From: Chitinophagaceae bacterium
Lineage (GTDB): Bacteria; Bacteroidota; Bacteroidia; Chitinophagales; Chitinophagaceae
DNA: 64,000 bases
Direction: 5' to 3'
NCBI GenBank assembly: GCA_027489035.1
Contig: JAIYAN010000001.1
Coordinates: 124,001-188,000, forward strand
The translations under genes and the position numbers were made by a program. The notes beneath the pieces were generated by a model. That model was not told the origin of the DNA and searched no databases. It saw nothing but the letters and a program-made list of their open reading frames with translations. Numbering within the stretch: the stretch's first letter is position 1; every line of letters begins with the position of its first letter. Shown piece by piece: positions 1-64,000 of this stretch.

Positions 1-931
1 GTCCTAATTTTTCTAATGATGTTAGTATATCAAAAACATTTTCAAGATTCATGATTATTTTTTCAGACGAGTCAATTACCAATAAGATGATAATTTCTGC
101 AGCCACAAATTGACCAATATTCATTTGTTGATTTATAACTAACAAACCTCCAACAATCAACAATCCCAATGCAACTATGATTTTGAAAAGCAAGAGTAAT
201 ACGTATTGTTTTTTTAGCACCAGAAAATGATTTTCTCTGGATTCTAAATAACCCAAAACCCTTTCATCCGTTTTTGATTCAGGAAGTTTTGAAACACCCG
301 CAAGTTTAAAACTGTCTTTCACTCTAGCCAATTCTTCCAACCAGGAAACAACTTTGTATTTATATTTCGACTCATTTAAGCTGGTTTCCAAACCTTTTTT
401 ACTGGTTAATTTTATAATGCTAAAAACTAGAACAATTAGTAGAATACTAAATAAAATAAAGAAAGGATGATACAACGACAATAAGATTAAACCAAAAATT
501 ATCTGGAGGATTGCTGTTGAGAAATCAATAATAATTTTCGATAGGCTTTTTTGTAAAGTGAGCACATCGAAAAATCGATTCATCAGTTCGGGCGCATAAT
601 GCTTGTAAATTTGTTCGAAAGTTATTTTCGGTATTCTATATGTAAAATCAAATGCAGCACGCGTGAATATTTTCTGTTGAATGGTTTCAATAATTCGCAT
701 TTGCATGAGCTGCATGTAACCGCCTAAAGCAATACCAAGGGTTACTATAAAAACAAGTATCATCCAAGAAACAGAAACGGCCCCGCCTTGAATGAGATTG
801 ATGATGGATTGAATTCCAATAGGTAAAGAAAGTGCGATAACGCCTTTAAAAAAGGCGTACGTGTATACTTGATAAATCTCTTTGCTATCGGGTTTTAGCA
901 AAAGCCAAAAACGTTGATACGGTGTTTTCAT
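1..931 (-). CDS. ABC exporter, transmembrane domain (partial, runs off left edge)
   Basis: The start codon is the CAT at 929-931 read on the minus strand, and the frame is open for about 310 codons to the left edge of the window. The visible part is a type I ABC exporter transmembrane domain. It begins with a short cytoplasmic stretch (MKTPYQRFWLLLKPD), then has about five hydrophobic helices, including one rich in Ile/Leu near residues 30-75 and a pair near residues 150-180 and 250-285. No peptidase domain precedes the membrane domain. The nucleotide-binding domain would lie outside the window, so Walker motifs cannot be checked. Only three bases separate it from the stop of the upstream TetR gene, so the two are almost certainly co-transcribed and the regulator probably controls this exporter. 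The substrate is unknown. Confidence 0.85.
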   Translation of the reverse strand, partial: MKTPYQRFWLLLKPDSKEIYQVYTYAFFKGVIALSLPIGIQSIINLIQGGAVSVSWMILVFIVTLGIALGGYMQLMQMRIIETIQQKIFTRAAFDFTYRIPKITFEQIYKHYAPELMNRFFDVLTLQKSLSKIIIDFSTAILQIIFGLILLSLYHPFFILFSILLIVLVFSIIKLTSKKGLETSLNESKYKYKVVSWLEELARVKDSFKLAGVSKLPESKTDERVLGYLESRENHFLVLKKQYVLLLLFKIIVALGLLIVGGLLVINQQMNIGQFVAAEIIILLVIDSSEKIIMNLENVFDILTSLEKLG

Positions 932-934
932 AAA

Positions 935-1612
935 TTATCCATTTATTGATTGATGTGCAAGATTGATATAAAATTTGGTTATGTAATCCGGCGTATTTTG
1001 TTTGTTTGTTAACCGTGGCAAATGTTCTCCGAAAAAAACTTGTAAATGCGCGCCTTCAAAAATGGTAGTCAGCAGCATTTGAGGGTATTTATATTTCGGA
1101 TTAATTTCATTGATAATTTTTGAAACACGTTCAACAAACTGTTTGTAATTTAAAAATGCGCCTTCTTTATTTGACGTGTCAACATCTTTATTTAAGTATG
1201 TCTTAATGGATTCAGAAATGGTAATTTGATGCAATTTATACACTTCAACACCTTCAATGAGGAGATTTTCGTTAGCATTAGACAGAACCAAGGCTATTGA
1301 TTTTTCTAATCTTACAATTGGAGAAGATATATTGGCGATTTCCAAAATCAATCTACATTCCATCCATCCCCAGTACCAAGAAATTAGATAACAAAGCAGT
1401 TGATTTTTACTTTTAAAGTACCTGTAAATAGACGCTTCAGGTGAACCTATAGCATCGCCAAGTTTTTTAAACGTAAACTTTTCAAATCCAAGTTCCGTAA
1501 TCATCTCAACTGAATGAAAAATAATTGTCTTTCCTAATTTACTAGAAAACGGATCGATTTGATATAATCCATCGCTTACTTTTATTTTTAAATTGGGTAA
1601 CAAATTGTCCAT
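935..1612 (-). CDS. TetR/AcrR-family transcriptional regulator
   Basis: This 225-residue protein has the typical length and layout of a TetR repressor. The N-terminal helix-turn-helix lies at about residues 26-72, with the family pattern of helix 1 (GKTIIFHSVEMITELGF), then FTFKKLGDAIG and the recognition helix containing S-I-Y-R-Y-F-K-S-K. The rest is a helical ligand-binding domain without recognisable ligand residues. ATG at 1610-1612 is the natural start. The gene lies directly upstream of the ABC exporter on the same strand. A 13-bp palindrome just upstream of the start codon is a plausible operator, suggesting autorepression and control of the exporter. The ligand is unknown. Confidence 0.9.
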   Translation of the reverse strand: MDNLLPNLKIKVSDGLYQIDPFSSKLGKTIIFHSVEMITELGFEKFTFKKLGDAIGSPEASIYRYFKSKNQLLCYLISWYWGWMECRLILEIANISSPIVRLEKSIALVLSNANENLLIEGVEVYKLHQITISESIKTYLNKDVDTSNKEGAFLNYKQFVERVSKIINEINPKYKYPQMLLTTIFEGAHLQVFFGEHLPRLTNKQNTPDYITKFYINLAHQSING

Positions 1613-1628
1613 TTAATTGTATTAAATG

Positions 1629-1649
1629 CAAATATAATAGTATTACTAT
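1629..1649 (-). promoter_or_regulatory. Candidate -7 box and palindromic operator of the TetR/ABC operon
   Basis: CAAATATA at 1629-1636 is, on the minus strand, TATATTTG, matching the Bacteroidota -7 consensus TAnnTTTG. Directly next to it, 1637-1649 is the odd-centred palindrome ATAGTATTACTAT. The pair sits 17-37 bp upstream of the TetR start codon, where a self-repressing regulator would bind. A -33 TTTG element at the expected 19-bp spacing was not evident. Confidence 0.45.
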
Positions 1650-1720
1650 CATTTTGAAAAATAAATAATTATTAAATTTTGAGAAATAAGAAAAAGGATT
1701 AATAATTCTAATTCGGAGGT

Positions 1721-2302
1721 TTATATAATTTTCTTCAAAAAAACATGACCATCCCAAAAAGTTTTACAAGAATCAAATTGTGATTTCGGCATTTTGAAAT
1801 CTGGGATAGGCATCGCAGACTCACCAGAGAAAGCGGTAATAAATGCGTACCCTTCGGGGATGGGTTTTAAAATTAAGGTACATTGGTTGGTTATGGGTAA
1901 TGTATCAACCAGAATATGCGCCAAAGCATAATTTCGATTTTTCTCTATAAATATTTGAGCTTTTTGCGCTGAAGAAATATCTGCAAGAGACACAACAGCT
2001 TTAGTTCCAATTCCATTTGGATATTCATCAATTGGCAAAGTTGATTCTATGATGTGATTGCCATTTAAGCCGGTTGATTTTTGATAAGGATGAAGCAAGA
2101 TTTTTTCTAACAGTACTTTTATATTATTTGCAAAATGGGAGAAGAATTTGGAGCCGGGTAAGGACAATTCTTGCTGGATTTGATTTTGGGTGTAGCCGTT
2201 ATTGTTTAGCAGTTGTAATGTAGTATCATCCACGGATTCAAAATGCCGAAGCATGTGAAATTGGGATTGGAGTGTAAATGATACTTTATCTATTTCAATC
2301 AT
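1721..2302 (-). CDS. Hypothetical protein of about 193 residues
   Basis: I do not recognise a named family. The ATG at 2300-2302 (protein beginning MIEIDKVSF) is preferred over an upstream in-frame start that would add 17 low-complexity residues. The sequence has an N-terminal helical part with an SLPGSKFFSHF stretch. It then has a beta-rich C-terminal half ending in segments such as HILVDTLP and YAFITAFSGES. That ending faintly recalls small RNase-toxin folds, in which a late strand carries a T-A-[FY]-P/S-G motif, but this resemblance is only impressionistic. There is no signal peptide or membrane segment. The gene stands between the TetR operon and the RCK-like gene, all on the minus strand, with no obvious functional link. 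Confidence 0.6.
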   Translation of the reverse strand: MIEIDKVSFTLQSQFHMLRHFESVDDTTLQLLNNNGYTQNQIQQELSLPGSKFFSHFANNIKVLLEKILLHPYQKSTGLNGNHIIESTLPIDEYPNGIGTKAVVSLADISSAQKAQIFIEKNRNYALAHILVDTLPITNQCTLILKPIPEGYAFITAFSGESAMPIPDFKMPKSQFDSCKTFWDGHVFLKKII

Positions 2303-2394
2303 TTTTAAAAAATATCTAATTGTTTTATTTATTTCTACAAAAACACTGTACAAAAAATTGTATACAGGAAAAAACGCATTTCTTTTGTTGGTTA

Positions 2395-3747
2395 TTATAG
2401 CATTTCATTGAATTTATTATTAAAATAATCAGCTATGATATCATAAGTTGGCATCAATATATGTTTTTCATTCTTTTTATTTACAATTTCTTCAAAACTA
2501 TTATTTGTGGTCTTAGTTCTAATTAACATAAATAATTCGTTTCGCACTCCATTTTCAGTATATCTATTTTCATGCATTCTATTAATGATTGTGGAAGTTT
2601 GTAGATTAACTTCTTCAATACCTGCACCTAACACCCAAAGAACAGATTTGTCATTTTGGGTTTGAATGATGACATCATTTAACAGCTTAATATTTTCATT
2701 ACTAGAATTATACAATTCAAATTCAATCTTATCAGATATTTTCTTATTTTGTATACTGCTTAATAGTTTGTAATGTTCCAACTCATTAATTGCATTTGGA
2801 CTTATTATAATTACTTTATTTACTGAATCTTTTAAAGCATTATTGTTATTATTTAAATATCCCATTAAAGTATGTTGTCCAAAACGACCAAAACCAACAA
2901 ATATGATTGTTTGAGGACAAGATTGCTTTATCATATTTAGCCATTTATTATAAATTGGGTCTTTCATCTTTGCTTCATTCATCATTATTTCTATTGCTTC
3001 AATATGAACATTAAAAAAAACAAATTGGCTTTGAATATGGTTTTGTTTCAACTCTATTAAGATATCTTCTGATTTAATTCTAATAAATATTTTCGGGATT
3101 TTTTTCAAATTGGGTTTAGACAAAAAATGATTTTTCAATTGAAAGAAAAGATTGACATTAATCCAATCATTATCAGTTAATATGAAAATCATATTTGCCT
3201 TCTCCAGATTTAAATTCTTAATAATAGCAGCGTCTTCTGCATTACATGATATAATATTGTATTTAGAAAATAAAGCACCTTTATTTTTATCAGCAACCAC
3301 AATAGGTACTTGTATTCCTAATTTGGTTCTTTTATATTTTTTTTTATAAAAATGATTTAATATTTCAGGAATTTGTGTAGCTACCCTACCTGCACCGATT
3401 ATTACAAAGTGATTTCCTTGTAAAATTTTAAACCGCAAATAAAATCTTGCGCTGGTGAATAAATGTTCAACTAAAGCACCTAATGAAACTGCAGGGGCTA
3501 AATAATACATGACATACAATAAACGAATTCCCCATAAAGGCCCACTAATTGGTACTCCCAAGCTTACACCTCCTAAGGTAAATAAGCTTAATGAGTATAA
3601 GATATGCATAAAAATGCCTTTGGAATCTTCATTAGAAATATTTTCAACATTAACACCAAATTGAAAACAAATTGTAGAAATAATTACAATTAAAATAGGC
3701 ACTGTAAACCTAACCAACCACCCTTTAGAAGAAACTTCTGAATCCAT
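2395..3747 (-). CDS. Membrane-anchored RCK/TrkA-N-like NAD-binding protein (putative ion channel or regulator)
   Basis: The 450-residue protein starts with a hydrophobic helix (about residues 12-28). A second membrane region at about 50-95 is rich in Gly and Pro (LGGVSLGVPISGPLWG). A Rossmann fold follows, with the dinucleotide-binding motif VIIGAGRVATQIPE near residue 115 and an acidic end of the second strand (VVADKNKGA). The pattern N-A-E-D-A-A-I-I-K-N-L-N and FILTDND is typical of RCK/KTN domains of potassium channels and transporters. A second, weaker Rossmann half with IIFVGFGRFGQHTL occurs near residue 280, so two RCK-like halves are present. No classical K+ selectivity filter (TVGYG) is seen. 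It could be a non-selective channel or a nucleotide-sensing membrane protein. It lies 40 bp downstream of the two-TM gene. Confidence 0.7.
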   Translation of the reverse strand: MDSEVSSKGWLVRFTVPILIVIISTICFQFGVNVENISNEDSKGIFMHILYSLSLFTLGGVSLGVPISGPLWGIRLLYVMYYLAPAVSLGALVEHLFTSARFYLRFKILQGNHFVIIGAGRVATQIPEILNHFYKKKYKRTKLGIQVPIVVADKNKGALFSKYNIISCNAEDAAIIKNLNLEKANMIFILTDNDWINVNLFFQLKNHFLSKPNLKKIPKIFIRIKSEDILIELKQNHIQSQFVFFNVHIEAIEIMMNEAKMKDPIYNKWLNMIKQSCPQTIIFVGFGRFGQHTLMGYLNNNNNALKDSVNKVIIISPNAINELEHYKLLSSIQNKKISDKIEFELYNSSNENIKLLNDVIIQTQNDKSVLWVLGAGIEEVNLQTSTIINRMHENRYTENGVRNELFMLIRTKTTNNSFEEIVNKKNEKHILMPTYDIIADYFNNKFNEML

Positions 3748-3787
3748 AGATAATTAATTTTCATTCTTAAAAAAATGAATAGCGATT

Positions 3788-5128
3788 TTATAACTGATTT
3801 TTAATAAAAATTTTTTTCTTTATTTTTTTTACAAGTTCTGGCATAAGAAAAGACAATAAACCAAGACCGATGCCTAATAAAATTAAAACCAACAAAGTGT
3901 AAAATAAAAGATTACTCCAGCCGAGATATTTCTTCGCCAATGACAAACCATCAAACACCGGCATAACTGAACCCAAGCCACCCAAAACTGAAACAAACTG
4001 AAGCAATGCATTCGTTCTTGATTGCTTCTCTTCTTGTATTGCAGTTGAAATTCGATTAATGCGTGTTTGGAAAGTATTCAATTCCTCATCCAAATCTAGT
4101 GCAACACCGATTTTATTAAATATTTCATTCGGAAGAAAATTGAATGAGATATGACTTAAGTTATATTGATTTAGAAATTGTTCGAATTGATTTCGTAGTT
4201 GCACTGTATTGTCGTGTAAGTCGGAATTGTAACGATAAAGATTGTATTTGAAAAATAATCGGAATAAATAAACACGGAAATAAGAATCTTCCCAGCTTAT
4301 CCGGCTTCCATAGTTAGATAGTATCCCATTTCCGATTGTGGTAAAACTATCAAATAAGCATAACGACTCCCAATTATTAAAAATAGAAATCTTATTTTTC
4401 ATTATTTCATTAAAATAATCAGGATGTGGTGCATAATTTCCTTCACCAATTGAACTATTGATTGGTGAAGATGTTCCTAAATCAAACAGCATATTCCTAC
4501 GATCGAGAGGTGAAATTTCACAATCAAATACACTAAACACTTTGAATTTAGAACCACTGAATTCATCTGCTTTTATCATCTTCTTTTCATCTCGCAGTGC
4601 TGTTCCACATAAATAATTTTTTGAAATCCATTCATGCCATTTTGGACCAAAATTTTCATTTGTGGCGTTGATATTTATTTCGGCATCAAAGTTTCGACAT
4701 TGATTAATGATGTTGCTAATAAAAGAAAAATTTTGATTGTTTTCATTTATTTTCAATGTCAATGAAAATAAACCGATTTGCTCACCAAAAAGAAAAATCT
4801 CCGATTTAACGACATCAACATTGTAGTGTTCAATAATTTTTTTATCTCTATCTCTTTTAACAAAGTCTAATGTTTTTAACTCTTCTGATCGAAATCTTCT
4901 ACTCAATAATTCCTCATCTTTTTCAACAGCTTTTTTGATAAACATTAAACTTCTAAAGTCTGGGTAAAAAATATCTTTTAATATTTTTTCTGATTCAGCC
5001 GAACCTGCGTCTTCCTTATATCCATTTTTTAAAAGTTGATTTTGAAAAAGCTTTCTTTTTTTTGTTGGATATTCTCCAAGTAAGCCTACAATTTTGATTA
5101 TTGAGTTGTTAATCTTAGTATCTATCAT
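3788..5128 (-). CDS. Protein with large soluble N-terminus and two C-terminal TM helices (CorA-like topology, unknown family)
   Basis: The 446-residue protein has a long soluble N-terminal region and a helical, coiled-coil-prone stretch at about residues 345-385 (LDLDEELNTFQTRINRIST). It ends with two hydrophobic helices, the first weak near 390-405 and the second strong at about 412-432, followed by a very basic tail. This topology resembles CorA-type metal transporters, but the GMN signature of CorA is absent, so transport is not established. Its first 14 codons have a clear relative at 17745-17786 downstream of module B. This shows that the gene belonged to the duplicated envelope operon and survives only in module A. 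ATG at 5126-5128 is the start. Confidence 0.65.
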   Translation of the reverse strand: MIDTKINNSIIKIVGLLGEYPTKKRKLFQNQLLKNGYKEDAGSAESEKILKDIFYPDFRSLMFIKKAVEKDEELLSRRFRSEELKTLDFVKRDRDKKIIEHYNVDVVKSEIFLFGEQIGLFSLTLKINENNQNFSFISNIINQCRNFDAEININATNENFGPKWHEWISKNYLCGTALRDEKKMIKADEFSGSKFKVFSVFDCEISPLDRRNMLFDLGTSSPINSSIGEGNYAPHPDYFNEIMKNKISIFNNWESLCLFDSFTTIGNGILSNYGSRISWEDSYFRVYLFRLFFKYNLYRYNSDLHDNTVQLRNQFEQFLNQYNLSHISFNFLPNEIFNKIGVALDLDEELNTFQTRINRISTAIQEEKQSRTNALLQFVSVLGGLGSVMPVFDGLSLAKKYLGWSNLLFYTLLVLILLGIGLGLLSFLMPELVKKIKKKIFIKNQL

Positions 5129-5134
5129 GATAAT

Positions 5135-5194
5135 TTATTGAATTATTTTAGCAGAATCTCTTGTTGAAATTTATTATACAATAATATCCGCTGC
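5135..5194 (-). pseudogene. Remnant of a DUF6150-like gene (3' end only)
   Basis: Read on the minus strand this stretch gives A-A-D-I-I-V-stop-stop-I-S-T-R-D-S-A-K-I-I-Q-stop. It aligns almost residue by residue with the C-terminus of the intact gene at 17800-18117 (E-A-D-I-I-V-Y-Y-V-S-T-R-D-S-A-K-I-F-Q-stop). The two tyrosine codons have become TAA TAA. Homology ends near 5194, so only about 19 codons remain. It sits at the corresponding place in module A, between the DUF350-like gene and the two-TM gene. This is direct evidence that module A lost a gene that module B kept. The rest of 5195-5380 shows no coding potential. Confidence 0.8.
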
Positions 5195-5380
5195 TTAAAA
5201 AGAAAATTCATAATTTATTTTATAAAAGCTACGTTTGGGAAATATTATTAAGATCACAACAATTATAACTCCATTAATTTGATTAACTTTTTTTGTAAAA
5301 GATTCGAACCAAAAAAGAAAAATAATGGAAATTGCGAAAATCATTAATCCTAAATTAATTATTGCATCATTACATTTATA

Positions 5381-5860
5381 TTAAAATGGAATTTTAGGAT
5401 AAGGAATAAACTCTGATGCTATCTTCACTAGAGCAGGAGATATAACGAAAGACAACGATATTAATATAACAGCATGTATGATGGCTAATTCAATATTATT
5501 TTTCAGTAATTCATCTTCTTCTTTCTCAGGTGTAAGCAATCCTACGACTAAATAACTTAATCTAAATAATAAAATTGAGAATACCCACATTCCTGCGAAA
5601 AAAGAAAAAGCAAACAAAATCGAAGATCCAAAATTACCTGATTTTAGAAAAAACCTCACAGTATCGGCTGTCAAATCAGCAATATGTATTAGGTTTACTG
5701 AAGCTGAAATCAATGATGCGATAAAAACAATTAATACCGCATTGTTTTTTTTTGGCTGACTCAAATGTTGAAAAAATCGATGTTGGATTTTCGCAAAAAA
5801 GAAAAGATAAAGTAAGCCCAAGCTTAATAATGATACCAAATTGATAATTTCATTTTTCAT
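5381..5860 (-). CDS. Four-TM membrane protein, DUF350-like (module A)
   Basis: This 159-residue protein consists of four hydrophobic helices in two similar pairs, as in DUF350 (UPF0719) proteins, which are built from an internal repeat of two helices. It matches the 168-residue protein at 18142-18648 in length, helix spacing and the shared C-terminal E/A-x-I-P-Y-P motif, and it occupies the same position in its operon. It starts 19 bp after the stop of the transglutaminase-like gene. No catalytic residues are apparent. DUF350 proteins are inner-membrane proteins of unknown function often encoded with other membrane-integrity genes. The DUF350 label is my reading of the pattern and is moderately secure. 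The paralogy with 18142-18648 is more secure. Confidence 0.7.
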   Translation of the reverse strand: MKNEIINLVSLLSLGLLYLFFFAKIQHRFFQHLSQPKKNNAVLIVFIASLISASVNLIHIADLTADTVRFFLKSGNFGSSILFAFSFFAGMWVFSILLFRLSYLVVGLLTPEKEEDELLKNNIELAIIHAVILISLSFVISPALVKIASEFIPYPKIPF

Positions 5861-5879
5861 AATTTATAGTATTGATTTT

Positions 5880-6803
5880 TTATAAATGAACTACAACCCA
5901 ATTATTCCATGTGTTCCAAACATGTTGTCCCAACTCATTTCCTGGAGAAGTTGCTTCCCATGCGTAAAATTTATTTCTAGTAATATCAGTTACATATCTG
6001 TTGGTGTAAGGTGGATTCAATATGTTTACACCCAACATTGCATGAGTTCCTGCATCAACTTCCCCAATTAACATTTCAGCTTCATAAAATCCTAAGTTTA
6101 ATTCTTTTAATATTGTGCAAGCGAACAATGATTTAGTATCACAATCACCAGACCCATTTACTGCGTATTCGATAGGTGAATATACCCCCCATGGTAACAC
6201 AAAACCGCAACACCCATCAGGTTGATTTTTTCTTGGTCTGCAATCATTAGTAAACCTAACACCAAATGCATTATCTGGACAATCTTCAGGTGTTATTAAT
6301 ACATAAGGAATACTTTGAACACTTGAAACTACCATATTTAAAGCTTCAATCCCGTTTAGATTGTTTTTTATGATTATATTTTTGTACTCATTTACCATTT
6401 GTTTTAAACCTGATTTATCATTATTGTACATCTTCGACCATATCTCAACTCCAGCACTAGAAGACTCTCTGCAACTTGAAGATTTTGAATAATCAGATCG
6501 TTTTATTTTAAAATTCAAAGTATAATTTTTACCATCATAAGATTCCCACCTCCATGTCCTAACATAAAAATCATCATTATTCTTTAAGGAAGTATCTTTT
6601 TTAATTTCACTTGAATCTTCTTTTACAATTTCCTCCTCCCAATTTACCTTACTCAAAGAATCTTCAACAATAATATCTCTTGCCGTATTTTCACCATTGA
6701 AAATTCCAGGATTTAGTTTCAAAAGCGCGAAAACAGTTACAAGCAAAATGAGGCCCCAAAACAATTTACTGCCTATTGAAAAATAATTGTTTTTTTTGCC
6801 CAT
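5880..6803 (-). CDS. Membrane-anchored transglutaminase-like cysteine protein (module A)
   Basis: A single N-terminal TM helix (about residues 12-30) anchors a periplasmic or extracytoplasmic domain of the transglutaminase/papain-like fold. The presumed catalytic Cys is C221 in GSGDCDTKSLFA, the His is H254 in GTHAMLGV and the acidic residue is E283 in YAWEATSPG. The third residue of the triad is therefore Glu rather than the usual Asp. Extra cysteines (C-G-F, PEDCPD, NDCRPR) probably form disulfides. The closest relative in this window is the C-terminal half of the protein at 18712-20352, which shares the run V-Q-x-I-P-Y and GDCDT[KR]S. Transglutaminase-like proteins of bacteria are often proteases or peptidoglycan-acting enzymes, but the substrate here is unknown. 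The gene follows the DUF4407-like gene with a 1-bp gap. Confidence 0.75.
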   Translation of the reverse strand: MGKKNNYFSIGSKLFWGLILLVTVFALLKLNPGIFNGENTARDIIVEDSLSKVNWEEEIVKEDSSEIKKDTSLKNNDDFYVRTWRWESYDGKNYTLNFKIKRSDYSKSSSCRESSSAGVEIWSKMYNNDKSGLKQMVNEYKNIIIKNNLNGIEALNMVVSSVQSIPYVLITPEDCPDNAFGVRFTNDCRPRKNQPDGCCGFVLPWGVYSPIEYAVNGSGDCDTKSLFACTILKELNLGFYEAEMLIGEVDAGTHAMLGVNILNPPYTNRYVTDITRNKFYAWEATSPGNELGQHVWNTWNNWVVVHL

Positions 6804-6804
6804 T

Positions 6805-7737
6805 TTAAATTGACGCTTTCAGTTTTTTTGTTTTTGTGAATTTGATTTCCTTATTCTTCACCTCTTGAATGATTTTCTGACAAAGTTTTTGAGTATGCAA
6901 ATAGTGATAAAATGTAATCGTAATTTCACTCAAGGCCAACTCTCGCATATACTCACTTTGTTTTATTTCTTTACTTTTAAAAACCAATGCCAATGGAATT
7001 AAAAAAATAATCAAGAAAATAATATCCATAACTACTTTCCAATATCCCAACCCTCTTTCTAAAATATCAATCGCCAAGAGTAAAGAATTGGCATTGAAAA
7101 TATAGAATTGGTCATTGGGGCCAGGCGTTAAAATATTTTCCACCATCCAGGTTTCACCATGAGAAATATATTGGTTTTTCAGCTGTTCCAACACATCATT
7201 GATTTGATTTTTGAAAATAAACAACTCAATACCGGTTGCAAATACAATAGCTATAATCGATAAAATAACTATCCTCAATGTCATTGTTAGGACATCTGAA
7301 AACTTTAATTGCTTGCGTCCAATATCCATTTGTGATTTCTCTCTCAATTTCTCTTTACTGATGGCAACTATTTCTTGTATTTTCTCATCACTAACATTCG
7401 TCATATCACTGCCAATCTCATGATGTTCTGCATAATGTTTTTCATGATCAACGTAAAATTCTTCCAATGAACTTCCTGAAACATCTAATGCTGTCATAAC
7501 AAATAGCCTGTATAAATTAAATACCACAAGCGCTAAAAAAAATCCAACACCAATTGCTATCCACCAATTGTGAAAAACAATAAGTGTGTATAATATGCTG
7601 GAGAAAAAACAAATCAGTGATACGATAAGTAACATTATGGTTAATGACGACAGAATAAAGGTCTGCCGTTCATTTAGCTTAGGATCTACTTTTTTTAATA
7701 AATCCCTATCAACACCGATTTGTAAATGCCAACTCAT
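6805..7737 (-). CDS. Four-TM membrane protein related to DUF4407 (module A, second membrane subunit)
   Basis: The 310-residue protein has TM helices at about residues 29-52, 57-80, 150-172 and 235-258, and a charged region between helices 2 and 3. The second helix ends in VVFNLYRLFVMTA. This corresponds in position to the IVFNLDRFIVSS signature of the DUF4407 protein encoded next door, but the Asp is replaced by Tyr and the glycine-rich STGKGDG tail is missing. It is therefore probably a diverged partner of the DUF4407 subunit. The equivalent in module B is the protein at 21700-22914. The gene lies 3 bp after the OmpA gene, so translation is probably coupled. No enzymatic motif is visible. 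Confidence 0.65.
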   Translation of the reverse strand: MSWHLQIGVDRDLLKKVDPKLNERQTFILSSLTIMLLIVSLICFFSSILYTLIVFHNWWIAIGVGFFLALVVFNLYRLFVMTALDVSGSSLEEFYVDHEKHYAEHHEIGSDMTNVSDEKIQEIVAISKEKLREKSQMDIGRKQLKFSDVLTMTLRIVILSIIAIVFATGIELFIFKNQINDVLEQLKNQYISHGETWMVENILTPGPNDQFYIFNANSLLLAIDILERGLGYWKVVMDIIFLIIFLIPLALVFKSKEIKQSEYMRELALSEITITFYHYLHTQKLCQKIIQEVKNKEIKFTKTKKLKASI

Positions 7738-7740
7738 AAA

Positions 7741-8853
7741 TTAATACTTAACTATTTTTATCTCAACACGCATGTTTCTGTTATATTTATTTCCGTTAGG
7801 ATCTGTTTCTAAATAATCTTCCGGAACCAAAGGTTTTGTATTTCCTAAACCTACTGTGCTTAACCTACTTTCATCGATACCTTTATCAATCATCAATTGT
7901 TTGACGCGGTTAGCTCTATCTTTATCTAAGTTTGGATTTGCAACATTTCCAGAACCATTATAAAACCCTTGAATTTCTAAATTTAAACTTGGGTACTTAT
8001 TTAGTATTTCAACAATATGGTTTATTTCATCTGCTGAATAATCTCTAATATCAGTGGTCCCTCCATTAAAGAAAATTTGGCTTGAAAGATTATTAAGTTC
8101 ATTTTGAATTTTTTCTTGTTCTAATCTTTTTTCACACAAACTATCTTTTTCAGAAATGATTTTTTTTAATCGTTCAATTTCAATCAATAAAGACTCATTT
8201 TTTTTCATACAAGTGGAATCCACATCAACTGGCACAGGATCTTGTTCTAAAATATTTCTAAATGATTTGCATTGTTTTAATAATAATAGTAGCAACAGTA
8301 ATAACAACAACCATTTTAAAATATCCCAAATCCTAGTAAAACAACCATTGTTTCCACCTCCAGTAATTATGGGAGGTACCCATCCTCCCCCAATTGGATT
8401 TGGATTGGTTCCCCCTCCAATAGGTGGTGGCGGAATTATAGGCTTTGTTGGATCTGTTGGCGCAGTTATAGAAGATAGTTTTTTAATTTTTCCAACGAGT
8501 TGTCCTTTTAAAATGCCATAAGTTTTATCATTCACTTCCCATGAATTTACAACCTCAACATTTTTTAACACAATCTGGTCAAAATCATAAATCTTTTTTT
8601 CTGTTAATGGCGATCCTGCTCCTGGATGTAATTGAATATTGGTGACATTGTGAAGCAATAGTCCATCACGATTCAAATGTTCTTCAGGCTTGTAAAAATC
8701 AATTGTTTGCACATTCGTCAACTCGCCTTTATACAGATGTACATTATGCAATCCCCCTGTAGGCGTTTGTTCCCCCTGAATTAGTGCATTCTTTTGATGA
8801 GTAAAAAAATACCCTTCAAAATCCCCAGTAACATGATTTAAATTATTACCCAT
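7741..8853 (-). CDS. Cytoplasmic beta-domain / TM / OmpA-like peptidoglycan-binding protein (module A)
   Basis: Domains in order are: an N-terminal soluble, beta-rich domain (about residues 1-125); a Pro/Gly-rich linker with repeated PPPIGGG-type units (about 130-170); one very Leu-rich TM helix (about 180-195); a coiled-coil segment (about 215-250); and a C-terminal OmpA/MotB-type domain (about 255-370). The OmpA domain shows the family features N-L-E-I-Q-G-F, LDKDRANRVKQLMIDKGI and RLSTVGLGNTKP. The canonical GHTD is altered to GFYNGSGN. There is no signal peptide, so the N-terminal domain should stay in the cytoplasm while the OmpA domain binds peptidoglycan. The module B equivalent is 20372-21697. 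Confidence 0.85.
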   Translation of the reverse strand: MGNNLNHVTGDFEGYFFTHQKNALIQGEQTPTGGLHNVHLYKGELTNVQTIDFYKPEEHLNRDGLLLHNVTNIQLHPGAGSPLTEKKIYDFDQIVLKNVEVVNSWEVNDKTYGILKGQLVGKIKKLSSITAPTDPTKPIIPPPPIGGGTNPNPIGGGWVPPIITGGGNNGCFTRIWDILKWLLLLLLLLLLLKQCKSFRNILEQDPVPVDVDSTCMKKNESLLIEIERLKKIISEKDSLCEKRLEQEKIQNELNNLSSQIFFNGGTTDIRDYSADEINHIVEILNKYPSLNLEIQGFYNGSGNVANPNLDKDRANRVKQLMIDKGIDESRLSTVGLGNTKPLVPEDYLETDPNGNKYNRNMRVEIKIVKY

Positions 8854-8865
8854 TTAATAAATGAA

Positions 8866-10125
8866 TTATGATTGGGGCTCGTCTGGTTTAATAAACGATT
8901 CCGGATTTTTTGCAATTTCTTGTTTTTCCTTTTCTGCAAATTGAGTAATCGCCTCTTTGGCATTCTCTTCTTCTTTGGCATTCTGGTGCTCTACAATGGC
9001 AATGATCCGTTTAGGATTAAAGTTTTCTTTTAATTTATGAATTTGAGAATGCTCATCTGTCATATGTTTCAAACTAATACCTTGTTTGGCTTCTAATATC
9101 TGATTGACATTTTCACCCATATAATCATAAGGAGATTTAATCAACATCAATTTCAATAATACTGGGGCAATTTCAATTATCATAAATAGAAGACGGACTA
9201 GCCAAATAGGCCAAAAAGCAGAACCATATATCTCTTGTTCTGAACCTTTTATTACTTCATTTGTAGCAGGATCAAATTTAGGGACAGTTTTGCCTTGGCT
9301 TGATAACCTCTCAATCATCATAATTTCATCTAAAAATCCAGGCTTCGATTCTTGAGTAAGCCTAATTACTGAATCTTGCTTTGATTTTATTAGATTTTCA
9401 TTAGTCCGCTGTACGTTTCTTAAGGAATCTCTTTCATGTTCTATTACTGTAAGTTTTATGGTTTCTTTATCTAATAAATCTTTCATTGCTTTAGCTTCAG
9501 GTCCAATACCTCTACCGCCACGCATCCCAGTTGCTTCTTCCTCATATGCTTTTGCTCTTTCAGTTACTATCATTTGCTGACTAACTGCATCAGATTCAAG
9601 TTTTGTTACCTTATCATTCAATTCTTTATTATGTTCATTTTCAATTTGAGCAATTTCATATTTCTTACTAAGTGATAATTGATCCATCGATAATTTCCAT
9701 TCCCTTTGAATTTCATTATGAAAAATTCTAGTCTCTAATGGCGCAGATATTGTCAATCCTAATAAAATGGCCATACACAATCTTGGAAACGCATTTAGCA
9801 ATTCTTTTATGCTAATAGAAGATTCTCCATCTCCTTTACCTGTGCTAGATACAATAAATCTATCTAAATTAAAAACAATCAATGCCCAAACCAATGCAAT
9901 AGGAATGGTAGCATACCAGCTGTTAAAAATTGTGTGAATGGCGAAACCCATAGCAAGTGCTGCCATAAAACCTGTGGCAAGCACCACTCCACCTATCCCT
10001 ACATATTTTACATGATCGGAGTAGCTTGAGTATTGAAGAATTTTTTTATCAGCACCGGCGCACCACCATAAAAATCGGGTTCCAGCATGAGCAGGCTTTG
10101 CTACGTAATCAACATGTTCATTCAT
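8866..10125 (-). CDS. DUF4407 membrane protein with coiled coil (module A)
   Basis: The 419-residue protein has all features of the DUF4407 family. The N-terminal signature TRFLWWCAGADKK lies near residues 17-29. Two TM helices lie at about 40-63 and 72-92, and the second ends in IVFNLDRFIVSSTGKGDG. A third TM helix (about 115-133) follows, then a long coiled coil (about 140-270). A fourth TM helix lies near 298-320, and the tail is charged and helical. It is clearly paralogous to the protein at 22921-24210, with identical signature motifs. The function of DUF4407 is not known to me. The buried Asp in NLDR next to a long coiled-coil stalk recalls ion-coupled membrane stators, but that is inference only. 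Confidence 0.9.
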   Translation of the reverse strand: MNEHVDYVAKPAHAGTRFLWWCAGADKKILQYSSYSDHVKYVGIGGVVLATGFMAALAMGFAIHTIFNSWYATIPIALVWALIVFNLDRFIVSSTGKGDGESSISIKELLNAFPRLCMAILLGLTISAPLETRIFHNEIQREWKLSMDQLSLSKKYEIAQIENEHNKELNDKVTKLESDAVSQQMIVTERAKAYEEEATGMRGGRGIGPEAKAMKDLLDKETIKLTVIEHERDSLRNVQRTNENLIKSKQDSVIRLTQESKPGFLDEIMMIERLSSQGKTVPKFDPATNEVIKGSEQEIYGSAFWPIWLVRLLFMIIEIAPVLLKLMLIKSPYDYMGENVNQILEAKQGISLKHMTDEHSQIHKLKENFNPKRIIAIVEHQNAKEEENAKEAITQFAEKEKQEIAKNPESFIKPDEPQS

Positions 10126-10149
10126 ATTGTTTTGTTTTTTGTTTGTTGG

Positions 10150-10911
10150 TTATGAATTGGATAAATCTATTTTTTGATATTTTTTTGTACTAAAAGTATA
10201 CGATTTCATTAATCGGGAATCATCTAAATTTTTATATAGTTTTTTCCTATTCATATTTGCATGAATAAGTTTGTCTGTAACAATTTTTGAATTTGCCGGT
10301 TTAAGTAAATGAGTCCTTAGCCAATCATTCATTTTAAATAGTTTCCCTTGGGTATATTTTTGAACAATAATATTAGCTTCTGTGGTAGGCATTACGCTAA
10401 CTTTGGGCGCTGTTCGAATTATATTATTTGAATATTCTGAAATAGGTGTTGTATCTATTATATAAATCTTATCAACTGGGATATTGATTTCAGCAGTCAA
10501 TTTCTTTCCCCAAAAGCCATGGGCAGTGAGTGTATATTTAGTTACATTTGGATCTATTAAAACTTCAGCAGCATTCCCCTTTAGCTTAACTCCAACAGGA
10601 TTAATGTCTATTCTATATGCACCGTCAACTTTCCAATAAATCTTAAGTTTTGTACCACTTATAAAAATATCATCATTGGGCAGGTCTAAATAAATATCAT
10701 TTCCATTTTCATCTTTTCCTGCATAAATATTTTGTTCAACACTATATTCAAAAAAATGAATTTCAAACTTTTTTCTTAATACAATTTGTCTTAAATATTT
10801 TATTATAATTTCTGTATAGGGAATCAATGCTAAAATTGAAGCAATGATGAGGAAGTATTTCATACCCTCAGCTGTACCCATTTCTGACATCCATTTAAAT
10901 AACGATTCCAT
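10150..10911 (-). CDS. Membrane-anchored protein with Ig-like beta domain (module A)
   Basis: One TM helix near residues 18-38 is followed by a basic stretch. A beta-rich domain of about 110 residues then carries the pattern G-T-K-L-K-I-Y-W-K-V-D-G-A, seen in many Ig-like folds that begin with a 'W-x-v-x-g-A' strand. The C-terminal 80 residues are basic and lack clear features. It leads the DUF4407-OmpA part of module A, 24 bp upstream of the DUF4407 gene. Its positional counterpart in module B is the protein at 24221-24841, which has a similar early strand (HGQYFRIDYDVSN), but sequence similarity is weak. No enzymatic motif was found. Confidence 0.6.
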   Translation of the reverse strand: MESLFKWMSEMGTAEGMKYFLIIASILALIPYTEIIIKYLRQIVLRKKFEIHFFEYSVEQNIYAGKDENGNDIYLDLPNDDIFISGTKLKIYWKVDGAYRIDINPVGVKLKGNAAEVLIDPNVTKYTLTAHGFWGKKLTAEINIPVDKIYIIDTTPISEYSNNIIRTAPKVSVMPTTEANIIVQKYTQGKLFKMNDWLRTHLLKPANSKIVTDKLIHANMNRKKLYKNLDDSRLMKSYTFSTKKYQKIDLSNS

Positions 10912-10922
10912 TATTAATTATT

Positions 10923-11876
10923 TTATGTCAACCCGATTATTGACGTCGCTTTAAATGAATTCCAATCAAATGCTCCGATTACAGTTGGTTGTGTTGTTTC
11001 GAGCAGTAAATATTCATTATTTTCAAATATAACAGATTCGCCTGAAATACCCAAATTTGAAACTGCAGCCATCATATGTGCGCCATTTGTTTTGTCATTC
11101 TGAGATTTTACAAGACAGGTAACCAATACAATATTTTGTATTGGTATTAAATTAACAAGAATGGAAGCAAAAAAAACGGATTTGCTGTCGCAATCTCCAT
11201 ATCCCAATATTAATGTTTCAGGTGGAACGCCAAGTTCATGATAATACCAATCATTAGTATCTAAATTGGGGCAGCCATAAGGAATAAATTGTACAAAATT
11301 CAACGCAGCCTGAACCCTATTAAAATATGAATCATTTCCATTTTTTGCTAAATCAGAAAAAATTTGTTGTGCTATTAAATTAGAAAAATCGGCATATTTC
11401 AAAACCAGATATTTATAATCAATTCCAGCGTCGCTAAATGAATTAAAATACCAACCATCTTTATTCATATTTGTCACAAATTCACTTTCACTATTTGAAG
11501 TATTTAAGGTATACCCATCCCCAGTTTTTTCAATTAAATGATTCTGTAAGCCGTAAAAATCCACCTGTTGTGAAACATCATTTGGGTATAAAGTGATTTC
11601 AAATACACCAATTTCATTATGAAATAGTGGATATTCGTATCTAAAAATAGCTTTGTCATTTATTTTTTTCCCAACTAAAGATTTATTGTAAGATGAAAAG
11701 CCTTCTGGTATTCTACGATAGTTTTTTGTCTTGGTTTTGTGTTGAGTTAGAAATTCAATTAATAAAAGATCGTTGTCTATTTTGTAAGACTTGTCCAATT
11801 TGATGTAACTATCAAAGAATCCAGATAAGTAAATAATACAAAGAAGAATAAATAACGCTATTATGTAAACTTGCAT
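10923..11876 (-). CDS. Membrane-anchored transglutaminase-like cysteine protein, first gene of module A
   Basis: An N-terminal TM helix (residues 2-20) is followed by about 165 residues of unknown fold and then a transglutaminase-like domain. The putative catalytic residues are C229 (GYGDCDSKS), H267 (NGAHMMAAV) and E293 (LLLETTQP). They have the same C-H-E order as the other two transglutaminase-like proteins of the window, although the flanking sequence is much more diverged. This gene has no counterpart at the head of module B. It is 11 bp upstream of the next gene in the operon and diverges from the lipoprotein-like gene at 11932. The target is unknown. Confidence 0.7.
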   Translation of the reverse strand: MQVYIIALFILLCIIYLSGFFDSYIKLDKSYKIDNDLLLIEFLTQHKTKTKNYRRIPEGFSSYNKSLVGKKINDKAIFRYEYPLFHNEIGVFEITLYPNDVSQQVDFYGLQNHLIEKTGDGYTLNTSNSESEFVTNMNKDGWYFNSFSDAGIDYKYLVLKYADFSNLIAQQIFSDLAKNGNDSYFNRVQAALNFVQFIPYGCPNLDTNDWYYHELGVPPETLILGYGDCDSKSVFFASILVNLIPIQNIVLVTCLVKSQNDKTNGAHMMAAVSNLGISGESVIFENNEYLLLETTQPTVIGAFDWNSFKATSIIGLT

Positions 11877-11898
11877 TTTAAATCGTAAAGTTATACAT

Positions 11899-11906
11899 CA
11901 AATATA
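11899..11906 (-). promoter_or_regulatory. Candidate -7 promoter box of module A
   Basis: CAAATATA on the plus strand reads TATATTTG on the minus strand, an exact fit to the Bacteroidota TAnnTTTG -7 element. It lies 22 bp upstream of the first start codon of the module A operon, in the 55-bp divergent gap. The same octamer occurs upstream of the TetR gene. No well-spaced -33 TTTG was found, so the call is tentative. Confidence 0.35.
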
Positions 11907-11931
11907 TTAATTATTTTTACAAAAAAACAAT

Positions 11932-12615
11932 ATGAAATTAATAATATTCAGCTTTGTAATTTTACAAGCTGGCTTAATAAAATCTTGCGCTAAAATTGAT
12001 AAAGTAGCCCTAAAGGAAGGGGTTGAAATTGAAAAAGGAATTGCTAAATCAGAGAGTTCTATTTTAAGTAAAGAAGGCAAATTAATTTCAAGTGAATTAA
12101 TGTTGTCAAAAGCTGAAATTAAAATATTTGAAAATAATAATGTTATTTACAAAAATTTGAAATCTAACAAAACAATTTCAAGTGAATTCAAAAAAACAAA
12201 AAAAGATTATACTGAAGACATCATTGAAGGAGTTTCTGATTTTTTAGATGAAGCAAATAAGATTGACGAAAATGATAAATTCTTAAAGAATGTTATAAAT
12301 GAAATTGTTGAAGGACCTAATTCTATTATTTTGCAAAAAATCTTTATTTACAAATTACGAGATGATCATTTCAAAAAGGAAAATTTAAGAACCTTGCTAA
12401 ATGGAGGCCAGTATGATACTTTAAAATTTGAGCCCTCCCAATTATTTTCAATTTATTTCAAATATAGTCAACTGTTCGCCTCAAAAACATTGTCTGAAAT
12501 GGCAAAGAATTCAAATTGCGACAGAAAGAAATTAGATGAAATTGAAGCAATTGCAATTGCAAAAAAAATCGAAAAAGACAACGATTTGTTTAAAATAATC
12601 AACTCATGTAATTGA
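11932..12615 (+). CDS. Putative lipoprotein or secreted helical protein, unknown function
   Basis: The N-terminus MKLIIFSFVILQAGLIKSC looks like a lipoprotein signal peptide, with the candidate acylated Cys at residue 19. The Lys two residues before it is unusual for a lipobox, so a simple signal peptide is also possible. The remaining 208 residues are strongly charged, Lys/Glu-rich and helical, with no recognised domain. The gene is on the plus strand, opposite to module A, and diverges from its first gene. It converges on the hypothetical gene at 12681. I do not recognise a family. Confidence 0.6.
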   Translation: MKLIIFSFVILQAGLIKSCAKIDKVALKEGVEIEKGIAKSESSILSKEGKLISSELMLSKAEIKIFENNNVIYKNLKSNKTISSEFKKTKKDYTEDIIEGVSDFLDEANKIDENDKFLKNVINEIVEGPNSIILQKIFIYKLRDDHFKKENLRTLLNGGQYDTLKFEPSQLFSIYFKYSQLFASKTLSEMAKNSNCDRKKLDEIEAIAIAKKIEKDNDLFKIINSCN

Positions 12616-12680
12616 TATACTTTTTAAAAAAAGATGAATTTTTGAAAACCCAACTTGTAAAAAATAGTATCTGATCAATT

Positions 12681-13157
12681 TTAATTTTGAGCACTGATTA
12701 TATCTGATACAGAAACAGGAATATAAGTTCCATTTGAAGTTCTTACGATATACTTCACAGAATATTCATAAGCCCCAGCGATTATTTCTATTGAGTTTAT
12801 TACAGCAGAAGCCGTATCAGGCATTATCGTTACCCGTTGTCCATATCTATACGGCAAAGAATTATAAGCAGAATCTTTAAGTTTCAGATTTCGAAGTAAC
12901 GGTTCATACGGCAAATAGGAATCAAGGATTCTTTTTTTACCATTCAAATCTGATGAAAGCGAGTTGTTTTCAGACTCCAATTTAATCAGTCTATCCCTCA
13001 ACTCTTTCGACTGTTTTCCAAAATTATTTTCATAATCAAGTCTGCTTCTATAATTTAAAATGATTACAACAATCAGAATTGCTATTGATATAAAAAACAA
13101 CCATTTAAATTTGTTATTGTTGTTTTGTAATGGCTGATTCGTTTCAATTTGTGTCAT
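12681..13157 (-). CDS. Single-TM protein with coiled coil, unknown function
   Basis: The 158-residue protein has a polar N-terminus, one TM helix at about residues 24-42 and a short coiled coil (about 48-80, with KELRDRLIKLESENNSLSSDL). A C-terminal domain of about 75 residues with alternating hydrophobic strands follows. The C-terminal part (SYNSLPYRYGQRVTI, then VKYIVRTSNGTYIPVSVSD) resembles small beta barrels, but I cannot assign it. ATG at 13155-13157 is the start. It lies downstream of the PLD-like gene on the same strand but is separated from it by a hairpin. Confidence 0.55.
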   Translation of the reverse strand: MTQIETNQPLQNNNNKFKWLFFISIAILIVVIILNYRSRLDYENNFGKQSKELRDRLIKLESENNSLSSDLNGKKRILDSYLPYEPLLRNLKLKDSAYNSLPYRYGQRVTIMPDTASAVINSIEIIAGAYEYSVKYIVRTSNGTYIPVSVSDIISAQN

Positions 13158-13187
13158 TAATTAATTATTTAGCTTTACTCGTATAAA

Positions 13188-13220
13188 GTATTTTGATTGA
13201 TTTAGAAAGCATCAAAATAC
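13188..13220 (-). terminator. Hairpin after the PLD-like gene
   Basis: GTATTTTGAT (13188-13197) and ATCAAAATAC (13211-13220) form a perfect 10-bp stem with a 13-nt loop. On the minus strand the stem is followed by TTTATAC. The hairpin starts 7 bp after the stop codon of the PLD-like gene, which is where an intrinsic terminator would lie. Confidence 0.45.
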
Positions 13221-13226
13221 AAGGAA

Positions 13227-13679
13227 TTAATTATTTGTGAGCAATATTGTTGTTTCCCACAATTGAGAAAAATTATCAATGAACCCTGTAACGATATCAT
13301 CATTGTCTGTAATGATGATATTTTCTTGATTGTATTGAGCTGCAGATCTTGTCCAATTGTATGATCCAGTTAACACCCTTAACTCATCTACAATCATGTA
13401 TTTATGATGCATATGATTGGAACTATGGTCTATTTTAATTTGAATACCAGCATCAACAAGGTTTCTTATGTCAGAGCCATCATCATTCATTTTTTCATTA
13501 TCTGAAATAATCCGAATTTCAATCCCATTGTTGTATGCTTTAATTAATTCGTCAGAAATTCGATTGTCACTTATTGTAAATACACAAATATCCAAAAACT
13601 TTGATGCTGATTGAATTTGTTCAATGATATCATTCATACAATCATCACCCGGGCTAAAACTAACTTTTGTTTCGCTCAT
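13227..13679 (-). CDS. Phospholipase D-like nuclease-family protein (single HKD motif)
   Basis: The 150-residue protein contains one HKD motif, H91-x-K93-x4-D98, followed by the conserved G-S-Y-N-W-T stretch about 10 residues later. This is the pattern of single-domain PLD enzymes such as the Nuc endonuclease, which work as dimers. The N-terminal half has the usual strands of the fold (LDICVFTISD and IEIRIISDN). No signal peptide is present, so it should act in the cytoplasm on a phosphodiester such as nucleic acid or phospholipid. It stands alone between a long non-coding stretch and a hairpin. A role in defence or DNA processing is possible but unproven. Confidence 0.8.
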   Translation of the reverse strand: MSETKVSFSPGDDCMNDIIEQIQSASKFLDICVFTISDNRISDELIKAYNNGIEIRIISDNEKMNDDGSDIRNLVDAGIQIKIDHSSNHMHHKYMIVDELRVLTGSYNWTRSAAQYNQENIIITDNDDIVTGFIDNFSQLWETTILLTNN

Positions 13680-14458
13680 TGTTATATTTTTTTAATAAAT
13701 ATAGGAAAATATTTCAACCCATTGTTGATACGAAAATTTTATTTAAAATTGGAAAGCGAAAAATTAGTAATAGCTTCACTATACCCAAATTTTAAACGAT
13801 TTAATTTAGTCGAATTCAAATAAATACTCATTTCTATTTAACCATATCACCAATTAATAAAATTGCCAATATTGCAACAATTAATGTTTTAATTTTCTCA
13901 ACATTTAAAATTAAGAATAACACCTCTGATTGCTTGGGTATTCATCATATTTTTTGCGGTAGTTTTGTATTTCTTCTTTGTGAAAAGATTTTATTTCATA
14001 TGGGCAAATTTGAATAATAAAAACAAAAATCACCTAAATTTGCTTTTTTTAATTTCACATTATTTTCAATATTTCAATTGAAGAAAATGAGAAAATTCTT
14101 AGCAGTAGAAAATTAAAATTATGACTGAGATTCTTGATTTTAATTGATACTATAATGATGATGAATTGACTTATTGTTGTGTTTATGGGAGACAATTTTA
14201 CTTATGTTTGAAAAATTGGCTTTGAAAATTCAGAAAGAAATTCAGAAAAATTACCTAAGATCATTACTAATTCATTAGAACTTAAATTTAGTTTTTGAAT
14301 TAGTTAGTATTTAGGTAATGCTTCTTTTAAAAACGTGCATTTCATTATGGTGACTTTTAATGCACGATATTAAATCGATAATTTAGGTTGCATATCAAAT
14401 CGACATCAATTTGATTTTCGTTTTTTCAGCTTCAATTAAACAAAAATAAAAATACAAA
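13680..14458. other. 779-bp non-coding stretch with two inverted repeats
   Basis: I see no credible gene here: possible frames are short and interrupted. Two inverted repeats lie close together. The first is imperfect, with arms 14250-14273 and 14297-14319 that both carry ATTACCTAA and ACTAATTC or their complements. The second has perfect 8-bp arms, CGTGCATT at 14334-14341 and AATGCACG at 14359-14366. Both sit 90-210 bp upstream of the ion channel gene. The region may contain a promoter and structured leader, or the scar of a lost gene. Confidence 0.5.
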
Positions 14459-15487
14459 ATGACCAAAAAGATTATTAGACTTTCAATTCTGTTAAGTTTT
14501 TTATTTATCAATAATTTAAAAGCTCAACAAAATTTACCAGATAAAGCTATAGAAATAAAATTCGGAATTTTTATAAAAAAAATAGTTCCTGATTTTAAAG
14601 AAAATAAATTTTATACTGAATTTTTTTGGTGGGCAAAGTATCCAAGTAATACTGGACTTGCAGATTCCGAAATCTTGAATTTACAATATGTCAATGGAAG
14701 TAATGTAGAGAATGGTACATTTTTTGAAGAAAAAGAAGACGATCCAAGGCCCATAGCTAATGGCGAGACTTATTGCGAAGGGTTTCATCAAGGTGATTTT
14801 TATTTCAATCCGGATTATACATATTATCCTTTTGATGAGCAAAAAATGGATATTCTTATTGAACATGCTATGGAAACAAGTGACAAAATAAAATTAATTA
14901 TTGATACCGCCGACTACCAGTTTTCTAAACAAAATCCTAGCTTATGGGGCTTATCAAATGATATTTTAAAAAATAAAACGGCAAGTTATAAAATCTTCAA
15001 ATCAGAAATTAAAACTGAAGATGGATTATACAATACGAATTTCGGTGATCCTGAATTCTCTGCAACTTCTAATTATAGTAGATTAAACACGAGTATATTT
15101 TTAAACAGAGCATTTACTCCTTATATAGCCAAACTTATTATTCCGATTTTCATCATTTTACTTTTGGTATATTTTGTATTTTTCTTACCTGCAGAAAAAA
15201 TTGATATCGCTGCCGGTTTAACGGTTACTTCATTGTTAAGTGCAATTGCATTTCAATTGTCTGTTTCTAGCGATATGCCTGATATTGGCTATATCATTTA
15301 TATAGACAAAGTGTTTTACACTTGCTATGCATTAATTGCACTTTCAATGGCTCAATCACTATGGACTTTTTATTTGGATAAAACAGAAGAACCTAAGAAA
15401 GTTAAGCTTGCTATAAGAATTGATATCATTTCAAGGTTTTTATTCCCTTTAATTTTCTTTGCTAGTTTAATTTTCTTTGCCTCATGA
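14459..15487 (+). CDS. Pentameric ligand-gated ion channel (prokaryotic Cys-loop receptor homologue)
   Basis: A signal peptide (about residues 1-22, ending LKAQQ) precedes an extracellular beta-sandwich domain with the family-wide YPFDEQ motif near residue 122. The membrane domain has the four expected helices. M1 is YIAKLIIPIFIILLLVY. M2 has the pore pattern A-A-G-L-T-V-T-S-L-L-S-A-I-A-F followed by a proline (D-M-P-D). M3 begins around YIDKVFYTCYALIAL, and M4 is the last hydrophobic stretch. There is no disulfide-forming Cys pair before YPFD, as usual in bacterial members such as GLIC and ELIC. The length (342) fits. It overlaps the next gene by 4 bp (ATGA), so the two are translationally coupled. 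The ligand and ion selectivity cannot be read from the sequence. Confidence 0.88.
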   Translation: MTKKIIRLSILLSFLFINNLKAQQNLPDKAIEIKFGIFIKKIVPDFKENKFYTEFFWWAKYPSNTGLADSEILNLQYVNGSNVENGTFFEEKEDDPRPIANGETYCEGFHQGDFYFNPDYTYYPFDEQKMDILIEHAMETSDKIKLIIDTADYQFSKQNPSLWGLSNDILKNKTASYKIFKSEIKTEDGLYNTNFGDPEFSATSNYSRLNTSIFLNRAFTPYIAKLIIPIFIILLLVYFVFFLPAEKIDIAAGLTVTSLLSAIAFQLSVSSDMPDIGYIIYIDKVFYTCYALIALSMAQSLWTFYLDKTEEPKKVKLAIRIDIISRFLFPLIFFASLIFFAS

Positions 15488-16530
15488 AAAACAACAGGAT
15501 AGTAGCTATTGATTTTCTAAGGAGTGTTTCTATAGTGATAATGATAATGGCAAATTCTGCAGCATACGTGTTGGAAAAGCCACATTCATTATTATTAAGA
15601 TTTATTTTTTCTTTAGCCGCGCCTACATTTATTTTTTTATCCGGGTATTCATTCAATATTTCTTTTAAAAACAAATTCTCGATAAAAGATAAATACTTAA
15701 CTGGGATTTTCTTACTAATCACAGCAGCTTGTATTGATGTTTTTATATGGCACATCTACCCTTTTTGCACTTTTGATGTATTGTATCTCATTGCTTTTGG
15801 AATAATCATAAATACACTAATTGCAAATTGGCATTACAACTCTAAATTGATTTTAATTTTAATTCTAATTATATTTCATTTGATTTGTCTTCGAATAATT
15901 AATTACAGATTTGAAATCACCGAAATTGAAATCAGTGAAAATCCGAGGACTGTTTTAAATATTTTCATAAATGACATTCAAATTTGGAAGCGTTTTTTAT
16001 TTGATGGATGGTTTCCTGTATTCCCGTGGCTTGCTTTTGCTATTGCAGGGAATGTCGTTGCGGAAAGAACAGCATCGATTATTAATAATAAAACCATTTA
16101 CAGTGTAACTTCTGCATTTATTATTTTGTGTGGAATTCTGCTTTTCATCAATTTAACGCCTACCCAACTTGAAAGAGATGATTATCTAGAATTATTTTAT
16201 CCGCCAAATGCTTTTTTCATTGCAACAGTAACTGGTTTATTGATTTTCTCTATTGTATTTTCATACAGAATAAACAAAACCACAAGCAAATTGATGCTTA
16301 CTTTTTGCGAACTTGGTAAAAAAAGCTTGTTTGTTTATATTTTACATGCTGCCGTAATTTCTTTTTACATCAGCAATACAGGCCCATTCAATCCACTCGA
16401 ATTTTCGATGGTATGTATACTATTTATTGTATTCTGCCTTTTGATTGTTTTAGTAATCAATTTTCTTAAAAAAAAGGAATTACTAACATTCATCCCAATA
16501 TTTATTTTAAAAATATTGGGTTTAAAATAA
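15484..16530 (+). CDS. Polytopic membrane protein of the DUF1624/HGSNAT-like acyltransferase group
   Basis: The 348-residue protein has about ten hydrophobic helices. It begins with RIVAIDFLRSVSIVIMIMAN, close to the 'R-x-x-x-I-D-x-x-R-G/S' start shared by DUF1624, YeiB and heparan-alpha-glucosaminide acetyltransferase-like proteins. A P-T-F-I-F-L-S-G-Y-S motif near residue 50 and the GWFPVFPWLAFAIAGN segment near residue 178 fit the same group. Such proteins transfer acyl groups across membranes to sugars or other acceptors. The substrate is unknown. The ATG overlaps the stop of the ion channel gene, which implies a functional partnership. A hairpin lies at the 3' end. Confidence 0.75.
   Translation: MKNNRIVAIDFLRSVSIVIMIMANSAAYVLEKPHSLLLRFIFSLAAPTFIFLSGYSFNISFKNKFSIKDKYLTGIFLLITAACIDVFIWHIYPFCTFDVLYLIAFGIIINTLIANWHYNSKLILILILIIFHLICLRIINYRFEITEIEISENPRTVLNIFINDIQIWKRFLFDGWFPVFPWLAFAIAGNVVAERTASIINNKTIYSVTSAFIILCGILLFINLTPTQLERDDYLELFYPPNAFFIATVTGLLIFSIVFSYRINKTTSKLMLTFCELGKKSLFVYILHAAVISFYISNTGPFNPLEFSMVCILFIVFCLLIVLVINFLKKKELLTFIPIFILKILGLK
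16494..16520 (+). terminator. Hairpin inside the 3' end of the acyltransferase gene
   Basis: CCCAATATTT (16494-16503) and AAATATTGGG (16511-16520) make a perfect 10-bp stem with a 7-nt loop, followed by TTTAAAAT. It ends 10 bp before the end of the reading frame. It could be an intrinsic terminator overlapping the gene end, or an attenuator between this gene and the next. The following U-tract is poor. Confidence 0.35.
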
Positions 16531-16591
16531 TCACCTAATCTTTTTTAATATTTATACTTAGTTTACATTAATAATTTTTTTTAAAGAACAT

Positions 16592-17671
16592 ATGTATTCA
16601 GTATTTTATAAATTATTGCCTACTAAAACCAATATCGCAGACGGAGATATTCATCTTTTGAATGAACTGGAAATAAAATCAATAAAAAAAACGGAGCGAT
16701 TAGCTATTATATACGCTGCTGTAATCGGAGGTATTATGGTTATTGCTTTGTATGCTCCTCAATATAAATATGTTTCCTTTTTTTCTCCTAGAGAATTTAC
16801 AATCCCATTATTTCAATACAAGATAAATATAAGCTTTACATCATTTATTTATGGTAATATTCTTGTATTTGTAGAAGTTGTTTTTTTAACCATGCTAAAT
16901 ATTTATTGCGCGCATGAAATTGCATTATCAACAGGTTTTATTGATAAAGGGAATAAATCTTCAAAAGAAAAAAAAGAATTCCTTTTAAATATCAGCCATC
17001 AAAAAAAGAATAAAGAAATTCATAAACTAGGAATTGATCCATATCTGGGGTTAGGAAAATCAGCTATCTTTTTTATGAATCTACTTTTTTCATTGAAGGC
17101 TACACTGAGTAATTATTTTGTTAGAATTATTTTTCAAAGACTATTAGGTAGGTACGCCATTAGAGTGGTAATAGACCTATTGGGTATCCCAGTTTTTGCA
17201 TTTTGGAATGCGATGGCAACGGCAACAGTTTTGAAAGAATCTCGCATCATTTTTATGGGTGTCAATTATCTAAAACACTTCGAGATTGAACTATCCAAAT
17301 TCAGAGCACTAAGTGAAATAGAAAAATCAATACTTTATGATACTTTACAATACATATCCATCAGTAAAAGAGATTATCATCAAAACCATTATGCCCTTTC
17401 GAAAATCATTATTGACAAATTTTCTATAGCTACAGAATCTGTACATTTGATTTCAAAAGACTACGAAATAAATTTAAAATCTTGTGAAAGCGATTTTAAA
17501 AAACTGAATGAAAAAATACTTATTCTCGGAATTGTGTTAGATGGAAATGTTTCTTATCGAGAAAAAAATAGAATTAAAAAGCTAAACACTTCTGGTGTAC
17601 TTACGCTTGAATTTAGCAAAATTAAAGAAATAGCCAATGGATTTATGTATGGAAAAGGAATTGAAATTTAA
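16592..17671 (+). CDS. Multi-TM membrane protein of unknown function (possibly LBF_2804-like)
   Basis: The 359-residue protein has TM helices at about residues 35-53, 75-105, 155-175 and 195-215, and a C-terminal soluble helical part of about 140 residues. The centre contains D-P-Y-L-G-L-G-K-S-A and a run of the type R-L-L-G-R-Y-A-I-R-V-V-I-D-L-L-G-I-P. I associate these with the poorly studied LBF_2804 family, but this is from memory and not certain. The gene follows the channel and acyltransferase genes with a 61-bp gap on the same strand, so the three may form one functional cluster. No catalytic motif is seen. Confidence 0.6.
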   Translation: MYSVFYKLLPTKTNIADGDIHLLNELEIKSIKKTERLAIIYAAVIGGIMVIALYAPQYKYVSFFSPREFTIPLFQYKINISFTSFIYGNILVFVEVVFLTMLNIYCAHEIALSTGFIDKGNKSSKEKKEFLLNISHQKKNKEIHKLGIDPYLGLGKSAIFFMNLLFSLKATLSNYFVRIIFQRLLGRYAIRVVIDLLGIPVFAFWNAMATATVLKESRIIFMGVNYLKHFEIELSKFRALSEIEKSILYDTLQYISISKRDYHQNHYALSKIIIDKFSIATESVHLISKDYEINLKSCESDFKKLNEKILILGIVLDGNVSYREKNRIKKLNTSGVLTLEFSKIKEIANGFMYGKGIEI

Positions 17672-17744
17672 CTATTAAAAAAATAAATACATTCTGATTT
17701 CTATAATTTCATTATAACATTTGCAAATAAATTTCTTCTTCAAA

Positions 17745-17786
17745 CAAGCCGATAATATTGATAAATGAGCTGTTAATCTTAGTATC
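17745..17786 (-). pseudogene. Remnant of the two-TM (CorA-like topology) gene, 5' end only
   Basis: On the minus strand these 14 codons read D-T-K-I-N-S-S-F-I-N-I-I-G-L. They align with residues 3-16 of the intact protein at 3788-5128 (D-T-K-I-N-N-S-I-I-K-I-V-G-L). The start codon is destroyed and similarity ends at the 3' side, near the plus-strand ion-channel cluster. It lies directly downstream of the DUF6150 gene, so module B once had the same downstream neighbour as module A. Confidence 0.75.
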
Positions 17787-17799
17787 TAATCAATTTATT

Positions 17800-18117
17800 T
17801 TATTGAAATATTTTAGCTGAATCTCTTGTTGAAACGTAATATACGATGATATCCGCTTCCTCTTTTTTATCCACTTTAAAAAGACTTACAGCATCTCTGA
17901 AAAGTTGTTGATTCTTTACAATGTACCATTCGCCTGGCTTTCTGATATCAGTTGGACCGGTTACTTTATAAATCCATTGATTTGCTTGTTTGGGATTATT
18001 AGAAATAAATACCCTAAATTTTGCTTGATATGGGTTTTTAATAAATTTTACAGATTGGGCAGAGGATGTATTAAAATACAACCCACACAAAATCATCAAC
18101 AAAATCCTCAAACGCAT
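17800..18117 (-). CDS. Small secreted DUF6150-like protein (module B)
   Basis: A signal peptide (about residues 1-20, ending SSAQS) precedes an 85-residue mature part. This part has repeated strands of the form Q-A-x-x-x-V-F or A-D-I-I-V-Y-Y, the internal-repeat pattern I associate with DUF6150 of Bacteroidota. It should be periplasmic or surface-exposed. Its last 19 codons survive as a decayed copy at 5135-5194, so the gene belonged to the ancestral duplicated operon. It lies 24 bp downstream of the four-TM gene. The function is unknown. Confidence 0.65.
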   Translation of the reverse strand: MRLRILLMILCGLYFNTSSAQSVKFIKNPYQAKFRVFISNNPKQANQWIYKVTGPTDIRKPGEWYIVKNQQLFRDAVSLFKVDKKEEADIIVYYVSTRDSAKIFQ

Positions 18118-18141
18118 TCCTTTAATTTAAAATTTCAAATA

Positions 18142-18648
18142 TTATCGAATTTGCAATATAGATGGATATGGAATAAGCGCTTCGCATAAGTGACCAATGT
18201 AGTCATCCATAATCAATGATAACCCCAAAATTAAGGCTGCAGAAATTAAGGCAGTTGGAATATTATTTAGTTTAATTTGCTCCCACTCATTTATCTGTGT
18301 AAGTTGAAAGAAAATAAAAACTGAAGAAGCTATTACTGCAAGTGTAAAAATTATTCCAATGATTACAAAAACGACCACGTAAGCTAATGAAATCAGAAAG
18401 CTTTGCATGTTAAAAGCACCAGCTTTATTTAAATACTGAATGGCATTTACAGCTGCGCTTAACACAGATGATAAAATTAATGACCCCGATAAAACAATAC
18501 CTACCTGAAAAATAGCGAATGCAGTATTGGTTTCTTCAATCTGAAATCTTTTGCGCATAAAATAATTCAATAGTCTATACAACAAAAAAAGTGCACCTAG
18601 ACCTGAAACAAATGCGATAAGAACTTGAATGATGATAATTGATTTCAT
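18142..18648 (-). CDS. Four-TM membrane protein, DUF350-like (module B)
   Basis: The 168-residue protein has four TM helices at about residues 4-26, 44-66, 82-110 and 130-150, arranged as two similar pairs. The second helix of each half is rich in small residues, as in DUF350. The C-terminus A-L-I-P-Y-P corresponds to E-F-I-P-Y-P in the module A paralogue (5381-5860). It lies 63 bp after the transglutaminase-like gene. No enzymatic motif is present. I infer an inner-membrane accessory subunit of the module. Confidence 0.7.
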   Translation of the reverse strand: MKSIIIIQVLIAFVSGLGALFLLYRLLNYFMRKRFQIEETNTAFAIFQVGIVLSGSLILSSVLSAAVNAIQYLNKAGAFNMQSFLISLAYVVVFVIIGIIFTLAVIASSVFIFFQLTQINEWEQIKLNNIPTALISAALILGLSLIMDDYIGHLCEALIPYPSILQIR

Positions 18649-18711
18649 ATTTAATTTGATTTATTTTTTATGTTTATTTAATGGTGATTAAGCAATGTTT
18701 ATAATTTGTAA

Positions 18712-20352
18712 TTAATGATTATAATAGATGCTTACATCCCAATTGTTTGCATTATTATTTTCTGGAGCCACCATGCCCAATCTAAAACCTTTTGCCGTTA
18801 ATTCAACTCCATAGTGTTTAACTCCATTCACATTTTTATAAATACCAAATCCAACAGGTACACCAACGCCTAGAATACTATGTCCATAAGCTTCACTAAT
18901 CCATACAGAGCTTGCAATGTTTAATTCTTTTAAAATTGAAAAAGCTAATAAGCTTCTGGTATCGCAATCTCCTTTTAAATTATGTAAAAATTCATATGGT
19001 GATTGAACCCCGGCCGCAATATCAGGTAAGCAAGGTTTTCGTTCTTGATGATACTCAAGCATAAATGAATTTCCACTTTGCATGGCTTCGTTACAACTAC
19101 CTTCATGAACCAAATAATAAGGTATTTCCTGAACAAAGGTTGTAACCATTTCAGCAGTTTGAGCTGCATCCATATTTTTTTTAGTGGCAGAATCGCTGAA
19201 TATTTTTGCGATTTTCCTTATTTTATCCTGATCTATTTCAAACAATCCTGCATAGAATTGTGTGTAGAAATCTAGAGAAGAATTATACTGTGTTATTTTA
19301 TTTTTCAATTCATCTTGTTCTGAGGTTGAATTGTTAAAATCAGTAGTTGACGTATTGTATTTTGCTGTGTAAAAAGCATTGGAAAAATCGTACCAATTCA
19401 CTTCTTTTTCAGTTATCTCATCGTCTATTTTACCATCTCCATTCGTATCTGTTTTTTTGGGAGGTGCTATTTTAATATTTCCATCTTTGTTTTTAGTAGA
19501 TCTTAAACCAGAGCTGCTATCATAGAATAATTTAAAAATAAAATACCCAATAAAACCCAGTAACAAAAGTGAACCAATAAAACTAATGATTCTTCCAAGA
19601 TTAACAAATCTTGTAATCAACCAAATAATACCTAAACCTGCTAAAATATTAAAAAGAGGTCTATTGGAATTCCATAAATAGAATAGTAATAAAAGTAAAA
19701 TTATAAATAGCAAGATACCCGATATCCATTTTGACCATCGTCCGATAGATTTAGAAATGGGTATAGTTTGATTTATTGCAGTGTTGCCATTCCCACTTAA
19801 GTTATTGCCGCTATTCTCATTCTGAAAAATCAGTTCAGATTCATTTCCGGAAAAATTATTAAGCCCTGCTACTTGATTGTCTTTATTAATTATTACTTGA
19901 GTTTGATTTTGGTTTCCCCAATTATTTACTCCGGATACATTATTATCTTTCTTAGCTATTTCTTCTTTTATTTTTTTTGTTGGTTCTAATTGAAAATAAA
20001 TATCTCCAACAGCTTCTCTCCAATCAGCGCCAATAAGCGATGCTTGGTCTTTTTTCAAATCAATATTTTTAATTAAAACATTGTAGATAGTTCCTGAAAA
20101 AAAACGATCAACTCCAACTGGAATAAATATTTCAGTCTTTTTTCCGAATTTCCAAAATTTTCTTGGGGATATTTTTTTGTAAAATCTATAGTCATGCGTT
20201 TTTTGTGACTCCGGATCAAAATCAGCTATATTCTCTAAATCGGTAATTTCTATATATTTCCAATCAAAATCTGAATGCACATAATTACCAGCATGATTGC
20301 TGTTCCTTTTTTTAAAAATACCCTTAAATTTCGCTTTTATAAATGGTGACAT
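18712..20352 (-). CDS. Large membrane-anchored transglutaminase-like protein (module B)
   Basis: The ATG at 20350-20352 is preferred; a TTG nine bases upstream is also possible. Domains in order are: a cytoplasmic beta-rich domain (about 1-125); an Asn/Gly-rich low-complexity linker (about 140-200); three closely spaced TM helices (about 210-285); a short DTNGDGKIDDE segment that looks like a calcium-binding loop; and a periplasmic transglutaminase-like domain. The putative catalytic residues are C463 (KGDCDTRS), H491 (YGHSILG) and E517 (GVELTA). The C-terminal half is homologous to the shorter protein at 5880-6803, which lacks the cytoplasmic domain. It lies between the OmpA and DUF350-like genes. 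The substrate is unknown. Confidence 0.78.
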   Translation of the reverse strand: MSPFIKAKFKGIFKKRNSNHAGNYVHSDFDWKYIEITDLENIADFDPESQKTHDYRFYKKISPRKFWKFGKKTEIFIPVGVDRFFSGTIYNVLIKNIDLKKDQASLIGADWREAVGDIYFQLEPTKKIKEEIAKKDNNVSGVNNWGNQNQTQVIINKDNQVAGLNNFSGNESELIFQNENSGNNLSGNGNTAINQTIPISKSIGRWSKWISGILLFIILLLLLFYLWNSNRPLFNILAGLGIIWLITRFVNLGRIISFIGSLLLLGFIGYFIFKLFYDSSSGLRSTKNKDGNIKIAPPKKTDTNGDGKIDDEITEKEVNWYDFSNAFYTAKYNTSTTDFNNSTSEQDELKNKITQYNSSLDFYTQFYAGLFEIDQDKIRKIAKIFSDSATKKNMDAAQTAEMVTTFVQEIPYYLVHEGSCNEAMQSGNSFMLEYHQERKPCLPDIAAGVQSPYEFLHNLKGDCDTRSLLAFSILKELNIASSVWISEAYGHSILGVGVPVGFGIYKNVNGVKHYGVELTAKGFRLGMVAPENNNANNWDVSIYYNH

Positions 20353-20371
20353 TTTTAACAATTGTGCTTAA

Positions 20372-21697
20372 TTAATTTCCTGTTGATTGCTTTGAATCTT
20401 CATTTTTTATTTTCGATCTTTTTGTACTTACAAATTCAGTTTCTGTCAATTTAACCTCAACCCTTCTATTCATAAGTCTACCCTCTAAAGTATTATTATC
20501 CCCTTTGGGCTCTTTATCTCCCTTACCTTCTGCATTAAGTCGTGACTCTTGAACACCAAGACTAGATAAAAACCGCTTGACACTTTCTGCTCTTCTTTGA
20601 GACAATTGAAGGTTTGCTTCTGGTTTTCCTACATTATCTGTATGACCATAAATAGTGGCATTCAATGAATCATTTTTTATGAGATACTCTGCAAGTTTTT
20701 GAAGATCATTCGCTGAAGACGGCACTAGTTTATCACTGTTCGTGTAAAATTGAACATTAGGCAGACTAACGGTTTCATAATTTACGCGCGTTGTTGAATC
20801 AACATAAGACAGTGTATCGCTTTTGATTATAGTTAGTGTATCAACTCGGTCTTTGATTACCTCAACTTTAATTGTATCGTGAATTATTATTGGTGCTGTA
20901 TTATTTTGATTTTTATTACAACCTGACTGATTTAATAGCCAATATAATAACCCAGCCAACAAAAGCAATAAAAGCGGAATAAAACATCCTGAAGAAAAAC
21001 ACCCTCGATTTTTAGCTGCTCCAAAACAACCCGCATTAGTATTTGGGCTAAGGTTCATCCCAGATAATTCTGTTCTTCTTTTTCCATATATGAATGGAAA
21101 AAGACCAAAGGTATTGGCTAATTTACCTATATTAGTTTGGCTGAAATCCTTAATTTCTTGAATTTTATTCCTTTCAATTACTTCTTCATCGAGCAATGGA
21201 ACATCATCGTCATTTAGGTGAATTGCTTCTTTACAATAGGCTATGCCTTTTATTTTTCCGTGTGTTGGATTAACCAACATGGCATTAAACGACGAGTAAT
21301 AAGTTTCTATCCCATCTTTTTCATCCAAGTATGTTTCAAATGGATACTTCCCTCCTTCTGTTTTTTGATCTAAAGGTTTTAAACCAGTATGCTCATTTTC
21401 TAGGAATAAAATAATCTCAGATATTTTTACAACTTTTGTTTTATCTTTTGATTGTTGATCGAGTTTGAAACTCATTTCAACATCACTTTTTTCATTGGAA
21501 TTTATGTAAGGATTTTCTAAAAGTAATTTTTCATCAGGGAACTCAGATTCCTCAATCAATTCAACCTGATCCATCCTGTATCTGGGTTCGAGTTTAAATC
21601 TGGATTGCTTATAGTTTGTTACACCAAGCTTTTTTTGATCTTGTGTAATAAACTGACACCTAAGAAACCCTTTGTAATATTTATATTTTATTTTCAA
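20372..21697 (-). CDS. Cytoplasmic domain / TM / OmpA-like peptidoglycan-binding protein (module B)
   Basis: An N-terminal soluble domain of about 235 residues is followed by a Gly/Cys-rich stretch and one Leu-rich TM helix (about 245-262). A short periplasmic spacer leads to a canonical OmpA domain near residues 315-425. The OmpA motifs are intact: YGHTDNVG, LSQRRAESVKRFL and GRLMNRRVEV. There is no signal peptide, so the topology is N-terminus inside. The frame starts with TTG at 21695-21697, only 3 bp after the preceding stop codon; the first ATG would remove about 42 residues. The equivalent in module A is 7741-8853, whose OmpA ligand-binding loop is altered. This copy therefore looks better able to bind peptidoglycan. 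Confidence 0.85.
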   Translation of the reverse strand: MKIKYKYYKGFLRCQFITQDQKKLGVTNYKQSRFKLEPRYRMDQVELIEESEFPDEKLLLENPYINSNEKSDVEMSFKLDQQSKDKTKVVKISEIILFLENEHTGLKPLDQKTEGGKYPFETYLDEKDGIETYYSSFNAMLVNPTHGKIKGIAYCKEAIHLNDDDVPLLDEEVIERNKIQEIKDFSQTNIGKLANTFGLFPFIYGKRRTELSGMNLSPNTNAGCFGAAKNRGCFSSGCFIPLLLLLLAGLLYWLLNQSGCNKNQNNTAPIIIHDTIKVEVIKDRVDTLTIIKSDTLSYVDSTTRVNYETVSLPNVQFYTNSDKLVPSSANDLQKLAEYLIKNDSLNATIYGHTDNVGKPEANLQLSQRRAESVKRFLSSLGVQESRLNAEGKGDKEPKGDNNTLEGRLMNRRVEVKLTETEFVSTKRSKIKNEDSKQSTGN

Positions 21698-21699
21698 TT

Positions 21700-22914
21700 T
21701 TAAATTAAAGGTTTAGTAATTGATGTTGTTAATTCATCCTTATCTAATTCATTACGCAATTTGAAATGCTGACTCTTCTGTGTACAGTATGGCGGATTTT
21801 CCCAAATAATGGTTTCATGTCCTATTGGTGGCGTATATTGAAAGTTATCCTGAAGAAATCTTAAAATTTGTTTTTGGTTGTCAACATATTTTTCTTCAAT
21901 TCGTTGTTTATAATATTTGGTTGAAAGATCAGCATAAACAAATTTCTTATTGGTTTTTAATCTAAATAAAATAAGATGCGGGTTAATTAAAAGCAAGGCT
22001 ATTAAAATAAAAGCCATAATAAAAAACGGAAATTTTGTGACCGCTTTGAATGAGTGCACAATAAAATAACGATTAGAAATATCTTCCCTAAATGCCATTA
22101 ATTTTGATTCGAAATCTTGATTATGTTTATTAATAACATCAGATAATTGTTGATTTAACTTATTTAGTTGAGCTGATTTATCTTTTAATAGTCCATTCTG
22201 TTGATTAATTTCATTTTCTGTGTTTTTTATTGTTGCTTTTAAATAGGCTGTTTCCATCTCTAGAGATTCCTGGTCATCTTGGATAAATTGATTAATATAA
22301 GCATCTCGTTTTAGTTCATTAGTCTCCTTTATTTTGTTAAAATGCAATAAACAAACCAATGGAAAAAGAACCAATAATCCAATAATAGTGAGGATAGAAA
22401 ATCTAATTATCCCCGTCAGAATTGGAATTGGGGAATCATACTTTAAAAATTTAATTTTAGTGAAAGAAGTGAGAAACCGCTTCGATTTTTGATTGATGTT
22501 ATTAATTTTATTTGCAAAGTTATTTTGAACTAATAGCTCATTTGAAGATGTAGTGCCGTTTCCTTCAGGCAAATTATTTTCTACTATTTCTACCTTTTCA
22601 ATTTTTTCTACTTTTTCTACTTTTTTTTCTGGCTTTATTTTTTCTAAGTCAAAAATTGACTTCCTTAAAATCACCAATGAAAATCGAAGAATACTACCTA
22701 TCACAAAAGCTAAAACTAATCCGAATGGAATTGAGATAAAAATAGATGATGTAATTAAATACAGAAGGGTAATCCCTGAAGTAATCGCCAGGATCATAAA
22801 AAATACAAAAAATAAAAATGCCCAGATATACATCTTCTGTTCACCCTTGGGCGTTTCTTCCCAAAGCTGTTTTTCCAAACCAAACATCGAAATAGTTAAA
22901 GAATTTAAAAGCAT
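21700..22914 (-). CDS. Multi-TM membrane protein related to DUF4407 (module B, second membrane subunit)
   Basis: The ATG at 22912-22914 is preferred to the TTG six bases upstream. Two TM helices (about 28-50 and 54-80) are followed by a Lys/Glu-rich segment with repeated K-V-E-K-I/V-E units (about 90-115), a third TM (about 165-185), a coiled coil (about 205-265) and a fourth TM (about 280-300). The second helix carries I-P-F-G-L-V-L-A-F, equivalent to the DUF4407 segment before N-L-D-R, but the NLDR and STGKGDG motifs are missing. It corresponds to the protein at 6805-7737, although here it precedes the OmpA gene instead of following it. Function unknown. Confidence 0.65.
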   Translation of the reverse strand: MLLNSLTISMFGLEKQLWEETPKGEQKMYIWAFLFFVFFMILAITSGITLLYLITSSIFISIPFGLVLAFVIGSILRFSLVILRKSIFDLEKIKPEKKVEKVEKIEKVEIVENNLPEGNGTTSSNELLVQNNFANKINNINQKSKRFLTSFTKIKFLKYDSPIPILTGIIRFSILTIIGLLVLFPLVCLLHFNKIKETNELKRDAYINQFIQDDQESLEMETAYLKATIKNTENEINQQNGLLKDKSAQLNKLNQQLSDVINKHNQDFESKLMAFREDISNRYFIVHSFKAVTKFPFFIMAFILIALLLINPHLILFRLKTNKKFVYADLSTKYYKQRIEEKYVDNQKQILRFLQDNFQYTPPIGHETIIWENPPYCTQKSQHFKLRNELDKDELTTSITKPLI

Positions 22915-22920
22915 AGTCAA

Positions 22921-24210
22921 TTAAGCATTGTTTGTTTCCATACTTTCGTTGCCCTCTGTGAAAAACTTATTGGGATCTTCACTGATTTGTTTACGTTTTT
23001 TATTTTCCCAATGCTCAATAATTTCTTTGTTTATTTTATCAGTAGAATTTACTTTATTTACTTTTTCATATTTCGCACTCTCTACATCTAAGTATCTCCA
23101 TTTCTCCATGTGAATGGCTCCATTTTTACTTTCATAAATGAAGTCTTCTCTAAAAATTCCATTTTCTACTTCTTTACGTTTGTTGTAATTTTCTACCAAG
23201 AAATCATAAACACCTTTAGTCATCATCATTTTAAAGAAGATTGGCCCCATTTCTATACAAAGAAAAACAAGTAAAATTACCCAAGGTACAATGCCACCTA
23301 TTTCATGACTGATTTGTATCCTTTTCAATAATCCATCATAACCATGGGATTTTTTTTCATTTTCAATATAGGATTTCCTTAAATCGTCTGATAGTTTGTT
23401 GAGTTGATCATTGTCAAAATTCAACTGCTTTTGAACTGCCTCTACCTCAGAACGTTTTAGTTCTATAAACTTTGCTTTTTCAGCCCTTTTGTTATCAATA
23501 TCTGCTTGCATTTTTTTGGCAACTGGTCCAAATCCATAAGCACGCTTGTCTTGCATTTCTGCTTGCTGTACTTTCACCAAATCATCAATTTGTTGGTCAA
23601 AACTGGCTAACTCTTTTTCGTATTGAAGTTTCTTATTTTCATATTCAGCCTTTTCTGTTTCTAATCCCAGTCGCTTTTGTTTAAATAAAGAATCCGTTTC
23701 TTTATTTAAATCCTGTGTGTACTTTTTTTGAAATGAACTCAATTCGGAATTTATTTCTGATTCTAAAATTTTTATCTCCAGCGGTGAAGAGATAGCGAAA
23801 CCCAAAATAAGTGCAATGATGATTCTAGGTAAAGCTTGAACAAATTCTTTACCCGTAATTGCATCTGTTCCATCCCCCTTACCGGTACTTGAAATAATGA
23901 ACCTATCTAAATTAAAAATAATCAGCCCCCAAACAATTGCAAAGGCAATTGTTGCGACTAATAATTCAATTGAAGATGTTAAAGAAGCATCATTTGCATC
24001 ACCTTTTGGTCCAAAAATTGTTGAAAATGCATAGCCTCCTGAAACGGCTGCTAAAAATCCAGTACATAATACAATACCTCCAATACCAGCATATTTTACC
24101 CTGTCTTGCATTGGCGACATATTCATAAAATAAGGATCTGCCCCGGCACACCACCATAGAAAACGAGTGAACTTACGAGGTTTATCAACATTGTAATCTT
24201 TTGTTTGCAT
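22921..24210 (-). CDS. DUF4407 membrane protein with coiled coil (module B)
   Basis: The 429-residue protein carries the same signatures as the module A copy: FTRFLWWCAGADPYF near the start, IIFNLDRFIISSTGKGDG after the second TM helix, and ISSPLEIKI after the third. A long coiled coil of about 150 residues follows, with Lys/Glu/Gln-rich heptads and a conserved YGFGPVAKKMQ patch. A fourth TM lies near residue 310 and the tail is charged. An insertion (GPKGDANDASL) lies between the first two TMs. This is the best conserved protein pair between the two modules, so it is probably the core of the machine. Its biochemical role is unknown. Confidence 0.9.
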   Translation of the reverse strand: MQTKDYNVDKPRKFTRFLWWCAGADPYFMNMSPMQDRVKYAGIGGIVLCTGFLAAVSGGYAFSTIFGPKGDANDASLTSSIELLVATIAFAIVWGLIIFNLDRFIISSTGKGDGTDAITGKEFVQALPRIIIALILGFAISSPLEIKILESEINSELSSFQKKYTQDLNKETDSLFKQKRLGLETEKAEYENKKLQYEKELASFDQQIDDLVKVQQAEMQDKRAYGFGPVAKKMQADIDNKRAEKAKFIELKRSEVEAVQKQLNFDNDQLNKLSDDLRKSYIENEKKSHGYDGLLKRIQISHEIGGIVPWVILLVFLCIEMGPIFFKMMMTKGVYDFLVENYNKRKEVENGIFREDFIYESKNGAIHMEKWRYLDVESAKYEKVNKVNSTDKINKEIIEHWENKKRKQISEDPNKFFTEGNESMETNNA

Positions 24211-24220
24211 ATGTTATTGT

Positions 24221-24841
24221 TTAATTATTTTTTGAATCGGAAATTAATTTGTCGAGTTCTGTATGATCGTTGATTATTAATGTTTTTTTGTCAAGCTGCA
24301 AATTTATGTCTTTACTTTTATTAAAAGAGGGTAAGCTAAACTTGGGAAGCTTATAATGAATGTCTATTTTAGCAACCTCTGGCTTTCTGATTGGGTTAAC
24401 TTCTATTTCAGGAGGTTTGCTGTTGATGAAATTAATTTTTAACCTAAATCGAAAAACTTTGATCCCCCGACCCAAGGCGATGATTTTCAAATTGGGATTA
24501 TAGGAATTGGTTAGATTTTCAAATTTACCTTTGGACTTTTTAAAGTATATTTTTTTATAAACCTTTAATAATTGTAAAAACCAATAAATGGGATTAACTA
24601 AATTTATAAAAGGTGAAATAATCTTTTGATAAATCGTATTAAAAACCCCTGTCTTTTTTTGAGGATAGTTGATTTTTTCAACTTTATCGCCATTATCATA
24701 TATAAAAATCAAAGCAAAGCAATTACTTACGTCATAATCAATTCTAAAATATTGACCATGAATCAAGTATGCTATTTCTGAATTATTTAATGAAAATGAG
24801 GCTTTCACTACTTCTTTTTTTTTAATATACGTTACTACCAA
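24221..24841 (-). CDS. Unknown protein at the head of module B; non-AUG start and no internal methionine
   Basis: The frame has no ATG at all: the longest start is TTG at 24839-24841, with a GTG about 12 codons later. The frame is also open for several codons upstream, adding a hydrophobic stretch. The 206-residue product has an early beta strand pair (HGQYFRIDYDVSN and LIFIYDNGD), a hydrophobic patch near residues 75-95 and a basic second half. It is the positional counterpart of the protein at 10150-10911. It overlaps the YidD gene by 17-18 bp if the TTG start is right. The family is not recognised. Confidence 0.5.
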   Translation of the reverse strand: MVVTYIKKKEVVKASFSLNNSEIAYLIHGQYFRIDYDVSNCFALIFIYDNGDKVEKINYPQKKTGVFNTIYQKIISPFINLVNPIYWFLQLLKVYKKIYFKKSKGKFENLTNSYNPNLKIIALGRGIKVFRFRLKINFINSKPPEIEVNPIRKPEVAKIDIHYKLPKFSLPSFNKSKDINLQLDKKTLIINDHTELDKLISDSKNN

Positions 24842-24857
24842 AAATAATGGAATAAAT

Positions 24858-25145
24858 TTATTTATTTTGTTTTAATTCAAAAGAAATTTCATCATTTCTC
24901 AAAATTGTTCCATCCACTAAATATAACTCGGTTGTACCATCTTCAGTATTATGTACAATATTGTAACCAGGACGGCATTTTTTATATCTAGAATAAAAAG
25001 CTTTTAAACCAACCAAAAATCCTTTTTCCTTTGTTACTCTGTAAACATACCTTGAACAGCTTTCCGCAAAAAGACATGAGTTACGATTGGATTCAGGGAT
25101 GATTTTCCAATACAGTTTGATTATGGTTAAGAAAATGAATTTCAT
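24858..25145 (-). CDS. yidD: YidD-family membrane protein insertion efficiency factor
   Basis: The 95-residue protein shows the YidD pattern. A short N-terminal hydrophobic helix (FIFLTIIKLYWK) leads to C-L-F-x-x-S-C-S-R-Y, equivalent to the family motif C-R-F-x-P-T-C-S-x-Y. Next comes G-F-L-V-G-L-K-A-F-Y-S-R-Y-K-K-C-R-P-G, equivalent to the family's Gly-rich turn and R-x-x-R-C-x-P-G. The family's Pro-Thr before the second Cys is replaced by Glu-Ser, so it is a diverged member. YidD assists YidC-dependent insertion of membrane proteins at the inner membrane. It lies immediately upstream of module B, on the same strand, and may serve these many membrane proteins. A second housekeeping copy would be expected elsewhere in the genome. 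Confidence 0.75.
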   Translation of the reverse strand: MKFIFLTIIKLYWKIIPESNRNSCLFAESCSRYVYRVTKEKGFLVGLKAFYSRYKKCRPGYNIVHNTEDGTTELYLVDGTILRNDEISFELKQNK

Positions 25146-25211
25146 ACTTATTAAAATAGTGACAATAAAAAAACGCTTAAATAAATTGAATATTCAACAT
25201 TGATGATTTAT

Positions 25212-25979
25212 TTATAATTCATTTCGAGACTTATAATCATCTTGATCCAATTCTACTTTAAAAGTACATTTACAATTTTCACAAACGGCATCAAAATAAT
25301 AATTATGAATTTTTCTAAATTCAGAGTTGTAACGCTCGTCTAAAGAACCATCTTTAGTATATCTTCCATTACTTAAATATTCTGTTTCATCATGACCATG
25401 ATTTATTTCTGTTTTTTTAACATCTGTAACTGTTTTACAATCTGGGCATAGATATAAGTATTTGAATCCGTATTTTATTTGCTTAATTAAATCTTGCCTA
25501 CCTGCGCTTATCAAATTTCTTTCCAAATCATTGCTATTAAGACCATATTTAAAATCATCTATTTTTTTAAAATACTGATAATAAGGTGAGTCATAAGAAT
25601 AATTTAAACCGCCTTGCTTTTTTATTCTTTCTAAAATACCTTCTGCAAATTTAATTGCTTGTTTTTGTAATTTTTCAGCTTCTTCTCTTTCTTGTAATTC
25701 AATAGCTTCTTTTAGTCTTTGTAAATCTTCAGCTTCTTTCTTTTGTATTTTAATAGCTTCTCTCTTGCGTAATTCAATAGCTTCTTTTTGTCTTTGTATT
25801 TCTATCGATGCTCTCTTTTGTAATTCAATAGCTTCTTTTTGTCTTTGTATTTCTATTGACGCTTTCCTTACTTCGGCTTGCTTATGCAGTTCAATAGATT
25901 CCTTTATATTCTGTTGTTTTAAAAAATATCTATGTATAATATAGAATATAATACCAGCGATAAATAAAATTTTCGTCAT
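25212..25979 (-). CDS. TM-anchored coiled-coil protein with 17-residue repeats and a C-terminal Zn-ribbon-like domain
   Basis: A TM helix at residues 2-18 is followed by a long charged helix built from a 17-residue unit (EIQRQKEAIELQKRASI type), repeated about four times with decreasing fidelity. The C-terminal 120 residues contain two CxxC pairs, C-P-D-C and C-E-N-C, spaced about 50 residues apart. This is typical of a zinc ribbon. I do not recognise the family. It is separated from YidD by a 66-bp gap and is on the same strand as module B. The repeat is also visible at DNA level (period 51 bp). Confidence 0.6.
   Translation of the reverse strand: MTKILFIAGIIFYIIHRYFLKQQNIKESIELHKQAEVRKASIEIQRQKEAIELQKRASIEIQRQKEAIELRKREAIKIQKKEAEDLQRLKEAIELQEREEAEKLQKQAIKFAEGILERIKKQGGLNYSYDSPYYQYFKKIDDFKYGLNSNDLERNLISAGRQDLIKQIKYGFKYLYLCPDCKTVTDVKKTEINHGHDETEYLSNGRYTKDGSLDERYNSEFRKIHNYYFDAVCENCKCTFKVELDQDDYKSRNEL
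25770..25872 (-). repeat. Tandem 51-bp repeat in the coiled-coil gene
   Basis: The segment starting AATTCAATAGCTTC at 25771 recurs at 25822, exactly 51 bp (17 codons) away, with only a few mismatches over the unit. Weaker copies continue to about 25690. The array encodes the coiled-coil heptads of the surrounding gene and could vary in copy number. Confidence 0.7.
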
Positions 25980-26007
25980 AAATAATTTATTGTTTTTTTT
26001 AGAAAAA

Positions 26008-26652
26008 TCATTTCTCTTTTAACTCTAAATATTGAAATTCCACCCATCCAGAAATGATATCATAATTGGATGTTATGAACATTTTCGTGTAAGCCATCCC
26101 ATTGGATATTTTAGAAACTTGAATCTCTTGCATGGCCGCTATCTTAGTCTTGAATTTTTTCTTGCGTAGTTTATCTTTATAGATAATAATACCATTTATC
26201 GCAGAACTTTTTACGAGATAATCCCCTTTTTCTTTATCAGGAAACATGTCATCATAATATGTCACTTCATCCATTTTTACCCAACCACCAATGTTGCTAT
26301 ATTGACCATATAAAAGTTCTGAGTAACCCATTCCGTTTTCAATTTTCTTTATATCCAACTCAGACATGCTTGAAAGCTTGCTTGGATATTTCCTTTTTTT
26401 GAAAACATCTCTGTACACGAAAATTCCTTCAACTAATGTATCATTTACAAAATAATGTCCAAGCGTTGTTTTTGGAGTCGACTTGTTTGAATCTAATTGA
26501 GACTTTAACTCAGATTCTTTGGTTGTTAATCCATTCTTTTCTATTTGATTTTTGGAAACAGAATTGCCTGATTTAGATAACCAATTTTTTAAACCCAGAA
26601 AGATTGCTGCAGCAATACATATATAAAACAGATACTTAAAGAAAGATGCCAT
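26008..26652 (-). CDS. TM-anchored protein with two SH3-like repeats
   Basis: A TM helix at residues 6-20 is followed by a polar linker and two similar units of about 65 residues. Each unit ends in the pattern N-G-M-[GA]-Y-[ST]-x-[LM]-x-x-x-x-x-x-x-I-x-G-W-V, as in bacterial SH3-type domains whose last strand has a 'G-W-V' signature. Bacterial SH3 domains often bind cell-wall peptides, which would fit an extracytoplasmic role. The gene is 24 bp downstream of 26676-27341 and 29 bp upstream of the coiled-coil gene, so the three form one transcription unit. No enzymatic motif is seen. Confidence 0.6.
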   Translation of the reverse strand: MASFFKYLFYICIAAAIFLGLKNWLSKSGNSVSKNQIEKNGLTTKESELKSQLDSNKSTPKTTLGHYFVNDTLVEGIFVYRDVFKKRKYPSKLSSMSELDIKKIENGMGYSELLYGQYSNIGGWVKMDEVTYYDDMFPDKEKGDYLVKSSAINGIIIYKDKLRKKKFKTKIAAMQEIQVSKISNGMAYTKMFITSNYDIISGWVEFQYLELKEK

Positions 26653-26675
26653 TGAAGTTTATTTAAATTTTAAAA

Positions 26676-27341
26676 TCAATAATAATGTTTGAATGTCAAA
26701 TAAATTATCCAAATAACAGTTAAAATGGAAAAGAAAAAACCATATTCCTTCAAACCCAAATCTTCTTCAATAGAGTCTTTAACCTTTATCTTTTCTCCAT
26801 ATATTTTTTTGCAATGTTTTTGAATATGCATACTATAATCAACAAAATTATTTTCCTTAAAATTAAAGAAGAAATTATTGTTGTCACCATATTTAATTTC
26901 CATAATTCTATATTTTCTTTTTTTTGTTCTATACCAAACCTCATCCTCTTCTACTTCATCAAAATCAATTTGTATGGGAACAATTTCAAATTTCTCTCCA
27001 TTAGGATTAGTAATCGTCATGATTTGATCGGTTATAATAATCTGTGTTTTTATATTTTTTAAAATATGAAATACACCTTTTACTGAAGCAAAAATAAATG
27101 GCAAAAAAACAATAAGTAAATACAGTTTATTTTTATAAATAGAAAAATAAAAAATCGTTCCATTTAAAAAAATGAGGATCAATACGGAGAATACTTCATA
27201 GATTAAATTTTTATTAAAAACAATAGATCCATCAGCTTTAACTTCTCCATTCATATAATAGGTTCTATGTAAATGATTAAAGAATTTAATAATCACAACA
27301 ATAGAAATCAAAATAAACATCTCGTATAAAAAATCAATCAT
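26676..27341 (-). CDS. Membrane protein of unknown function (four TM, soluble C-terminal part)
   Basis: The 221-residue protein has TM helices near residues 5-22, 45-64, 68-90 and the very C-terminus (about 200-218). Between the third and the last helix lies a soluble region of about 100 residues with a PH-like alternation of strands (FEIVPIQIDFDEVEEDEVWY, KYRIMEIKYGDNN). I do not recognise a named family. It is the first gene of a three-gene minus-strand unit and diverges from the TerB-like gene at 27480. Confidence 0.55.
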   Translation of the reverse strand: MIDFLYEMFILISIVVIIKFFNHLHRTYYMNGEVKADGSIVFNKNLIYEVFSVLILIFLNGTIFYFSIYKNKLYLLIVFLPFIFASVKGVFHILKNIKTQIIITDQIMTITNPNGEKFEIVPIQIDFDEVEEDEVWYRTKKRKYRIMEIKYGDNNNFFFNFKENNFVDYSMHIQKHCKKIYGEKIKVKDSIEEDLGLKEYGFFFSILTVIWIIYLTFKHYY

Positions 27342-27479
27342 TTTTTGTTGTTTTAATAAATTTTAAATTATGCTTGATTAAAATAATAATGGGAAATGAC
27401 ATTGTATCATTATTTTTTTTTGCCAATATAATAAAATTATTAAATTTACTTATATTTTTAAATTAAAAAACTAATTATT

Positions 27480-27854
27480 ATGGCAATAAGACCTTCAAAT
27501 GTAACAAACCTTCATGCTATCGCTTTCTTGTACATTGCTATGGGAAAAGATGATGGCGAAATTACAGATTCAGAATCAGAATTAATTGTAAAAAGTCTTT
27601 TTGAGTACGATTCAACAAATCCAGAATTTATCAAACAAGCAATCAAAGAATCCACAGATTGGTACTTTAGTTGTGCAGATATCAATGAAAAGGTATTGAT
27701 ATTTATGGAAATGGTTGATTCTCTAAGCAGTCTTAATTCAAGTTTTAAACTAGCAATCATAAATGATTTGGAAAGAATTGCAGAGGTAGACGGTGTAATT
27801 CACGAAAACGAACAAGTTTTTTATAGTTATGTTTTAAACGCTTTTAATAGCTAA
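27480..27854 (+). CDS. TerB-like protein
   Basis: The 124-residue all-helical protein has the TerB pattern. Near the start it reads L-Y-I-A-M-G-K-D-D-G-E-I-T-D-S-E, an acidic metal-binding loop after the first helix. Near the end it reads I-A-E-V-D-G-V-I-H-E-N-E, the second acidic loop in the same relation. TerB-like domains are cytoplasmic, occur in tellurite-resistance gene clusters and in bacterial conflict systems, and are thought to bind divalent metal. There are no ter genes next to it. It is a single gene with a strong terminator 33 bp downstream. Its 5' region is very AT-rich. Confidence 0.7.
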   Translation: MAIRPSNVTNLHAIAFLYIAMGKDDGEITDSESELIVKSLFEYDSTNPEFIKQAIKESTDWYFSCADINEKVLIFMEMVDSLSSLNSSFKLAIINDLERIAEVDGVIHENEQVFYSYVLNAFNS

Positions 27855-28379
27855 TAACTAATTTATTAAAGTAATCATTAAAATTTAAAAAAGTGGGTCA
27901 AGTAATTGTCCCACTTTTTTCATTTAAATATTTTTATATGCTTGTGAGATTTTTAAATTACAAAATTCAAAAATTGTCACAACTTTAAATGGTTCATTTT
28001 AAAATAAAATGTTCATGCATCTTTTGAATTTGTTCGACTAACATTTTTTAATTTAATTGAACAAAGGCATAACATTTATTTAAACTATCCGTATTACTAT
28101 ATTAAACAAAGATTCCAGGCGCCTTCCACCACCATCCAATCATCCTGCCACCCCAAAACTGATAAATCATCATGTATTAAATCCTGATTATCTAGATTGG
28201 TCTATGATGGATATTTTATATAGTATAGACATAGATTATTTTTAAAAATATAAATTAGGTAAAAAATGAAATGTATTTGATTTTGGAGTTATTTATTTAC
28301 TGGGTAAAGCAGATAATACACTTAAAGTTTGCTATTTTTAAAAAAATATTTAGAAATTAATTCCAAAATAATTCTTTTA
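27855..28379. other. 525-bp non-coding stretch between the TerB-like and thioesterase genes
   Basis: Apart from the terminator at 27887-27920 I find no gene. A locally GC-richer segment at about 28112-28175 (GGCGCCTTCCACCACC is typical of it) stands out from the AT-rich surroundings. It may be the scar of a mobile element, but no terminal repeat could be paired with it. A promoter for the thioesterase gene should lie near its right end. Confidence 0.4.
27887..27920 (+). terminator. Intrinsic terminator after the TerB-like gene
   Basis: AAAAAAGTGGG (27887-27897) and CCCACTTTTTT (27910-27920) form a perfect 11-bp stem with a 12-nt loop. The downstream arm ends in six T residues and the upstream arm starts in six A residues, so it can work in both directions. 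Confidence 0.85.
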
Positions 28380-28925
28380 ATGAAAACAGTCGCAAGTTCA
28401 GAAACAACATACACAGAATTAATGATTCCGTCATTTTCTAATTTTGGTGGGAAGGTACATGGAGGAATACTCCTATCTATAATGGACAAAGTGGCCTATG
28501 TGTGCGCAAGTAAGCACAGCGAAAGTTATGTTGTTACCGTTGCTGTTGAAGGAGTAGAATTTGTATCTCCAGTTGAAGTTGGAGAGCTCATTACGGTTAA
28601 CGCTTCAGTAAATTATGTTGGGAGAACCACAATGATTGTAGGCATGCGTTTGGAATCATTCAATACAAGGACCAGTGAATCTCGTTATACAAATTCATGT
28701 TATTTTACAATGGCAGCAAAAAATGATGATGGCACTTTAAAAGAAGTTCCAGGGTTAATCATAAGCAACAAAAAAGAACTTGTTCGATTTTGTGAAGGCA
28801 GAATGATTCGTGAAATGTCGTTAAAAAAGAGAACTGCGCTGAAAAGTGATTTAGATGGAATAAGTGCTGAAAAGATGTTTGACCTTTGTAAAAATGAAAA
28901 TTGTAAAATAGACTATAGTATATGA
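28380..28925 (+). CDS. Hotdog-fold acyl-CoA thioesterase
   Basis: The ATG at 28380 (MKTVASSETTYTEL) is preferred; an in-frame ATG at 28329 would add 17 hydrophobic residues not expected for this family. The sequence shows the YciA/BFIT-type thioesterase pattern: F-G-G-K-V-H-G-G-I-L-L-S-I-M-D near residue 25, A-V-E-G-V-E-F near residue 58, and G-R-T-T-M near residue 85. The conserved Asp after the HGG helix and the glycine turn are the usual catalytic elements. It would hydrolyse acyl-CoA to free acid and CoA in the cytoplasm. The C-terminal 40 residues are a charged helix beyond the core fold. It is a single gene, probably housekeeping. Confidence 0.85.
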   Translation: MKTVASSETTYTELMIPSFSNFGGKVHGGILLSIMDKVAYVCASKHSESYVVTVAVEGVEFVSPVEVGELITVNASVNYVGRTTMIVGMRLESFNTRTSESRYTNSCYFTMAAKNDDGTLKEVPGLIISNKKELVRFCEGRMIREMSLKKRTALKSDLDGISAEKMFDLCKNENCKIDYSI

Positions 28926-28984
28926 ATTTAAGTGGCAACATTATTTAATTTCATTTCTAAATCTTTGTTTACTTGTTGCTTATT

Positions 28985-29770
28985 CTACTTAATTACAGAC
29001 AGCTCCTGTTCTACGTTGATAATAATATCATCCTCGCCCATATTGTCAAAAGGGTTTTCAAGATTGTCTTGTATATTTTTCAAACTAATTAGAATAAAAC
29101 TATACAAGATAGGCATAACAAATGCCAAGCCACTGCTATATTCTTTTGATATAGCAGCAAAATATGGTGCATAGAGAATTGGAAACGAATAGATAAAGAC
29201 TCTACTAAAAATTCTAAGTGATTTAGGTGTACGATAAACACAAATGGTTTTTATACTATCAAATGCAATGATGATTTTACTTACATATTGATTCAAACGG
29301 GAAATTTCTCCACTTTGAACATTCAATTCCCTCAATTTAATTATAAGCTGAGTAAGATTTGCAAAATGAGCATACATCTGTTTTTCATGATTTATCCATG
29401 AAGCTCTATCGCACATCATGATTTTAAGCAAACTAAATATTTTCTTGATTTCTTCATAAAATTCAGATGAAATTTGATTGTTGTCATTGTTAACTGGCCA
29501 GAATTTCGATGCATAATAAATTGAAAAAAGATGCCCCCTAAAATCCGACATTCTCTGCAAAGCGAGTTCTCTTCTATTGAATGCAGAACCGATTGAAAAA
29601 ACGATTGGAAACACAATTGCCATTCCAATTAAAAGATCAGGAAACTTTGCTGAAATTTTCCATTTAATACACATCCAAGTAAAAAGAACAGACAATGTTG
29701 TAACTACTAGTGTTTGAAAGTTAAAAACATTACTAAACAATATTTTTTTAGAAAAGAATTTTTTAGTCAT
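28985..29770 (-). CDS. Bestrophin-family-like membrane protein
   Basis: The 261-residue protein has two N-terminal TM helices (about 17-37 and 44-62) followed by an F-x-R-R-E-x-A-L-x-R motif. Two C-terminal TM helices lie at about 190-212 and 214-232, after the phrase Y-R-T-P-K-S-L-R. It ends with L-x-N-P-F-D-N-M-G-E-D-D-I, matching the 'E-N-P-F-g-x-d-x-x-D-l' ending of bestrophin/UPF0187 channels. Bestrophins are pentameric anion or cation channels; bacterial members often prefer cations. It converges on the thioesterase gene. The next gene upstream on the same strand starts 27 bp away. Confidence 0.75.
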   Translation of the reverse strand: MTKKFFSKKILFSNVFNFQTLVVTTLSVLFTWMCIKWKISAKFPDLLIGMAIVFPIVFSIGSAFNRRELALQRMSDFRGHLFSIYYASKFWPVNNDNNQISSEFYEEIKKIFSLLKIMMCDRASWINHEKQMYAHFANLTQLIIKLRELNVQSGEISRLNQYVSKIIIAFDSIKTICVYRTPKSLRIFSRVFIYSFPILYAPYFAAISKEYSSGLAFVMPILYSFILISLKNIQDNLENPFDNMGEDDIIINVEQELSVIK

Positions 29771-29797
29771 TAAGGATAATTTTATAATTTAAGCAAG

Positions 29798-30118
29798 TTA
29801 AATAAATCTAATCTCTTTTTGATTTAATTGAAAATATGATTGCTGTGATTTTTTATCAAAACATTGCTTTATCCAAGTATAGATTGGAATCATAATCCAT
29901 TTTTCTTTTCCAACAAGTATATCTACCAAATCAGGTTGCATCACATCTATAAAATTCGTACGAATAATGGAATACTCTTCACAATTTGCTTTTTTTTCGG
30001 GAGTAATAAGCAGCCATTGAATATTTTTTTCTTCGTCTTCAATTTCAAAAATGAAAAATGTACTCAAAGCCAAATATGAAAGTATCTTGGGTAAAAGATT
30101 TACAATTTTATAAAACAC
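29798..30118 (-). CDS. Small hypothetical protein (106 residues, GTG start)
   Basis: The frame begins with GTG at 30116-30118, since the only internal ATG lies far downstream. The product has a weakly hydrophobic N-terminus and no recognised domain. It ends 27 bp before the bestrophin-like gene on the same strand, so co-transcription is likely. It diverges from the small membrane protein gene at 30187. Codon use is like its neighbours, which argues for a real gene, but nothing else supports it. Confidence 0.45.
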   Translation of the reverse strand: MFYKIVNLLPKILSYLALSTFFIFEIEDEEKNIQWLLITPEKKANCEEYSIIRTNFIDVMQPDLVDILVGKEKWIMIPIYTWIKQCFDKKSQQSYFQLNQKEIRFI

Positions 30119-30186
30119 TACAGAAAAAATTATATATTAGCTAATTGAGAATTTTGTAAAAAAATCTTCTATTTCATAAATAAAAC

Positions 30187-30486
30187 ATGACAGAAACTGA
30201 TCAATCCACAGAAAAAGAATCTTCAGATGACAAATTTAATCCGTTAAGTTGTATGGCGGTATTATTATATTATCCTGCTTTAGGATTTGCCATTCGATTG
30301 GGATTTTCTATGTACGGATATTTATTTGATCATTTAAAAGGTTTCGCAATAATAATAGGCATACTAATTACAATTATAATAACCATAATCTATGCCTTTA
30401 TAGCTGTGTTTATAGTTTATCTGCTTATACGTTTGGGAGAAATTGTGTGGGGATGGATAATGCGAATAAAAGCGAATAAAGTGTAA
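30187..30486 (+). CDS. Small two-TM membrane protein
   Basis: The 99-residue protein has a polar, acidic N-terminus with Ser/Asp/Glu, a hydrophobic segment at about residues 21-40 and a long Ile-rich TM stretch at about 53-82 ending in a basic tail. No family is recognised. It is the only plus-strand gene in this neighbourhood. It diverges from 29798-30118 and converges on the small gene at 30581. It may be an orphan membrane peptide. Confidence 0.5.
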   Translation: MTETDQSTEKESSDDKFNPLSCMAVLLYYPALGFAIRLGFSMYGYLFDHLKGFAIIIGILITIIITIIYAFIAVFIVYLLIRLGEIVWGWIMRIKANKV

Positions 30487-30519
30487 ATTAAATTAACAAT
30501 AAAAAGATAACAAGGAATT

Positions 30520-30562
30520 GATTAAAAAAATTAAGATTGAAAATTTAATATCTTAATTAATC
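30520..30562. terminator. Imperfect hairpin between convergent genes
   Basis: GATTAA...TTAAGAT (30520-30537, with a 5-nt A bulge) pairs with ATCTTAATTAATC (30550-30562). It lies between two convergent genes and could terminate both transcripts. It is entirely A/T-rich and lacks a clean U-tract, so support is weak. Confidence 0.25.
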
Positions 30563-30580
30563 TCCCCCACCCAAACCCCT

Positions 30581-30820
30581 TTAATTGTCTTCTGCTTGAG
30601 TTTTTAATCTTTTCTCAATTTGCTTTACCGATAGTTTAAAATTAGTTGAACATGAGAGAATATATAACTCATTTCTAGTAATCTTATTCCAAATACCATC
30701 AGTGCAAACAAGTGCTCTATCTTCAGATTTTAATTTCATTAATTTGCATTCCAAAATAGTAATTGCGGTATCAACAGAAACAGAATATGATGGATCGATA
30801 TAATCTTTATTAATTTTCAC
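30581..30820 (-). CDS. Small hypothetical protein, last gene of the STAND operon
   Basis: The 79-residue frame starts with GTG at 30818-30820 and overlaps the end of the TPR gene by 11 bp, suggesting translational coupling. One short stretch, D-R-A-L-V-C-T-D-G-I-W-N, resembles the second aspartate motif of PP2C phosphatases (L-L-x-S/T-D-G-L/V-W). The rest of a PP2C domain is missing, so this may be coincidence or a remnant. The C-terminus is a charged helix. No other family is recognised. Confidence 0.4.
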   Translation of the reverse strand: MKINKDYIDPSYSVSVDTAITILECKLMKLKSEDRALVCTDGIWNKITRNELYILSCSTNFKLSVKQIEKRLKTQAEDN

Positions 30821-33800
30821 TAAAGGAATTTTTAATATTTAGTACCCATTTGAATTGAATTTTATTTTCGAAATCTATATCTAAATCATTGTTATAAACA
30901 ATTCGATTTAACAGATATTTGTTCAACAATAATTCAATTGAATCATTATTATTTCTAGAAATCCAAAGAAGCGGTTTCAAATTTGAAAATGATAGATTTT
31001 TAATGCTTTGATTTCTAATCATACCCATTATAAAATTATGGTTGGCTTCATAATTTTTATACTGAACAAGCATTTCATAACACTCAGAAAATCCCTTTAA
31101 TTCATATAATACTTCTCCTGATTTAGCCCAACAGTTCATTCGTTTTTCCCCTTTAGATATTTTGGAAATTAATGCTTCTAATTTATTAAAAGAAAAATGA
31201 GTTGAATGACAATAATTTATTGCTTCAAAATCAATTATTTTATTGCGATAATTTTCGGAAATAACTGAATCAAATATTTTATTTCGGTTTGTCTCATTTA
31301 ACGATGCGTGAAAAAACACAAACAAATCATACAACGTATTATCGCGCCATTCCGAATCTTTAATTTGTAATGCAATATCTAATGGGATGTTCAAATTTGA
31401 AAAAGTAGATAGATTTAAACATAGCTTATTTATTGCTTCCCCTTGCAGTGAAACATTTTGAATTTCATTAATTGAATCAAAAACTGAATTGACATATAAA
31501 ACCATTTCTTCAGCATTTTCTGCAAATGAATAATATTTCGATTGCAGACTTAATGCATAACTTTTCCAATAATTTGAGGTTATTTTGACATACACTAGTT
31601 TTGACATTTCAGGTTGATTGGCAAACAACAAATAGGATGAGATCTCTGCATACATTTCATTTCGATGAGATTCATTTTCAATATTATCCGCTGAAAATAT
31701 GGCTAAGTTGAAAACATCAAGTATAGATTCGTTGCTGCTTTTATTATTAAACAACTCCATAGCCCATCCTGCATAAGATTTAGCTTTCCAGAAATCAGAT
31801 GTAATCAATTTTACGATTTCATTCAATTTTTCAAATTCTAATTTCTTTGCCTTAACTAAAATAAGATCATATAATAATTCTCCGCGTTTGGAATTATCTC
31901 TTATTTTGATTGAGTTAGCAACGATTTCCGATTCTATCATTTTTGCCTCTTCACTATTTCCAATTTCAAAAACCCGTTCAAGTTTTCTGACCATTTTTTT
32001 ATAATAACTCAATTCAGATAAATTATTAACAATAAAACGCCTTGTTTCATCTGAATTTTTATCAACCATTAAATCATCGGCAATTTGATTTAAGAGTTCT
32101 ATTTTTTTAGTGTTCGCTTTTTCATTGGAATCATATTTAATGAAAGCAAATACTACATTTAAAAGAGCATCTGATTTGCTGTTTTTAATTTGATGACTGA
32201 GTATTAATTTTAATGATTTTTCTTTCCAATCAAAATCTGATATATAATTTATTAATTGTGTTGCAAAAGCCAAATGATCAATTTCACAATATTCATTTAT
32301 AATTTTAAACATCAACTCTCCATAATGAGCTGGATTTACAACATTTGATGCTGTTTTTGTTGCTGTATCAAGATATAAATTTACTTCTGACAACATTCCT
32401 TTGTTTCGGAACATAGTAGCTAAATTTATATAAGAACAAGTCTTCCAGAATTCAGAAGAAATGTTTTCTACAATTTGATTTGATTGGTCTATTTGATTAA
32501 AAAAATAACAACTAGCCGCCAATTCCATATAAGCCTCATTCTTTACCGCATCGCGTTTTATTTTTGAAGCTTCAGCATATGCCGTATTCAACACACGAAT
32601 CGCTTGTTCTTCAAGCCCTGAATCCATTAAAATCATTGACAATTTATTATAGCCAATAGATCTCCAATAATCTGACTTAATATCTTTTAAAATATTTTGT
32701 GCGTTTATAAAATCATTGTTTTTTGTGTATAGATATGAAAGATCTTGATACGCTTCGCTTTGAACAGAATCATTGCTAATGGCATCAAAATTTATTTTAG
32801 CCTCATTCATATTTTTTACAAATCTAATTTCGTCTGATAACGATTTGCAAATAGAAGCTATCTCTAAAAAAGTTGTTCCGCGCCAATAACTGTTTGTAAT
32901 TAAAGAAAAGATTTCCTCAAATAAAGTGACGTCCATTTTTTTATATATCACCACAGAAAGATTTTTAAATGCCTGATTACGCTGGGAAGCATTTTGAATA
33001 TTCCGGGCAGCATTAATTGAGCATTCTAAAAATCTATTTGAAAAAACATACGCTTGAAATACTTTCCATTCATCATAAAGCATCAAAGCCGTTTTATGTT
33101 TATTTTCTTCGTCGTCAATTTTGCTTAAATAATCAAATATCAAGTTTATTCGATCATTTATTTCAATAGATTTATTATTGTTGATTTCAAAAATCAAAAG
33201 CTCACTTAAGCATAAACACCTGCTTGAATAACTGTTTAAGTTATTTATTGTTTCAAAAAGAAATTTGATTTGATTACTATTAAAATCATCAGAAATGTTA
33301 ATCCCAAGCCCATCCAATTTAGAAGCATATGAAAATAAATGTGAGGCATCTATTTCTTTTTCAAACAATTCCAAAGTCAACTTAATGACAAAATTTGAAG
33401 GAATAAACTTCGACCAATCTAATACGCTACAATCAACTGGAATTTCATTTTTAAGGTGAGTTATTAATTTATTTGCAGTCTCTTTAACCCAAGCAATATC
33501 TTCATTTGGCAATTGATTTAATTCAAACAAACAAAGTAAATAAACAAGAAACTGTCTTGAACGACCAACTTTCGAAATATCTCCAAATGCCACTATTCTA
33601 TCTGAAACGATATCGATATTTCTGCTTTTCAATAAATCGATTATGTTCTCCGCATCATTTTGTTCTAAATAATGAAGTCGAATGGATGAAAAATAACTAT
33701 CCAAATAGGATTGTTCATTGTATTTAGCAGACCACAAAATGGCATCGCCAATGGCTTTATTGCTCCATTTATAGCCATTACTCAATTCCACTTGTCTTTT

Positions 33801-34343
33801 CCAAATCAAATCGGAAGTTGCAAAATCAATTATTTTTTTCCCCTTGTTAGAATCATGTGCATCAATTAAATAATGAGCAGTCAAAAATTCCAATCCATAC
33901 ATCTCTAATTCATCTGAAGATTTTTGCTCTATAGATTGATTGATTGCATGAATGATATTATTATTAATCCGAGCAACTTCATTATTCGAAACTTTATTCA
34001 ACAAAAAAGACTTCAACCTTTCATGGTATAGTTCATATTTAGCTGAATTTGTGACATTAAACCATTTTGAATATTTGGAAATAAACTCGATTATATCTGA
34101 TTCTGGTTCACTCAAAACTATTGAAGCAAATTTTGCAGACACCTCTTTTTTTAACAATGAAAAAAAAGCAAATCTGTTTAATTGCAATTGAGATTGGCTC
34201 ACATTAGTTGCGCCTAAAAACAATTCTTCATAGAGCCCTGTTAAACCCTCAGGCAATGAAGATGCATTTTCAGCATGAATGCTTCCACTATTTAAACCAT
34301 CGTGAATGTAACGTAGATAAGATGGATCGATTTTATTACTCAT
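30810..34343 (-). CDS. wHTH plus TPR-like repeat 'sensor' protein (C-terminal half of a split STAND NTPase)
   Basis: The 1177-residue protein starts (about 1-120) with the region that follows the NTPase core in fused STAND proteins: a helix ending A-S-S-L-P-E-G-L, a winged-helix part with LLKKEVS, and YELYHERLKSFLL. About 1000 residues of alpha-helical repeats follow, with the recurring motif F/Y-W-K/R-x-x-S/A-Y. The C-terminus I-Q-F-K-W-V-L-N-I corresponds to L-N-I-Q-W-A-[LI]-D in the paralogues at 37468 and 42249. There is no Walker motif. The start ATG overlaps the stop of the upstream NTPase-like gene in a TAATG, so the two halves are translationally coupled and probably form one complex. 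Confidence 0.75.
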   Translation of the reverse strand: MSNKIDPSYLRYIHDGLNSGSIHAENASSLPEGLTGLYEELFLGATNVSQSQLQLNRFAFFSLLKKEVSAKFASIVLSEPESDIIEFISKYSKWFNVTNSAKYELYHERLKSFLLNKVSNNEVARINNNIIHAINQSIEQKSSDELEMYGLEFLTAHYLIDAHDSNKGKKIIDFATSDLIWKRQVELSNGYKWSNKAIGDAILWSAKYNEQSYLDSYFSSIRLHYLEQNDAENIIDLLKSRNIDIVSDRIVAFGDISKVGRSRQFLVYLLCLFELNQLPNEDIAWVKETANKLITHLKNEIPVDCSVLDWSKFIPSNFVIKLTLELFEKEIDASHLFSYASKLDGLGINISDDFNSNQIKFLFETINNLNSYSSRCLCLSELLIFEINNNKSIEINDRINLIFDYLSKIDDEENKHKTALMLYDEWKVFQAYVFSNRFLECSINAARNIQNASQRNQAFKNLSVVIYKKMDVTLFEEIFSLITNSYWRGTTFLEIASICKSLSDEIRFVKNMNEAKINFDAISNDSVQSEAYQDLSYLYTKNNDFINAQNILKDIKSDYWRSIGYNKLSMILMDSGLEEQAIRVLNTAYAEASKIKRDAVKNEAYMELAASCYFFNQIDQSNQIVENISSEFWKTCSYINLATMFRNKGMLSEVNLYLDTATKTASNVVNPAHYGELMFKIINEYCEIDHLAFATQLINYISDFDWKEKSLKLILSHQIKNSKSDALLNVVFAFIKYDSNEKANTKKIELLNQIADDLMVDKNSDETRRFIVNNLSELSYYKKMVRKLERVFEIGNSEEAKMIESEIVANSIKIRDNSKRGELLYDLILVKAKKLEFEKLNEIVKLITSDFWKAKSYAGWAMELFNNKSSNESILDVFNLAIFSADNIENESHRNEMYAEISSYLLFANQPEMSKLVYVKITSNYWKSYALSLQSKYYSFAENAEEMVLYVNSVFDSINEIQNVSLQGEAINKLCLNLSTFSNLNIPLDIALQIKDSEWRDNTLYDLFVFFHASLNETNRNKIFDSVISENYRNKIIDFEAINYCHSTHFSFNKLEALISKISKGEKRMNCWAKSGEVLYELKGFSECYEMLVQYKNYEANHNFIMGMIRNQSIKNLSFSNLKPLLWISRNNNDSIELLLNKYLLNRIVYNNDLDIDFENKIQFKWVLNIKNSFSEN

Positions 34344-35890
34344 TATGCTGTTATTTTTCCTTTTTCAATTACTGCAGCAATAAATTCTTTCGAAACTTTA
34401 AATTTTTCAAGTGCTTTTTCTACTGCGTTTTCACCCAATCCTTTTAATGGTTGTAACATCTCTATAGACTCCATTTCCTTAAAATTATGCAACTGATAAA
34501 ACTGCTTTTCACCTTCTGAACTCGACCTGTATGTAAATATCCATTTGATATTTGAAGAACTTCTCCAATCTTCCTGTGGCTCTTCTTTTTCATTGTATGT
34601 ATAAAACCAATCAGATAAACGCATTGTAGAATTAGCTACAGCAGCTTCATCTAAGGCATCTATAATAATGATTAGATTTCCGGATTTATTATTCCTGGGT
34701 GATTTGAAATTAGAAGTCAACAGTAGCTGAAAAAAATGAATTAAATCAATGTATTTAGAAGGTAATCTTTCCAGCTTTTTTGCTACCTGTTCATCTGAAG
34801 TATCCCACCATTGATTTTTTTTGCCTTGCAATATCAAATGATATAATGTAGCATGCAAACTATTCTGCATACCCGATCCGCAGAAATGGTATAATACAGG
34901 GACTTGTAAGTTCTTAGATTTTAATTGTTCAACAACTTCGGCTACCAATGCCCCTTTTCCCATGCCAGCTTCAGCATAAATAGGCAGCACATTATTTTTT
35001 GAATCCGACTGGCACCAATCTAATATTTTATTAAGTTCTTCATCTCTTCCTACAAAGCATTCTTGGTAGTAAGCAATTCTTTCGCTATGATCAAAAACCT
35101 GCCCTGCTCCACCTCGTAATGCCTGTCGCATGGGCTCGAATGTTGGTTCCAAAGATGCTGTTGCAATTTGTCTTGATTTTTCGAGCCCATCATTTTCTTT
35201 AGTATCTGGCCATTCGTTTCCGAAATGGGTATTGATAAATTTTGCTTCTGTTTTATTGCCATACAACCCCTGAAACAAATAAGGCAATCCTTCTTCTTCG
35301 CCATTTTGTAAAAAGGGATGTAAACAATATTTTTCTGTTGGCGTGTTGAAATAGAATTTATTTTCTTCCAAAGAAATACTTGTGTTTTCAAACAATTCAG
35401 CGAGTTTTGCCATCTCATCAAACAACACCATTGATTTTTGAATGGATGCAATATGCTCCGGAATAATTCTTATAGATTGATGAACAAAATCGTTTCTGAA
35501 TTTTACAAATCGGCCTAATATATTTTGTCCATTACTATCCTTAACCAACGGATTACTCCAATGAGTATCATTTGTCGCAGATATCTCCCAAATGGTTCTC
35601 CAACTGGTATCACTCGGTAATGTTTCTCTGAGATTATCAATTACTTGCTTCATGAATAATGCATCACCTTTATCATCCAAGTGATGTAGCTTTTTACATA
35701 AAGAAACAACAGCACCCAATCTGAGCAAAAGTGTACTCAAACCCAGTGCAGCCATGTAGTAATTGTTCAGATCTGATTTTTGATTTAAAATCAATTCATT
35801 TAATTGCTCAGTATTTGCAGTATGCAGACCTAATTTATTTTTTATATCCTGATACCTGTCGAGATATCTTTTAATGGTTGACTGTATCAT
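34343..35890 (-). CDS. HEPN-like domain plus NACHT/STAND-type NTPase-like protein (N-terminal half of a split STAND)
   Basis: The 515-residue protein has an N-terminal helical domain with the motif R132-N-D-F-V-H137, matching the R-x4-6-H signature of HEPN ribonucleases. Next comes an NTPase core. The P-loop reads A-E-A-G-M-G-K-G, so the usual Ser/Thr after the Lys is replaced by Gly and the first Gly by Ala. Walker B is intact (LIIIIDALDEA), followed by a sensor-like W-I-F-T-Y-R-S-S. The protein ends at L-G-E-N-A-V-E-K, where fused relatives continue into the winged helix. The missing part is encoded by the next gene (TAATG overlap). The 5' end overlaps the preceding gene by 4 bp (ATGA). ATP binding may be weak; this is inferred from the altered P-loop. 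Confidence 0.75.
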   Translation of the reverse strand: MIQSTIKRYLDRYQDIKNKLGLHTANTEQLNELILNQKSDLNNYYMAALGLSTLLLRLGAVVSLCKKLHHLDDKGDALFMKQVIDNLRETLPSDTSWRTIWEISATNDTHWSNPLVKDSNGQNILGRFVKFRNDFVHQSIRIIPEHIASIQKSMVLFDEMAKLAELFENTSISLEENKFYFNTPTEKYCLHPFLQNGEEEGLPYLFQGLYGNKTEAKFINTHFGNEWPDTKENDGLEKSRQIATASLEPTFEPMRQALRGGAGQVFDHSERIAYYQECFVGRDEELNKILDWCQSDSKNNVLPIYAEAGMGKGALVAEVVEQLKSKNLQVPVLYHFCGSGMQNSLHATLYHLILQGKKNQWWDTSDEQVAKKLERLPSKYIDLIHFFQLLLTSNFKSPRNNKSGNLIIIIDALDEAAVANSTMRLSDWFYTYNEKEEPQEDWRSSSNIKWIFTYRSSSEGEKQFYQLHNFKEMESIEMLQPLKGLGENAVEKALEKFKVSKEFIAAVIEKGKITA

Positions 35891-37458
35891 AATGATAATG
35901 TTTTGTGTTTGTATTCAAGTTTCACATCTCTACGCCCAAGCGAAAGAAAGATAGCTGTAGTTTCTGTAATGTCTTTAGGGAATCCATACAATTCATCAAC
36001 TTCATCTTTAATAAAATCTTCTTTACCGGATTGTAGGAAAGGATTCAAAATGGCAAAACATTCATGCACATATTCTATTGGGTAATTGTGTTTATCAGCG
36101 AACCTTCTGGCAACAACTTTTCCTCCTTCAATTTTACAAACTTCATTCAGTTCTTCTGTTAATTTGCTCATGATTTCACAAAGCATATCATAATCTTCTT
36201 TTCCATCTTCTTTCTCAGGAGAAGGGCCTTTAAATCTTAGATAATTTTGAAGAGATGATTTCCATTCTAACTCTGATGGAATATAAGAAGGAGAATGAAT
36301 TGAAAAAGACTGATTAATGTATCTGTCTAAATAAGTAAAATGCTCACCAAAAACAATTAAAGGAATTTCAGCATCAAAAAGCGTATTGGCTAATTTGAGT
36401 AAATGGTTTTCATTGAATAGTCCGATATGAACACCATAAAGTACAACTACCGGCTTCTTTTTTCTTTTCAAAATCAATTCTTTATTCTTAATGGCCTTGT
36501 CGGTATCAGATTGATATTTAGCATTGCCGGTATCAGTTGACAAGGCCTGCCCTAATACTCTCAACAAAAAAGAAGAAGTTAATGTAAGACCTACATCCTG
36601 TAATCGAAAAAATACAGGAAGTAAATTCTCATCTTTTTGCAACTCCTGAACAACCGATTGATACCCATTGATGGCATTTACATTATTAGGGCGATGCCAA
36701 AAAGCAAGGGCTCCTTTTTTGTTGTGATAAATAAAATCAATTGCATTTTTGTTTACTTCATCAACAGTTATTATGTTGCTGTTTACAAAATCATTTTCTT
36801 CCTTAATAAACTCGTCACTTAGTTCCACACTTATTCGCTCTGCCAATTCTGTAAATTGAAAGCAGTTGTTGAATAAGGACCAATCCGCATCATTTGAAAC
36901 AGACCAGTTTCCATTAAAACCTTCTTTGTTTACAAAATGAAAATCGTATTTTAAATGCTCAAATATTTTAGCTTCAGCAATCTTCTCCAACAAACTAGCA
37001 ATATGTTCTGCCTCTTTTAGGTTTCTCTCAGGAGGCAATACAAAGAAACCATGCATCACTTCATTTCTCAATGACGACAAGCGAATAAACTCTTCTTTAT
37101 AGTCTTTAAAAAAAGGCAAAATACTTTTCACCTCATCTCCTTCCGCATCTTTTATCATATTGGTTGCCCATTTGTATAAAGGACCTGCATTGTATGAATG
37201 ACCTCCGGATGTAAACAGATTAATCAGAAAATCATTGTACACTGATTTTTGTTTGTGTTGCTTTAGATATGTGGCAAAGCCAATGGCGGCGAGTTGAGAG
37301 AGAATTTCTTCAGCCAGTTCAACGAGTTCGTCGGCTGCGTAGGAAGCATCGACCTCAAATTCTTGAATACATATTTTTGATTTTTGAATGATACTTTCTG
37401 GAAGATTAAACTTTGACGCCTTTTCTAAACTTGGTGAGTTTAATTTATTTGTATACAT
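35887..37458 (-). CDS. HEPN-like domain plus degenerate STAND-like (pseudo-NTPase) protein
   Basis: The 523-residue protein has the same N-terminal layout as its neighbour: a helical domain with R131-N-E-V-M-H136 (HEPN-like). A region equivalent to the NTPase core then begins at A-L-A-F-W-H-R-P-N-N. Here no P-loop G-K-[ST] exists, and the Walker B-like strand reads P-V-V-V-L-Y-G-V-H without acidic residues. A C-terminal helical part follows. It should therefore not hydrolyse NTP and may act as a structural partner. It is 9 bp downstream of the wHTH-TPR gene and overlaps the next gene by 4 bp. The assignment of the core as a degenerate NTPase is inference from gene order and spacing. Confidence 0.65.
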   Translation of the reverse strand: MYTNKLNSPSLEKASKFNLPESIIQKSKICIQEFEVDASYAADELVELAEEILSQLAAIGFATYLKQHKQKSVYNDFLINLFTSGGHSYNAGPLYKWATNMIKDAEGDEVKSILPFFKDYKEEFIRLSSLRNEVMHGFFVLPPERNLKEAEHIASLLEKIAEAKIFEHLKYDFHFVNKEGFNGNWSVSNDADWSLFNNCFQFTELAERISVELSDEFIKEENDFVNSNIITVDEVNKNAIDFIYHNKKGALAFWHRPNNVNAINGYQSVVQELQKDENLLPVFFRLQDVGLTLTSSFLLRVLGQALSTDTGNAKYQSDTDKAIKNKELILKRKKKPVVVLYGVHIGLFNENHLLKLANTLFDAEIPLIVFGEHFTYLDRYINQSFSIHSPSYIPSELEWKSSLQNYLRFKGPSPEKEDGKEDYDMLCEIMSKLTEELNEVCKIEGGKVVARRFADKHNYPIEYVHECFAILNPFLQSGKEDFIKDEVDELYGFPKDITETTAIFLSLGRRDVKLEYKHKTLSL

Positions 37459-37467
37459 GTATGCTTG

Positions 37468-40400
37468 TTAATTTTTGTTGAATTTATTGGCGATATCAAT
37501 GGCCCATTGGATGTTGAGGGTGTGGTTGAGGCGATCTAATTTTTCATTAAAAAGATTCTCATTAAATAGTTGATTAATTGTATATTTTTGAAGTAGATTC
37601 TCCAAAGAATAAATATCCTCTGGAAATTTACAAATAGCTTGTTTTAATAAATCTGAATTAAATTGATTTATTTCTATATTTTCTAACCACCCTATTAAGT
37701 AATTATTTTTAGATTCATATTTTTTTAAATGGAATGAAATAAAAAGTGAGCTTTGTGCATCATTTTCTTCTAATATTGATTGGGAAATTATTCTCCAGCA
37801 ACTTTGTCTTTGTTCTTTTAAAGAAATTTTATTTACAACTTCTTCAACTTTAGTCCATTTGCTCTGTATTGCTAACTCTTTTGCTAAATCATTAAAAGCA
37901 ATATTTTTATCTGAGTCATTTTTAAGGCTATTTGTAATTTCTAATGTTAAACTAATTAGTTCATTTGATTTATCTTTTTGAAACTTCTTAAATAGAATTG
38001 TTGAAATTTTCGCTAGAGAAGTGATTTTGTTAACATCATTAGCTAAAGTAAAAGTAATTTCCAATGCTAAATCTATCTTTTCTTGTTTAAGTAATTGTGT
38101 ACATATGGATTTCAATGATATACTCTTCCAATATTCAGAATTAATATTATTTGCAAAGTCTAAACACTTCTGGTTAACCTCAAAATATTTCTCTTCTATT
38201 CCTTGTTCTTTTAATATCGATGAAATCTCTAACATTGCTAAAATTCTGTCAGAATCTTCTTTAATATTATTGGCTATTTTCAACCCATCTTCTAACTTTC
38301 CCATTCTTATCATCTCTATTGATATTTCCTTTTCATAAATACTTCTAACGTATTCATCAGTTATTTTATTCGCATAAGTTTCAGCATCATCAAACTTTCC
38401 TAACTTAAACATTTCTATGGAAATCTCCTTAAATGCGTAACTTTTATTCCAATAATCACTAATACTATCAGCACAAGAAAAAGCCTTATCAAATTTCCCT
38501 TGCTTACATAATTCTTTGGATATTTTGTATTTTGCATCACATTTATCTTCTTCATAACTAATTTGTTTTGCAAGTTCTAAAGCTTTATTCATCAAGTTTT
38601 CAGATTCTGTCAAATTGCCTTTTTTTGTCAAAACACTCGATATATCTGCAATAGCAAAACACTTCCAAAAGTCATCACTAATTCCAAGAGCAGTTTTCAA
38701 CGCTTCTTCTATTTTGTCATTTTTCGCAAGTTCAATGGAATAGTATTGAAGAATTGATTTTCTAGTTAAATTATCAGTTATACCATTTAAATGTCCAATA
38801 TTGTTGTACATTACCGATAATATTTTATTATAATTTTCACTATTTATAAACTCATAATATAAATATATTTTTGTTGCATAATACTTTTGTGATTCATCTC
38901 TGATATTAGATATGACTTTCAATGCCTCATCAAGTTTGCCTATCTTACTTAATTCAATAGACACAGGATTTAAAAAATTGCTTTTAGTTAATTCATCTCT
39001 CACATTATACGTTTTTTTTAACGCCTCTTTTAATACCAAAATACCATTAGTCAAATCTCCTAGTTTTAACAATTCTATTGAAATTTCAATTAAAGAATTA
39101 ATGCTGTAATAATCATCGTGAGCATTACGAGCAACATCTAAAGCTCTTTCTAATACAAAAGCATATTCAGATATTTTACCTTGATTTAAAAGTGCAATAG
39201 AATTTTCAAAAATTGCCCATCTTTTTTCATATTCATCTTCTATCCCATTTGCTAATTCTATGGCGGTTTGCATTGTTGAAATTGATTCGTTATACTTTTC
39301 CTGCTTGAAAAATTCATTTGAAATTTCTTTGAACAATGCACTTTTCAAATATTGAATATCAATATTTTTGCAACAGATAAGGGCTTCATTCATTAGCGAA
39401 GCAGATTCTGCATACTTCCCATCATTTTCTAATTTGGTTGAGATTTTTGTTAGTGCACAACCTTTCCAATATTCATCACTAATATCTTTTATTAAAGCAA
39501 GTGCTTCATCTAATTTTTCGTGATAAGCTAATTCTGTAGATATGATATTTAGCACCTCGCACTTTTTCCATACATCATTTATATCTCTAACACATTCAAG
39601 GGCATTAGTAAACAATCCCTGTTTTGATAATGAGTTAGCAATAATTTCTAAACAATTATTCTTGTGATTAGCATCATAAATATTATCTACAAATTCTAAT
39701 GTATAATCTAACATATCAATATTTACTAATCCGATAGATAAATTTTTAAAAGCAGCGTCTTTATCGTCTTTATTTTCAATATTAATTGCAAATTCAATAG
39801 CTTTTTTCATTAGTAATATAGACTTATCATTTTTTTTCTGTCTATACAATACTGACGCGATTTCTATTAAACATATTATCTTTTTGGAAATAGAGATAAT
39901 ACAATTTGCAGATTCAATCATAACCTCATATTGCAAATCGGTGTATGTACCTTTTTCTTTTATCCAAAATATATCCCAACTATCTGTTCTATTAAATAAT
40001 AAAAAAACATCAAAAATTAACTCTTTTAAATTACAGGCAATTGTAAAAACTAAATAACTCGGAAAAAAATCATTCCAATTTAAAATTGAATGAGCTATTG
40101 GCATATTCTCATCAAAATGCTTCAATATCTTTCCAATAGAATCTCTTCTAAATGGCTTGTCTTTACTATCCAATAATGTCAACTCCATCAGACAAAGCAT
40201 ATAAAGAATGAATTTCCGCTGAAGTCCTTCTTTATCATTTCCACCAAATGATTCAATTCGCTGCAATGCTCTTTCAATATCATTCTGTGCTACCAATTCC
40301 ACAATACGCGGGGCATCATTTTGCTCCATGTGGTGTAAGTCTATTTTATTAAGAGCACATTCAATCAACTCATCGGTGTTTTGTTTGGCTGCCCAGGTCA

Positions 40401-41007
40401 TTGATTGGTTCAACATCTTCTTGGACCAATCATATCCTTTGTTGATTTCCAGTTGACGGTTCCAGTAAGAAGTATCATAAACCAACTTTTTAAAAACAGC
40501 TCCATCTGATTCAGACTGCATGGCAGCAATAAGTAAATGAGAAGGAAGATGTTCGAGTGCATACACTTCCCATTCATCTGCATTTCTTTGTTCTAATGCT
40601 AATTGACATTTTGAGATAATTGTCTGATTCGTTTGATTAAGTTGATGAGATGAAATCTTTTGTAGAAAGAAAACCCTAAGTCGTTCATGGTACAATAAGT
40701 ATTTGCCGGAAGATGGACTATTAAACCATTTAGTATAAACAGAAAGAAAATCAATTACCTCCCACTCTTCCCAATCCAATAAATCAGCCATTAACGTAGT
40801 ACTCACTTCTTTTTTCAGCAAAGACCATGCTGTGAAGAATTTTAAGAATCGCTCTCTGCTACTAACATTCTGTTCATTCGAAAAGGCTTCTTCATACATG
40901 CCAATCAATCCTTCCGGCAAAGCGGAAATATTGTCTTTGTGGATGGTATTCAAAGAAAGACTGTCGAATATGTAGCGGAGATATGTAGGTTCTATTTGTT
41001 TTTGCAT
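37468..41007 (-). CDS. wHTH plus TPR-like repeat 'sensor' protein (second copy)
   Basis: The 1179-residue protein is a close paralogue of 30810-34343 and of the C-terminal two thirds of 42249-46862. It starts with I-E-P-T-Y-L-R-Y-I, S-A-L-P-E-G-L, then LLKKEVS and YLLYHERLRVFFL. TPR-like helical hairpins follow with the recurring elements I-S-x-E-L/M-x-K-x-G-K-x-D-E-A and D-E-Y/F-W-K. The end is L-N-I-Q-W-A-I-D-I. No enzymatic motif is present. It is 9 bp upstream of the pseudo-NTPase gene and 35 bp downstream of the gene at 41043. Repeat proteins of this type usually recognise a ligand and release the NTPase from autoinhibition. Confidence 0.75.
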   Translation of the reverse strand: MQKQIEPTYLRYIFDSLSLNTIHKDNISALPEGLIGMYEEAFSNEQNVSSRERFLKFFTAWSLLKKEVSTTLMADLLDWEEWEVIDFLSVYTKWFNSPSSGKYLLYHERLRVFFLQKISSHQLNQTNQTIISKCQLALEQRNADEWEVYALEHLPSHLLIAAMQSESDGAVFKKLVYDTSYWNRQLEINKGYDWSKKMLNQSMTWAAKQNTDELIECALNKIDLHHMEQNDAPRIVELVAQNDIERALQRIESFGGNDKEGLQRKFILYMLCLMELTLLDSKDKPFRRDSIGKILKHFDENMPIAHSILNWNDFFPSYLVFTIACNLKELIFDVFLLFNRTDSWDIFWIKEKGTYTDLQYEVMIESANCIISISKKIICLIEIASVLYRQKKNDKSILLMKKAIEFAINIENKDDKDAAFKNLSIGLVNIDMLDYTLEFVDNIYDANHKNNCLEIIANSLSKQGLFTNALECVRDINDVWKKCEVLNIISTELAYHEKLDEALALIKDISDEYWKGCALTKISTKLENDGKYAESASLMNEALICCKNIDIQYLKSALFKEISNEFFKQEKYNESISTMQTAIELANGIEDEYEKRWAIFENSIALLNQGKISEYAFVLERALDVARNAHDDYYSINSLIEISIELLKLGDLTNGILVLKEALKKTYNVRDELTKSNFLNPVSIELSKIGKLDEALKVISNIRDESQKYYATKIYLYYEFINSENYNKILSVMYNNIGHLNGITDNLTRKSILQYYSIELAKNDKIEEALKTALGISDDFWKCFAIADISSVLTKKGNLTESENLMNKALELAKQISYEEDKCDAKYKISKELCKQGKFDKAFSCADSISDYWNKSYAFKEISIEMFKLGKFDDAETYANKITDEYVRSIYEKEISIEMIRMGKLEDGLKIANNIKEDSDRILAMLEISSILKEQGIEEKYFEVNQKCLDFANNINSEYWKSISLKSICTQLLKQEKIDLALEITFTLANDVNKITSLAKISTILFKKFQKDKSNELISLTLEITNSLKNDSDKNIAFNDLAKELAIQSKWTKVEEVVNKISLKEQRQSCWRIISQSILEENDAQSSLFISFHLKKYESKNNYLIGWLENIEINQFNSDLLKQAICKFPEDIYSLENLLQKYTINQLFNENLFNEKLDRLNHTLNIQWAIDIANKFNKN

Positions 41008-41042
41008 TTAAATTCAGTTTTTTAAAAAGCTATTGTATTTTT

Positions 41043-42209
41043 TTACTTTCCCAAATCCTCCTCCAAATGATGCCATGTCCATTTGAAAGTCTCTTCCCTA
41101 GAATTTATAACCGGGCGATATTGCATCTGAAAATGAAACTCAAGATATTCCATACCATTTTCATCTTTCTCTATGGTAGCATGGTATCCAATAAAAAAAT
41201 CAAACTCAGGTTTGATGTAAACCCTTCTACCATTCATATACTTTAATTTTTTGTCGAAGAAATCAACAGCAACAGCTTCATCCCCTTCGAATGCACCTTT
41301 ACCAAAAAAATCTTCGGAATAAAAATCGAGTAACTGTTTGAAATAGGCTTTATACAAACTCATTTGTCTTCGTGCGCCTTGCATGACTACATCAACCAAA
41401 GATTTACCATCAATATTGAAAGGAGTCATTTCAATCATAAAACGTTGTTCATTATTAGAGACCAAGGGAAATTTATCAAATCTCGCTTCTTCATGAAATG
41501 AAAAATTAAATCTGCGATTAATACTCAAAAGATTTTTATAATCAAACCATCCGTAAATCATGCTCAACAGAGGTGTAACAATACCGTTGTCTTCCAAAGA
41601 GGTAAAGGAAATTTCGGGATGCAAATCATGAGGATGAATGAGTACGATGACACGAAGATCATTCCTGATTTCTGTAATTCTAAGCAGATTTGTACTGGCT
41701 TTCCAAGCATCATCTCCCGGAAATTCAACATTGTTTTTATAATCAGCGAGGACTGTTTTAAAGTCGCGGCCATTCAGAAATGACAAGATGGTTTCCGTTG
41801 TAAAAACCGAATTAATCCAACCCTCCAGAAATACTACCGGATCTTGAAAATCAAAAAATGCCGAATCATAATTGAGGGCATCATTTACCAGAAATTTTTG
41901 TTGAGATGATTCACCATAATTATCCTGCCAGTTCTCTTTTCTTTTTGCACGAGCTTTAAATGCTTTAGCAGATAGTTTTCTGATGGGTTCCAAAGAAACT
42001 GAAAAATAAGCATTTGTTGGACTATTGAATACAACTCGATTAAAAATGCTATCTACAGGCGTTTTAGGGTATTCAATAATATTTGCCGACAACCCTCTAC
42101 CTGCAAAACCTCTTTGATTAAATGGAATCTTAAAACCACTATCCTCATTTTCGATAACAGAAAAATATTGACGGGCTTCTTCTAATGACTTTATTTCTTT
42201 AAATAGCAT
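41043..42209 (-). CDS. Unknown protein between STAND genes
   Basis: The 388-residue soluble protein has no TM segment, signal peptide or motif that I recognise. It is rich in aromatic residues and has a mixed alpha/beta pattern, for example the strands RVIVLIHPHD and RRVYIKPEFDFFIGY. Its position, 39 bp downstream of the large HEPN-like/STAND gene and 35 bp upstream of the wHTH-TPR gene, makes it a member of the operon. It may be an accessory or effector component. ATG at 42207-42209 is the start. Confidence 0.6.
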   Translation of the reverse strand: MLFKEIKSLEEARQYFSVIENEDSGFKIPFNQRGFAGRGLSANIIEYPKTPVDSIFNRVVFNSPTNAYFSVSLEPIRKLSAKAFKARAKRKENWQDNYGESSQQKFLVNDALNYDSAFFDFQDPVVFLEGWINSVFTTETILSFLNGRDFKTVLADYKNNVEFPGDDAWKASTNLLRITEIRNDLRVIVLIHPHDLHPEISFTSLEDNGIVTPLLSMIYGWFDYKNLLSINRRFNFSFHEEARFDKFPLVSNNEQRFMIEMTPFNIDGKSLVDVVMQGARRQMSLYKAYFKQLLDFYSEDFFGKGAFEGDEAVAVDFFDKKLKYMNGRRVYIKPEFDFFIGYHATIEKDENGMEYLEFHFQMQYRPVINSREETFKWTWHHLEEDLGK

Positions 42210-42248
42210 TGTTTAATCTATGTTTTTAATTTTTAATTTTTACTTACT

Positions 42249-45200
42249 TTAACACATACCCTTCACATTCTCCCCAAACTCCTCCTCTGTCATTTTACCC
42301 TTTGCCACCTGTTTTGCCCAAAGTCTTATCTGGTCTATATCATCTTCATCCTCCACCTCCGCTATCCACTCCTCCAAATTAGTAGACAACCTAACCACAT
42401 TTTCTTCTTTTGGAAATGTTGCAATAACATCCAAAGCCCATTGGATATTAAGCGAACGATTAAATTTTTGTATTTTTTCTTTTGGTGTTTTTTCAAAAAA
42501 AGCACAATACAAAGCATGCATTTGCAACAGATACTCGGTACTTTCTTTATCTGCTTTTACCAATGGGAGAATTTGCAAAATGGTTTCTTCTGTAGCATTA
42601 GTAGCCGTTATGGATTGTGCAATGCCTTTTTTGAAGAAAGTTATGGCTTCATCGTTGGGGAGTTGGGAAAGTGTTTGATGAAGATTTTGTAATTGATGTT
42701 TTTTGTAAAATTCTTTGCCTATTTCTAGCCAAGCTTGCATTCGATCGGCTCCACTGTTAATTTTTTGTATCACATCATTTGATGATGCTATTTTTTTCCA
42801 AATAGCTAACACAATTGCAATTTCCTTTAAGGCTAAATTTTTGTCGTAATCATCATTTATCCCTTCTGCAATCTCAATCGATTTATTTAACAATTTGCTA
42901 CTCTCTGATAAGTTACCATGATTAGCCAATACAACAGCAATTTCCTTAAAAGCTATACTTTTTCCTCTTTCATCATTTATTCCTTCAGCCATTATGATTG
43001 ATTTCTCTAATTCTCCATGGTTGGAATACCATTGTGAAATTTTTACAAATACTGAAGATACATTCCAATCTAAATTTATACAATTAGACATTTGAATCGA
43101 TTTTTCTATTTCTCCTTGATTTGCCAAAAAGACAGATAACTCCTTGAAAACTACATCTTTTTGTAAATAATCTACAAGGAGTTCTGTCATTTGAATTGCT
43201 TTATCTAATTCACCTTGATTTGCTAAAACTATTGCGATTTGCATAAAAGCATTACTTTTTTCAAAAGTATCATTAATAATCTCAGCAGTCCGAATTGACT
43301 TCTCAAACAACATATTACTCTCTTCAAACTTATTTGTATTCAATAACTCAAAAGAGATTTCTGCAAACAATGAACATTTATCAACTTTATAATTTATTCC
43401 TTCGGCAACTTGAATTGCTTTCTCTATCTCAATTAGATTTGAAAACCTTAGCGCAATATTCTTGAATATTGAAATTTTATGCCAATCATCATTTAAACCT
43501 ATGGAAGCTTGTATTGATTTCTGAATTGTATTTATAACCATTGAAAATTTATCTTGTTTCATTAAAACAACAGCTATTTCACTAAATGCTAAAGTTTTAT
43601 GCCAATCATCATTTATTCGATCAGTCATAAGCATTGAGTGCTTTATCTCACTTCGATTCGCTAAAACGATAGAAATCTCCTTAAAAGCTAAACTTTTTTT
43701 CCAATCTGTTTCTATAACTTCTGCTATTTGAACTGATTGCTCTAATATATGATCACTTTTTGCTAACATACCCTGATTTGCTAATACAACTGCAATTTCC
43801 CTATAGGCAGTACTTTTGTCGAAATCATCATCTATACCTTCAACCATCAAGATCGATTTCTCTATTTGTCCTTGATTAACTAATACAACTGCAATTTCCT
43901 TGTATACTAAATTTTTATCATAATAATTATTTATATCTTTCGCTATATCTATTGATTTTTCTAATATATTTCTACTTTCTTCAAAAAACTCCAAATTCGC
44001 TAAAACAACTGCGATATCCTTGAAGGCTAAACTTTTTTGCTTGTAATCATCGATATTCTCGGCAACCTGAATCGATTTATCCATTTCACCTTGATTCACT
44101 AATAATAAGACTATTTTATTTAAAACATAATTTTTTTGCCATTCAATTTTTATCTCTTTTTCGATATTATATAATTTGAATAAAATATTATTACTCCTTA
44201 CTATCTCACCTTGATTAGCCAATAAAATAGCGATATCAGAGTAATATGAGCTTTTGGAAATTAAATCATCGACTTCGGAAATTTGCATTAATGTCTCTAT
44301 TATTTTACTAAACTTTACCAAATCCCCTTGTTTCCCCAACTCACAAGCTATTCCTATAAATGCAGAAAATTTTTTCCATTCCTTATTTACAATTCCGGCT
44401 GTCTGTATTAATATATCAAATTCTTTATTTGAGTATGGTCCTTTGTTTTTAATCCATTTATTTTCCCAACCATCTGTTCTCTTGTAAATTTCAATAAAAT
44501 CCAAATCCATTGCTTTTAACTCTACAGCAATCAAAAAAACCAAATAACTTGAAAAAAAACGATCCCAATCCAAAATACTATGATCAACAGGTATCTGCTC
44601 CTCCATCAATCCCAACAATTTTTCAATAGCATTTTTTCTCCAAGGCTGGTTTTTGCTTTCCAATAAAGTAAGCTCCATGATGCAAAGCATGATTACAATA
44701 AACTGCCTTTGTTTATCATCTTTACTTAGCCCACCCAATGCTGTAATTCTTTGCAAAGTCAATTCTATCTCATTTTGCTTCACCATTTCCAAAATGGCTG
44801 TCACATCATTTTGTTCTTCGTATTTTAGGTCCACAATAACTAGTCCACAATCAATAGCAGCTTCATTCCAGTTATTTTTTGTAGCTATTTCAATTCCATT
44901 TTGAAAGAGCTGATGAGTAGCTTCAAAATTTCGCAATACTTTTTTCTGTGTGGCGATAAATTCAGCATCTTTTGTTAAAGCAATCAATGTTTGATGATGT
45001 TCTTGATTTTGCTGAGTAGATAAATGTGCTGCAAAATGTCGTAAAATATATTGCTGCTCGTAATTGCCTTCTAAAGTATTCCATCTCCCACAAAACTCAA
45101 TAATCTTCAACTCCGCTTTGGCAACTTCTGTGGCTCGATCTTTTTTCAAATACTCTCTCAAACTTTCATGAAACAACTGATAATCCAACACGTTTTCGGT

Positions 45201-46862
45201 CATGGGATTTTCGTACAACACTTCCACCAAAGTGCTCAACACATTAGTTTGTGTAGCCGGACCAAAACCCAGTATCTCGCTCAGGTGCATGGGTGTGAGG
45301 TAATCGCGGGCGGCAGCAAATACAAAAAGACTGTTCAATAAATGATCGCCATCGGGCATTTGTGCATAGCGTTGCAAGATGGCTTTGTAATAATCATCAA
45401 TCTCTTTGGGTAAGGCATCAACATCATTGATGGCAATACTTCCCTCTTCAATGGCATTGCAGAGTAATTTCAAATACAATGGATTCCCCTCAGAACGTTT
45501 TTGTAAATAATCAATCCATGCAGAGTCTTTGTCAATCTCATATTTGTTGGCCACTTCATACAATAATGCACGAATGTCTTCTTTGCTCAAACCACCCAGT
45601 TCAATTTTTTGATGATGTTCTACAGATAATTCACCCCAAAATTTATCAAGTTGTTGATGCCCGCCTGGACGAGAGCCATACATGAAAAGGATGTTATTAA
45701 AATTTTCACGAGGCAGGTATTTTAAAATATCATTCTCCACCCCTTCATCCAAACCATCGATTAAAAAAATGATTTTAAATGGAGATTCAATTTCTCCGAA
45801 AGCAGTCCATTTGTTGTACAATTGCTGTTGCAACTCCCAAGTGGTTTGTCCTTCGGCACGTATTTCCTTTCCCGCCGGAAAAAATTCATCGGTTTTTTTA
45901 AGCAAGTAGTTTATCAAATACGACACTTCTGCTTGTGATGTTCCTCTTCTAATAAAATACTCAACCAATTGTATGGGTAGTTTTTCTTCAGAGTTGGTCA
46001 AATCTTTATACACCTGTGCAATAAGTGCCGATTTACCAATACCAGGATTCCCTTGAATAGAGAGAAAACCTTTTTGCTTGGTGGTTACAAATTTCTTGAT
46101 GGTAGCCCTTTCAGTCAAACGACCTTTAAAAGTTTCCGTTAGTTCTTCAATGCGCTGGTTAAAAATATTGCTGCCGGTCTTCTTCCATTCCTGCAAGGGC
46201 AGGTATTGATTAAACTCACTAAAGAAAGATTTATCTCGATAATGCTTACTCAACGGATAATTGAGCAACCCTACTTTATCATTTTTTAAATCATTGAAAA
46301 ACACAAAAGGCTGTTCGGTTTCATCTGTACGATAAGCAATGATGGGATGAAGATTGAGTACATCTGTTTCATTTTTCAAATATACTTTTCCATCAATGGC
46401 TTCAATGTTAGATTCATTCAGCCATTGCAAGGACAATAATATGTTTAAGAAAGGCTCAAATTGTTTGATGTCATTTTCACATTGTTCATCTGTGGGTGTA
46501 GCTCCATGTGCGTATCCGTTTCGAAAAGAAATGACATTGGTTTTTTCTTGGTTCAACGCTTTATCCAATGCTTCAAATGCTGTTGCAAAATCATTACACA
46601 AAAAACCATGATTGGCTTCTTTCAACTCTTTGTACAATTCTCTACTAAACAATTGCCATGTTCCCAAAGAAGGCGTCCTCAAACCTGCAGCCAGCATCCC
46701 TTTTGCGGTATCGCTGATTTGATTATGCTTGAAATACTCTCCCATCATTACAGCCGTATGGGTTTTGATGATGGTTTCAAACAAATCAATCATGCGGTGC
46801 ACCTTGCGGAAAGGCTGGGTTTCGGAGAGGTAGATTTTGTGAAGCGTAATTATGTGGAGCAT
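42249..46862 (-). CDS. HEPN-like / STAND NTPase / TPR-repeat protein (putative NLR-like immune protein)
   Basis: The 1537-residue protein has, in order: an N-terminal helical domain with R114-N-G-Y-A-H119 (HEPN-like); a STAND NTPase with canonical P-loop GNPGIGKSAL near residue 272, Walker B F-L-I-D-G-L-D-E-G and sensor Y-G-S-R-P-G-G-H; the helical/wHTH arm with S-E-G-N-P-L-Y-L and F-H-E-S-L-R-E-Y-L; and about 18 TPR-like repeats with recurring D-D-x-x-K-S-x-A-[FY]-K-E-I-A-V-V-L-A-N-Q-G. A C-terminal cap with L-N-I-Q-W-A-L-D closes the array. The start at 46862 keeps the conserved P-F-R-K-V-H-R-M-I-D-L-F-E segment. It is the first gene of the minus-strand operon and gives the intact architecture from which the split genes downstream can be understood. 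Confidence 0.85.
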   Translation of the reverse strand: MLHIITLHKIYLSETQPFRKVHRMIDLFETIIKTHTAVMMGEYFKHNQISDTAKGMLAAGLRTPSLGTWQLFSRELYKELKEANHGFLCNDFATAFEALDKALNQEKTNVISFRNGYAHGATPTDEQCENDIKQFEPFLNILLSLQWLNESNIEAIDGKVYLKNETDVLNLHPIIAYRTDETEQPFVFFNDLKNDKVGLLNYPLSKHYRDKSFFSEFNQYLPLQEWKKTGSNIFNQRIEELTETFKGRLTERATIKKFVTTKQKGFLSIQGNPGIGKSALIAQVYKDLTNSEEKLPIQLVEYFIRRGTSQAEVSYLINYLLKKTDEFFPAGKEIRAEGQTTWELQQQLYNKWTAFGEIESPFKIIFLIDGLDEGVENDILKYLPRENFNNILFMYGSRPGGHQQLDKFWGELSVEHHQKIELGGLSKEDIRALLYEVANKYEIDKDSAWIDYLQKRSEGNPLYLKLLCNAIEEGSIAINDVDALPKEIDDYYKAILQRYAQMPDGDHLLNSLFVFAAARDYLTPMHLSEILGFGPATQTNVLSTLVEVLYENPMTENVLDYQLFHESLREYLKKDRATEVAKAELKIIEFCGRWNTLEGNYEQQYILRHFAAHLSTQQNQEHHQTLIALTKDAEFIATQKKVLRNFEATHQLFQNGIEIATKNNWNEAAIDCGLVIVDLKYEEQNDVTAILEMVKQNEIELTLQRITALGGLSKDDKQRQFIVIMLCIMELTLLESKNQPWRKNAIEKLLGLMEEQIPVDHSILDWDRFFSSYLVFLIAVELKAMDLDFIEIYKRTDGWENKWIKNKGPYSNKEFDILIQTAGIVNKEWKKFSAFIGIACELGKQGDLVKFSKIIETLMQISEVDDLISKSSYYSDIAILLANQGEIVRSNNILFKLYNIEKEIKIEWQKNYVLNKIVLLLVNQGEMDKSIQVAENIDDYKQKSLAFKDIAVVLANLEFFEESRNILEKSIDIAKDINNYYDKNLVYKEIAVVLVNQGQIEKSILMVEGIDDDFDKSTAYREIAVVLANQGMLAKSDHILEQSVQIAEVIETDWKKSLAFKEISIVLANRSEIKHSMLMTDRINDDWHKTLAFSEIAVVLMKQDKFSMVINTIQKSIQASIGLNDDWHKISIFKNIALRFSNLIEIEKAIQVAEGINYKVDKCSLFAEISFELLNTNKFEESNMLFEKSIRTAEIINDTFEKSNAFMQIAIVLANQGELDKAIQMTELLVDYLQKDVVFKELSVFLANQGEIEKSIQMSNCINLDWNVSSVFVKISQWYSNHGELEKSIIMAEGINDERGKSIAFKEIAVVLANHGNLSESSKLLNKSIEIAEGINDDYDKNLALKEIAIVLAIWKKIASSNDVIQKINSGADRMQAWLEIGKEFYKKHQLQNLHQTLSQLPNDEAITFFKKGIAQSITATNATEETILQILPLVKADKESTEYLLQMHALYCAFFEKTPKEKIQKFNRSLNIQWALDVIATFPKEENVVRLSTNLEEWIAEVEDEDDIDQIRLWAKQVAKGKMTEEEFGENVKGMC

Positions 46863-46870
46863 GGAAGACC

Positions 46871-46916
46871 TTGTTTCGTTGTTTGTTGTTTGGTGTTTGG
46901 GGTTTAGGGTTTGGGG
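46871..46916. repeat. G/T-rich telomere-like tract with G-quadruplex potential
   Basis: The plus strand is composed almost only of G and T, with runs GGGG (46899-46902), GGG (46907-46909) and GGGG (46913-46916), plus GG at 46892, in a GTTTGGGGTTTAGGG-like pattern. It fills the gap between the stop codon of the secreted-protein gene and the start codon of the STAND gene. It would be C-rich in the leader of the STAND mRNA. Confidence 0.6.
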
Positions 46917-47399
46917 TTAATCGCATTTAAATGAGTTGGATATTTTACCAATGTATTTTTCAATAACATTCTTTTGTGATGGCAAATATTCGATTTCTAA
47001 ATCAGCGATGTAATTATTGCCAACATATCTTTTTTGATAAAATATCTTTCCGTCTTTTTGTCCACTTAATACATAAAAATGTTCCGACTTAAATTCATAA
47101 GATATTGTGATGTCTTTGTTGGCTTTTGCCTCATCAAACAGGGCATCTATATCAGTGGTCTCTAATCTGGAACTTAACAATGAATGTGCTTCCAACAGGA
47201 TTCCTTTTTCTTTGAATTTCACTTCGTAATCACAATAATCTGCGGAAGTTTCTTCATACATATTTTTGAACACATAGTTTACAGGCAGACTAATGCTGAA
47301 TGAACAAGGATGATAATTTTTGAATGCAGTAGTTTGTGAAAACAAAATCTGACAGTTTAAAAGCAATGTTGCAAAAAGCAACAGAATTAATCTTTTCAT
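46917..47399 (-). CDS. Small secreted protein, unknown function
   Basis: A clear signal peptide (residues 1-21, ending FSQ) precedes a 139-residue mature domain with alternating strands and no recognised family. Two cysteines (in HPCSF and ADYCDYEV) could form a disulfide. It lies 54 bp upstream of the large STAND gene on the same strand, with the G/T-rich tract between them, and diverges from the vWA gene. It may be unrelated to the conflict cluster. Proteins of this kind are common as lone genes in Bacteroidota. Confidence 0.65.
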   Translation of the reverse strand: MKRLILLLFATLLLNCQILFSQTTAFKNYHPCSFSISLPVNYVFKNMYEETSADYCDYEVKFKEKGILLEAHSLLSSRLETTDIDALFDEAKANKDITISYEFKSEHFYVLSGQKDGKIFYQKRYVGNNYIADLEIEYLPSQKNVIEKYIGKISNSFKCD

Positions 47400-47531
47400 A
47401 TAATATTAGTGTTTTTTTAAAATAAGGAATTGTACTTGTACTCTATTTACATCCTTAAATTTTATTATGGTTAAATTTATTACATTTTGACATAATGTTT
47501 TATTATTGCTAAGATTATTCATAAATAAATA

Positions 47532-48875
47532 ATGGCTACCAAAAAATCATCGCTAAAAATAGATACTGAACTCTCGCGTTGCATCAACCAGCTTTTGCTG
47601 AAAGAGCCGTTTTTTGCGCATATTCTGGCTGGAACCGTGCGTAAAATAACTGATGAAGTGCCTACTGCTGCTGTAGGGTTTAGCAATGATTTGATTTTGC
47701 TGATGGTCAATGAAGATTTCTTTTTAAAAGAATTAAAATCCGAATCAGAACGCACCGCCGTTTTAAAACACGAAGTGCTGCATCTGGTGTTTCGCCATTT
47801 ATTTAGAGATAAAATAAAAGAAGATGCAGAACTGTTTAATATTGCTGCAGATATTGTAGTGAATCAATATATCGGTTTTTGGAAATTGCCCGACTCTGCA
47901 GTTACGTTAAAAACTTTTCCAGATTTGAATTTAAAACCGGAGCAACACCTCGAATACTATTACGATATTTTATTCAAACTGAACGAAGCCAATCAAAAAG
48001 CTTCGGCTAATGGTAAGGGTAAGGAAGGTAATCAAGGCAATGATCAAAACGGCAATTCTCCTTCTGGAAGTGGCGACAAACCTAAAAACCAACCCATGAA
48101 TGAGAAGCACCCGCAAAGTGCTAAAGCATTGGCAGATATATACGGACATCAACGACACAGCGATCATTCTAAATGGATTATTAAAGATGGTACACAAGCC
48201 AAAACCGCTGATGGCAAATCTATTCCCGATAATTTAATTTCAGGCATCGAACAAACCTTAGGCAAACAATTGCTAGAAGCCGCTGCCAGAACACCTTCAA
48301 AACATTATGGGAATTTACCTGCAGCTCTTATTATCGAAATTGATTTGATTAGAGAATCGATGAAACCAAAAGTAGATTGGAAAAGGGTGTTGAAAATTTT
48401 CTCCAGCTCGAGTGGCAGAACGGTGATTTACCAAACCATGAAAAGAATCAGCAAGAGATATGGTACACGACCGGGTATACGAATTAAACAATTCAAAAAA
48501 ATCGCTGTTGCCATAGATACTTCAGGCTCAATACAAGAAACAACCCTTGCACAATTTTTTAAAGAAATTGATACTATCCATCGAAACGGCGCCGAAATTT
48601 TCATCATTGAATGTGACGCTGCCGTAGGTAATGCCTATCCTTACAAAAAGAATGCACCCATCAAAATCAAAGGTGGCGGCGGCACCAACTACGACCCTGC
48701 TTTTGAATACATCAATAAAAACAAAAAACTTCAAATTGATGCCTGCGTTTATCTCACAGATGGTTTTGCTCCTGAACCTAAAATAAAGCCAAGGTGCAAA
48801 TTATTGTATGTAATTACACCGGATGGAAATAATGGAAATCATTTAAAATGGGGTAAAATCATTACAATGAAATAG
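47532..48875 (+). CDS. Putative metallopeptidase plus vWA-like protein (DUF2201-type)
   Basis: The 447-residue protein has the two domains of the DUF2201 group. The N-terminal domain carries the zinc-protease motif H80-E-V-L-H84. A Gly/Asn/Lys-rich low-complexity linker lies near residues 158-195. The C-terminal vWA-like domain has a MIDAS D329-T-S-G-S333, followed by T-N-Y-D-P and L-T-D-G at the expected spacing. Proteins of this kind are regularly paired with MoxR-type AAA+ ATPases, and a MoxR gene lies 4.4 kb downstream on the opposite strand (53293-54411), separated by the LRR gene. The vWA gene is convergent with the LRR gene (48-bp gap). It probably acts in the cytoplasm. Confidence 0.88.
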   Translation: MATKKSSLKIDTELSRCINQLLLKEPFFAHILAGTVRKITDEVPTAAVGFSNDLILLMVNEDFFLKELKSESERTAVLKHEVLHLVFRHLFRDKIKEDAELFNIAADIVVNQYIGFWKLPDSAVTLKTFPDLNLKPEQHLEYYYDILFKLNEANQKASANGKGKEGNQGNDQNGNSPSGSGDKPKNQPMNEKHPQSAKALADIYGHQRHSDHSKWIIKDGTQAKTADGKSIPDNLISGIEQTLGKQLLEAAARTPSKHYGNLPAALIIEIDLIRESMKPKVDWKRVLKIFSSSSGRTVIYQTMKRISKRYGTRPGIRIKQFKKIAVAIDTSGSIQETTLAQFFKEIDTIHRNGAEIFIIECDAAVGNAYPYKKNAPIKIKGGGGTNYDPAFEYINKNKKLQIDACVYLTDGFAPEPKIKPRCKLLYVITPDGNNGNHLKWGKIITMK

Positions 48876-48923
48876 ACAGTTAAAGTAAAAATTCAAAAAT
48901 CAAAATTATAACTTCTCACCATT

Positions 48924-51900
48924 TTAAGGTATTGACTGCCAATCTATGTTAACTTGGAGGTGTGCAGGGAAATCTATTTTTTTCAACAAACAACCAGAAA
49001 TATACAATTTATCTATTTTGATATTGTCAAGCGCTTTGATGTCTTTTAAATTCTCCATTCGCGTAAGATCCAGCATTTTCAAATGCTCAAATTGTTCCAA
49101 CCCTTCAAGTGATTCTATGTTTTTGCAGCCGCCAAGTTTTATTTGTTTCAGATTTTTTAAACCTTTTAACGAAGTGAGGGTATTTATTGGCGAACTTGCA
49201 TCATATCCTTTTTTTAAAGACAAATATTCAAGTGCTGAAAATTGCTCAATCCCATCCAACGATTCAATACCGCCCAAAACCAAATGTGTGATATTATTTG
49301 CAATAATGTTTTTAGGGAACACCTTCACATCAAGAGACAGCTTATTAATATTTAGGGAAAAAACATCGTTGATATTTTCAAGATTTGTACAATTATTGAA
49401 TGCCAAAAATTCAGAATTCGAATACCCTATATTCATATACTCAAGTTCATTTAACCCTTTTAGATCAAGCAACTGATTACAACCTGAACAGTCAAACCAT
49501 TTTATTCTTTTTACCCCATTTAGTTTTGGTAAAGAAGTAAATCCACTGCCATCGAGTATCAATTCTTTCAATTCTTCATTGAATATAGAATCCGAAATTT
49601 TAATTAATTTTTTGCAGTCCTCAAGCCTTAATCTTATGAGATCTTTTAAAACAGGTGCCAATTCAAGCGTTTCAAATTCACCTTTAGTTAGTTGAAGATT
49701 CTGCAATTTGTTTAGGTTAGTTAATGCTGAAGTATCTTGGATTTGAAAACCATCAAGTGACAATTCTTTCAACTCAGTACAATTATGTAGTCCATGTAAA
49801 CTCAAAATTTTTATAGAAGGTGTTGAATAACCAGAGCCAATTTTAAGCGTCTCTAAATTTACTAATTTTTCAAAATCCATAAAGCTTGTAGCATCAGAAT
49901 TTTCCAACCGAAGTTCTAAATACTTCAGCTTTACAAGGTTCTTTAAACCAGAAAAACCATTTACCTGATTTATGCTAGATCTCAACTCAAAATTCTCCAA
50001 AACAGGACATCCGGAAACAACTCCAAGATCCAACTTAACATCACCAAAATAATTTAGTTTTAAGAATTTCAAATTCTTCAAATTTAAATTCGAATCCGGG
50101 TCTGTCAAATTTCTGAGATTCAGTGATTCAAGATTTTCAAAACAATTGAGGTATTTAGAACCAATAATTTCAAAATCCAATGCAGTTACGGATTGCACCA
50201 AACCCTTCCATTCGTCTATATCACCTGCGCAGCTTAAAACTCCCGTCAATGCATAATTAAGATAAGGCTGAGCAGGACCAGTGCCCGTAAAAGTTCTATT
50301 GGTTTTAAACGCATTTTTTTCGTAAGCGATTCCAAATAGCAATTCATTCATCAATTCCTCATCCTTGATTCCTGCCAAAAGTGAAATGGCTGTATCAATC
50401 ATGGCTATATCCCTTTCCTTCAGCAACTTTTTAATTTTGGCAGCATTTTTCTTTGCGTCTTTCTTTGCTGGATCAGATTTTTCATTTTCAACTTTAACCT
50501 CTAATGTCTTCGTCTCCAACTTATAATGCTCCGCCAATTTCAACTGGTATTTAAGAATTTGCTCCTTATTGATTTTCCCCAAAGGACGGGGCTTAACTTC
50601 TAAAGAAGGACAATCCACAACTTCCATCTCTTCCAAAACGTTTAGTGGCACTAAAGAAGCGCTATCTTTTACTTTGGGCAATTTCAACATTGTTAATGAT
50701 TCTAGCAAATGCAAAGCTTTCAATGCATCAATATCAACCAATGATTTTAAATTAGTCAATTTCATTTCTTGGAGAGATGGAATATCCTTCAAACCTGAAA
50801 GGGATTCCAACTCTTCTAAATCTGTAATGGTTAATTTTTTAAGCAGAGGCATCCCCTCAAACCCAGTCAGATCTTTAATTTTACAATTTTCTAGATTCAA
50901 TTGAACCAAGCCAGACCCTTTCAACACAAATTCTTTACAATATGTAATTTTAACAGGAAGATTAATTGGCAACCCATCATTGATGGTGACTTTAGATTGT
51001 GTGATTTTTATGTTGATGGGTAATTTTGAAGTAACGAAATCATGAATTAATTCCTGATTAAAACTATCATTAAAATCAATTCTGTTTAATTTGAGAAACC
51101 CTGACAGTTCTCCAATCTTTTTCAAATTAGGTAGATGATAAAAACTTAACCAATCTACAGTTGCCTGAATGTTTTTATTTTTCATCATTCCTTCTGCAGA
51201 TTCCAAGGATTCACAAATACGTAGACTTACATCTTTTAATTTTTCGAGGTTTTCCGCCTCGTCAATTCTCATCAGTTTGGGGCAATGCTGAATTTGCAAT
51301 TTTTCCAAATTCTTCAACGTTTCTAAACCTTGCAAATCCACAATCTCAGCATAATTTAGATCAAACTTGACCAACTTTGGCACATGGCGTAAGCCTTTGA
51401 TATCCATCAATTCCTTACAACTTATTCTGAGTCTTCTAAGATTAGGAAATCCATTGAGCCATTCAAGATTGGACATTCCATCACAAGACAGTTCAATATT
51501 TTCTGTGACTGTAGAACCTATCTTTTCAGATTCGATCCATTTATTTACAAGCAAATCAATTGAAACATTTTGAATTCCAAACATTACCGGATGAAAATCA
51601 CATTTAGGCAAACTTACAGTCTGTTGAGATTTGTATTCTGAGATAGATTCAACTCTTTGAAGAGAAGGCAATTTCTCTAATGCAGAAACATCTGTGATAT
51701 TTTTACATTCATACAAATCAAGCCATTCCAAAGATTGATAAAACTCAATGCCATCAAGGTTCTGAAGTGATTCGAAATTCCAGATTATTAATTTTTTCGT
51801 CTGACTTAAATCAGTTTTACCTTGTAATGCATTCAGGCTTTTTATTTTATAGCAACGATTAAATTCAAACGATTGAATAGGGAAAACAGACAAATGCTGT

Positions 51901-53282
51901 ATATCCTGAATTGTAGTGCAACCTGATATATCGAGCTTTTTAAGTGGCAACTGTTCATCTAGTTCATCAAGTGTTGTAAGTTGTCTCAACGAATCTTCTA
52001 TCTTCAGATGCTCTAATCCATAGAAACAATGCAAATAAGAAAGATCAAAAACATCAATAACCAGACTAGATATTTTTCTTTTGATTTTTTCAGCTAATAA
52101 TGAATCAGGACCTGCTAAAAATAAAATTCCAGTTAATGCATAATTATTAAAAGGCAAATCTTTTTTGGGACCTTTAAACACATCTTCAAGATTCAATTTT
52201 TGATAGCCAAATTGTTCATTTATCACCAACCTTTCAATCAATTTATCGAACAGATAAGGATCTGAAAATGCGGACAACAAACTCAAACCGCTATCTATAA
52301 CCTCCTTATCGGGTGTTGACAGCAATTTCTTTAAATTGCTGAATTCTTTTTTGTTTGATACCAACGATTGTTCGATGACTTCTTTATCATAATCATTTTT
52401 AGCTACTTCAATTTCTTCTTTCTCACTCTTAAGAGATAAAAATGCTTCTGATTTTTTAAACACAACTTCTAGTTCATTAGAAATCGATTTTAAACCGCGT
52501 AGTGATAAATAACTGAGTTGATTGCTGGTCAAAGCCTCAGCAGTTTTAACATCAAGCGAGGTCAATCCATTAAGGAATAATTTTCCATTTATGGCGCTCA
52601 ATTGTATAGCATGATTCAACTGTAAATCCGACAAGCCATTTAAATTCACACTACTGAATGGTCTTGACATGATCAATTGAACAACATCATCGTTGATGTA
52701 TTTAATTCTATCTATATTGATGGTTCCCGACTTTTTACTAAACACCTCTTTTGATGCGAAAGAAACATAACCTTCCAAATCTGCAAGCGGGAATGTCTTC
52801 CTTTGTTTTGATGCATCATGAAGGGCATTAATCATTGAAGTAAAAAAACGGAATGCTGTTTTTTCTTCATCAGCAACTCTTTCAATCTGGGGGAAAAAAT
52901 TATATAATGATGTCCAGATGATTTCGGGTACAGCATTATTTTGTTTGCTTAGCAACCAATCTGTAAGAGGTTGTGCCTTTGGATCCGGCGTGTTTACACT
53001 AAATGCAGATGCAGAAAATCCATCATTCATAAATTTATAAAGACTATCATGTCCCATTTGCTTCAACAAGTCATGAATGGAACATGGAAATTGATTATTG
53101 GCAACCAAATAAAATCTATAATCAGTTCTATAAGACAGATCTTCTCTGTGGACAGACAATTCCCAATTAAACCCATTTTCATCATTAAATAATATGGTTT
53201 GGATTCTTTCTTTTGGAGAAATAGAAATGCTGAAAAACTTAAGTCCCACAGCCGCATTTTTGAGATGATTGATTTCTTGCAT
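48924..53282 (-). CDS. Giant leucine-rich repeat protein (1452 residues)
   Basis: An N-terminal non-repeat region of about 180 residues is followed by long arrays of leucine-rich repeats of the type L-x-x-L-x-L-x-x-C/N-x-x-L-x-x-L-x-G-L. Two copies of a helical module interrupt the LRRs, near residues 312-440 and 945-1090. Both contain K-K-L-L, then I-D-x-x-[IL]-S-L-L, then N-Y-A-L-T-G-[IV]-L and C-F-x-x-L-E-x-L. No signal peptide or TM is visible, so it is cytoplasmic. LRR proteins of this size usually recognise a protein or nucleic-acid ligand. The gene is 10 bp downstream of the MoxR gene, so both belong to one transcription unit. The LRR is the candidate sensor of the MoxR/vWA set. Confidence 0.85.
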   Translation of the reverse strand: MQEINHLKNAAVGLKFFSISISPKERIQTILFNDENGFNWELSVHREDLSYRTDYRFYLVANNQFPCSIHDLLKQMGHDSLYKFMNDGFSASAFSVNTPDPKAQPLTDWLLSKQNNAVPEIIWTSLYNFFPQIERVADEEKTAFRFFTSMINALHDASKQRKTFPLADLEGYVSFASKEVFSKKSGTINIDRIKYINDDVVQLIMSRPFSSVNLNGLSDLQLNHAIQLSAINGKLFLNGLTSLDVKTAEALTSNQLSYLSLRGLKSISNELEVVFKKSEAFLSLKSEKEEIEVAKNDYDKEVIEQSLVSNKKEFSNLKKLLSTPDKEVIDSGLSLLSAFSDPYLFDKLIERLVINEQFGYQKLNLEDVFKGPKKDLPFNNYALTGILFLAGPDSLLAEKIKRKISSLVIDVFDLSYLHCFYGLEHLKIEDSLRQLTTLDELDEQLPLKKLDISGCTTIQDIQHLSVFPIQSFEFNRCYKIKSLNALQGKTDLSQTKKLIIWNFESLQNLDGIEFYQSLEWLDLYECKNITDVSALEKLPSLQRVESISEYKSQQTVSLPKCDFHPVMFGIQNVSIDLLVNKWIESEKIGSTVTENIELSCDGMSNLEWLNGFPNLRRLRISCKELMDIKGLRHVPKLVKFDLNYAEIVDLQGLETLKNLEKLQIQHCPKLMRIDEAENLEKLKDVSLRICESLESAEGMMKNKNIQATVDWLSFYHLPNLKKIGELSGFLKLNRIDFNDSFNQELIHDFVTSKLPINIKITQSKVTINDGLPINLPVKITYCKEFVLKGSGLVQLNLENCKIKDLTGFEGMPLLKKLTITDLEELESLSGLKDIPSLQEMKLTNLKSLVDIDALKALHLLESLTMLKLPKVKDSASLVPLNVLEEMEVVDCPSLEVKPRPLGKINKEQILKYQLKLAEHYKLETKTLEVKVENEKSDPAKKDAKKNAAKIKKLLKERDIAMIDTAISLLAGIKDEELMNELLFGIAYEKNAFKTNRTFTGTGPAQPYLNYALTGVLSCAGDIDEWKGLVQSVTALDFEIIGSKYLNCFENLESLNLRNLTDPDSNLNLKNLKFLKLNYFGDVKLDLGVVSGCPVLENFELRSSINQVNGFSGLKNLVKLKYLELRLENSDATSFMDFEKLVNLETLKIGSGYSTPSIKILSLHGLHNCTELKELSLDGFQIQDTSALTNLNKLQNLQLTKGEFETLELAPVLKDLIRLRLEDCKKLIKISDSIFNEELKELILDGSGFTSLPKLNGVKRIKWFDCSGCNQLLDLKGLNELEYMNIGYSNSEFLAFNNCTNLENINDVFSLNINKLSLDVKVFPKNIIANNITHLVLGGIESLDGIEQFSALEYLSLKKGYDASSPINTLTSLKGLKNLKQIKLGGCKNIESLEGLEQFEHLKMLDLTRMENLKDIKALDNIKIDKLYISGCLLKKIDFPAHLQVNIDWQSIP

Positions 53283-53292
53283 TTTTTATTTT

Positions 53293-54411
53293 TTATAAAC
53301 TACCTAATAACAATTTCGCCAATTTTTTATCTTTCAACATTGCCTTCACGTCCTCCTCTCCTTCTTTGTTGAGATCCATAAACAAACTCATTTTCAAATC
53401 ATTTGGAATAGCATCAAGTAACATAAATTCAACTAGATTTTCTTTATGATTTTTTTCAGGTTTGTAGGTTTCATTTTTCAAATGCAAATACAATCGTGTG
53501 CATATTGTGGCGATTCTATCAATTCGCTTTTCGCCGTTTTTACCAACAGCAATCGTCTCCATTTTTTTCTTTACATCATCAAACTTCTCTGCTGCTAAAA
53601 TATCAATTGGATCAATCAACATCGACAAATCATCATTGATAAAACTTATAAAGCTACTCACCGTTGTTTCATCCAATGCGCTTTTAGAAAGTGCCAATAC
53701 CAAATCAAGTTCTTCTTTCAAATCTGCGATATCATGTATCTGATCAAAAAACTGCACCAAACTTCTTGGTGTGGTTCGTTTACCCGTTATGGTTTCTGGA
53801 TAGGTCAGTACAAAATCAATTCCTCTTTTATCTACGCCTGCACCATGCGCCCAAGCTGCCCAGGCGCGTGCATCGAATTTAAGCGATACATGCAATAGCC
53901 TCGTGAGCATCGCATCATCCATAGGCGTAACCGAATAATCGCCATCATCCGGATTGGCGGTAGCCACAATCTGCCATTTAGCAGGCAGTTTCCAAGATTG
54001 CAATTCAAAATTTTGCAGTAACTGCATCACGCCCCTCAATATCCTATCGTCTGCACGATTGATATCATCGAGCAATAAAATACCAGGACCTTCTTCTTTA
54101 GGCACCCACTCCGGCGGACTGTACACGGTATATTCATCACCCGATATTTTTTCATCAGGATCTACGATCGACGGCATGCCATGCAAATCGCCCATCTCCT
54201 CAAATTGAGCAGGTGCACAATAAGCCATTTTCCAATTGTTCTTTTTGGCGAATTCTACTACAGTATGGGTTTTACCCAAACCATGATTACCCCATATCAT
54301 AATGGGCGTACCGCGCTGCCCTTTTTCGTGGAGCTTGTTGTTGCGGTTGAAAATATGCTCAAGGAATTTATTGAGCTGAACTGTGTTTACGTGTTGACCG
54401 AGTTGGGACAT
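53293..54411 (-). CDS. MoxR-type AAA+ ATPase
   Basis: The 372-residue protein has the canonical AAA+ motifs of the MoxR group: Walker A G-N-H-G-L-G-K-T (about residues 41-48), Walker B L-L-L-D-D-I-N-R-A near residue 115, sensor 1 A-T-A-N-P near residue 150, and an arginine-containing M-L-T-R-L-L segment. The helical lid has the R-T-T-P-R-S-L stretch near residue 215. MoxR ATPases remodel or activate vWA-containing partners, here most likely the protein at 47532-48875. The gene is preceded by the unknown gene at 54425 (13-bp gap) and followed by the LRR gene (10-bp gap). ATG at 54409-54411 is the start. Confidence 0.9.
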   Translation of the reverse strand: MSQLGQHVNTVQLNKFLEHIFNRNNKLHEKGQRGTPIMIWGNHGLGKTHTVVEFAKKNNWKMAYCAPAQFEEMGDLHGMPSIVDPDEKISGDEYTVYSPPEWVPKEEGPGILLLDDINRADDRILRGVMQLLQNFELQSWKLPAKWQIVATANPDDGDYSVTPMDDAMLTRLLHVSLKFDARAWAAWAHGAGVDKRGIDFVLTYPETITGKRTTPRSLVQFFDQIHDIADLKEELDLVLALSKSALDETTVSSFISFINDDLSMLIDPIDILAAEKFDDVKKKMETIAVGKNGEKRIDRIATICTRLYLHLKNETYKPEKNHKENLVEFMLLDAIPNDLKMSLFMDLNKEGEEDVKAMLKDKKLAKLLLGSL

Positions 54412-54424
54412 GGGGGTAAATATT

Positions 54425-55132
54425 TTATTTTTTATTTTTTATTTCCTGGTTTTTTATGTTTATTTCTTTGCCTGTAATAAACCCATAAACATCAATAATT
54501 TTTGCCTTCTTATAAGTTATTTTTGTCTTTTTTGATGTGTTAAAATCAGTTGTGAAAGTATTAGATGATAATTTGTCAATTGATTCTTTATTGGCTTCAT
54601 AAAAAATTTTAATCGACTCTAAAGCTTTAATATTAAACGCAGAAAAACCACATTCTTTCTCAAATATTATTTTAAATGAACTTTTAAAGTTCACATCAAA
54701 AGCAGGAACAAAGCCAAACACTCCAAGTAAAATCTTAGTCACTAAAGTTAAATCAGAGTTGTCTTCATAAATTAGTTTAGCTTTAATATCATTATATAAT
54801 TCAATGATTTTTTTTATGTTATCATTGCTATAATTATCAACATCAATATCCCAAATTGATTTATCTAAATCAGATAAATAGATGATGGTATTTTCAAAAT
54901 GTTTACCACTTTTATCTAATAAAAAACTTGAGCCTCGATACATCCCCCAGCTTGCTAAATAAAATCCAAGGACATAGCAGCTTTTCTCCATGTCTTTTGT
55001 TAGATCATTATTTGTTTTAAAGTAATTGTAACAATAGTCATAAGAAGTAAACCGATCTTCCGGATTAGATTTGTAAAGGTAAGTTTTGAAAACACTTTCA
55101 ATATCTGACTTTTTTAAATTATTTATGTTCAT
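54425..55132 (-). CDS. Conserved-looking hypothetical protein in the MoxR operon
   Basis: The ATG at 55130-55132 (MNINNLKKSD) is preferred; a GTG at 55171, inside the end of the preceding gene, would add 13 residues. The protein contains two striking segments, L-G-F-Y-L-A-S-W-G-M-Y-R-G-S-S-F-L-L near residue 50 and L-L-G-V-F-G-F-V-P-A-F-D near residue 135. I have seen these in a widespread uncharacterised family often found next to defence or mobile genes. That association is from memory only. No enzymatic motif is apparent. The gene lies between the STAND gene and the MoxR gene on the same strand, so it is probably part of that system. Confidence 0.6.
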   Translation of the reverse strand: MNINNLKKSDIESVFKTYLYKSNPEDRFTSYDYCYNYFKTNNDLTKDMEKSCYVLGFYLASWGMYRGSSFLLDKSGKHFENTIIYLSDLDKSIWDIDVDNYSNDNIKKIIELYNDIKAKLIYEDNSDLTLVTKILLGVFGFVPAFDVNFKSSFKIIFEKECGFSAFNIKALESIKIFYEANKESIDKLSSNTFTTDFNTSKKTKITYKKAKIIDVYGFITGKEINIKNQEIKNKK

Positions 55133-55158
55133 TTTTCTTATTTTAGGAAAATTGATTA

Positions 55159-58100
55159 TTATTTCATCCACTCAGGCAACTCATCTTCCTTTCCCAATTC
55201 CTTTGCTAATCTTTTTGTGTTTACAATTGATTCAATTGTTGTTTTATCTTCTAAACCACAATCTGGATCTACTTTTCTAATTTCTGCTGATTCAATAAAA
55301 TATTTAAGTGCTTCACTTTTATTTCCCATATTTTCATAACAATGAGCAATATGAAAAGGGAAACCTCCTTTTTTTTGAATCATGAATCCACTATAAAAAG
55401 CTTTGATTGCCGATTGAAGATTTTTTATTTTCATTTGACAACTGCCAATGTTAAAATAAACTTTAGCTAAAGAAGTATGATTACTATCAAGAGATTTCAA
55501 TTTGATTTGAAGGCTATTTTCATAAAACTCTAACGCCTTGAAATAATTACCTTTCATTGCCCAAACGAAACCAATATTATTATAAGTATTTGCTACATCG
55601 GGATGTTTCATGCCAAAGGTTTTTAAACGTATTTCCAAACACTTTTGATAATACTCCAAGGACTTATCGTACTCGCCTTTATGGTCCCAAACAAAACCAA
55701 TATTATGATAAGTAACTGCAACAATAGGATCATCTAATCCAAAAGTTTTCAATCTTATATCCAAACACTTTTGATAATACTCCAAGGATTTGTCATATTT
55801 ACCTTTGCTGGCCAAAACTAAGCCGATATTGTTATAAGAATTAGCAGTATCTGGATGCTTAAAACCAAAAATTTTCAATCTTATATCCAAACTCTTTTGA
55901 TAATATTCCAAGGACTTATCGTATTCTTCTTTTTGAAACAAAATGGAGCCAATATTGTTAAAAGTAGTTGCTACATCTCGATGCTCTACTCCAAAGATTT
56001 CCAATCTTATTTCTAAGGACTTATGATAACACTCCAATGACTTGTCGTATTCACTTTTGCTATCCAAAACTAAGCCGATTTTGTTATAGGAATTAGCAAT
56101 ATCTGGATGCTTAAAACCAAAAATTTTCAATCTTATATCCAAACTCTTTTGATAATATTCCAAAGTCTTATCGTATTCTCCAAATTTATATTTAAAATCA
56201 GCAATAGATGAAATCAAATCAGCATCATTACTTAAAATATTTTCATTAAAGTTTAACTTTGAAAAATAATTATTTGCATTCTCTTTATCAAAAAAATATA
56301 AAGCTTTTAGTCCAAGCCAAATAGATTCTTTTGTTTGAAAAGAATTATAATTAATCAAAACTATTAAGTATTCTTTTCTAACAACATACATTGCTAATTC
56401 ATTAAGCTTTTTATCTAATTCCAACAACACTTTCCAATCATTCTCCGTCGGTTCCTCCAAAACTTTTTCAATCATCGCCTCCACCCCATATGTTTTCAAA
56501 TAAAATAACAAAGCCCTAATACAAAAATCCATTTGTTCAGTTCCGGCATCTATCAACTCTGTCACCAAATCCAAATCCCCTGCTAATGCCTGTTCACACA
56601 AAAATGATTCAATCGCTGATTGTTGTAGCTTGGTTCCTGATGATAATATATTTTGGATATAGCTCAATTCTATTTTAGGTTCTTGCTCTTGTAATTTCAC
56701 CCCCAACAAATACAACAAAGCTCCTTCCACCGTAAAGCCCAAACATCCATTCATTTCTTTTACATATCTACTCACCCAACCCATATTTTTCATACGGGCA
56801 TAAGGAGAATTTACCAAATCGGATGTGAGATAAGGTTTTATATTTTCATTATTCAATAAATCATCCAACAACAATTCATTCTCCCCTTTAATCCAAACTT
56901 GTTTAGCCAATAATTTTAAAAATGTTTGTTCTTCATGGCTAAAAGTGTTGAACCAATCTTTCCAGATATGCAAATGCTTTCCACCTTTCTTGGGTAAATT
57001 TTTTCCGTTGTATATTTCCAGAAACAACCGCAATACCAAAGGGTTGTTGATCTGGTTGTACATGGCCCTGTCGAATGTAGCAATGTCATCAAAAGAAAAC
57101 AATGGCTTGTATCTGCTTTTATCTTTGGCAACATAATTCTCCCATGCACCTTTCATTTCATTCATATCCAAAGGCGTTAGCCAAAATGCATAAGCGCCTA
57201 ATCCTATTTCATGATCTTTGTTTTCGCCGTAAAGAAAATTCAAATCAGTTTCGTCTGTTTTATAACGCTCTAAATCGGCTTTGGTATTGGCACGGCTGGT
57301 TACAACAAATTTGATGCTGCCGGGTTCTATGATTTTACTCCAATCCATTATTTCTTGCCAGATGGCTTCTGCATTATTTGCTTCATTCAATCCGTCTATC
57401 AAAATAAAACTAGGTTCGGCCTGAGTTCCAGCTATGGAAGCATATTTATCAAGTCCTTCATTAGCATAGACATTGAGCAAATAAGCCACCTGTTCTTTTA
57501 ATGTAGTTTTCTCCATTCTTCCGGCGCGTATCAACAAACCGGGATAGCCTCTTTCGGTATATTGTTTTTGTATTTCTGCGAGTAGATTGGTTTTACCGCT
57601 TCCGGCTTCGGCAGCAATGAAAAAGATGTTTGCTCTCGCCCCTATCCATTCGCGCAACTTTATCTCCATGTTTTCGCGATGCTGATAAACCCCGGGGATA
57701 ATTTTCTTTTCGCTGATTAGAGTATCGAGGAGTAATTTATTTTCTTCTTCGATGCGTTTTAGGAAGATTTCTTTGGTGAAAGTTTCAGGCGTAAATGAAA
57801 TTTCTTTTTGTTTGTCTCGCAACAGCAAATTAAGTCGGTCGAGTATTTTACCAGAGGTTTGTTTCTCTATCCCTTCAGGACTAAAAAACTTGATGGTTTT
57901 ACCCGTATAAGATTCGTAGGTAAACAACTTCGCTTTTTCTGATGATTGGATCGCCAACTCTCCGGGAACGATAAAAAAAGGAAGGATAGATAAATAATTG
58001 CCTGCTGCATTTTGGATCCAGATATTATCATCTGTGATACCTTTATTTTCAGTGGCAACAATATCAGATGATTGCAATAACCAAGTTTGCCCTTCTTCTT

Positions 58101-58818
58101 TTTTGAGCATAGGGTAATCCTTTGCGAAACTCATTTGCTCTAATAATGAACGAAATATGGGAAAATACTCTGTCCATAATTGAATAGATTTTTCATCATC
58201 TGGCATTGTTCCATGACCCAAATGTTTGTTTCTAAAGTTTATTAGCATTCCAATTGCTGTAGCTTCTTGCTTTTTAACCTGTATATCTCCATTTGGATCA
58301 ATAAATTCAATTTCCCCTTTGTATTGTGTAACCTTCTTTCCAGATTCTACATGTTCATAATAACTCACTAATTCAGGACAGAAGAACTGATGGTTTTTCT
58401 CTTTCAGAAATTTCAATGTCTCGCGGATATAATGATTCCATTTACCAAAAGCCGTTTCAGTAAGGTTTTGATGAAATAAAGACACCATGCCTCTGTCTTT
58501 GATGTTGCTATTAAAAAATTCAGAAGCCGATAGTAAACCGAGGTATTTCAGATAGTTGAGGAAAGTATCTTTAAATAAATTGATTCTTTTAAATGGATCT
58601 TTTGCTAAAAGCGTTTGCTTCAACGGATACGCAATAACATAAGGCAAAGACGCAATTAACTTTTCATCTTCTTCAGAAAGTAAAGGCACAACTTTCAGTT
58701 CCACAAGTGGTTGCTGGCATCCTGGGCATTTGCCATTTAAAACATCATAAAGTTGTTTTGCAAAATCTTGTTTGGAAATGGCAATGGCGCAAGTGGGGTT
58801 TTGGCAGGTAAAAGACAT
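55159..58818 (-). CDS. Zinc-ribbon / HEPN-like / STAND NTPase / TPR protein
   Basis: The 1219-residue protein starts with a putative zinc ribbon (C5-x4-C10 ... C31-x2-C34). A helical domain with R196-N-K-H-L-G-H202 (HEPN-like) follows. The STAND NTPase has P-loop A-E-A-G-S-G-K-T-N-L near residue 404, Walker B F-I-L-I-D-G-L-N-E-A and sensor V-V-T-S-R-A. A helical middle part leads to a C-terminal array of kinesin-light-chain-type TPRs with 42-residue units (E-Y-D-K-S-L-E-Y-Y-Q-K-[SC]-L-D-I-R-L-K). The N-terminal region shares P-F-K-R-I-N-L-F with P-F-R-K-V-H-R-M-I-D-L-F in the protein at 42249-46862. It is downstream of the AbiE pair and upstream of the MoxR operon, all on the minus strand. 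Confidence 0.85.
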   Translation of the reverse strand: MSFTCQNPTCAIAISKQDFAKQLYDVLNGKCPGCQQPLVELKVVPLLSEEDEKLIASLPYVIAYPLKQTLLAKDPFKRINLFKDTFLNYLKYLGLLSASEFFNSNIKDRGMVSLFHQNLTETAFGKWNHYIRETLKFLKEKNHQFFCPELVSYYEHVESGKKVTQYKGEIEFIDPNGDIQVKKQEATAIGMLINFRNKHLGHGTMPDDEKSIQLWTEYFPIFRSLLEQMSFAKDYPMLKKEEGQTWLLQSSDIVATENKGITDDNIWIQNAAGNYLSILPFFIVPGELAIQSSEKAKLFTYESYTGKTIKFFSPEGIEKQTSGKILDRLNLLLRDKQKEISFTPETFTKEIFLKRIEEENKLLLDTLISEKKIIPGVYQHRENMEIKLREWIGARANIFFIAAEAGSGKTNLLAEIQKQYTERGYPGLLIRAGRMEKTTLKEQVAYLLNVYANEGLDKYASIAGTQAEPSFILIDGLNEANNAEAIWQEIMDWSKIIEPGSIKFVVTSRANTKADLERYKTDETDLNFLYGENKDHEIGLGAYAFWLTPLDMNEMKGAWENYVAKDKSRYKPLFSFDDIATFDRAMYNQINNPLVLRLFLEIYNGKNLPKKGGKHLHIWKDWFNTFSHEEQTFLKLLAKQVWIKGENELLLDDLLNNENIKPYLTSDLVNSPYARMKNMGWVSRYVKEMNGCLGFTVEGALLYLLGVKLQEQEPKIELSYIQNILSSGTKLQQSAIESFLCEQALAGDLDLVTELIDAGTEQMDFCIRALLFYLKTYGVEAMIEKVLEEPTENDWKVLLELDKKLNELAMYVVRKEYLIVLINYNSFQTKESIWLGLKALYFFDKENANNYFSKLNFNENILSNDADLISSIADFKYKFGEYDKTLEYYQKSLDIRLKIFGFKHPDIANSYNKIGLVLDSKSEYDKSLECYHKSLEIRLEIFGVEHRDVATTFNNIGSILFQKEEYDKSLEYYQKSLDIRLKIFGFKHPDTANSYNNIGLVLASKGKYDKSLEYYQKCLDIRLKTFGLDDPIVAVTYHNIGFVWDHKGEYDKSLEYYQKCLEIRLKTFGMKHPDVANTYNNIGFVWAMKGNYFKALEFYENSLQIKLKSLDSNHTSLAKVYFNIGSCQMKIKNLQSAIKAFYSGFMIQKKGGFPFHIAHCYENMGNKSEALKYFIESAEIRKVDPDCGLEDKTTIESIVNTKRLAKELGKEDELPEWMK
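55600..56180 (-). repeat. Tandem 126-bp repeats encoding TPRs, with a 252-bp higher-order unit
   Basis: The repeat encodes the 42-residue TPRs of the STAND gene. A 62-bp block is identical at 55850-55911 and 56102-56163, exactly 252 bp (two units) apart, and the flanking 40 bp differ at only a few positions. The other units are recognisable but more diverged. This indicates recent duplication or gene conversion in the ligand-binding array. Confidence 0.8.
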
Positions 58819-58837
58819 ATTATAGAATCAATTTTAA

Positions 58838-59884
58838 TTATTGGTTATTTTTGGGGAATTTAGGCTCAAATTCCCAATTCAAATGTTGAAGTCTATTTTG
58901 CAAATCGTTTAGATTATTTATTAAATCTTCAAAACTTGGTTTCTGTTCTTCATAGATCATCTCTTCCAACATTTTGACGTAATCTGCTTTCCAAAACTTT
59001 ACTATTTCTACAAATGGAATTGGGTTCAATGTTTTTGGATTGTGTTGATTGTAATCTACTCCAGTGATTCTTGAAAACTTATATCGATGCGCAACAATAG
59101 TTTCATACAATTCCTTATTAGCCATAGCCTTTTCGGCAATGCCTGCTTTTGTTAAATGGTAAACATCATACAAATGGCGACTCAATCTATCAACACGCAT
59201 TTTTTCTTGGGGCCGATGAAATTCTTCATGCAACAAAAATAATTTCTCCAAAAATGTACGTTCAGGATTCACAGATGGCACAGTGAATAATGGTGTAACA
59301 AATTCTCTACCTTCAAAAGTCTCATCAACCAAAGAACCAAAAGTTTGATTTGAAAAAGGTTCGCGAAGCGATCGACAGCCAATTTCAATAAGTAATCTTG
59401 GCTGAATATAATCCGTAGGTTTCGGAATAATATTTTCATAATGCACTTCAATAATTCTTGGATCCTGATCGCTGTCTTCAACTGGTAAAACATTGCATTT
59501 AATTTCAGCAAATCCATTTTTCTGAAAAGCATTTTGTAGCTCATTAAAGAAAACACCTGCGGTGAAAGCGCCTGCTTTTTTTCGCAATGCAGTTCTTTTT
59601 GATTTTGACCATGTCTTCTCGTATTCAAAAAAATAATCCATATCTATTGCCAAATCAATATCTTCAGAAAATCGATGTATTAATTTAAAAGCTTTGCTCA
59701 GAGAAGTACCACCTTTAAACACCAGATGCTTAGCGATATCCATTTGAAAAATAATTTCCAACGTACGGCTTACCCACCAATCTTTTTCTACGGCAAATGG
59801 CTTCATACCCATTTTTGCGGCTACAGCCTCAAAAACAGCAATTTTTTCTTCCTTCTCAATATTATAAAAATCAATTTTTGCCAT
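58838..59884 (-). CDS. Nucleotidyltransferase toxin of the AbiEii/AbiGii family (type IV toxin)
   Basis: The 348-residue protein has the family hallmark: L-V-F-K-G-G-T-S-L-S-K-A followed by R-F-S-E-D-I-D-L-A-I, giving the G-S/T and D-x-D motifs of DNA polymerase beta-like nucleotidyltransferases. Basic and aromatic residues before it (E-K-D-W-W-V-S-R-T-L) fit the AbiEii pattern. A conserved E-K-L-F-L-L-H-E region follows near residue 210. Related toxins (AbiEii, MenT) transfer nucleotides to cellular targets such as tRNA and halt growth. The gene overlaps the AbiEi antitoxin gene by 14 bp, so translation is coupled. ATG at 59882-59884 is the start. Confidence 0.9.
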   Translation of the reverse strand: MAKIDFYNIEKEEKIAVFEAVAAKMGMKPFAVEKDWWVSRTLEIIFQMDIAKHLVFKGGTSLSKAFKLIHRFSEDIDLAIDMDYFFEYEKTWSKSKRTALRKKAGAFTAGVFFNELQNAFQKNGFAEIKCNVLPVEDSDQDPRIIEVHYENIIPKPTDYIQPRLLIEIGCRSLREPFSNQTFGSLVDETFEGREFVTPLFTVPSVNPERTFLEKLFLLHEEFHRPQEKMRVDRLSRHLYDVYHLTKAGIAEKAMANKELYETIVAHRYKFSRITGVDYNQHNPKTLNPIPFVEIVKFWKADYVKMLEEMIYEEQKPSFEDLINNLNDLQNRLQHLNWEFEPKFPKNNQ

Positions 59885-60476
59885 TGTTTAATGCCTTTTT
59901 CATTATCTTTTGAATCCATACCGGAGCTAATGCAATATCATTTTTCAAATCATTTTCATCTTCTTTTTTTAGCAATAAAATGATTTTTTTCTCTTCTTCA
60001 ACACTCAATTTCCCATTACCAATTTCCTTCAATGCTTGAATGACCAAACGGCTGATTTTTCCATTTGCCATTAAGTTTTTTGGCGTCGTTTTCTTAAACT
60101 TTATTTTGCGCTTACCTAGTTTTATTTCACGAGGTGAGCCATCCGTAAGAAACACAATATTCATTGGCACTTGGGTACTTAATCCCAAAGCGTTTAATGC
60201 ATAACTACCTGAAGGCACAGTTCTAATACAATCACGTTTTGCTATTGCTTCTGCAATTTCTTCAGCGGCGGGCATCAGCTTTCCTAATAGATTACTTTCT
60301 TTAGGCCTAACATATATCCCCTGTGCTATCCTGGCAATAATGTCTTCTTTTTCTAACCTAAAAAGTGAAATCCTAACAGCCTCAGATGAGCCCAAATCAC
60401 TAAAATCAGCAGGAAACAACAGCGTTCCTTTAGGAAGACTTTCTATTTGATTTAATATTTTTTTTTCTATACTCAT
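59871..60476 (-). CDS. AbiEi-like antitoxin (DUF6088-type)
   Basis: The 201-residue protein has the N-terminal winged-helix region expected of an AbiEi-family antitoxin, with R-I-S-L-F-R-L-E-K-E-D-I-I-A-R-I-A-Q-G-I-Y near residue 40. Next comes a P-S-G-S-Y-A-L-N-A-L-G-L-S motif near residue 90 and a basic strand pair (R-K-I-K-F-K-K-T). It is a DNA-binding repressor of its own operon and neutralises the downstream toxin without direct binding in the type IV model. A perfect inverted repeat lies 8 bp upstream of its start codon and fits such autoregulation. Confidence 0.85.
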   Translation of the reverse strand: MSIEKKILNQIESLPKGTLLFPADFSDLGSSEAVRISLFRLEKEDIIARIAQGIYVRPKESNLLGKLMPAAEEIAEAIAKRDCIRTVPSGSYALNALGLSTQVPMNIVFLTDGSPREIKLGKRKIKFKKTTPKNLMANGKISRLVIQALKEIGNGKLSVEEEKKIILLLKKEDENDLKNDIALAPVWIQKIMKKALNNGKN

Positions 60477-60483
60477 AATAGCA

Positions 60484-60516
60484 TTTGTAACAAATTTAGC
60501 AATTATTTGTTACAAA
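60484..60516 (-). promoter_or_regulatory. Inverted-repeat operator and candidate -7 box of the AbiE pair
   Basis: TTTGTAACAAAT (60484-60495) and ATTTGTTACAAA (60505-60516) form a perfect 12-bp inverted repeat with a 9-bp spacer. Each arm is itself an 11-bp odd-centred palindrome, so two protein sites lie 21 bp apart, on the same face of the helix. CAAATTTA at 60491-60498 reads TAAATTTG on the minus strand, a -7-type box inside the repeat. Binding here would block transcription of the antitoxin-toxin operon. Confidence 0.7.
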
Positions 60517-60670
60517 AAAAATAACAATGCCCAATAAAATCTTTGATGAAAAAGCAGGTAAAAGATATTAATATTAATTTCTATAAAACTATTAAAAAAA
60601 GACATCATATCGTAACAATCTTATTAATTTCTAAAAACAAAAATCTCCTTTGCCAACGCTTATATCCTCT

Positions 60671-60859
60671 TCACACCTCATCAATTTTATCTGGAGCAAT
60701 ATCCGTTTCATCAGAGTCTCCATAATCATATAACCCTACCAGTATAAAAATCAAATACAATACTGAAAAAACAATTTTATTTTGTGCATAACCAAAGATG
60801 GTTACAAAAAACAAAATGCTTACAATTATGAATAATGCGAGTTTGCTTTTGTTTATCAT
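60671..60859 (-). CDS. Small two-TM membrane protein (62 residues)
   Basis: The product has two TM helices (about residues 7-23 and 28-46) and an acidic tail (DYGDSDETD). There is no homology evidence. The ATG at 60857-60859, a sensible membrane topology and continuity with the same-strand gene 51 bp upstream support it weakly. The 130 bp between it and the AbiE operator contain nothing else that I recognise. Confidence 0.45.
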   Translation of the reverse strand: MINKSKLALFIIVSILFFVTIFGYAQNKIVFSVLYLIFILVGLYDYGDSDETDIAPDKIDEV

Positions 60860-60910
60860 AGTTTAATTTTTAAATGGTTAATGTATATTTTCAATTTTGT
60901 GCTTTTAATT

Positions 60911-61588
60911 TTAAAAGAAAACATCTACATAATCCACCAATCTCCCGCCTTCACAATTTTCCATTTCTTGTAAACGCCAATATTTGCGACCAGGCTTACA
61001 TATAAAAATGTAGGTGCCATTTTTTATACATGGCTCTCCATTATTGTTATACGAAACCTTGGTAACAATTTCACCAATGAATTTCATTTGTCCTTTTGCA
61101 ACAGGAATGAACACACCATCGATATGTACATAATTGCCTTTTTCATCTTTTTGCGAACCTTTAATGCTGTATTTATTGGCATTTATTTTTTTGATGTTAA
61201 CGCTACCAAATTTCTCCCAACTAATCCATTGTAATGAAAAAAAATGCTTGCCAATTCTTGGATGTATAGGGGCATATTGTTTTGGATATTTGTGTTGCTC
61301 ATTATATAATCGATTCATTTCTGCATACCGCTTGTCACGAATTTCAATTTCACGTTCTACACTATCCATTATTGGACGAAATGTTTCTTCCATTTCTATC
61401 TTAAATAAAATAGAATCTTCTTTAGTAGGCAAATGATCATACTTTTTTGTATAACTGTAATAATTTCCATCGGCATCAAAGGTTGGAAAACTCTTTATCA
61501 CAAAACTATCTTTTGCAACATCTAATTCTTGTGCTTTAATAAAAGTTTGACTTAAAATGAGAATTGATAAAAGGAGGATAGATTTCAT
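60911..61588 (-). CDS. Secreted protein of unknown function
   Basis: The ATG at 61586-61588 starts a clear signal peptide (MKSILLLSILILSQTFIKAQ), so the 17 codons upstream are excluded. The mature part of about 205 residues has a charged helical first half and a beta-rich second half with two cysteines (PCIKN and FICKPG). No family is recognised. It is likely periplasmic or surface-exposed. It stands alone between the small membrane protein and 61767-62354. Confidence 0.65.
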   Translation of the reverse strand: MKSILLLSILILSQTFIKAQELDVAKDSFVIKSFPTFDADGNYYSYTKKYDHLPTKEDSILFKIEMEETFRPIMDSVEREIEIRDKRYAEMNRLYNEQHKYPKQYAPIHPRIGKHFFSLQWISWEKFGSVNIKKINANKYSIKGSQKDEKGNYVHIDGVFIPVAKGQMKFIGEIVTKVSYNNNGEPCIKNGTYIFICKPGRKYWRLQEMENCEGGRLVDYVDVFF

Positions 61589-61766
61589 ATTATTTAGTTT
61601 AAGATTAAGATAGAAAGGAGGATTGTAAGGTATGTACAATTAAAAGTTATCTTTTAAAAATTCAAACCTGTTAACATTTAATTCCTATTAAAATTCGAAA
61701 CAAAAGCAGGTGAATTGAGTACTCAATAAATTAAAACCCATTCATTAGAATGTGATTTAAATTTCC

Positions 61767-62354
61767 CTATTGATTAAGTTCATCAAAAATTGATTTCATT
61801 AAATCATAACAACCTTCATCAAAATTTTCATCCCATATTTTTCCAGCTATAATTATATATAATACTTTACAAAAAATTATTTGAAGTTCTTCATCTGGAT
61901 ATTTTTTTCTTCCAATTTGTCTATTATCAAAATCAAGATCTTTAATTAACATAAATGCGTTGGCATAAATATCTGCTACCTCATCAAAACCATAATCAAG
62001 TTCTTCATAATTTGAATAATTCTCCAGGTTTTTTCTTCCTATTTCATTTACTTTTTTTAAACACGCTCTATAATTTTGATTGTAATATTTTGTTGCATCT
62101 CCATCATTTAAATCATCAATCAATAGTATAACAGCAAAATCTCGAAATAGAGATCCTATGGTTCTTTCGCACCAAAAACTATATTTACAAAATTGCTCCA
62201 GTAAAATTGTAATTTTTCTTTCAACATCAAGATCCAATTCCTTATTTATTGAATCAATGTAAATATCAATAATCTCAGATTGATCATTTTCCGCTAAGCA
62301 TTCAAAAATAGTTTTGTGCAATAATCCTTCGCTTAATTGTGCTTTTGTAATCAT
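61767..62354 (-). CDS. Hypothetical helical protein
   Basis: The 195-residue, acidic, all-helical protein has no TM segment or signal peptide and no recognised motif. It contains the stretches CKYSFWCERTIGSLF and YYNQNYRACLKKV. The gene diverges from the NADAR gene, with a 211-bp gap that contains a long-spaced inverted repeat. It may be linked to the NADAR gene functionally, because divergent pairs often share regulation, but nothing proves it. Confidence 0.55.
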   Translation of the reverse strand: MITKAQLSEGLLHKTIFECLAENDQSEIIDIYIDSINKELDLDVERKITILLEQFCKYSFWCERTIGSLFRDFAVILLIDDLNDGDATKYYNQNYRACLKKVNEIGRKNLENYSNYEELDYGFDEVADIYANAFMLIKDLDFDNRQIGRKKYPDEELQIIFCKVLYIIIAGKIWDENFDEGCYDLMKSIFDELNQ

Positions 62355-62429
62355 AATAATTGATTTTTAAGTTTAAAATTGGAAAAAATAAAGAGATAAA
62401 TAGTAGAAGCTTCAAATTAAGAGTCCTGC

Positions 62430-62526
62430 TTGTAATCTATCTACAATCAGAAATTGATTCAGAATTATTTTCTGTAAAAAAGCAATAACACCATAATATT
62501 TATTCTTGAATGTAAATAGATTACAA
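62430..62526. repeat. Long-spaced inverted repeat in a divergent promoter region
   Basis: TTGTAATCTATCTACA (62430-62445) and TGTAAATAGATTACAA (62511-62526) are inverted copies with 15 of 16 positions matching, separated by 65 bp. They lie between two divergent genes, 40 bp before the NADAR start codon. This arrangement suits a regulator that loops DNA. Confidence 0.6.
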
Positions 62527-62565
62527 CCTACAATTGCATATTTGACATTCATCAAAACCTAAAAA

Positions 62566-63165
62566 ATGTCAACAGAAAAATTTAAAACATTTAATTTAAA
62601 TGAAGTAATCTCATTTTACAAAGTAGATGAACCTTTTGGTGCATTATCCAATATGTCTGGGAAGTATTTTCATTTACATGTAAATGATTATTTAATTAGA
62701 AGTAGTGAAGCTTTATATCAAAGTTTACGGTTTACCTCACACCCCGAAATTCAAAAAGAAGTTATACTCAACAAAAGTCCAAAAGGTTCGAAAATGATTG
62801 CGAAAAAATACAGGGCTCAATATACGAGAGCAGATTTTGATGAGATAAAATTGGAGATTATGTTTTGGTGTTTGAAAGTGAAATTATGTGCGCATCCACT
62901 TGCTTTTGGTTCATTATTAGAAAAAACGGGTGATAAAGAAATTGTAGAAATCAGCAATAGTGATCGTTTTTGGGGATGTGTGCGTGAAAAAGGAAATGAC
63001 AATATTGTAATTGGAGAAAATAATTTGGGTGAATTGTTGATGAAACTCAGACAATATTACAGAGATAATAAAGGCAAAATGACTTTATTAAAAGTAGCTC
63101 CTTTGGATGTTGTTGATTTTAATTTATTGGGTGAGCAAATAAGGGAAGTGAGAAATGTAGGATAG
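62566..63165 (+). CDS. NADAR-family protein (YbiA-like)
   Basis: The 199-residue protein shows the NADAR signature: F-G-A-L-S-N-M-S near residue 25, I-R-S-S-E-A-L-Y-Q near residue 46, R-F-x-x-H-P-E-I-Q and the final F-W-G-C/N-V-R region near residue 142. In this family the Glu of the SSEALYQ motif is part of the active site. NADAR proteins remove ADP-ribose or related groups, including from riboflavin intermediates and ADP-ribosylated guanine in DNA (a defence-linked role). The gene is alone on the plus strand and ends in a strong hairpin. Which substrate applies cannot be read from the sequence. Confidence 0.85.
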   Translation: MSTEKFKTFNLNEVISFYKVDEPFGALSNMSGKYFHLHVNDYLIRSSEALYQSLRFTSHPEIQKEVILNKSPKGSKMIAKKYRAQYTRADFDEIKLEIMFWCLKVKLCAHPLAFGSLLEKTGDKEIVEISNSDRFWGCVREKGNDNIVIGENNLGELLMKLRQYYRDNKGKMTLLKVAPLDVVDFNLLGEQIREVRNVG

Positions 63166-63179
63166 ATCTACATTTCTCA
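63149..63179 (+). terminator. Terminator hairpin overlapping the 3' end of the NADAR gene
   Basis: TGAGAAATGTAG (63149-63160) and CTACATTTCTCA (63168-63179) form a perfect 12-bp stem with a 7-nt loop. The stop codon at 63163-63165 lies in the loop. A short A/T-rich tract follows. The convergent WYL gene ends 23 bp away, so the hairpin may serve both directions. Confidence 0.7.
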
Positions 63180-63201
63180 TAAACATTTTAAATAAATCCC
63201 A

Positions 63202-64000
63202 TCACTTATACAACCCCACCAACCCCTCTGCCCTATTCTTCACTCGATCAATCAATTCTTGTGGAGCAAGCACTTTTACTTTTTCAGCATAACTTAAAAT
63301 AGTGCCTTCTAATTCTGGTGTTAAATAACATTCAATTTCGAGATGTAAGAAATCTTCATTATGTCCCAGTATTTTTTGAGTAGAATGCAATGGCTTGGTA
63401 AGCATATAACCAGATAAAGATTTATCAAATAACAATTCTACTTTAAAAGGCTTAGAATCGCTGTAAACCGTAGCTCCAAAACCGTATTTGAAAAAATCCT
63501 TTGCATCAAAATCTGCAGAGCGATATCCGCCTTTCATAAGCTCCATGTTTACAACTCTATCTAACGCTAAAGTAGTAATGGCTTCCGACTTTTCCGAATA
63601 ACCTGTGATGTACCAACGATTGCGGTATTCCCTGATAATGTACGCACTAAAAATATGTTGTTTCGTTTCATCACTATTAAACTTCTTGTAATCAACATGA
63701 AGTGGCAATTTATTGATGATGCTTTCATAAGCCATTTCTATCCAGCGTAAACCTGTATCCGAAATGGGTTGTTCTACTTCAATGATTTGTCGGTTCTCAT
63801 AACCTGGAATTTGAGAAATTCTAAATCCACTTATGAGTTTATCGATAACCGATTCAAACTGATTGAAATATCCACTGTATTTAATTTGTTTAAGTATAGA
63901 GGATGACATATCCAACACTCGAATTTCATCATGTGTAAGTGGAAAACTATTTATGGAAAAATCTTCTTCTGTATAATAATAACCTCCATGAACTTTGTGG
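63202..64000 (-). CDS. WYL-domain transcriptional regulator (partial, runs off right edge)
   Basis: The visible frame is open past the right edge; the GTG at 63918 is not the true start. The last 27 codons before the edge read H-K-V-H-G-G-Y-Y-Y-T-E-E-D-F and continue as F-P-L-T-H-D-E-I-R-V-L. This is the typical end of the DNA-binding part of such regulators and the linker to the WYL domain. The WYL domain shows W-Y-I-T-G-Y-S and L-A-L-D-R-V-V near residues 108-125 (numbered from 63918). A C-terminal WCX-type domain follows. WYL proteins bind nucleic-acid-like ligands and regulate stress or defence genes. The helix-turn-helix lies outside the window. Confidence 0.85.
   Translation of the reverse strand, partial: HKVHGGYYYTEEDFSINSFPLTHDEIRVLDMSSSILKQIKYSGYFNQFESVIDKLISGFRISQIPGYENRQIIEVEQPISDTGLRWIEMAYESIINKLPLHVDYKKFNSDETKQHIFSAYIIREYRNRWYITGYSEKSEAITTLALDRVVNMELMKGGYRSADFDAKDFFKYGFGATVYSDSKPFKVELLFDKSLSGYMLTKPLHSTQKILGHNEDFLHLEIECYLTPELEGTILSYAEKVKVLAPQELIDRVKNRAEGLVGLYK

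What the first reader, a model, noticed from the sequence alone, without database searches (positions are those of the whole stretch)
5381..24841. Tandemly duplicated envelope module built on DUF4407, OmpA, transglutaminase-like and DUF350-like proteins
Two minus-strand operons, 5381-11876 and 17800-24841, encode the same set of protein types: DUF4407, a second DUF4407-like membrane protein, a cytoplasmic-domain/TM/OmpA protein, a membrane-anchored transglutaminase-like protein and a four-TM DUF350-like protein. DUF4407 signatures are identical in both, while other members have diverged strongly. In module B the second membrane gene precedes the OmpA gene; in module A it follows it. The two copies therefore diverged long ago and were both kept. 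I know of no described system with this composition.
Basis: partly seen in the sequence, partly recalled or inferred. Interest (0 to 1): 0.85.

Follow-up and report, generated by a model that had tools for sequence, protein, structure and literature searches.

The report
Envelope enzyme complex beside immune-like genes
Scattered Bacteroidota carry a conserved row of membrane-protein genes, predicted to form a cell-wall-anchored complex with a transglutaminase-like enzyme, and in one branch about half of these rows lie close to genes for NLR-like (STAND) proteins, so this is likely an undescribed envelope arm of a bacterial conflict system.

Summary
Confirmed: two minus-strand operons (5381-11876, 17800-24841) encode DUF4407, a second DUF4407-like protein, TM-OmpA, transglutaminase-like (TG) and DUF350 proteins that align between modules. 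It is a conserved operon family: of 68 loci with the TG gene, 28 have the DUF4407 pair, OmpA and TG in one run, 11 the same without OmpA, 26 only TG-DUF350. Operon DUF4407s form one clade apart from the commoner stand-alone ones. "Tandem duplication" is not supported: B's sister is in another Chitinophagaceae genome, A is a deep separate branch. The TG proteins keep a Cys-His-Glu triad, model onto papain/transglutaminase folds, and some start with a DnaJ domain, so the enzyme is predicted periplasmic. In the OmpA branch, STAND/TPR relatives lie in the flanks of 14 of 27 loci; elsewhere they are nearly absent (STAND4 type: 8 of 18 OmpA-operon genomes, 0 of 285 others; TPR2 type: 2 of 395 genomes, both with the OmpA operon). 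Best reading: a wall-anchored inner-membrane enzyme complex, the envelope arm of a STAND-linked conflict system (inferred, no activity shown). A wall-maintenance role is the main rival. No describing paper was found in the open-access library searched.

The parts
24221..24841 (-). B1: first gene of module B, small protein without Pfam match; 19 members found, the window's included
22921..24210 (-). B2: DUF4407 protein, 4 TM, long helical hairpin between TM3 and TM4 (predicted periplasmic)
   Evidence: (E 2.3e-55), TM scan, model, charges
21700..22920 (-). B3: second, divergent DUF4407-like membrane protein
   Evidence: 28.7 bits, below cut-off; hhalign to DUF4407 98.5%
20372..21697 (-). B4: N-terminal domain, one TM, OmpA domain with D354 and R369 (usual peptidoglycan contacts, recalled)
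18712..20361 (-). B5: N-terminal beta domain, three predicted TM helices, TG-like domain with C466, H494, E520
18142..18648 (-). B6: DUF350 four-TM protein
   Evidence: (E 9.7e-11)
17800..18117 (-). B7: DUF6150 protein; among the 57 loci found at L005 and L006 only
10923..11876 (-). A1: N-terminally anchored TG-like protein; 138 relatives, catalytic C in 116, H and E in 117 of the 117 aligned
10150..10911 (-). A2: one TM then a beta-rich-looking domain; positional counterpart of B1, homology not shown
   Evidence: A2-B1 0.1%
8866..10125 (-). A3: DUF4407 protein
   Evidence: E 1.9e-56
7741..8853 (-). A4: N-terminal domain, one TM, OmpA domain; N in place of the D at B4 position 354
6805..7737 (-). 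A5: second DUF4407-like membrane protein
   Evidence: 31.6 bits; A5-B3 96.9%
5880..6803 (-). A6: single-TM TG-like protein, triad kept
5381..5860 (-). A7: DUF350 four-TM protein
   Evidence: (E 2.8e-8)
30810..34343 (-). TPR1: STAND/TPR half protein, same family as TPR2
34343..35890 (-). NTP1: NACHT/NPHP3_N NTPase, the other half of a split STAND protein; one match in the genome
35887..37458 (-). NTP2: neighbour of the operon at 4 of 27 distinct OmpA-type loci, no family match
37468..41007 (-). TPR2: STAND/TPR family seen in 2 of 395 Bacteroidota genomes, both with the OmpA-type operon
42249..46862 (-). STAND3: fused NACHT + TPR protein
55159..58818 (-). STAND4: Avs2-like NTPase region + TPR; its first 400 aa match 8 of 18 other OmpA-operon genomes and 0 of 285 further genomes
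3788..5128 (-). CorA-like protein downstream of module A; relatives near the operon at 6 loci of the OmpA type (5 distinct) and 2 others

Best explanation
These operons encode a conserved set of membrane proteins that are predicted to form one complex in the inner membrane, anchored to peptidoglycan by an OmpA domain and carrying a likely periplasmic transglutaminase-like cysteine enzyme, and in the OmpA branch it is likely the envelope arm of a STAND/NACHT-linked conflict (anti-invader) system. Shown: the operon, its conserved order, co-variation of its genes, the conserved triad, the single DUF4407 clade, and linkage of the OmpA branch to STAND/TPR genes. Predicted: topology (N-terminal beta or DnaJ domain in the cytosol, TM helices, TG and OmpA domains outside; DUF4407 helical hairpins in the periplasm). 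Inferred: cytosolic STAND/TPR proteins (or, in other subtypes, DnaK recruited by the DnaJ domain) would signal a disturbance through the membrane parts, so that the TG-like enzyme cleaves or cross-links an envelope substrate near the wall, altering the envelope or killing the infected cell. The direction of signalling (sensor or effector) is not known.
Against: 13 of 27 OmpA loci show no STAND gene in the DNA held; four of them (L024, L036, L038, L042) have 9 kb or more downstream. The 11 loci without OmpA have none nearby. With full-length BLASTP queries 6 of 29 loci with TG but no DUF4407 also gave a hit to STAND4; five vanished when only the non-TPR part was used. Ten of 18 OmpA-operon genomes have no STAND4 match anywhere, G041 among them. 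The 17 genomes were chosen by hand: 8 because STAND4 had been seen at the locus, 9 because not; 9 further OmpA loci were not tested so. They are mostly metagenome bins, so habitat may inflate the contrast. The TPR2 result rests on the window's own genome and one other (p 0.0025 without the own). Two of the 14 nearest STAND hits are short fragments of 87 and 99 aa (L010, L011). In the window the STAND genes lie 6-34 kb upstream of B. Of 10 operon proteins scanned, none but the OmpA domain of B4 matched a defence model at E 0.01. Module A's OmpA lacks the contact Asp. One DUF4407 is fused to a peptidoglycan synthase, which fits wall work without defence.
Confidence: 0.45

Rival explanations
1. 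A wall or envelope maintenance complex: DUF4407 pairs are a scaffold that positions peptidoglycan- or lipoprotein-modifying enzymes, here the TG-like protein, and the STAND genes are merely frequent island neighbours.
Against: The operon is rare and patchy (TG in 8 of 395 genomes), unlike a maintenance system; the OmpA branch is linked to STAND genes far above the sampled background.
Confidence: 0.35
2. A Zorya/MotAB-like ion-driven motor in which DUF4407 is the stator and the OmpA protein the MotB/ZorB analogue.
For: Multi-TM partner plus TM-OmpA protein encoded side by side; ZorB models match the OmpA domain of B4 (E 5e-10).
Against: No conserved acidic residue in the OmpA protein's TM core (1 of 30, module A's); no ZorA model match among the four DUF4407-type proteins; the DUF4407 hairpin is predicted periplasmic, whereas ZorA's tail is cytoplasmic (PMC11890865 passages).
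Confidence: 0.04
3. A peptide or polyamine conjugation module built on the TG-DUF350 pair, akin to DUF350 operons with ATP-grasp ligases and PspA.
For: TG-DUF350 is the most constant pair (26 of 68 loci hold only these two of the set); DUF350 sits with a ligase related to glutathionylspermidine synthetase in other bacteria (PMC11237479 passages).
Against: None of the 30 largest neighbour clusters looked to me like an ATP-grasp, spermidine synthase or PspA gene (judged by eye, no model was run).
Confidence: 0.08

Closest known systems
Zorya (ZorAB)
   Same: Inner-membrane protein encoded beside a TM-OmpA peptidoglycan-binding protein, in a defence-like setting
   Different: No ZorA model match, no conserved motor Asp; extra TG-like, DUF350 and second DUF4407-like genes
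MoxR-vWA iSTAND ternary systems (Kaur et al. 2020, PMC7159879, passages read)
   Same: STAND-type NTPases in Bacteroidetes, with TM-OmpA wall-proximal effectors
   Different: MoxR and vWA-like genes are in the window, but relatives were found at 0 of 77 loci; no inactive STAND shown; OmpA is one part of a fixed operon
bNACHT25 with DnaJ (PMC12169576, abstract read)
   Same: A NACHT protein that needs the chaperone DnaJ to sense phage
   Different: Here a J-domain is fused to the TG membrane protein, in subtypes where no STAND gene was seen nearby
DUF350 / PspA / ATP-grasp operons (PMC11237479, passages read)
   Same: DUF350 membrane protein in an envelope operon
   Different: Partners are a TG-like enzyme and DUF4407; PspA or ligase were not searched by model
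LapG and other transglutaminase-like cysteine proteases
   Same: Papain/transglutaminase fold, Cys-His-acid triad; LapG is periplasmic (recalled)
   Different: Membrane-bound, Glu as third residue, encoded with DUF350 and DUF4407

Membership tests
Pfam DUF4407 (PF14362) | Score over the gathering cut-off (31.3 bits) | tested here: met
   192 and 188.4 bits for A3 and B2, 31.6 for A5; B3 at 28.7 is below
Transglutaminase-like (papain-like) superfamily | Cys, His, Asp/Glu catalytic residues in order | tested here: met
   C466 61/61, H494 60/60, E520 60/60; A1 family C 116, H 117, E 117 of 117
Transglutaminase-like (papain-like) superfamily | Fold | tested here: met
Transglutaminase-like (papain-like) superfamily | Enzyme activity | not testable with these tools
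   Needs an assay
OmpA C-terminal peptidoglycan-binding domain | Pfam OmpA and the D/R contact residues (contacts recalled) | tested here: met
   Over cut-off for both; D 27/30, R 29/30, but module A has N at D
Zorya | ZorA (MotA-like) subunit | tested here: not met
   No PADLOC ZorA match for the four DUF4407-type proteins; sequence models only, fold comparison inconclusive
Zorya | Asp in the ZorB TM helix | tested here: not met
   Acidic residue in the TM core in 1 of 30
MoxR-vWA ternary conflict system | MoxR and vWA genes with the third component | tested here: not met
   Relatives of the window's MoxR and vWA-like genes at 0 of 77 loci (single-sequence seeds, E 1e-5)
MoxR-vWA ternary conflict system | Inactive STAND protein | tested here: inconclusive
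   NTP2 against NTP1 and STAND3 0.4% by hhalign
STAND/NACHT-TPR proteins (neighbours) | NACHT-type NTPase plus TPR | tested here: met
   NPHP3_N and NACHT over cut-off in 42249-46862, NPHP3_N in 34343-35890; TPR over cut-off in 37468-41007, 42249-46862 and 55159-58818
Anti-phage defence system | Protection against phage | not testable with these tools
   Needs an experiment
DUF350 / PspA envelope operons | PspA or ATP-grasp partner | not tested
   Only neighbour clusters were looked at

The most novel reading that the evidence does not exclude
A new class of bacterial immune system: split NLR-like STAND/TPR sensors in the cytosol drive a wall-anchored inner-membrane machine of paired DUF4407 coiled-coil proteins that unleashes a periplasmic transglutaminase-like enzyme on the envelope; in sister lineages the same machine is gated by a built-in DnaJ domain instead.
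Probability: 0.33. Interest if true: 0.87.

Novelty: categorically new. Interest (0 to 1): 0.66.

Why it matters
If the reading holds, bacteria would have an immune arm that acts from the inner membrane on the periplasm and wall, wired to NLR-like sensors, with a transglutaminase-like enzyme as tool. It would also give a first setting and testable role for DUF4407, a common Bacteroidota membrane family about which little is written (3 papers of the library hold the word; the passages seen are gene lists). Even if the defence part is wrong, a conserved 4-6 gene envelope operon with a catalytic subunit is undescribed as far as my searches reach.

Tried and rejected
Tandem duplication of A and B: rejected on the DUF4407 and TG trees, with the warning that A3 and A6 are long branches. 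Zorya/Mot motor: rejected, no conserved TM acidic residue. MoxR-vWA ternary system: rejected, relatives of the window's MoxR, vWA-like and LRR genes were not found at the 77 loci. Inactive-STAND reading of NTP2: not supported. Homology of A2 and B1: not shown. Viral or plasmid carriage: no TG or DUF4407 relative confirmed in IMG/VR, no DUF4407 match in PLSDB (TG not searched there). tRNA-linked insertion site: tRNAs in 2 of 27 loci scanned. Structure match for DUF4407: the Foldseek list is mostly ABC exporters at E 0.028 or worse and the VIA rows span the helical hairpin only; no MotA-type chain was listed, which excludes nothing.

Limits: STAND neighbours were found with profiles seeded from the window's own genes, by BLASTP only; flanks differ in length and several end at contig ends. 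Regions were picked by hand from the hit lists. Rows dropped: L097 (same contig as L013); for the DUF4407 tree near-identical loci (L014, L016, L026, L027, L030), operon copies under 110 bits, other copies under 60 bits and lengths outside 330-480; for the TG tree the same loci, proteins under 330 aa and most TG-DUF350 pair copies; for the A1 profile 3 of the 120 listed (280 aa or less). TM parity of the TG proteins is a prediction; some relatives (L031, L034) show a shorter hydrophobic stretch.
Full report
WHAT IS THERE. Module B runs 24841 to 17800 and module A 11876 to 5381, both on the minus strand with near-touching genes. Pfam finds DUF4407, OmpA and DUF350 in both; the TG-like proteins have no Pfam family. 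BLASTP pairs A3-B2 (32%, 8e-61), A6-B5 (2e-20), A7-B6 (6e-13), A4-B4 (1e-11) and A5-B3 (7e-5), and profile comparison confirms A5-B3, TG and DUF350 and shows that the second membrane protein is a divergent DUF4407. The N-terminal domains of the OmpA and TG proteins look distantly related (TG against OmpA of module B type 87.6%, A4 against TG 72.9%; A4 against the B-type OmpA N-domain only 6.9%), and L034 encodes what looks like this domain alone, between OmpA and TG (by eye). The DUF4407 model gives four matches in the genome, all here.

HOW CONSERVED. A scan of named genome contigs with the TG alignment gave 57 loci. In 27 of them DUF4407, the second DUF4407-like gene, OmpA and TG lie in that order in one run, with B1 recognised before in 18 and DUF350 after in 24. 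Adding stretches from unnamed Bacteroidota genomes, 68 distinct TG loci sort as: 28 with OmpA, 11 with the DUF4407 pair but no OmpA, 26 TG-DUF350 only (mostly Aquimarina and other Flavobacteriaceae; L006, L029 and L039 are cut by a contig end), 2 cut OmpA-TG contigs, 1 TG alone. In the family sample 12 of 244 genomes have a strong TG match (a 13th is weak); in 11 DUF4407 is adjacent and in the twelfth (G470) the two genes lie on different contigs. Hosts include Chitinophagaceae, Flavobacteriaceae, Weeksellaceae, Cytophagaceae, Hymenobacteraceae and Leadbetterellaceae by record title (many are metagenome bins whose species labels look unreliable). The six genes co-vary in all 15 pairings, though any genes inherited together would, and near-identical copies were left in.

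DUF4407 IN GENERAL. In 395 Bacteroidota genomes, 121 have a DUF4407 over cut-off. The 30 best loci, with up to 1.5 kb on each side, hold no OmpA or TG. Of 20 further regions picked, 17 show no TG; of 20 picked, 11 show none, two of them at contig ends. The operon copies form one clade (35 rows, 96/99) with all 21 OmpA-type rows, all 11 rows without OmpA, both window copies and one contig-end copy; 19 other rows fall outside. So DUF4407 was likely recruited into this operon once. In L101 a DUF4407 is fused to Transgly and Transpeptidase domains, a pointer to the wall.

A AND B. WIN_B2 and WIN_B5 are sisters of the L005 copies (Chitinophagaceae; 100/100 in both trees). WIN_A3 is a long branch at the base of the operon clade and WIN_A6 a long branch nearest L120. 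Module A's first gene belongs to a family of its own (138 proteins at E 0.001, catalytic residues kept), so A is a lineage of its own. This does not look like a recent or local tandem duplication. Exchange inside operons also seems to occur: L024 and L025 have near-identical TG but DUF4407 in different clades.

STAND LINK. The window holds a split NACHT/TPR set (30810-41007), a fused one (42249-46862) and an Avs2-like TPR protein (55159-58818). Relatives lie in the flanks of 14 of 27 OmpA-type loci (11 of the 15 with 9 kb or more downstream), 10 of 14 on the operon's strand. With the same profiles: 1 of 29 loci with TG but no DUF4407 (L020), 0 of 17 other DUF4407 loci and 0 of 3 loci without OmpA; by BLASTP 0 of 8 more without OmpA. 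With full-length BLASTP queries, TPR repeats included, the 1 of 29 becomes 6 of 29. Genome-wide: the TPR2 type occurs in 2 of 395 genomes, G000 and G041, both with the OmpA-type operon, and all five copies lie in its neighbourhood (without the window's own genome p is 0.0025). The STAND4 type occurs in 8 of 17 other OmpA-operon genomes searched by handle, judged by contig and position beside the operon in 7, and in 0 of 286 sampled genomes, one of which, G041, has the OmpA operon; so 8 of 18 against 0 of 285 (Fisher 2.7e-11). In seven further genomes picked partly because TPR2 had been seen, 8 matches fell in 5 genomes, 7 near the operon and 1 a short fragment elsewhere. Against: 10 of 18 operon genomes have no STAND4, and the other subtypes have none nearby.

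READING. The data show an accessory, co-inherited membrane operon with a conserved catalytic triad and, in one branch, a strong tie to NLR-like genes. I commit to an envelope arm of a STAND-linked conflict system (0.45 for the whole chain), with a wall-maintenance complex next (0.35). Signalling direction, substrate and protection are untested. Literature: the abstract and section list of PMC12169576, passages of PMC7159879, PMC11237479 and PMC11890865, and the DUF4407 mentions in PMC10719396, PMC9603813 and PMC10551460 were read; none of what I saw describes this operon. Other papers were seen as search listings only.

Noticed in passing
window 14459-15487 and 15484-16530: A channel-like protein (Neur_chan_memb E 0.0035, below cut-off) and a HGSNAT-like acyltransferase lie between the modules; both recur in the flanks of the operon at L017 and L042, and a relative of the channel gene at L120.
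   Followed up: partly
window 1721-5128: CorA-like (PADLOC 8e-13), TrkA_N and a small gene; the CorA-like gene and the small gene recur together at L005, L006, L009, L013 and L020, and the small gene's domain ends a 989-aa protein in L034.
   Followed up: partly
window 47532-54411: DUF2201 vWA-like protein, LRR-like giant (by eye) and MoxR-like AAA gene, a possible separate system; relatives not found at the 77 loci.
   Followed up: partly
window 58838-60476: AbiEii/AbiEi pair (PADLOC 5e-99, 8e-72).
   Followed up: no
window 20372-21697 and relatives: A Gly-Cys motif just before the TM helix in 29 of 30 operon OmpA proteins, and Gly-Cys in the first 330 residues of 38 of 66 TG proteins; unexplained, possibly acylation or metal.
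   Followed up: partly
window 28329-28925: 4HBT thioesterase gene with relatives near the operon at 8 distinct OmpA loci, at 7 of them within two genes after DUF350.
   Followed up: partly
L101:7195-10245: DUF4407 fused to transglycosylase and transpeptidase domains.
   Followed up: partly
L045-L059, L061 (mostly Aquimarina): TG-DUF350 pair after a gene that reads like an acyl-protein synthetase (recalled) at 16 loci and, at 15, before a small secreted protein that reads like a YHS-domain protein (recalled).
   Followed up: no
P0241: Closest A1 homologue (98%) has Gly in place of the catalytic Cys.
   Followed up: no
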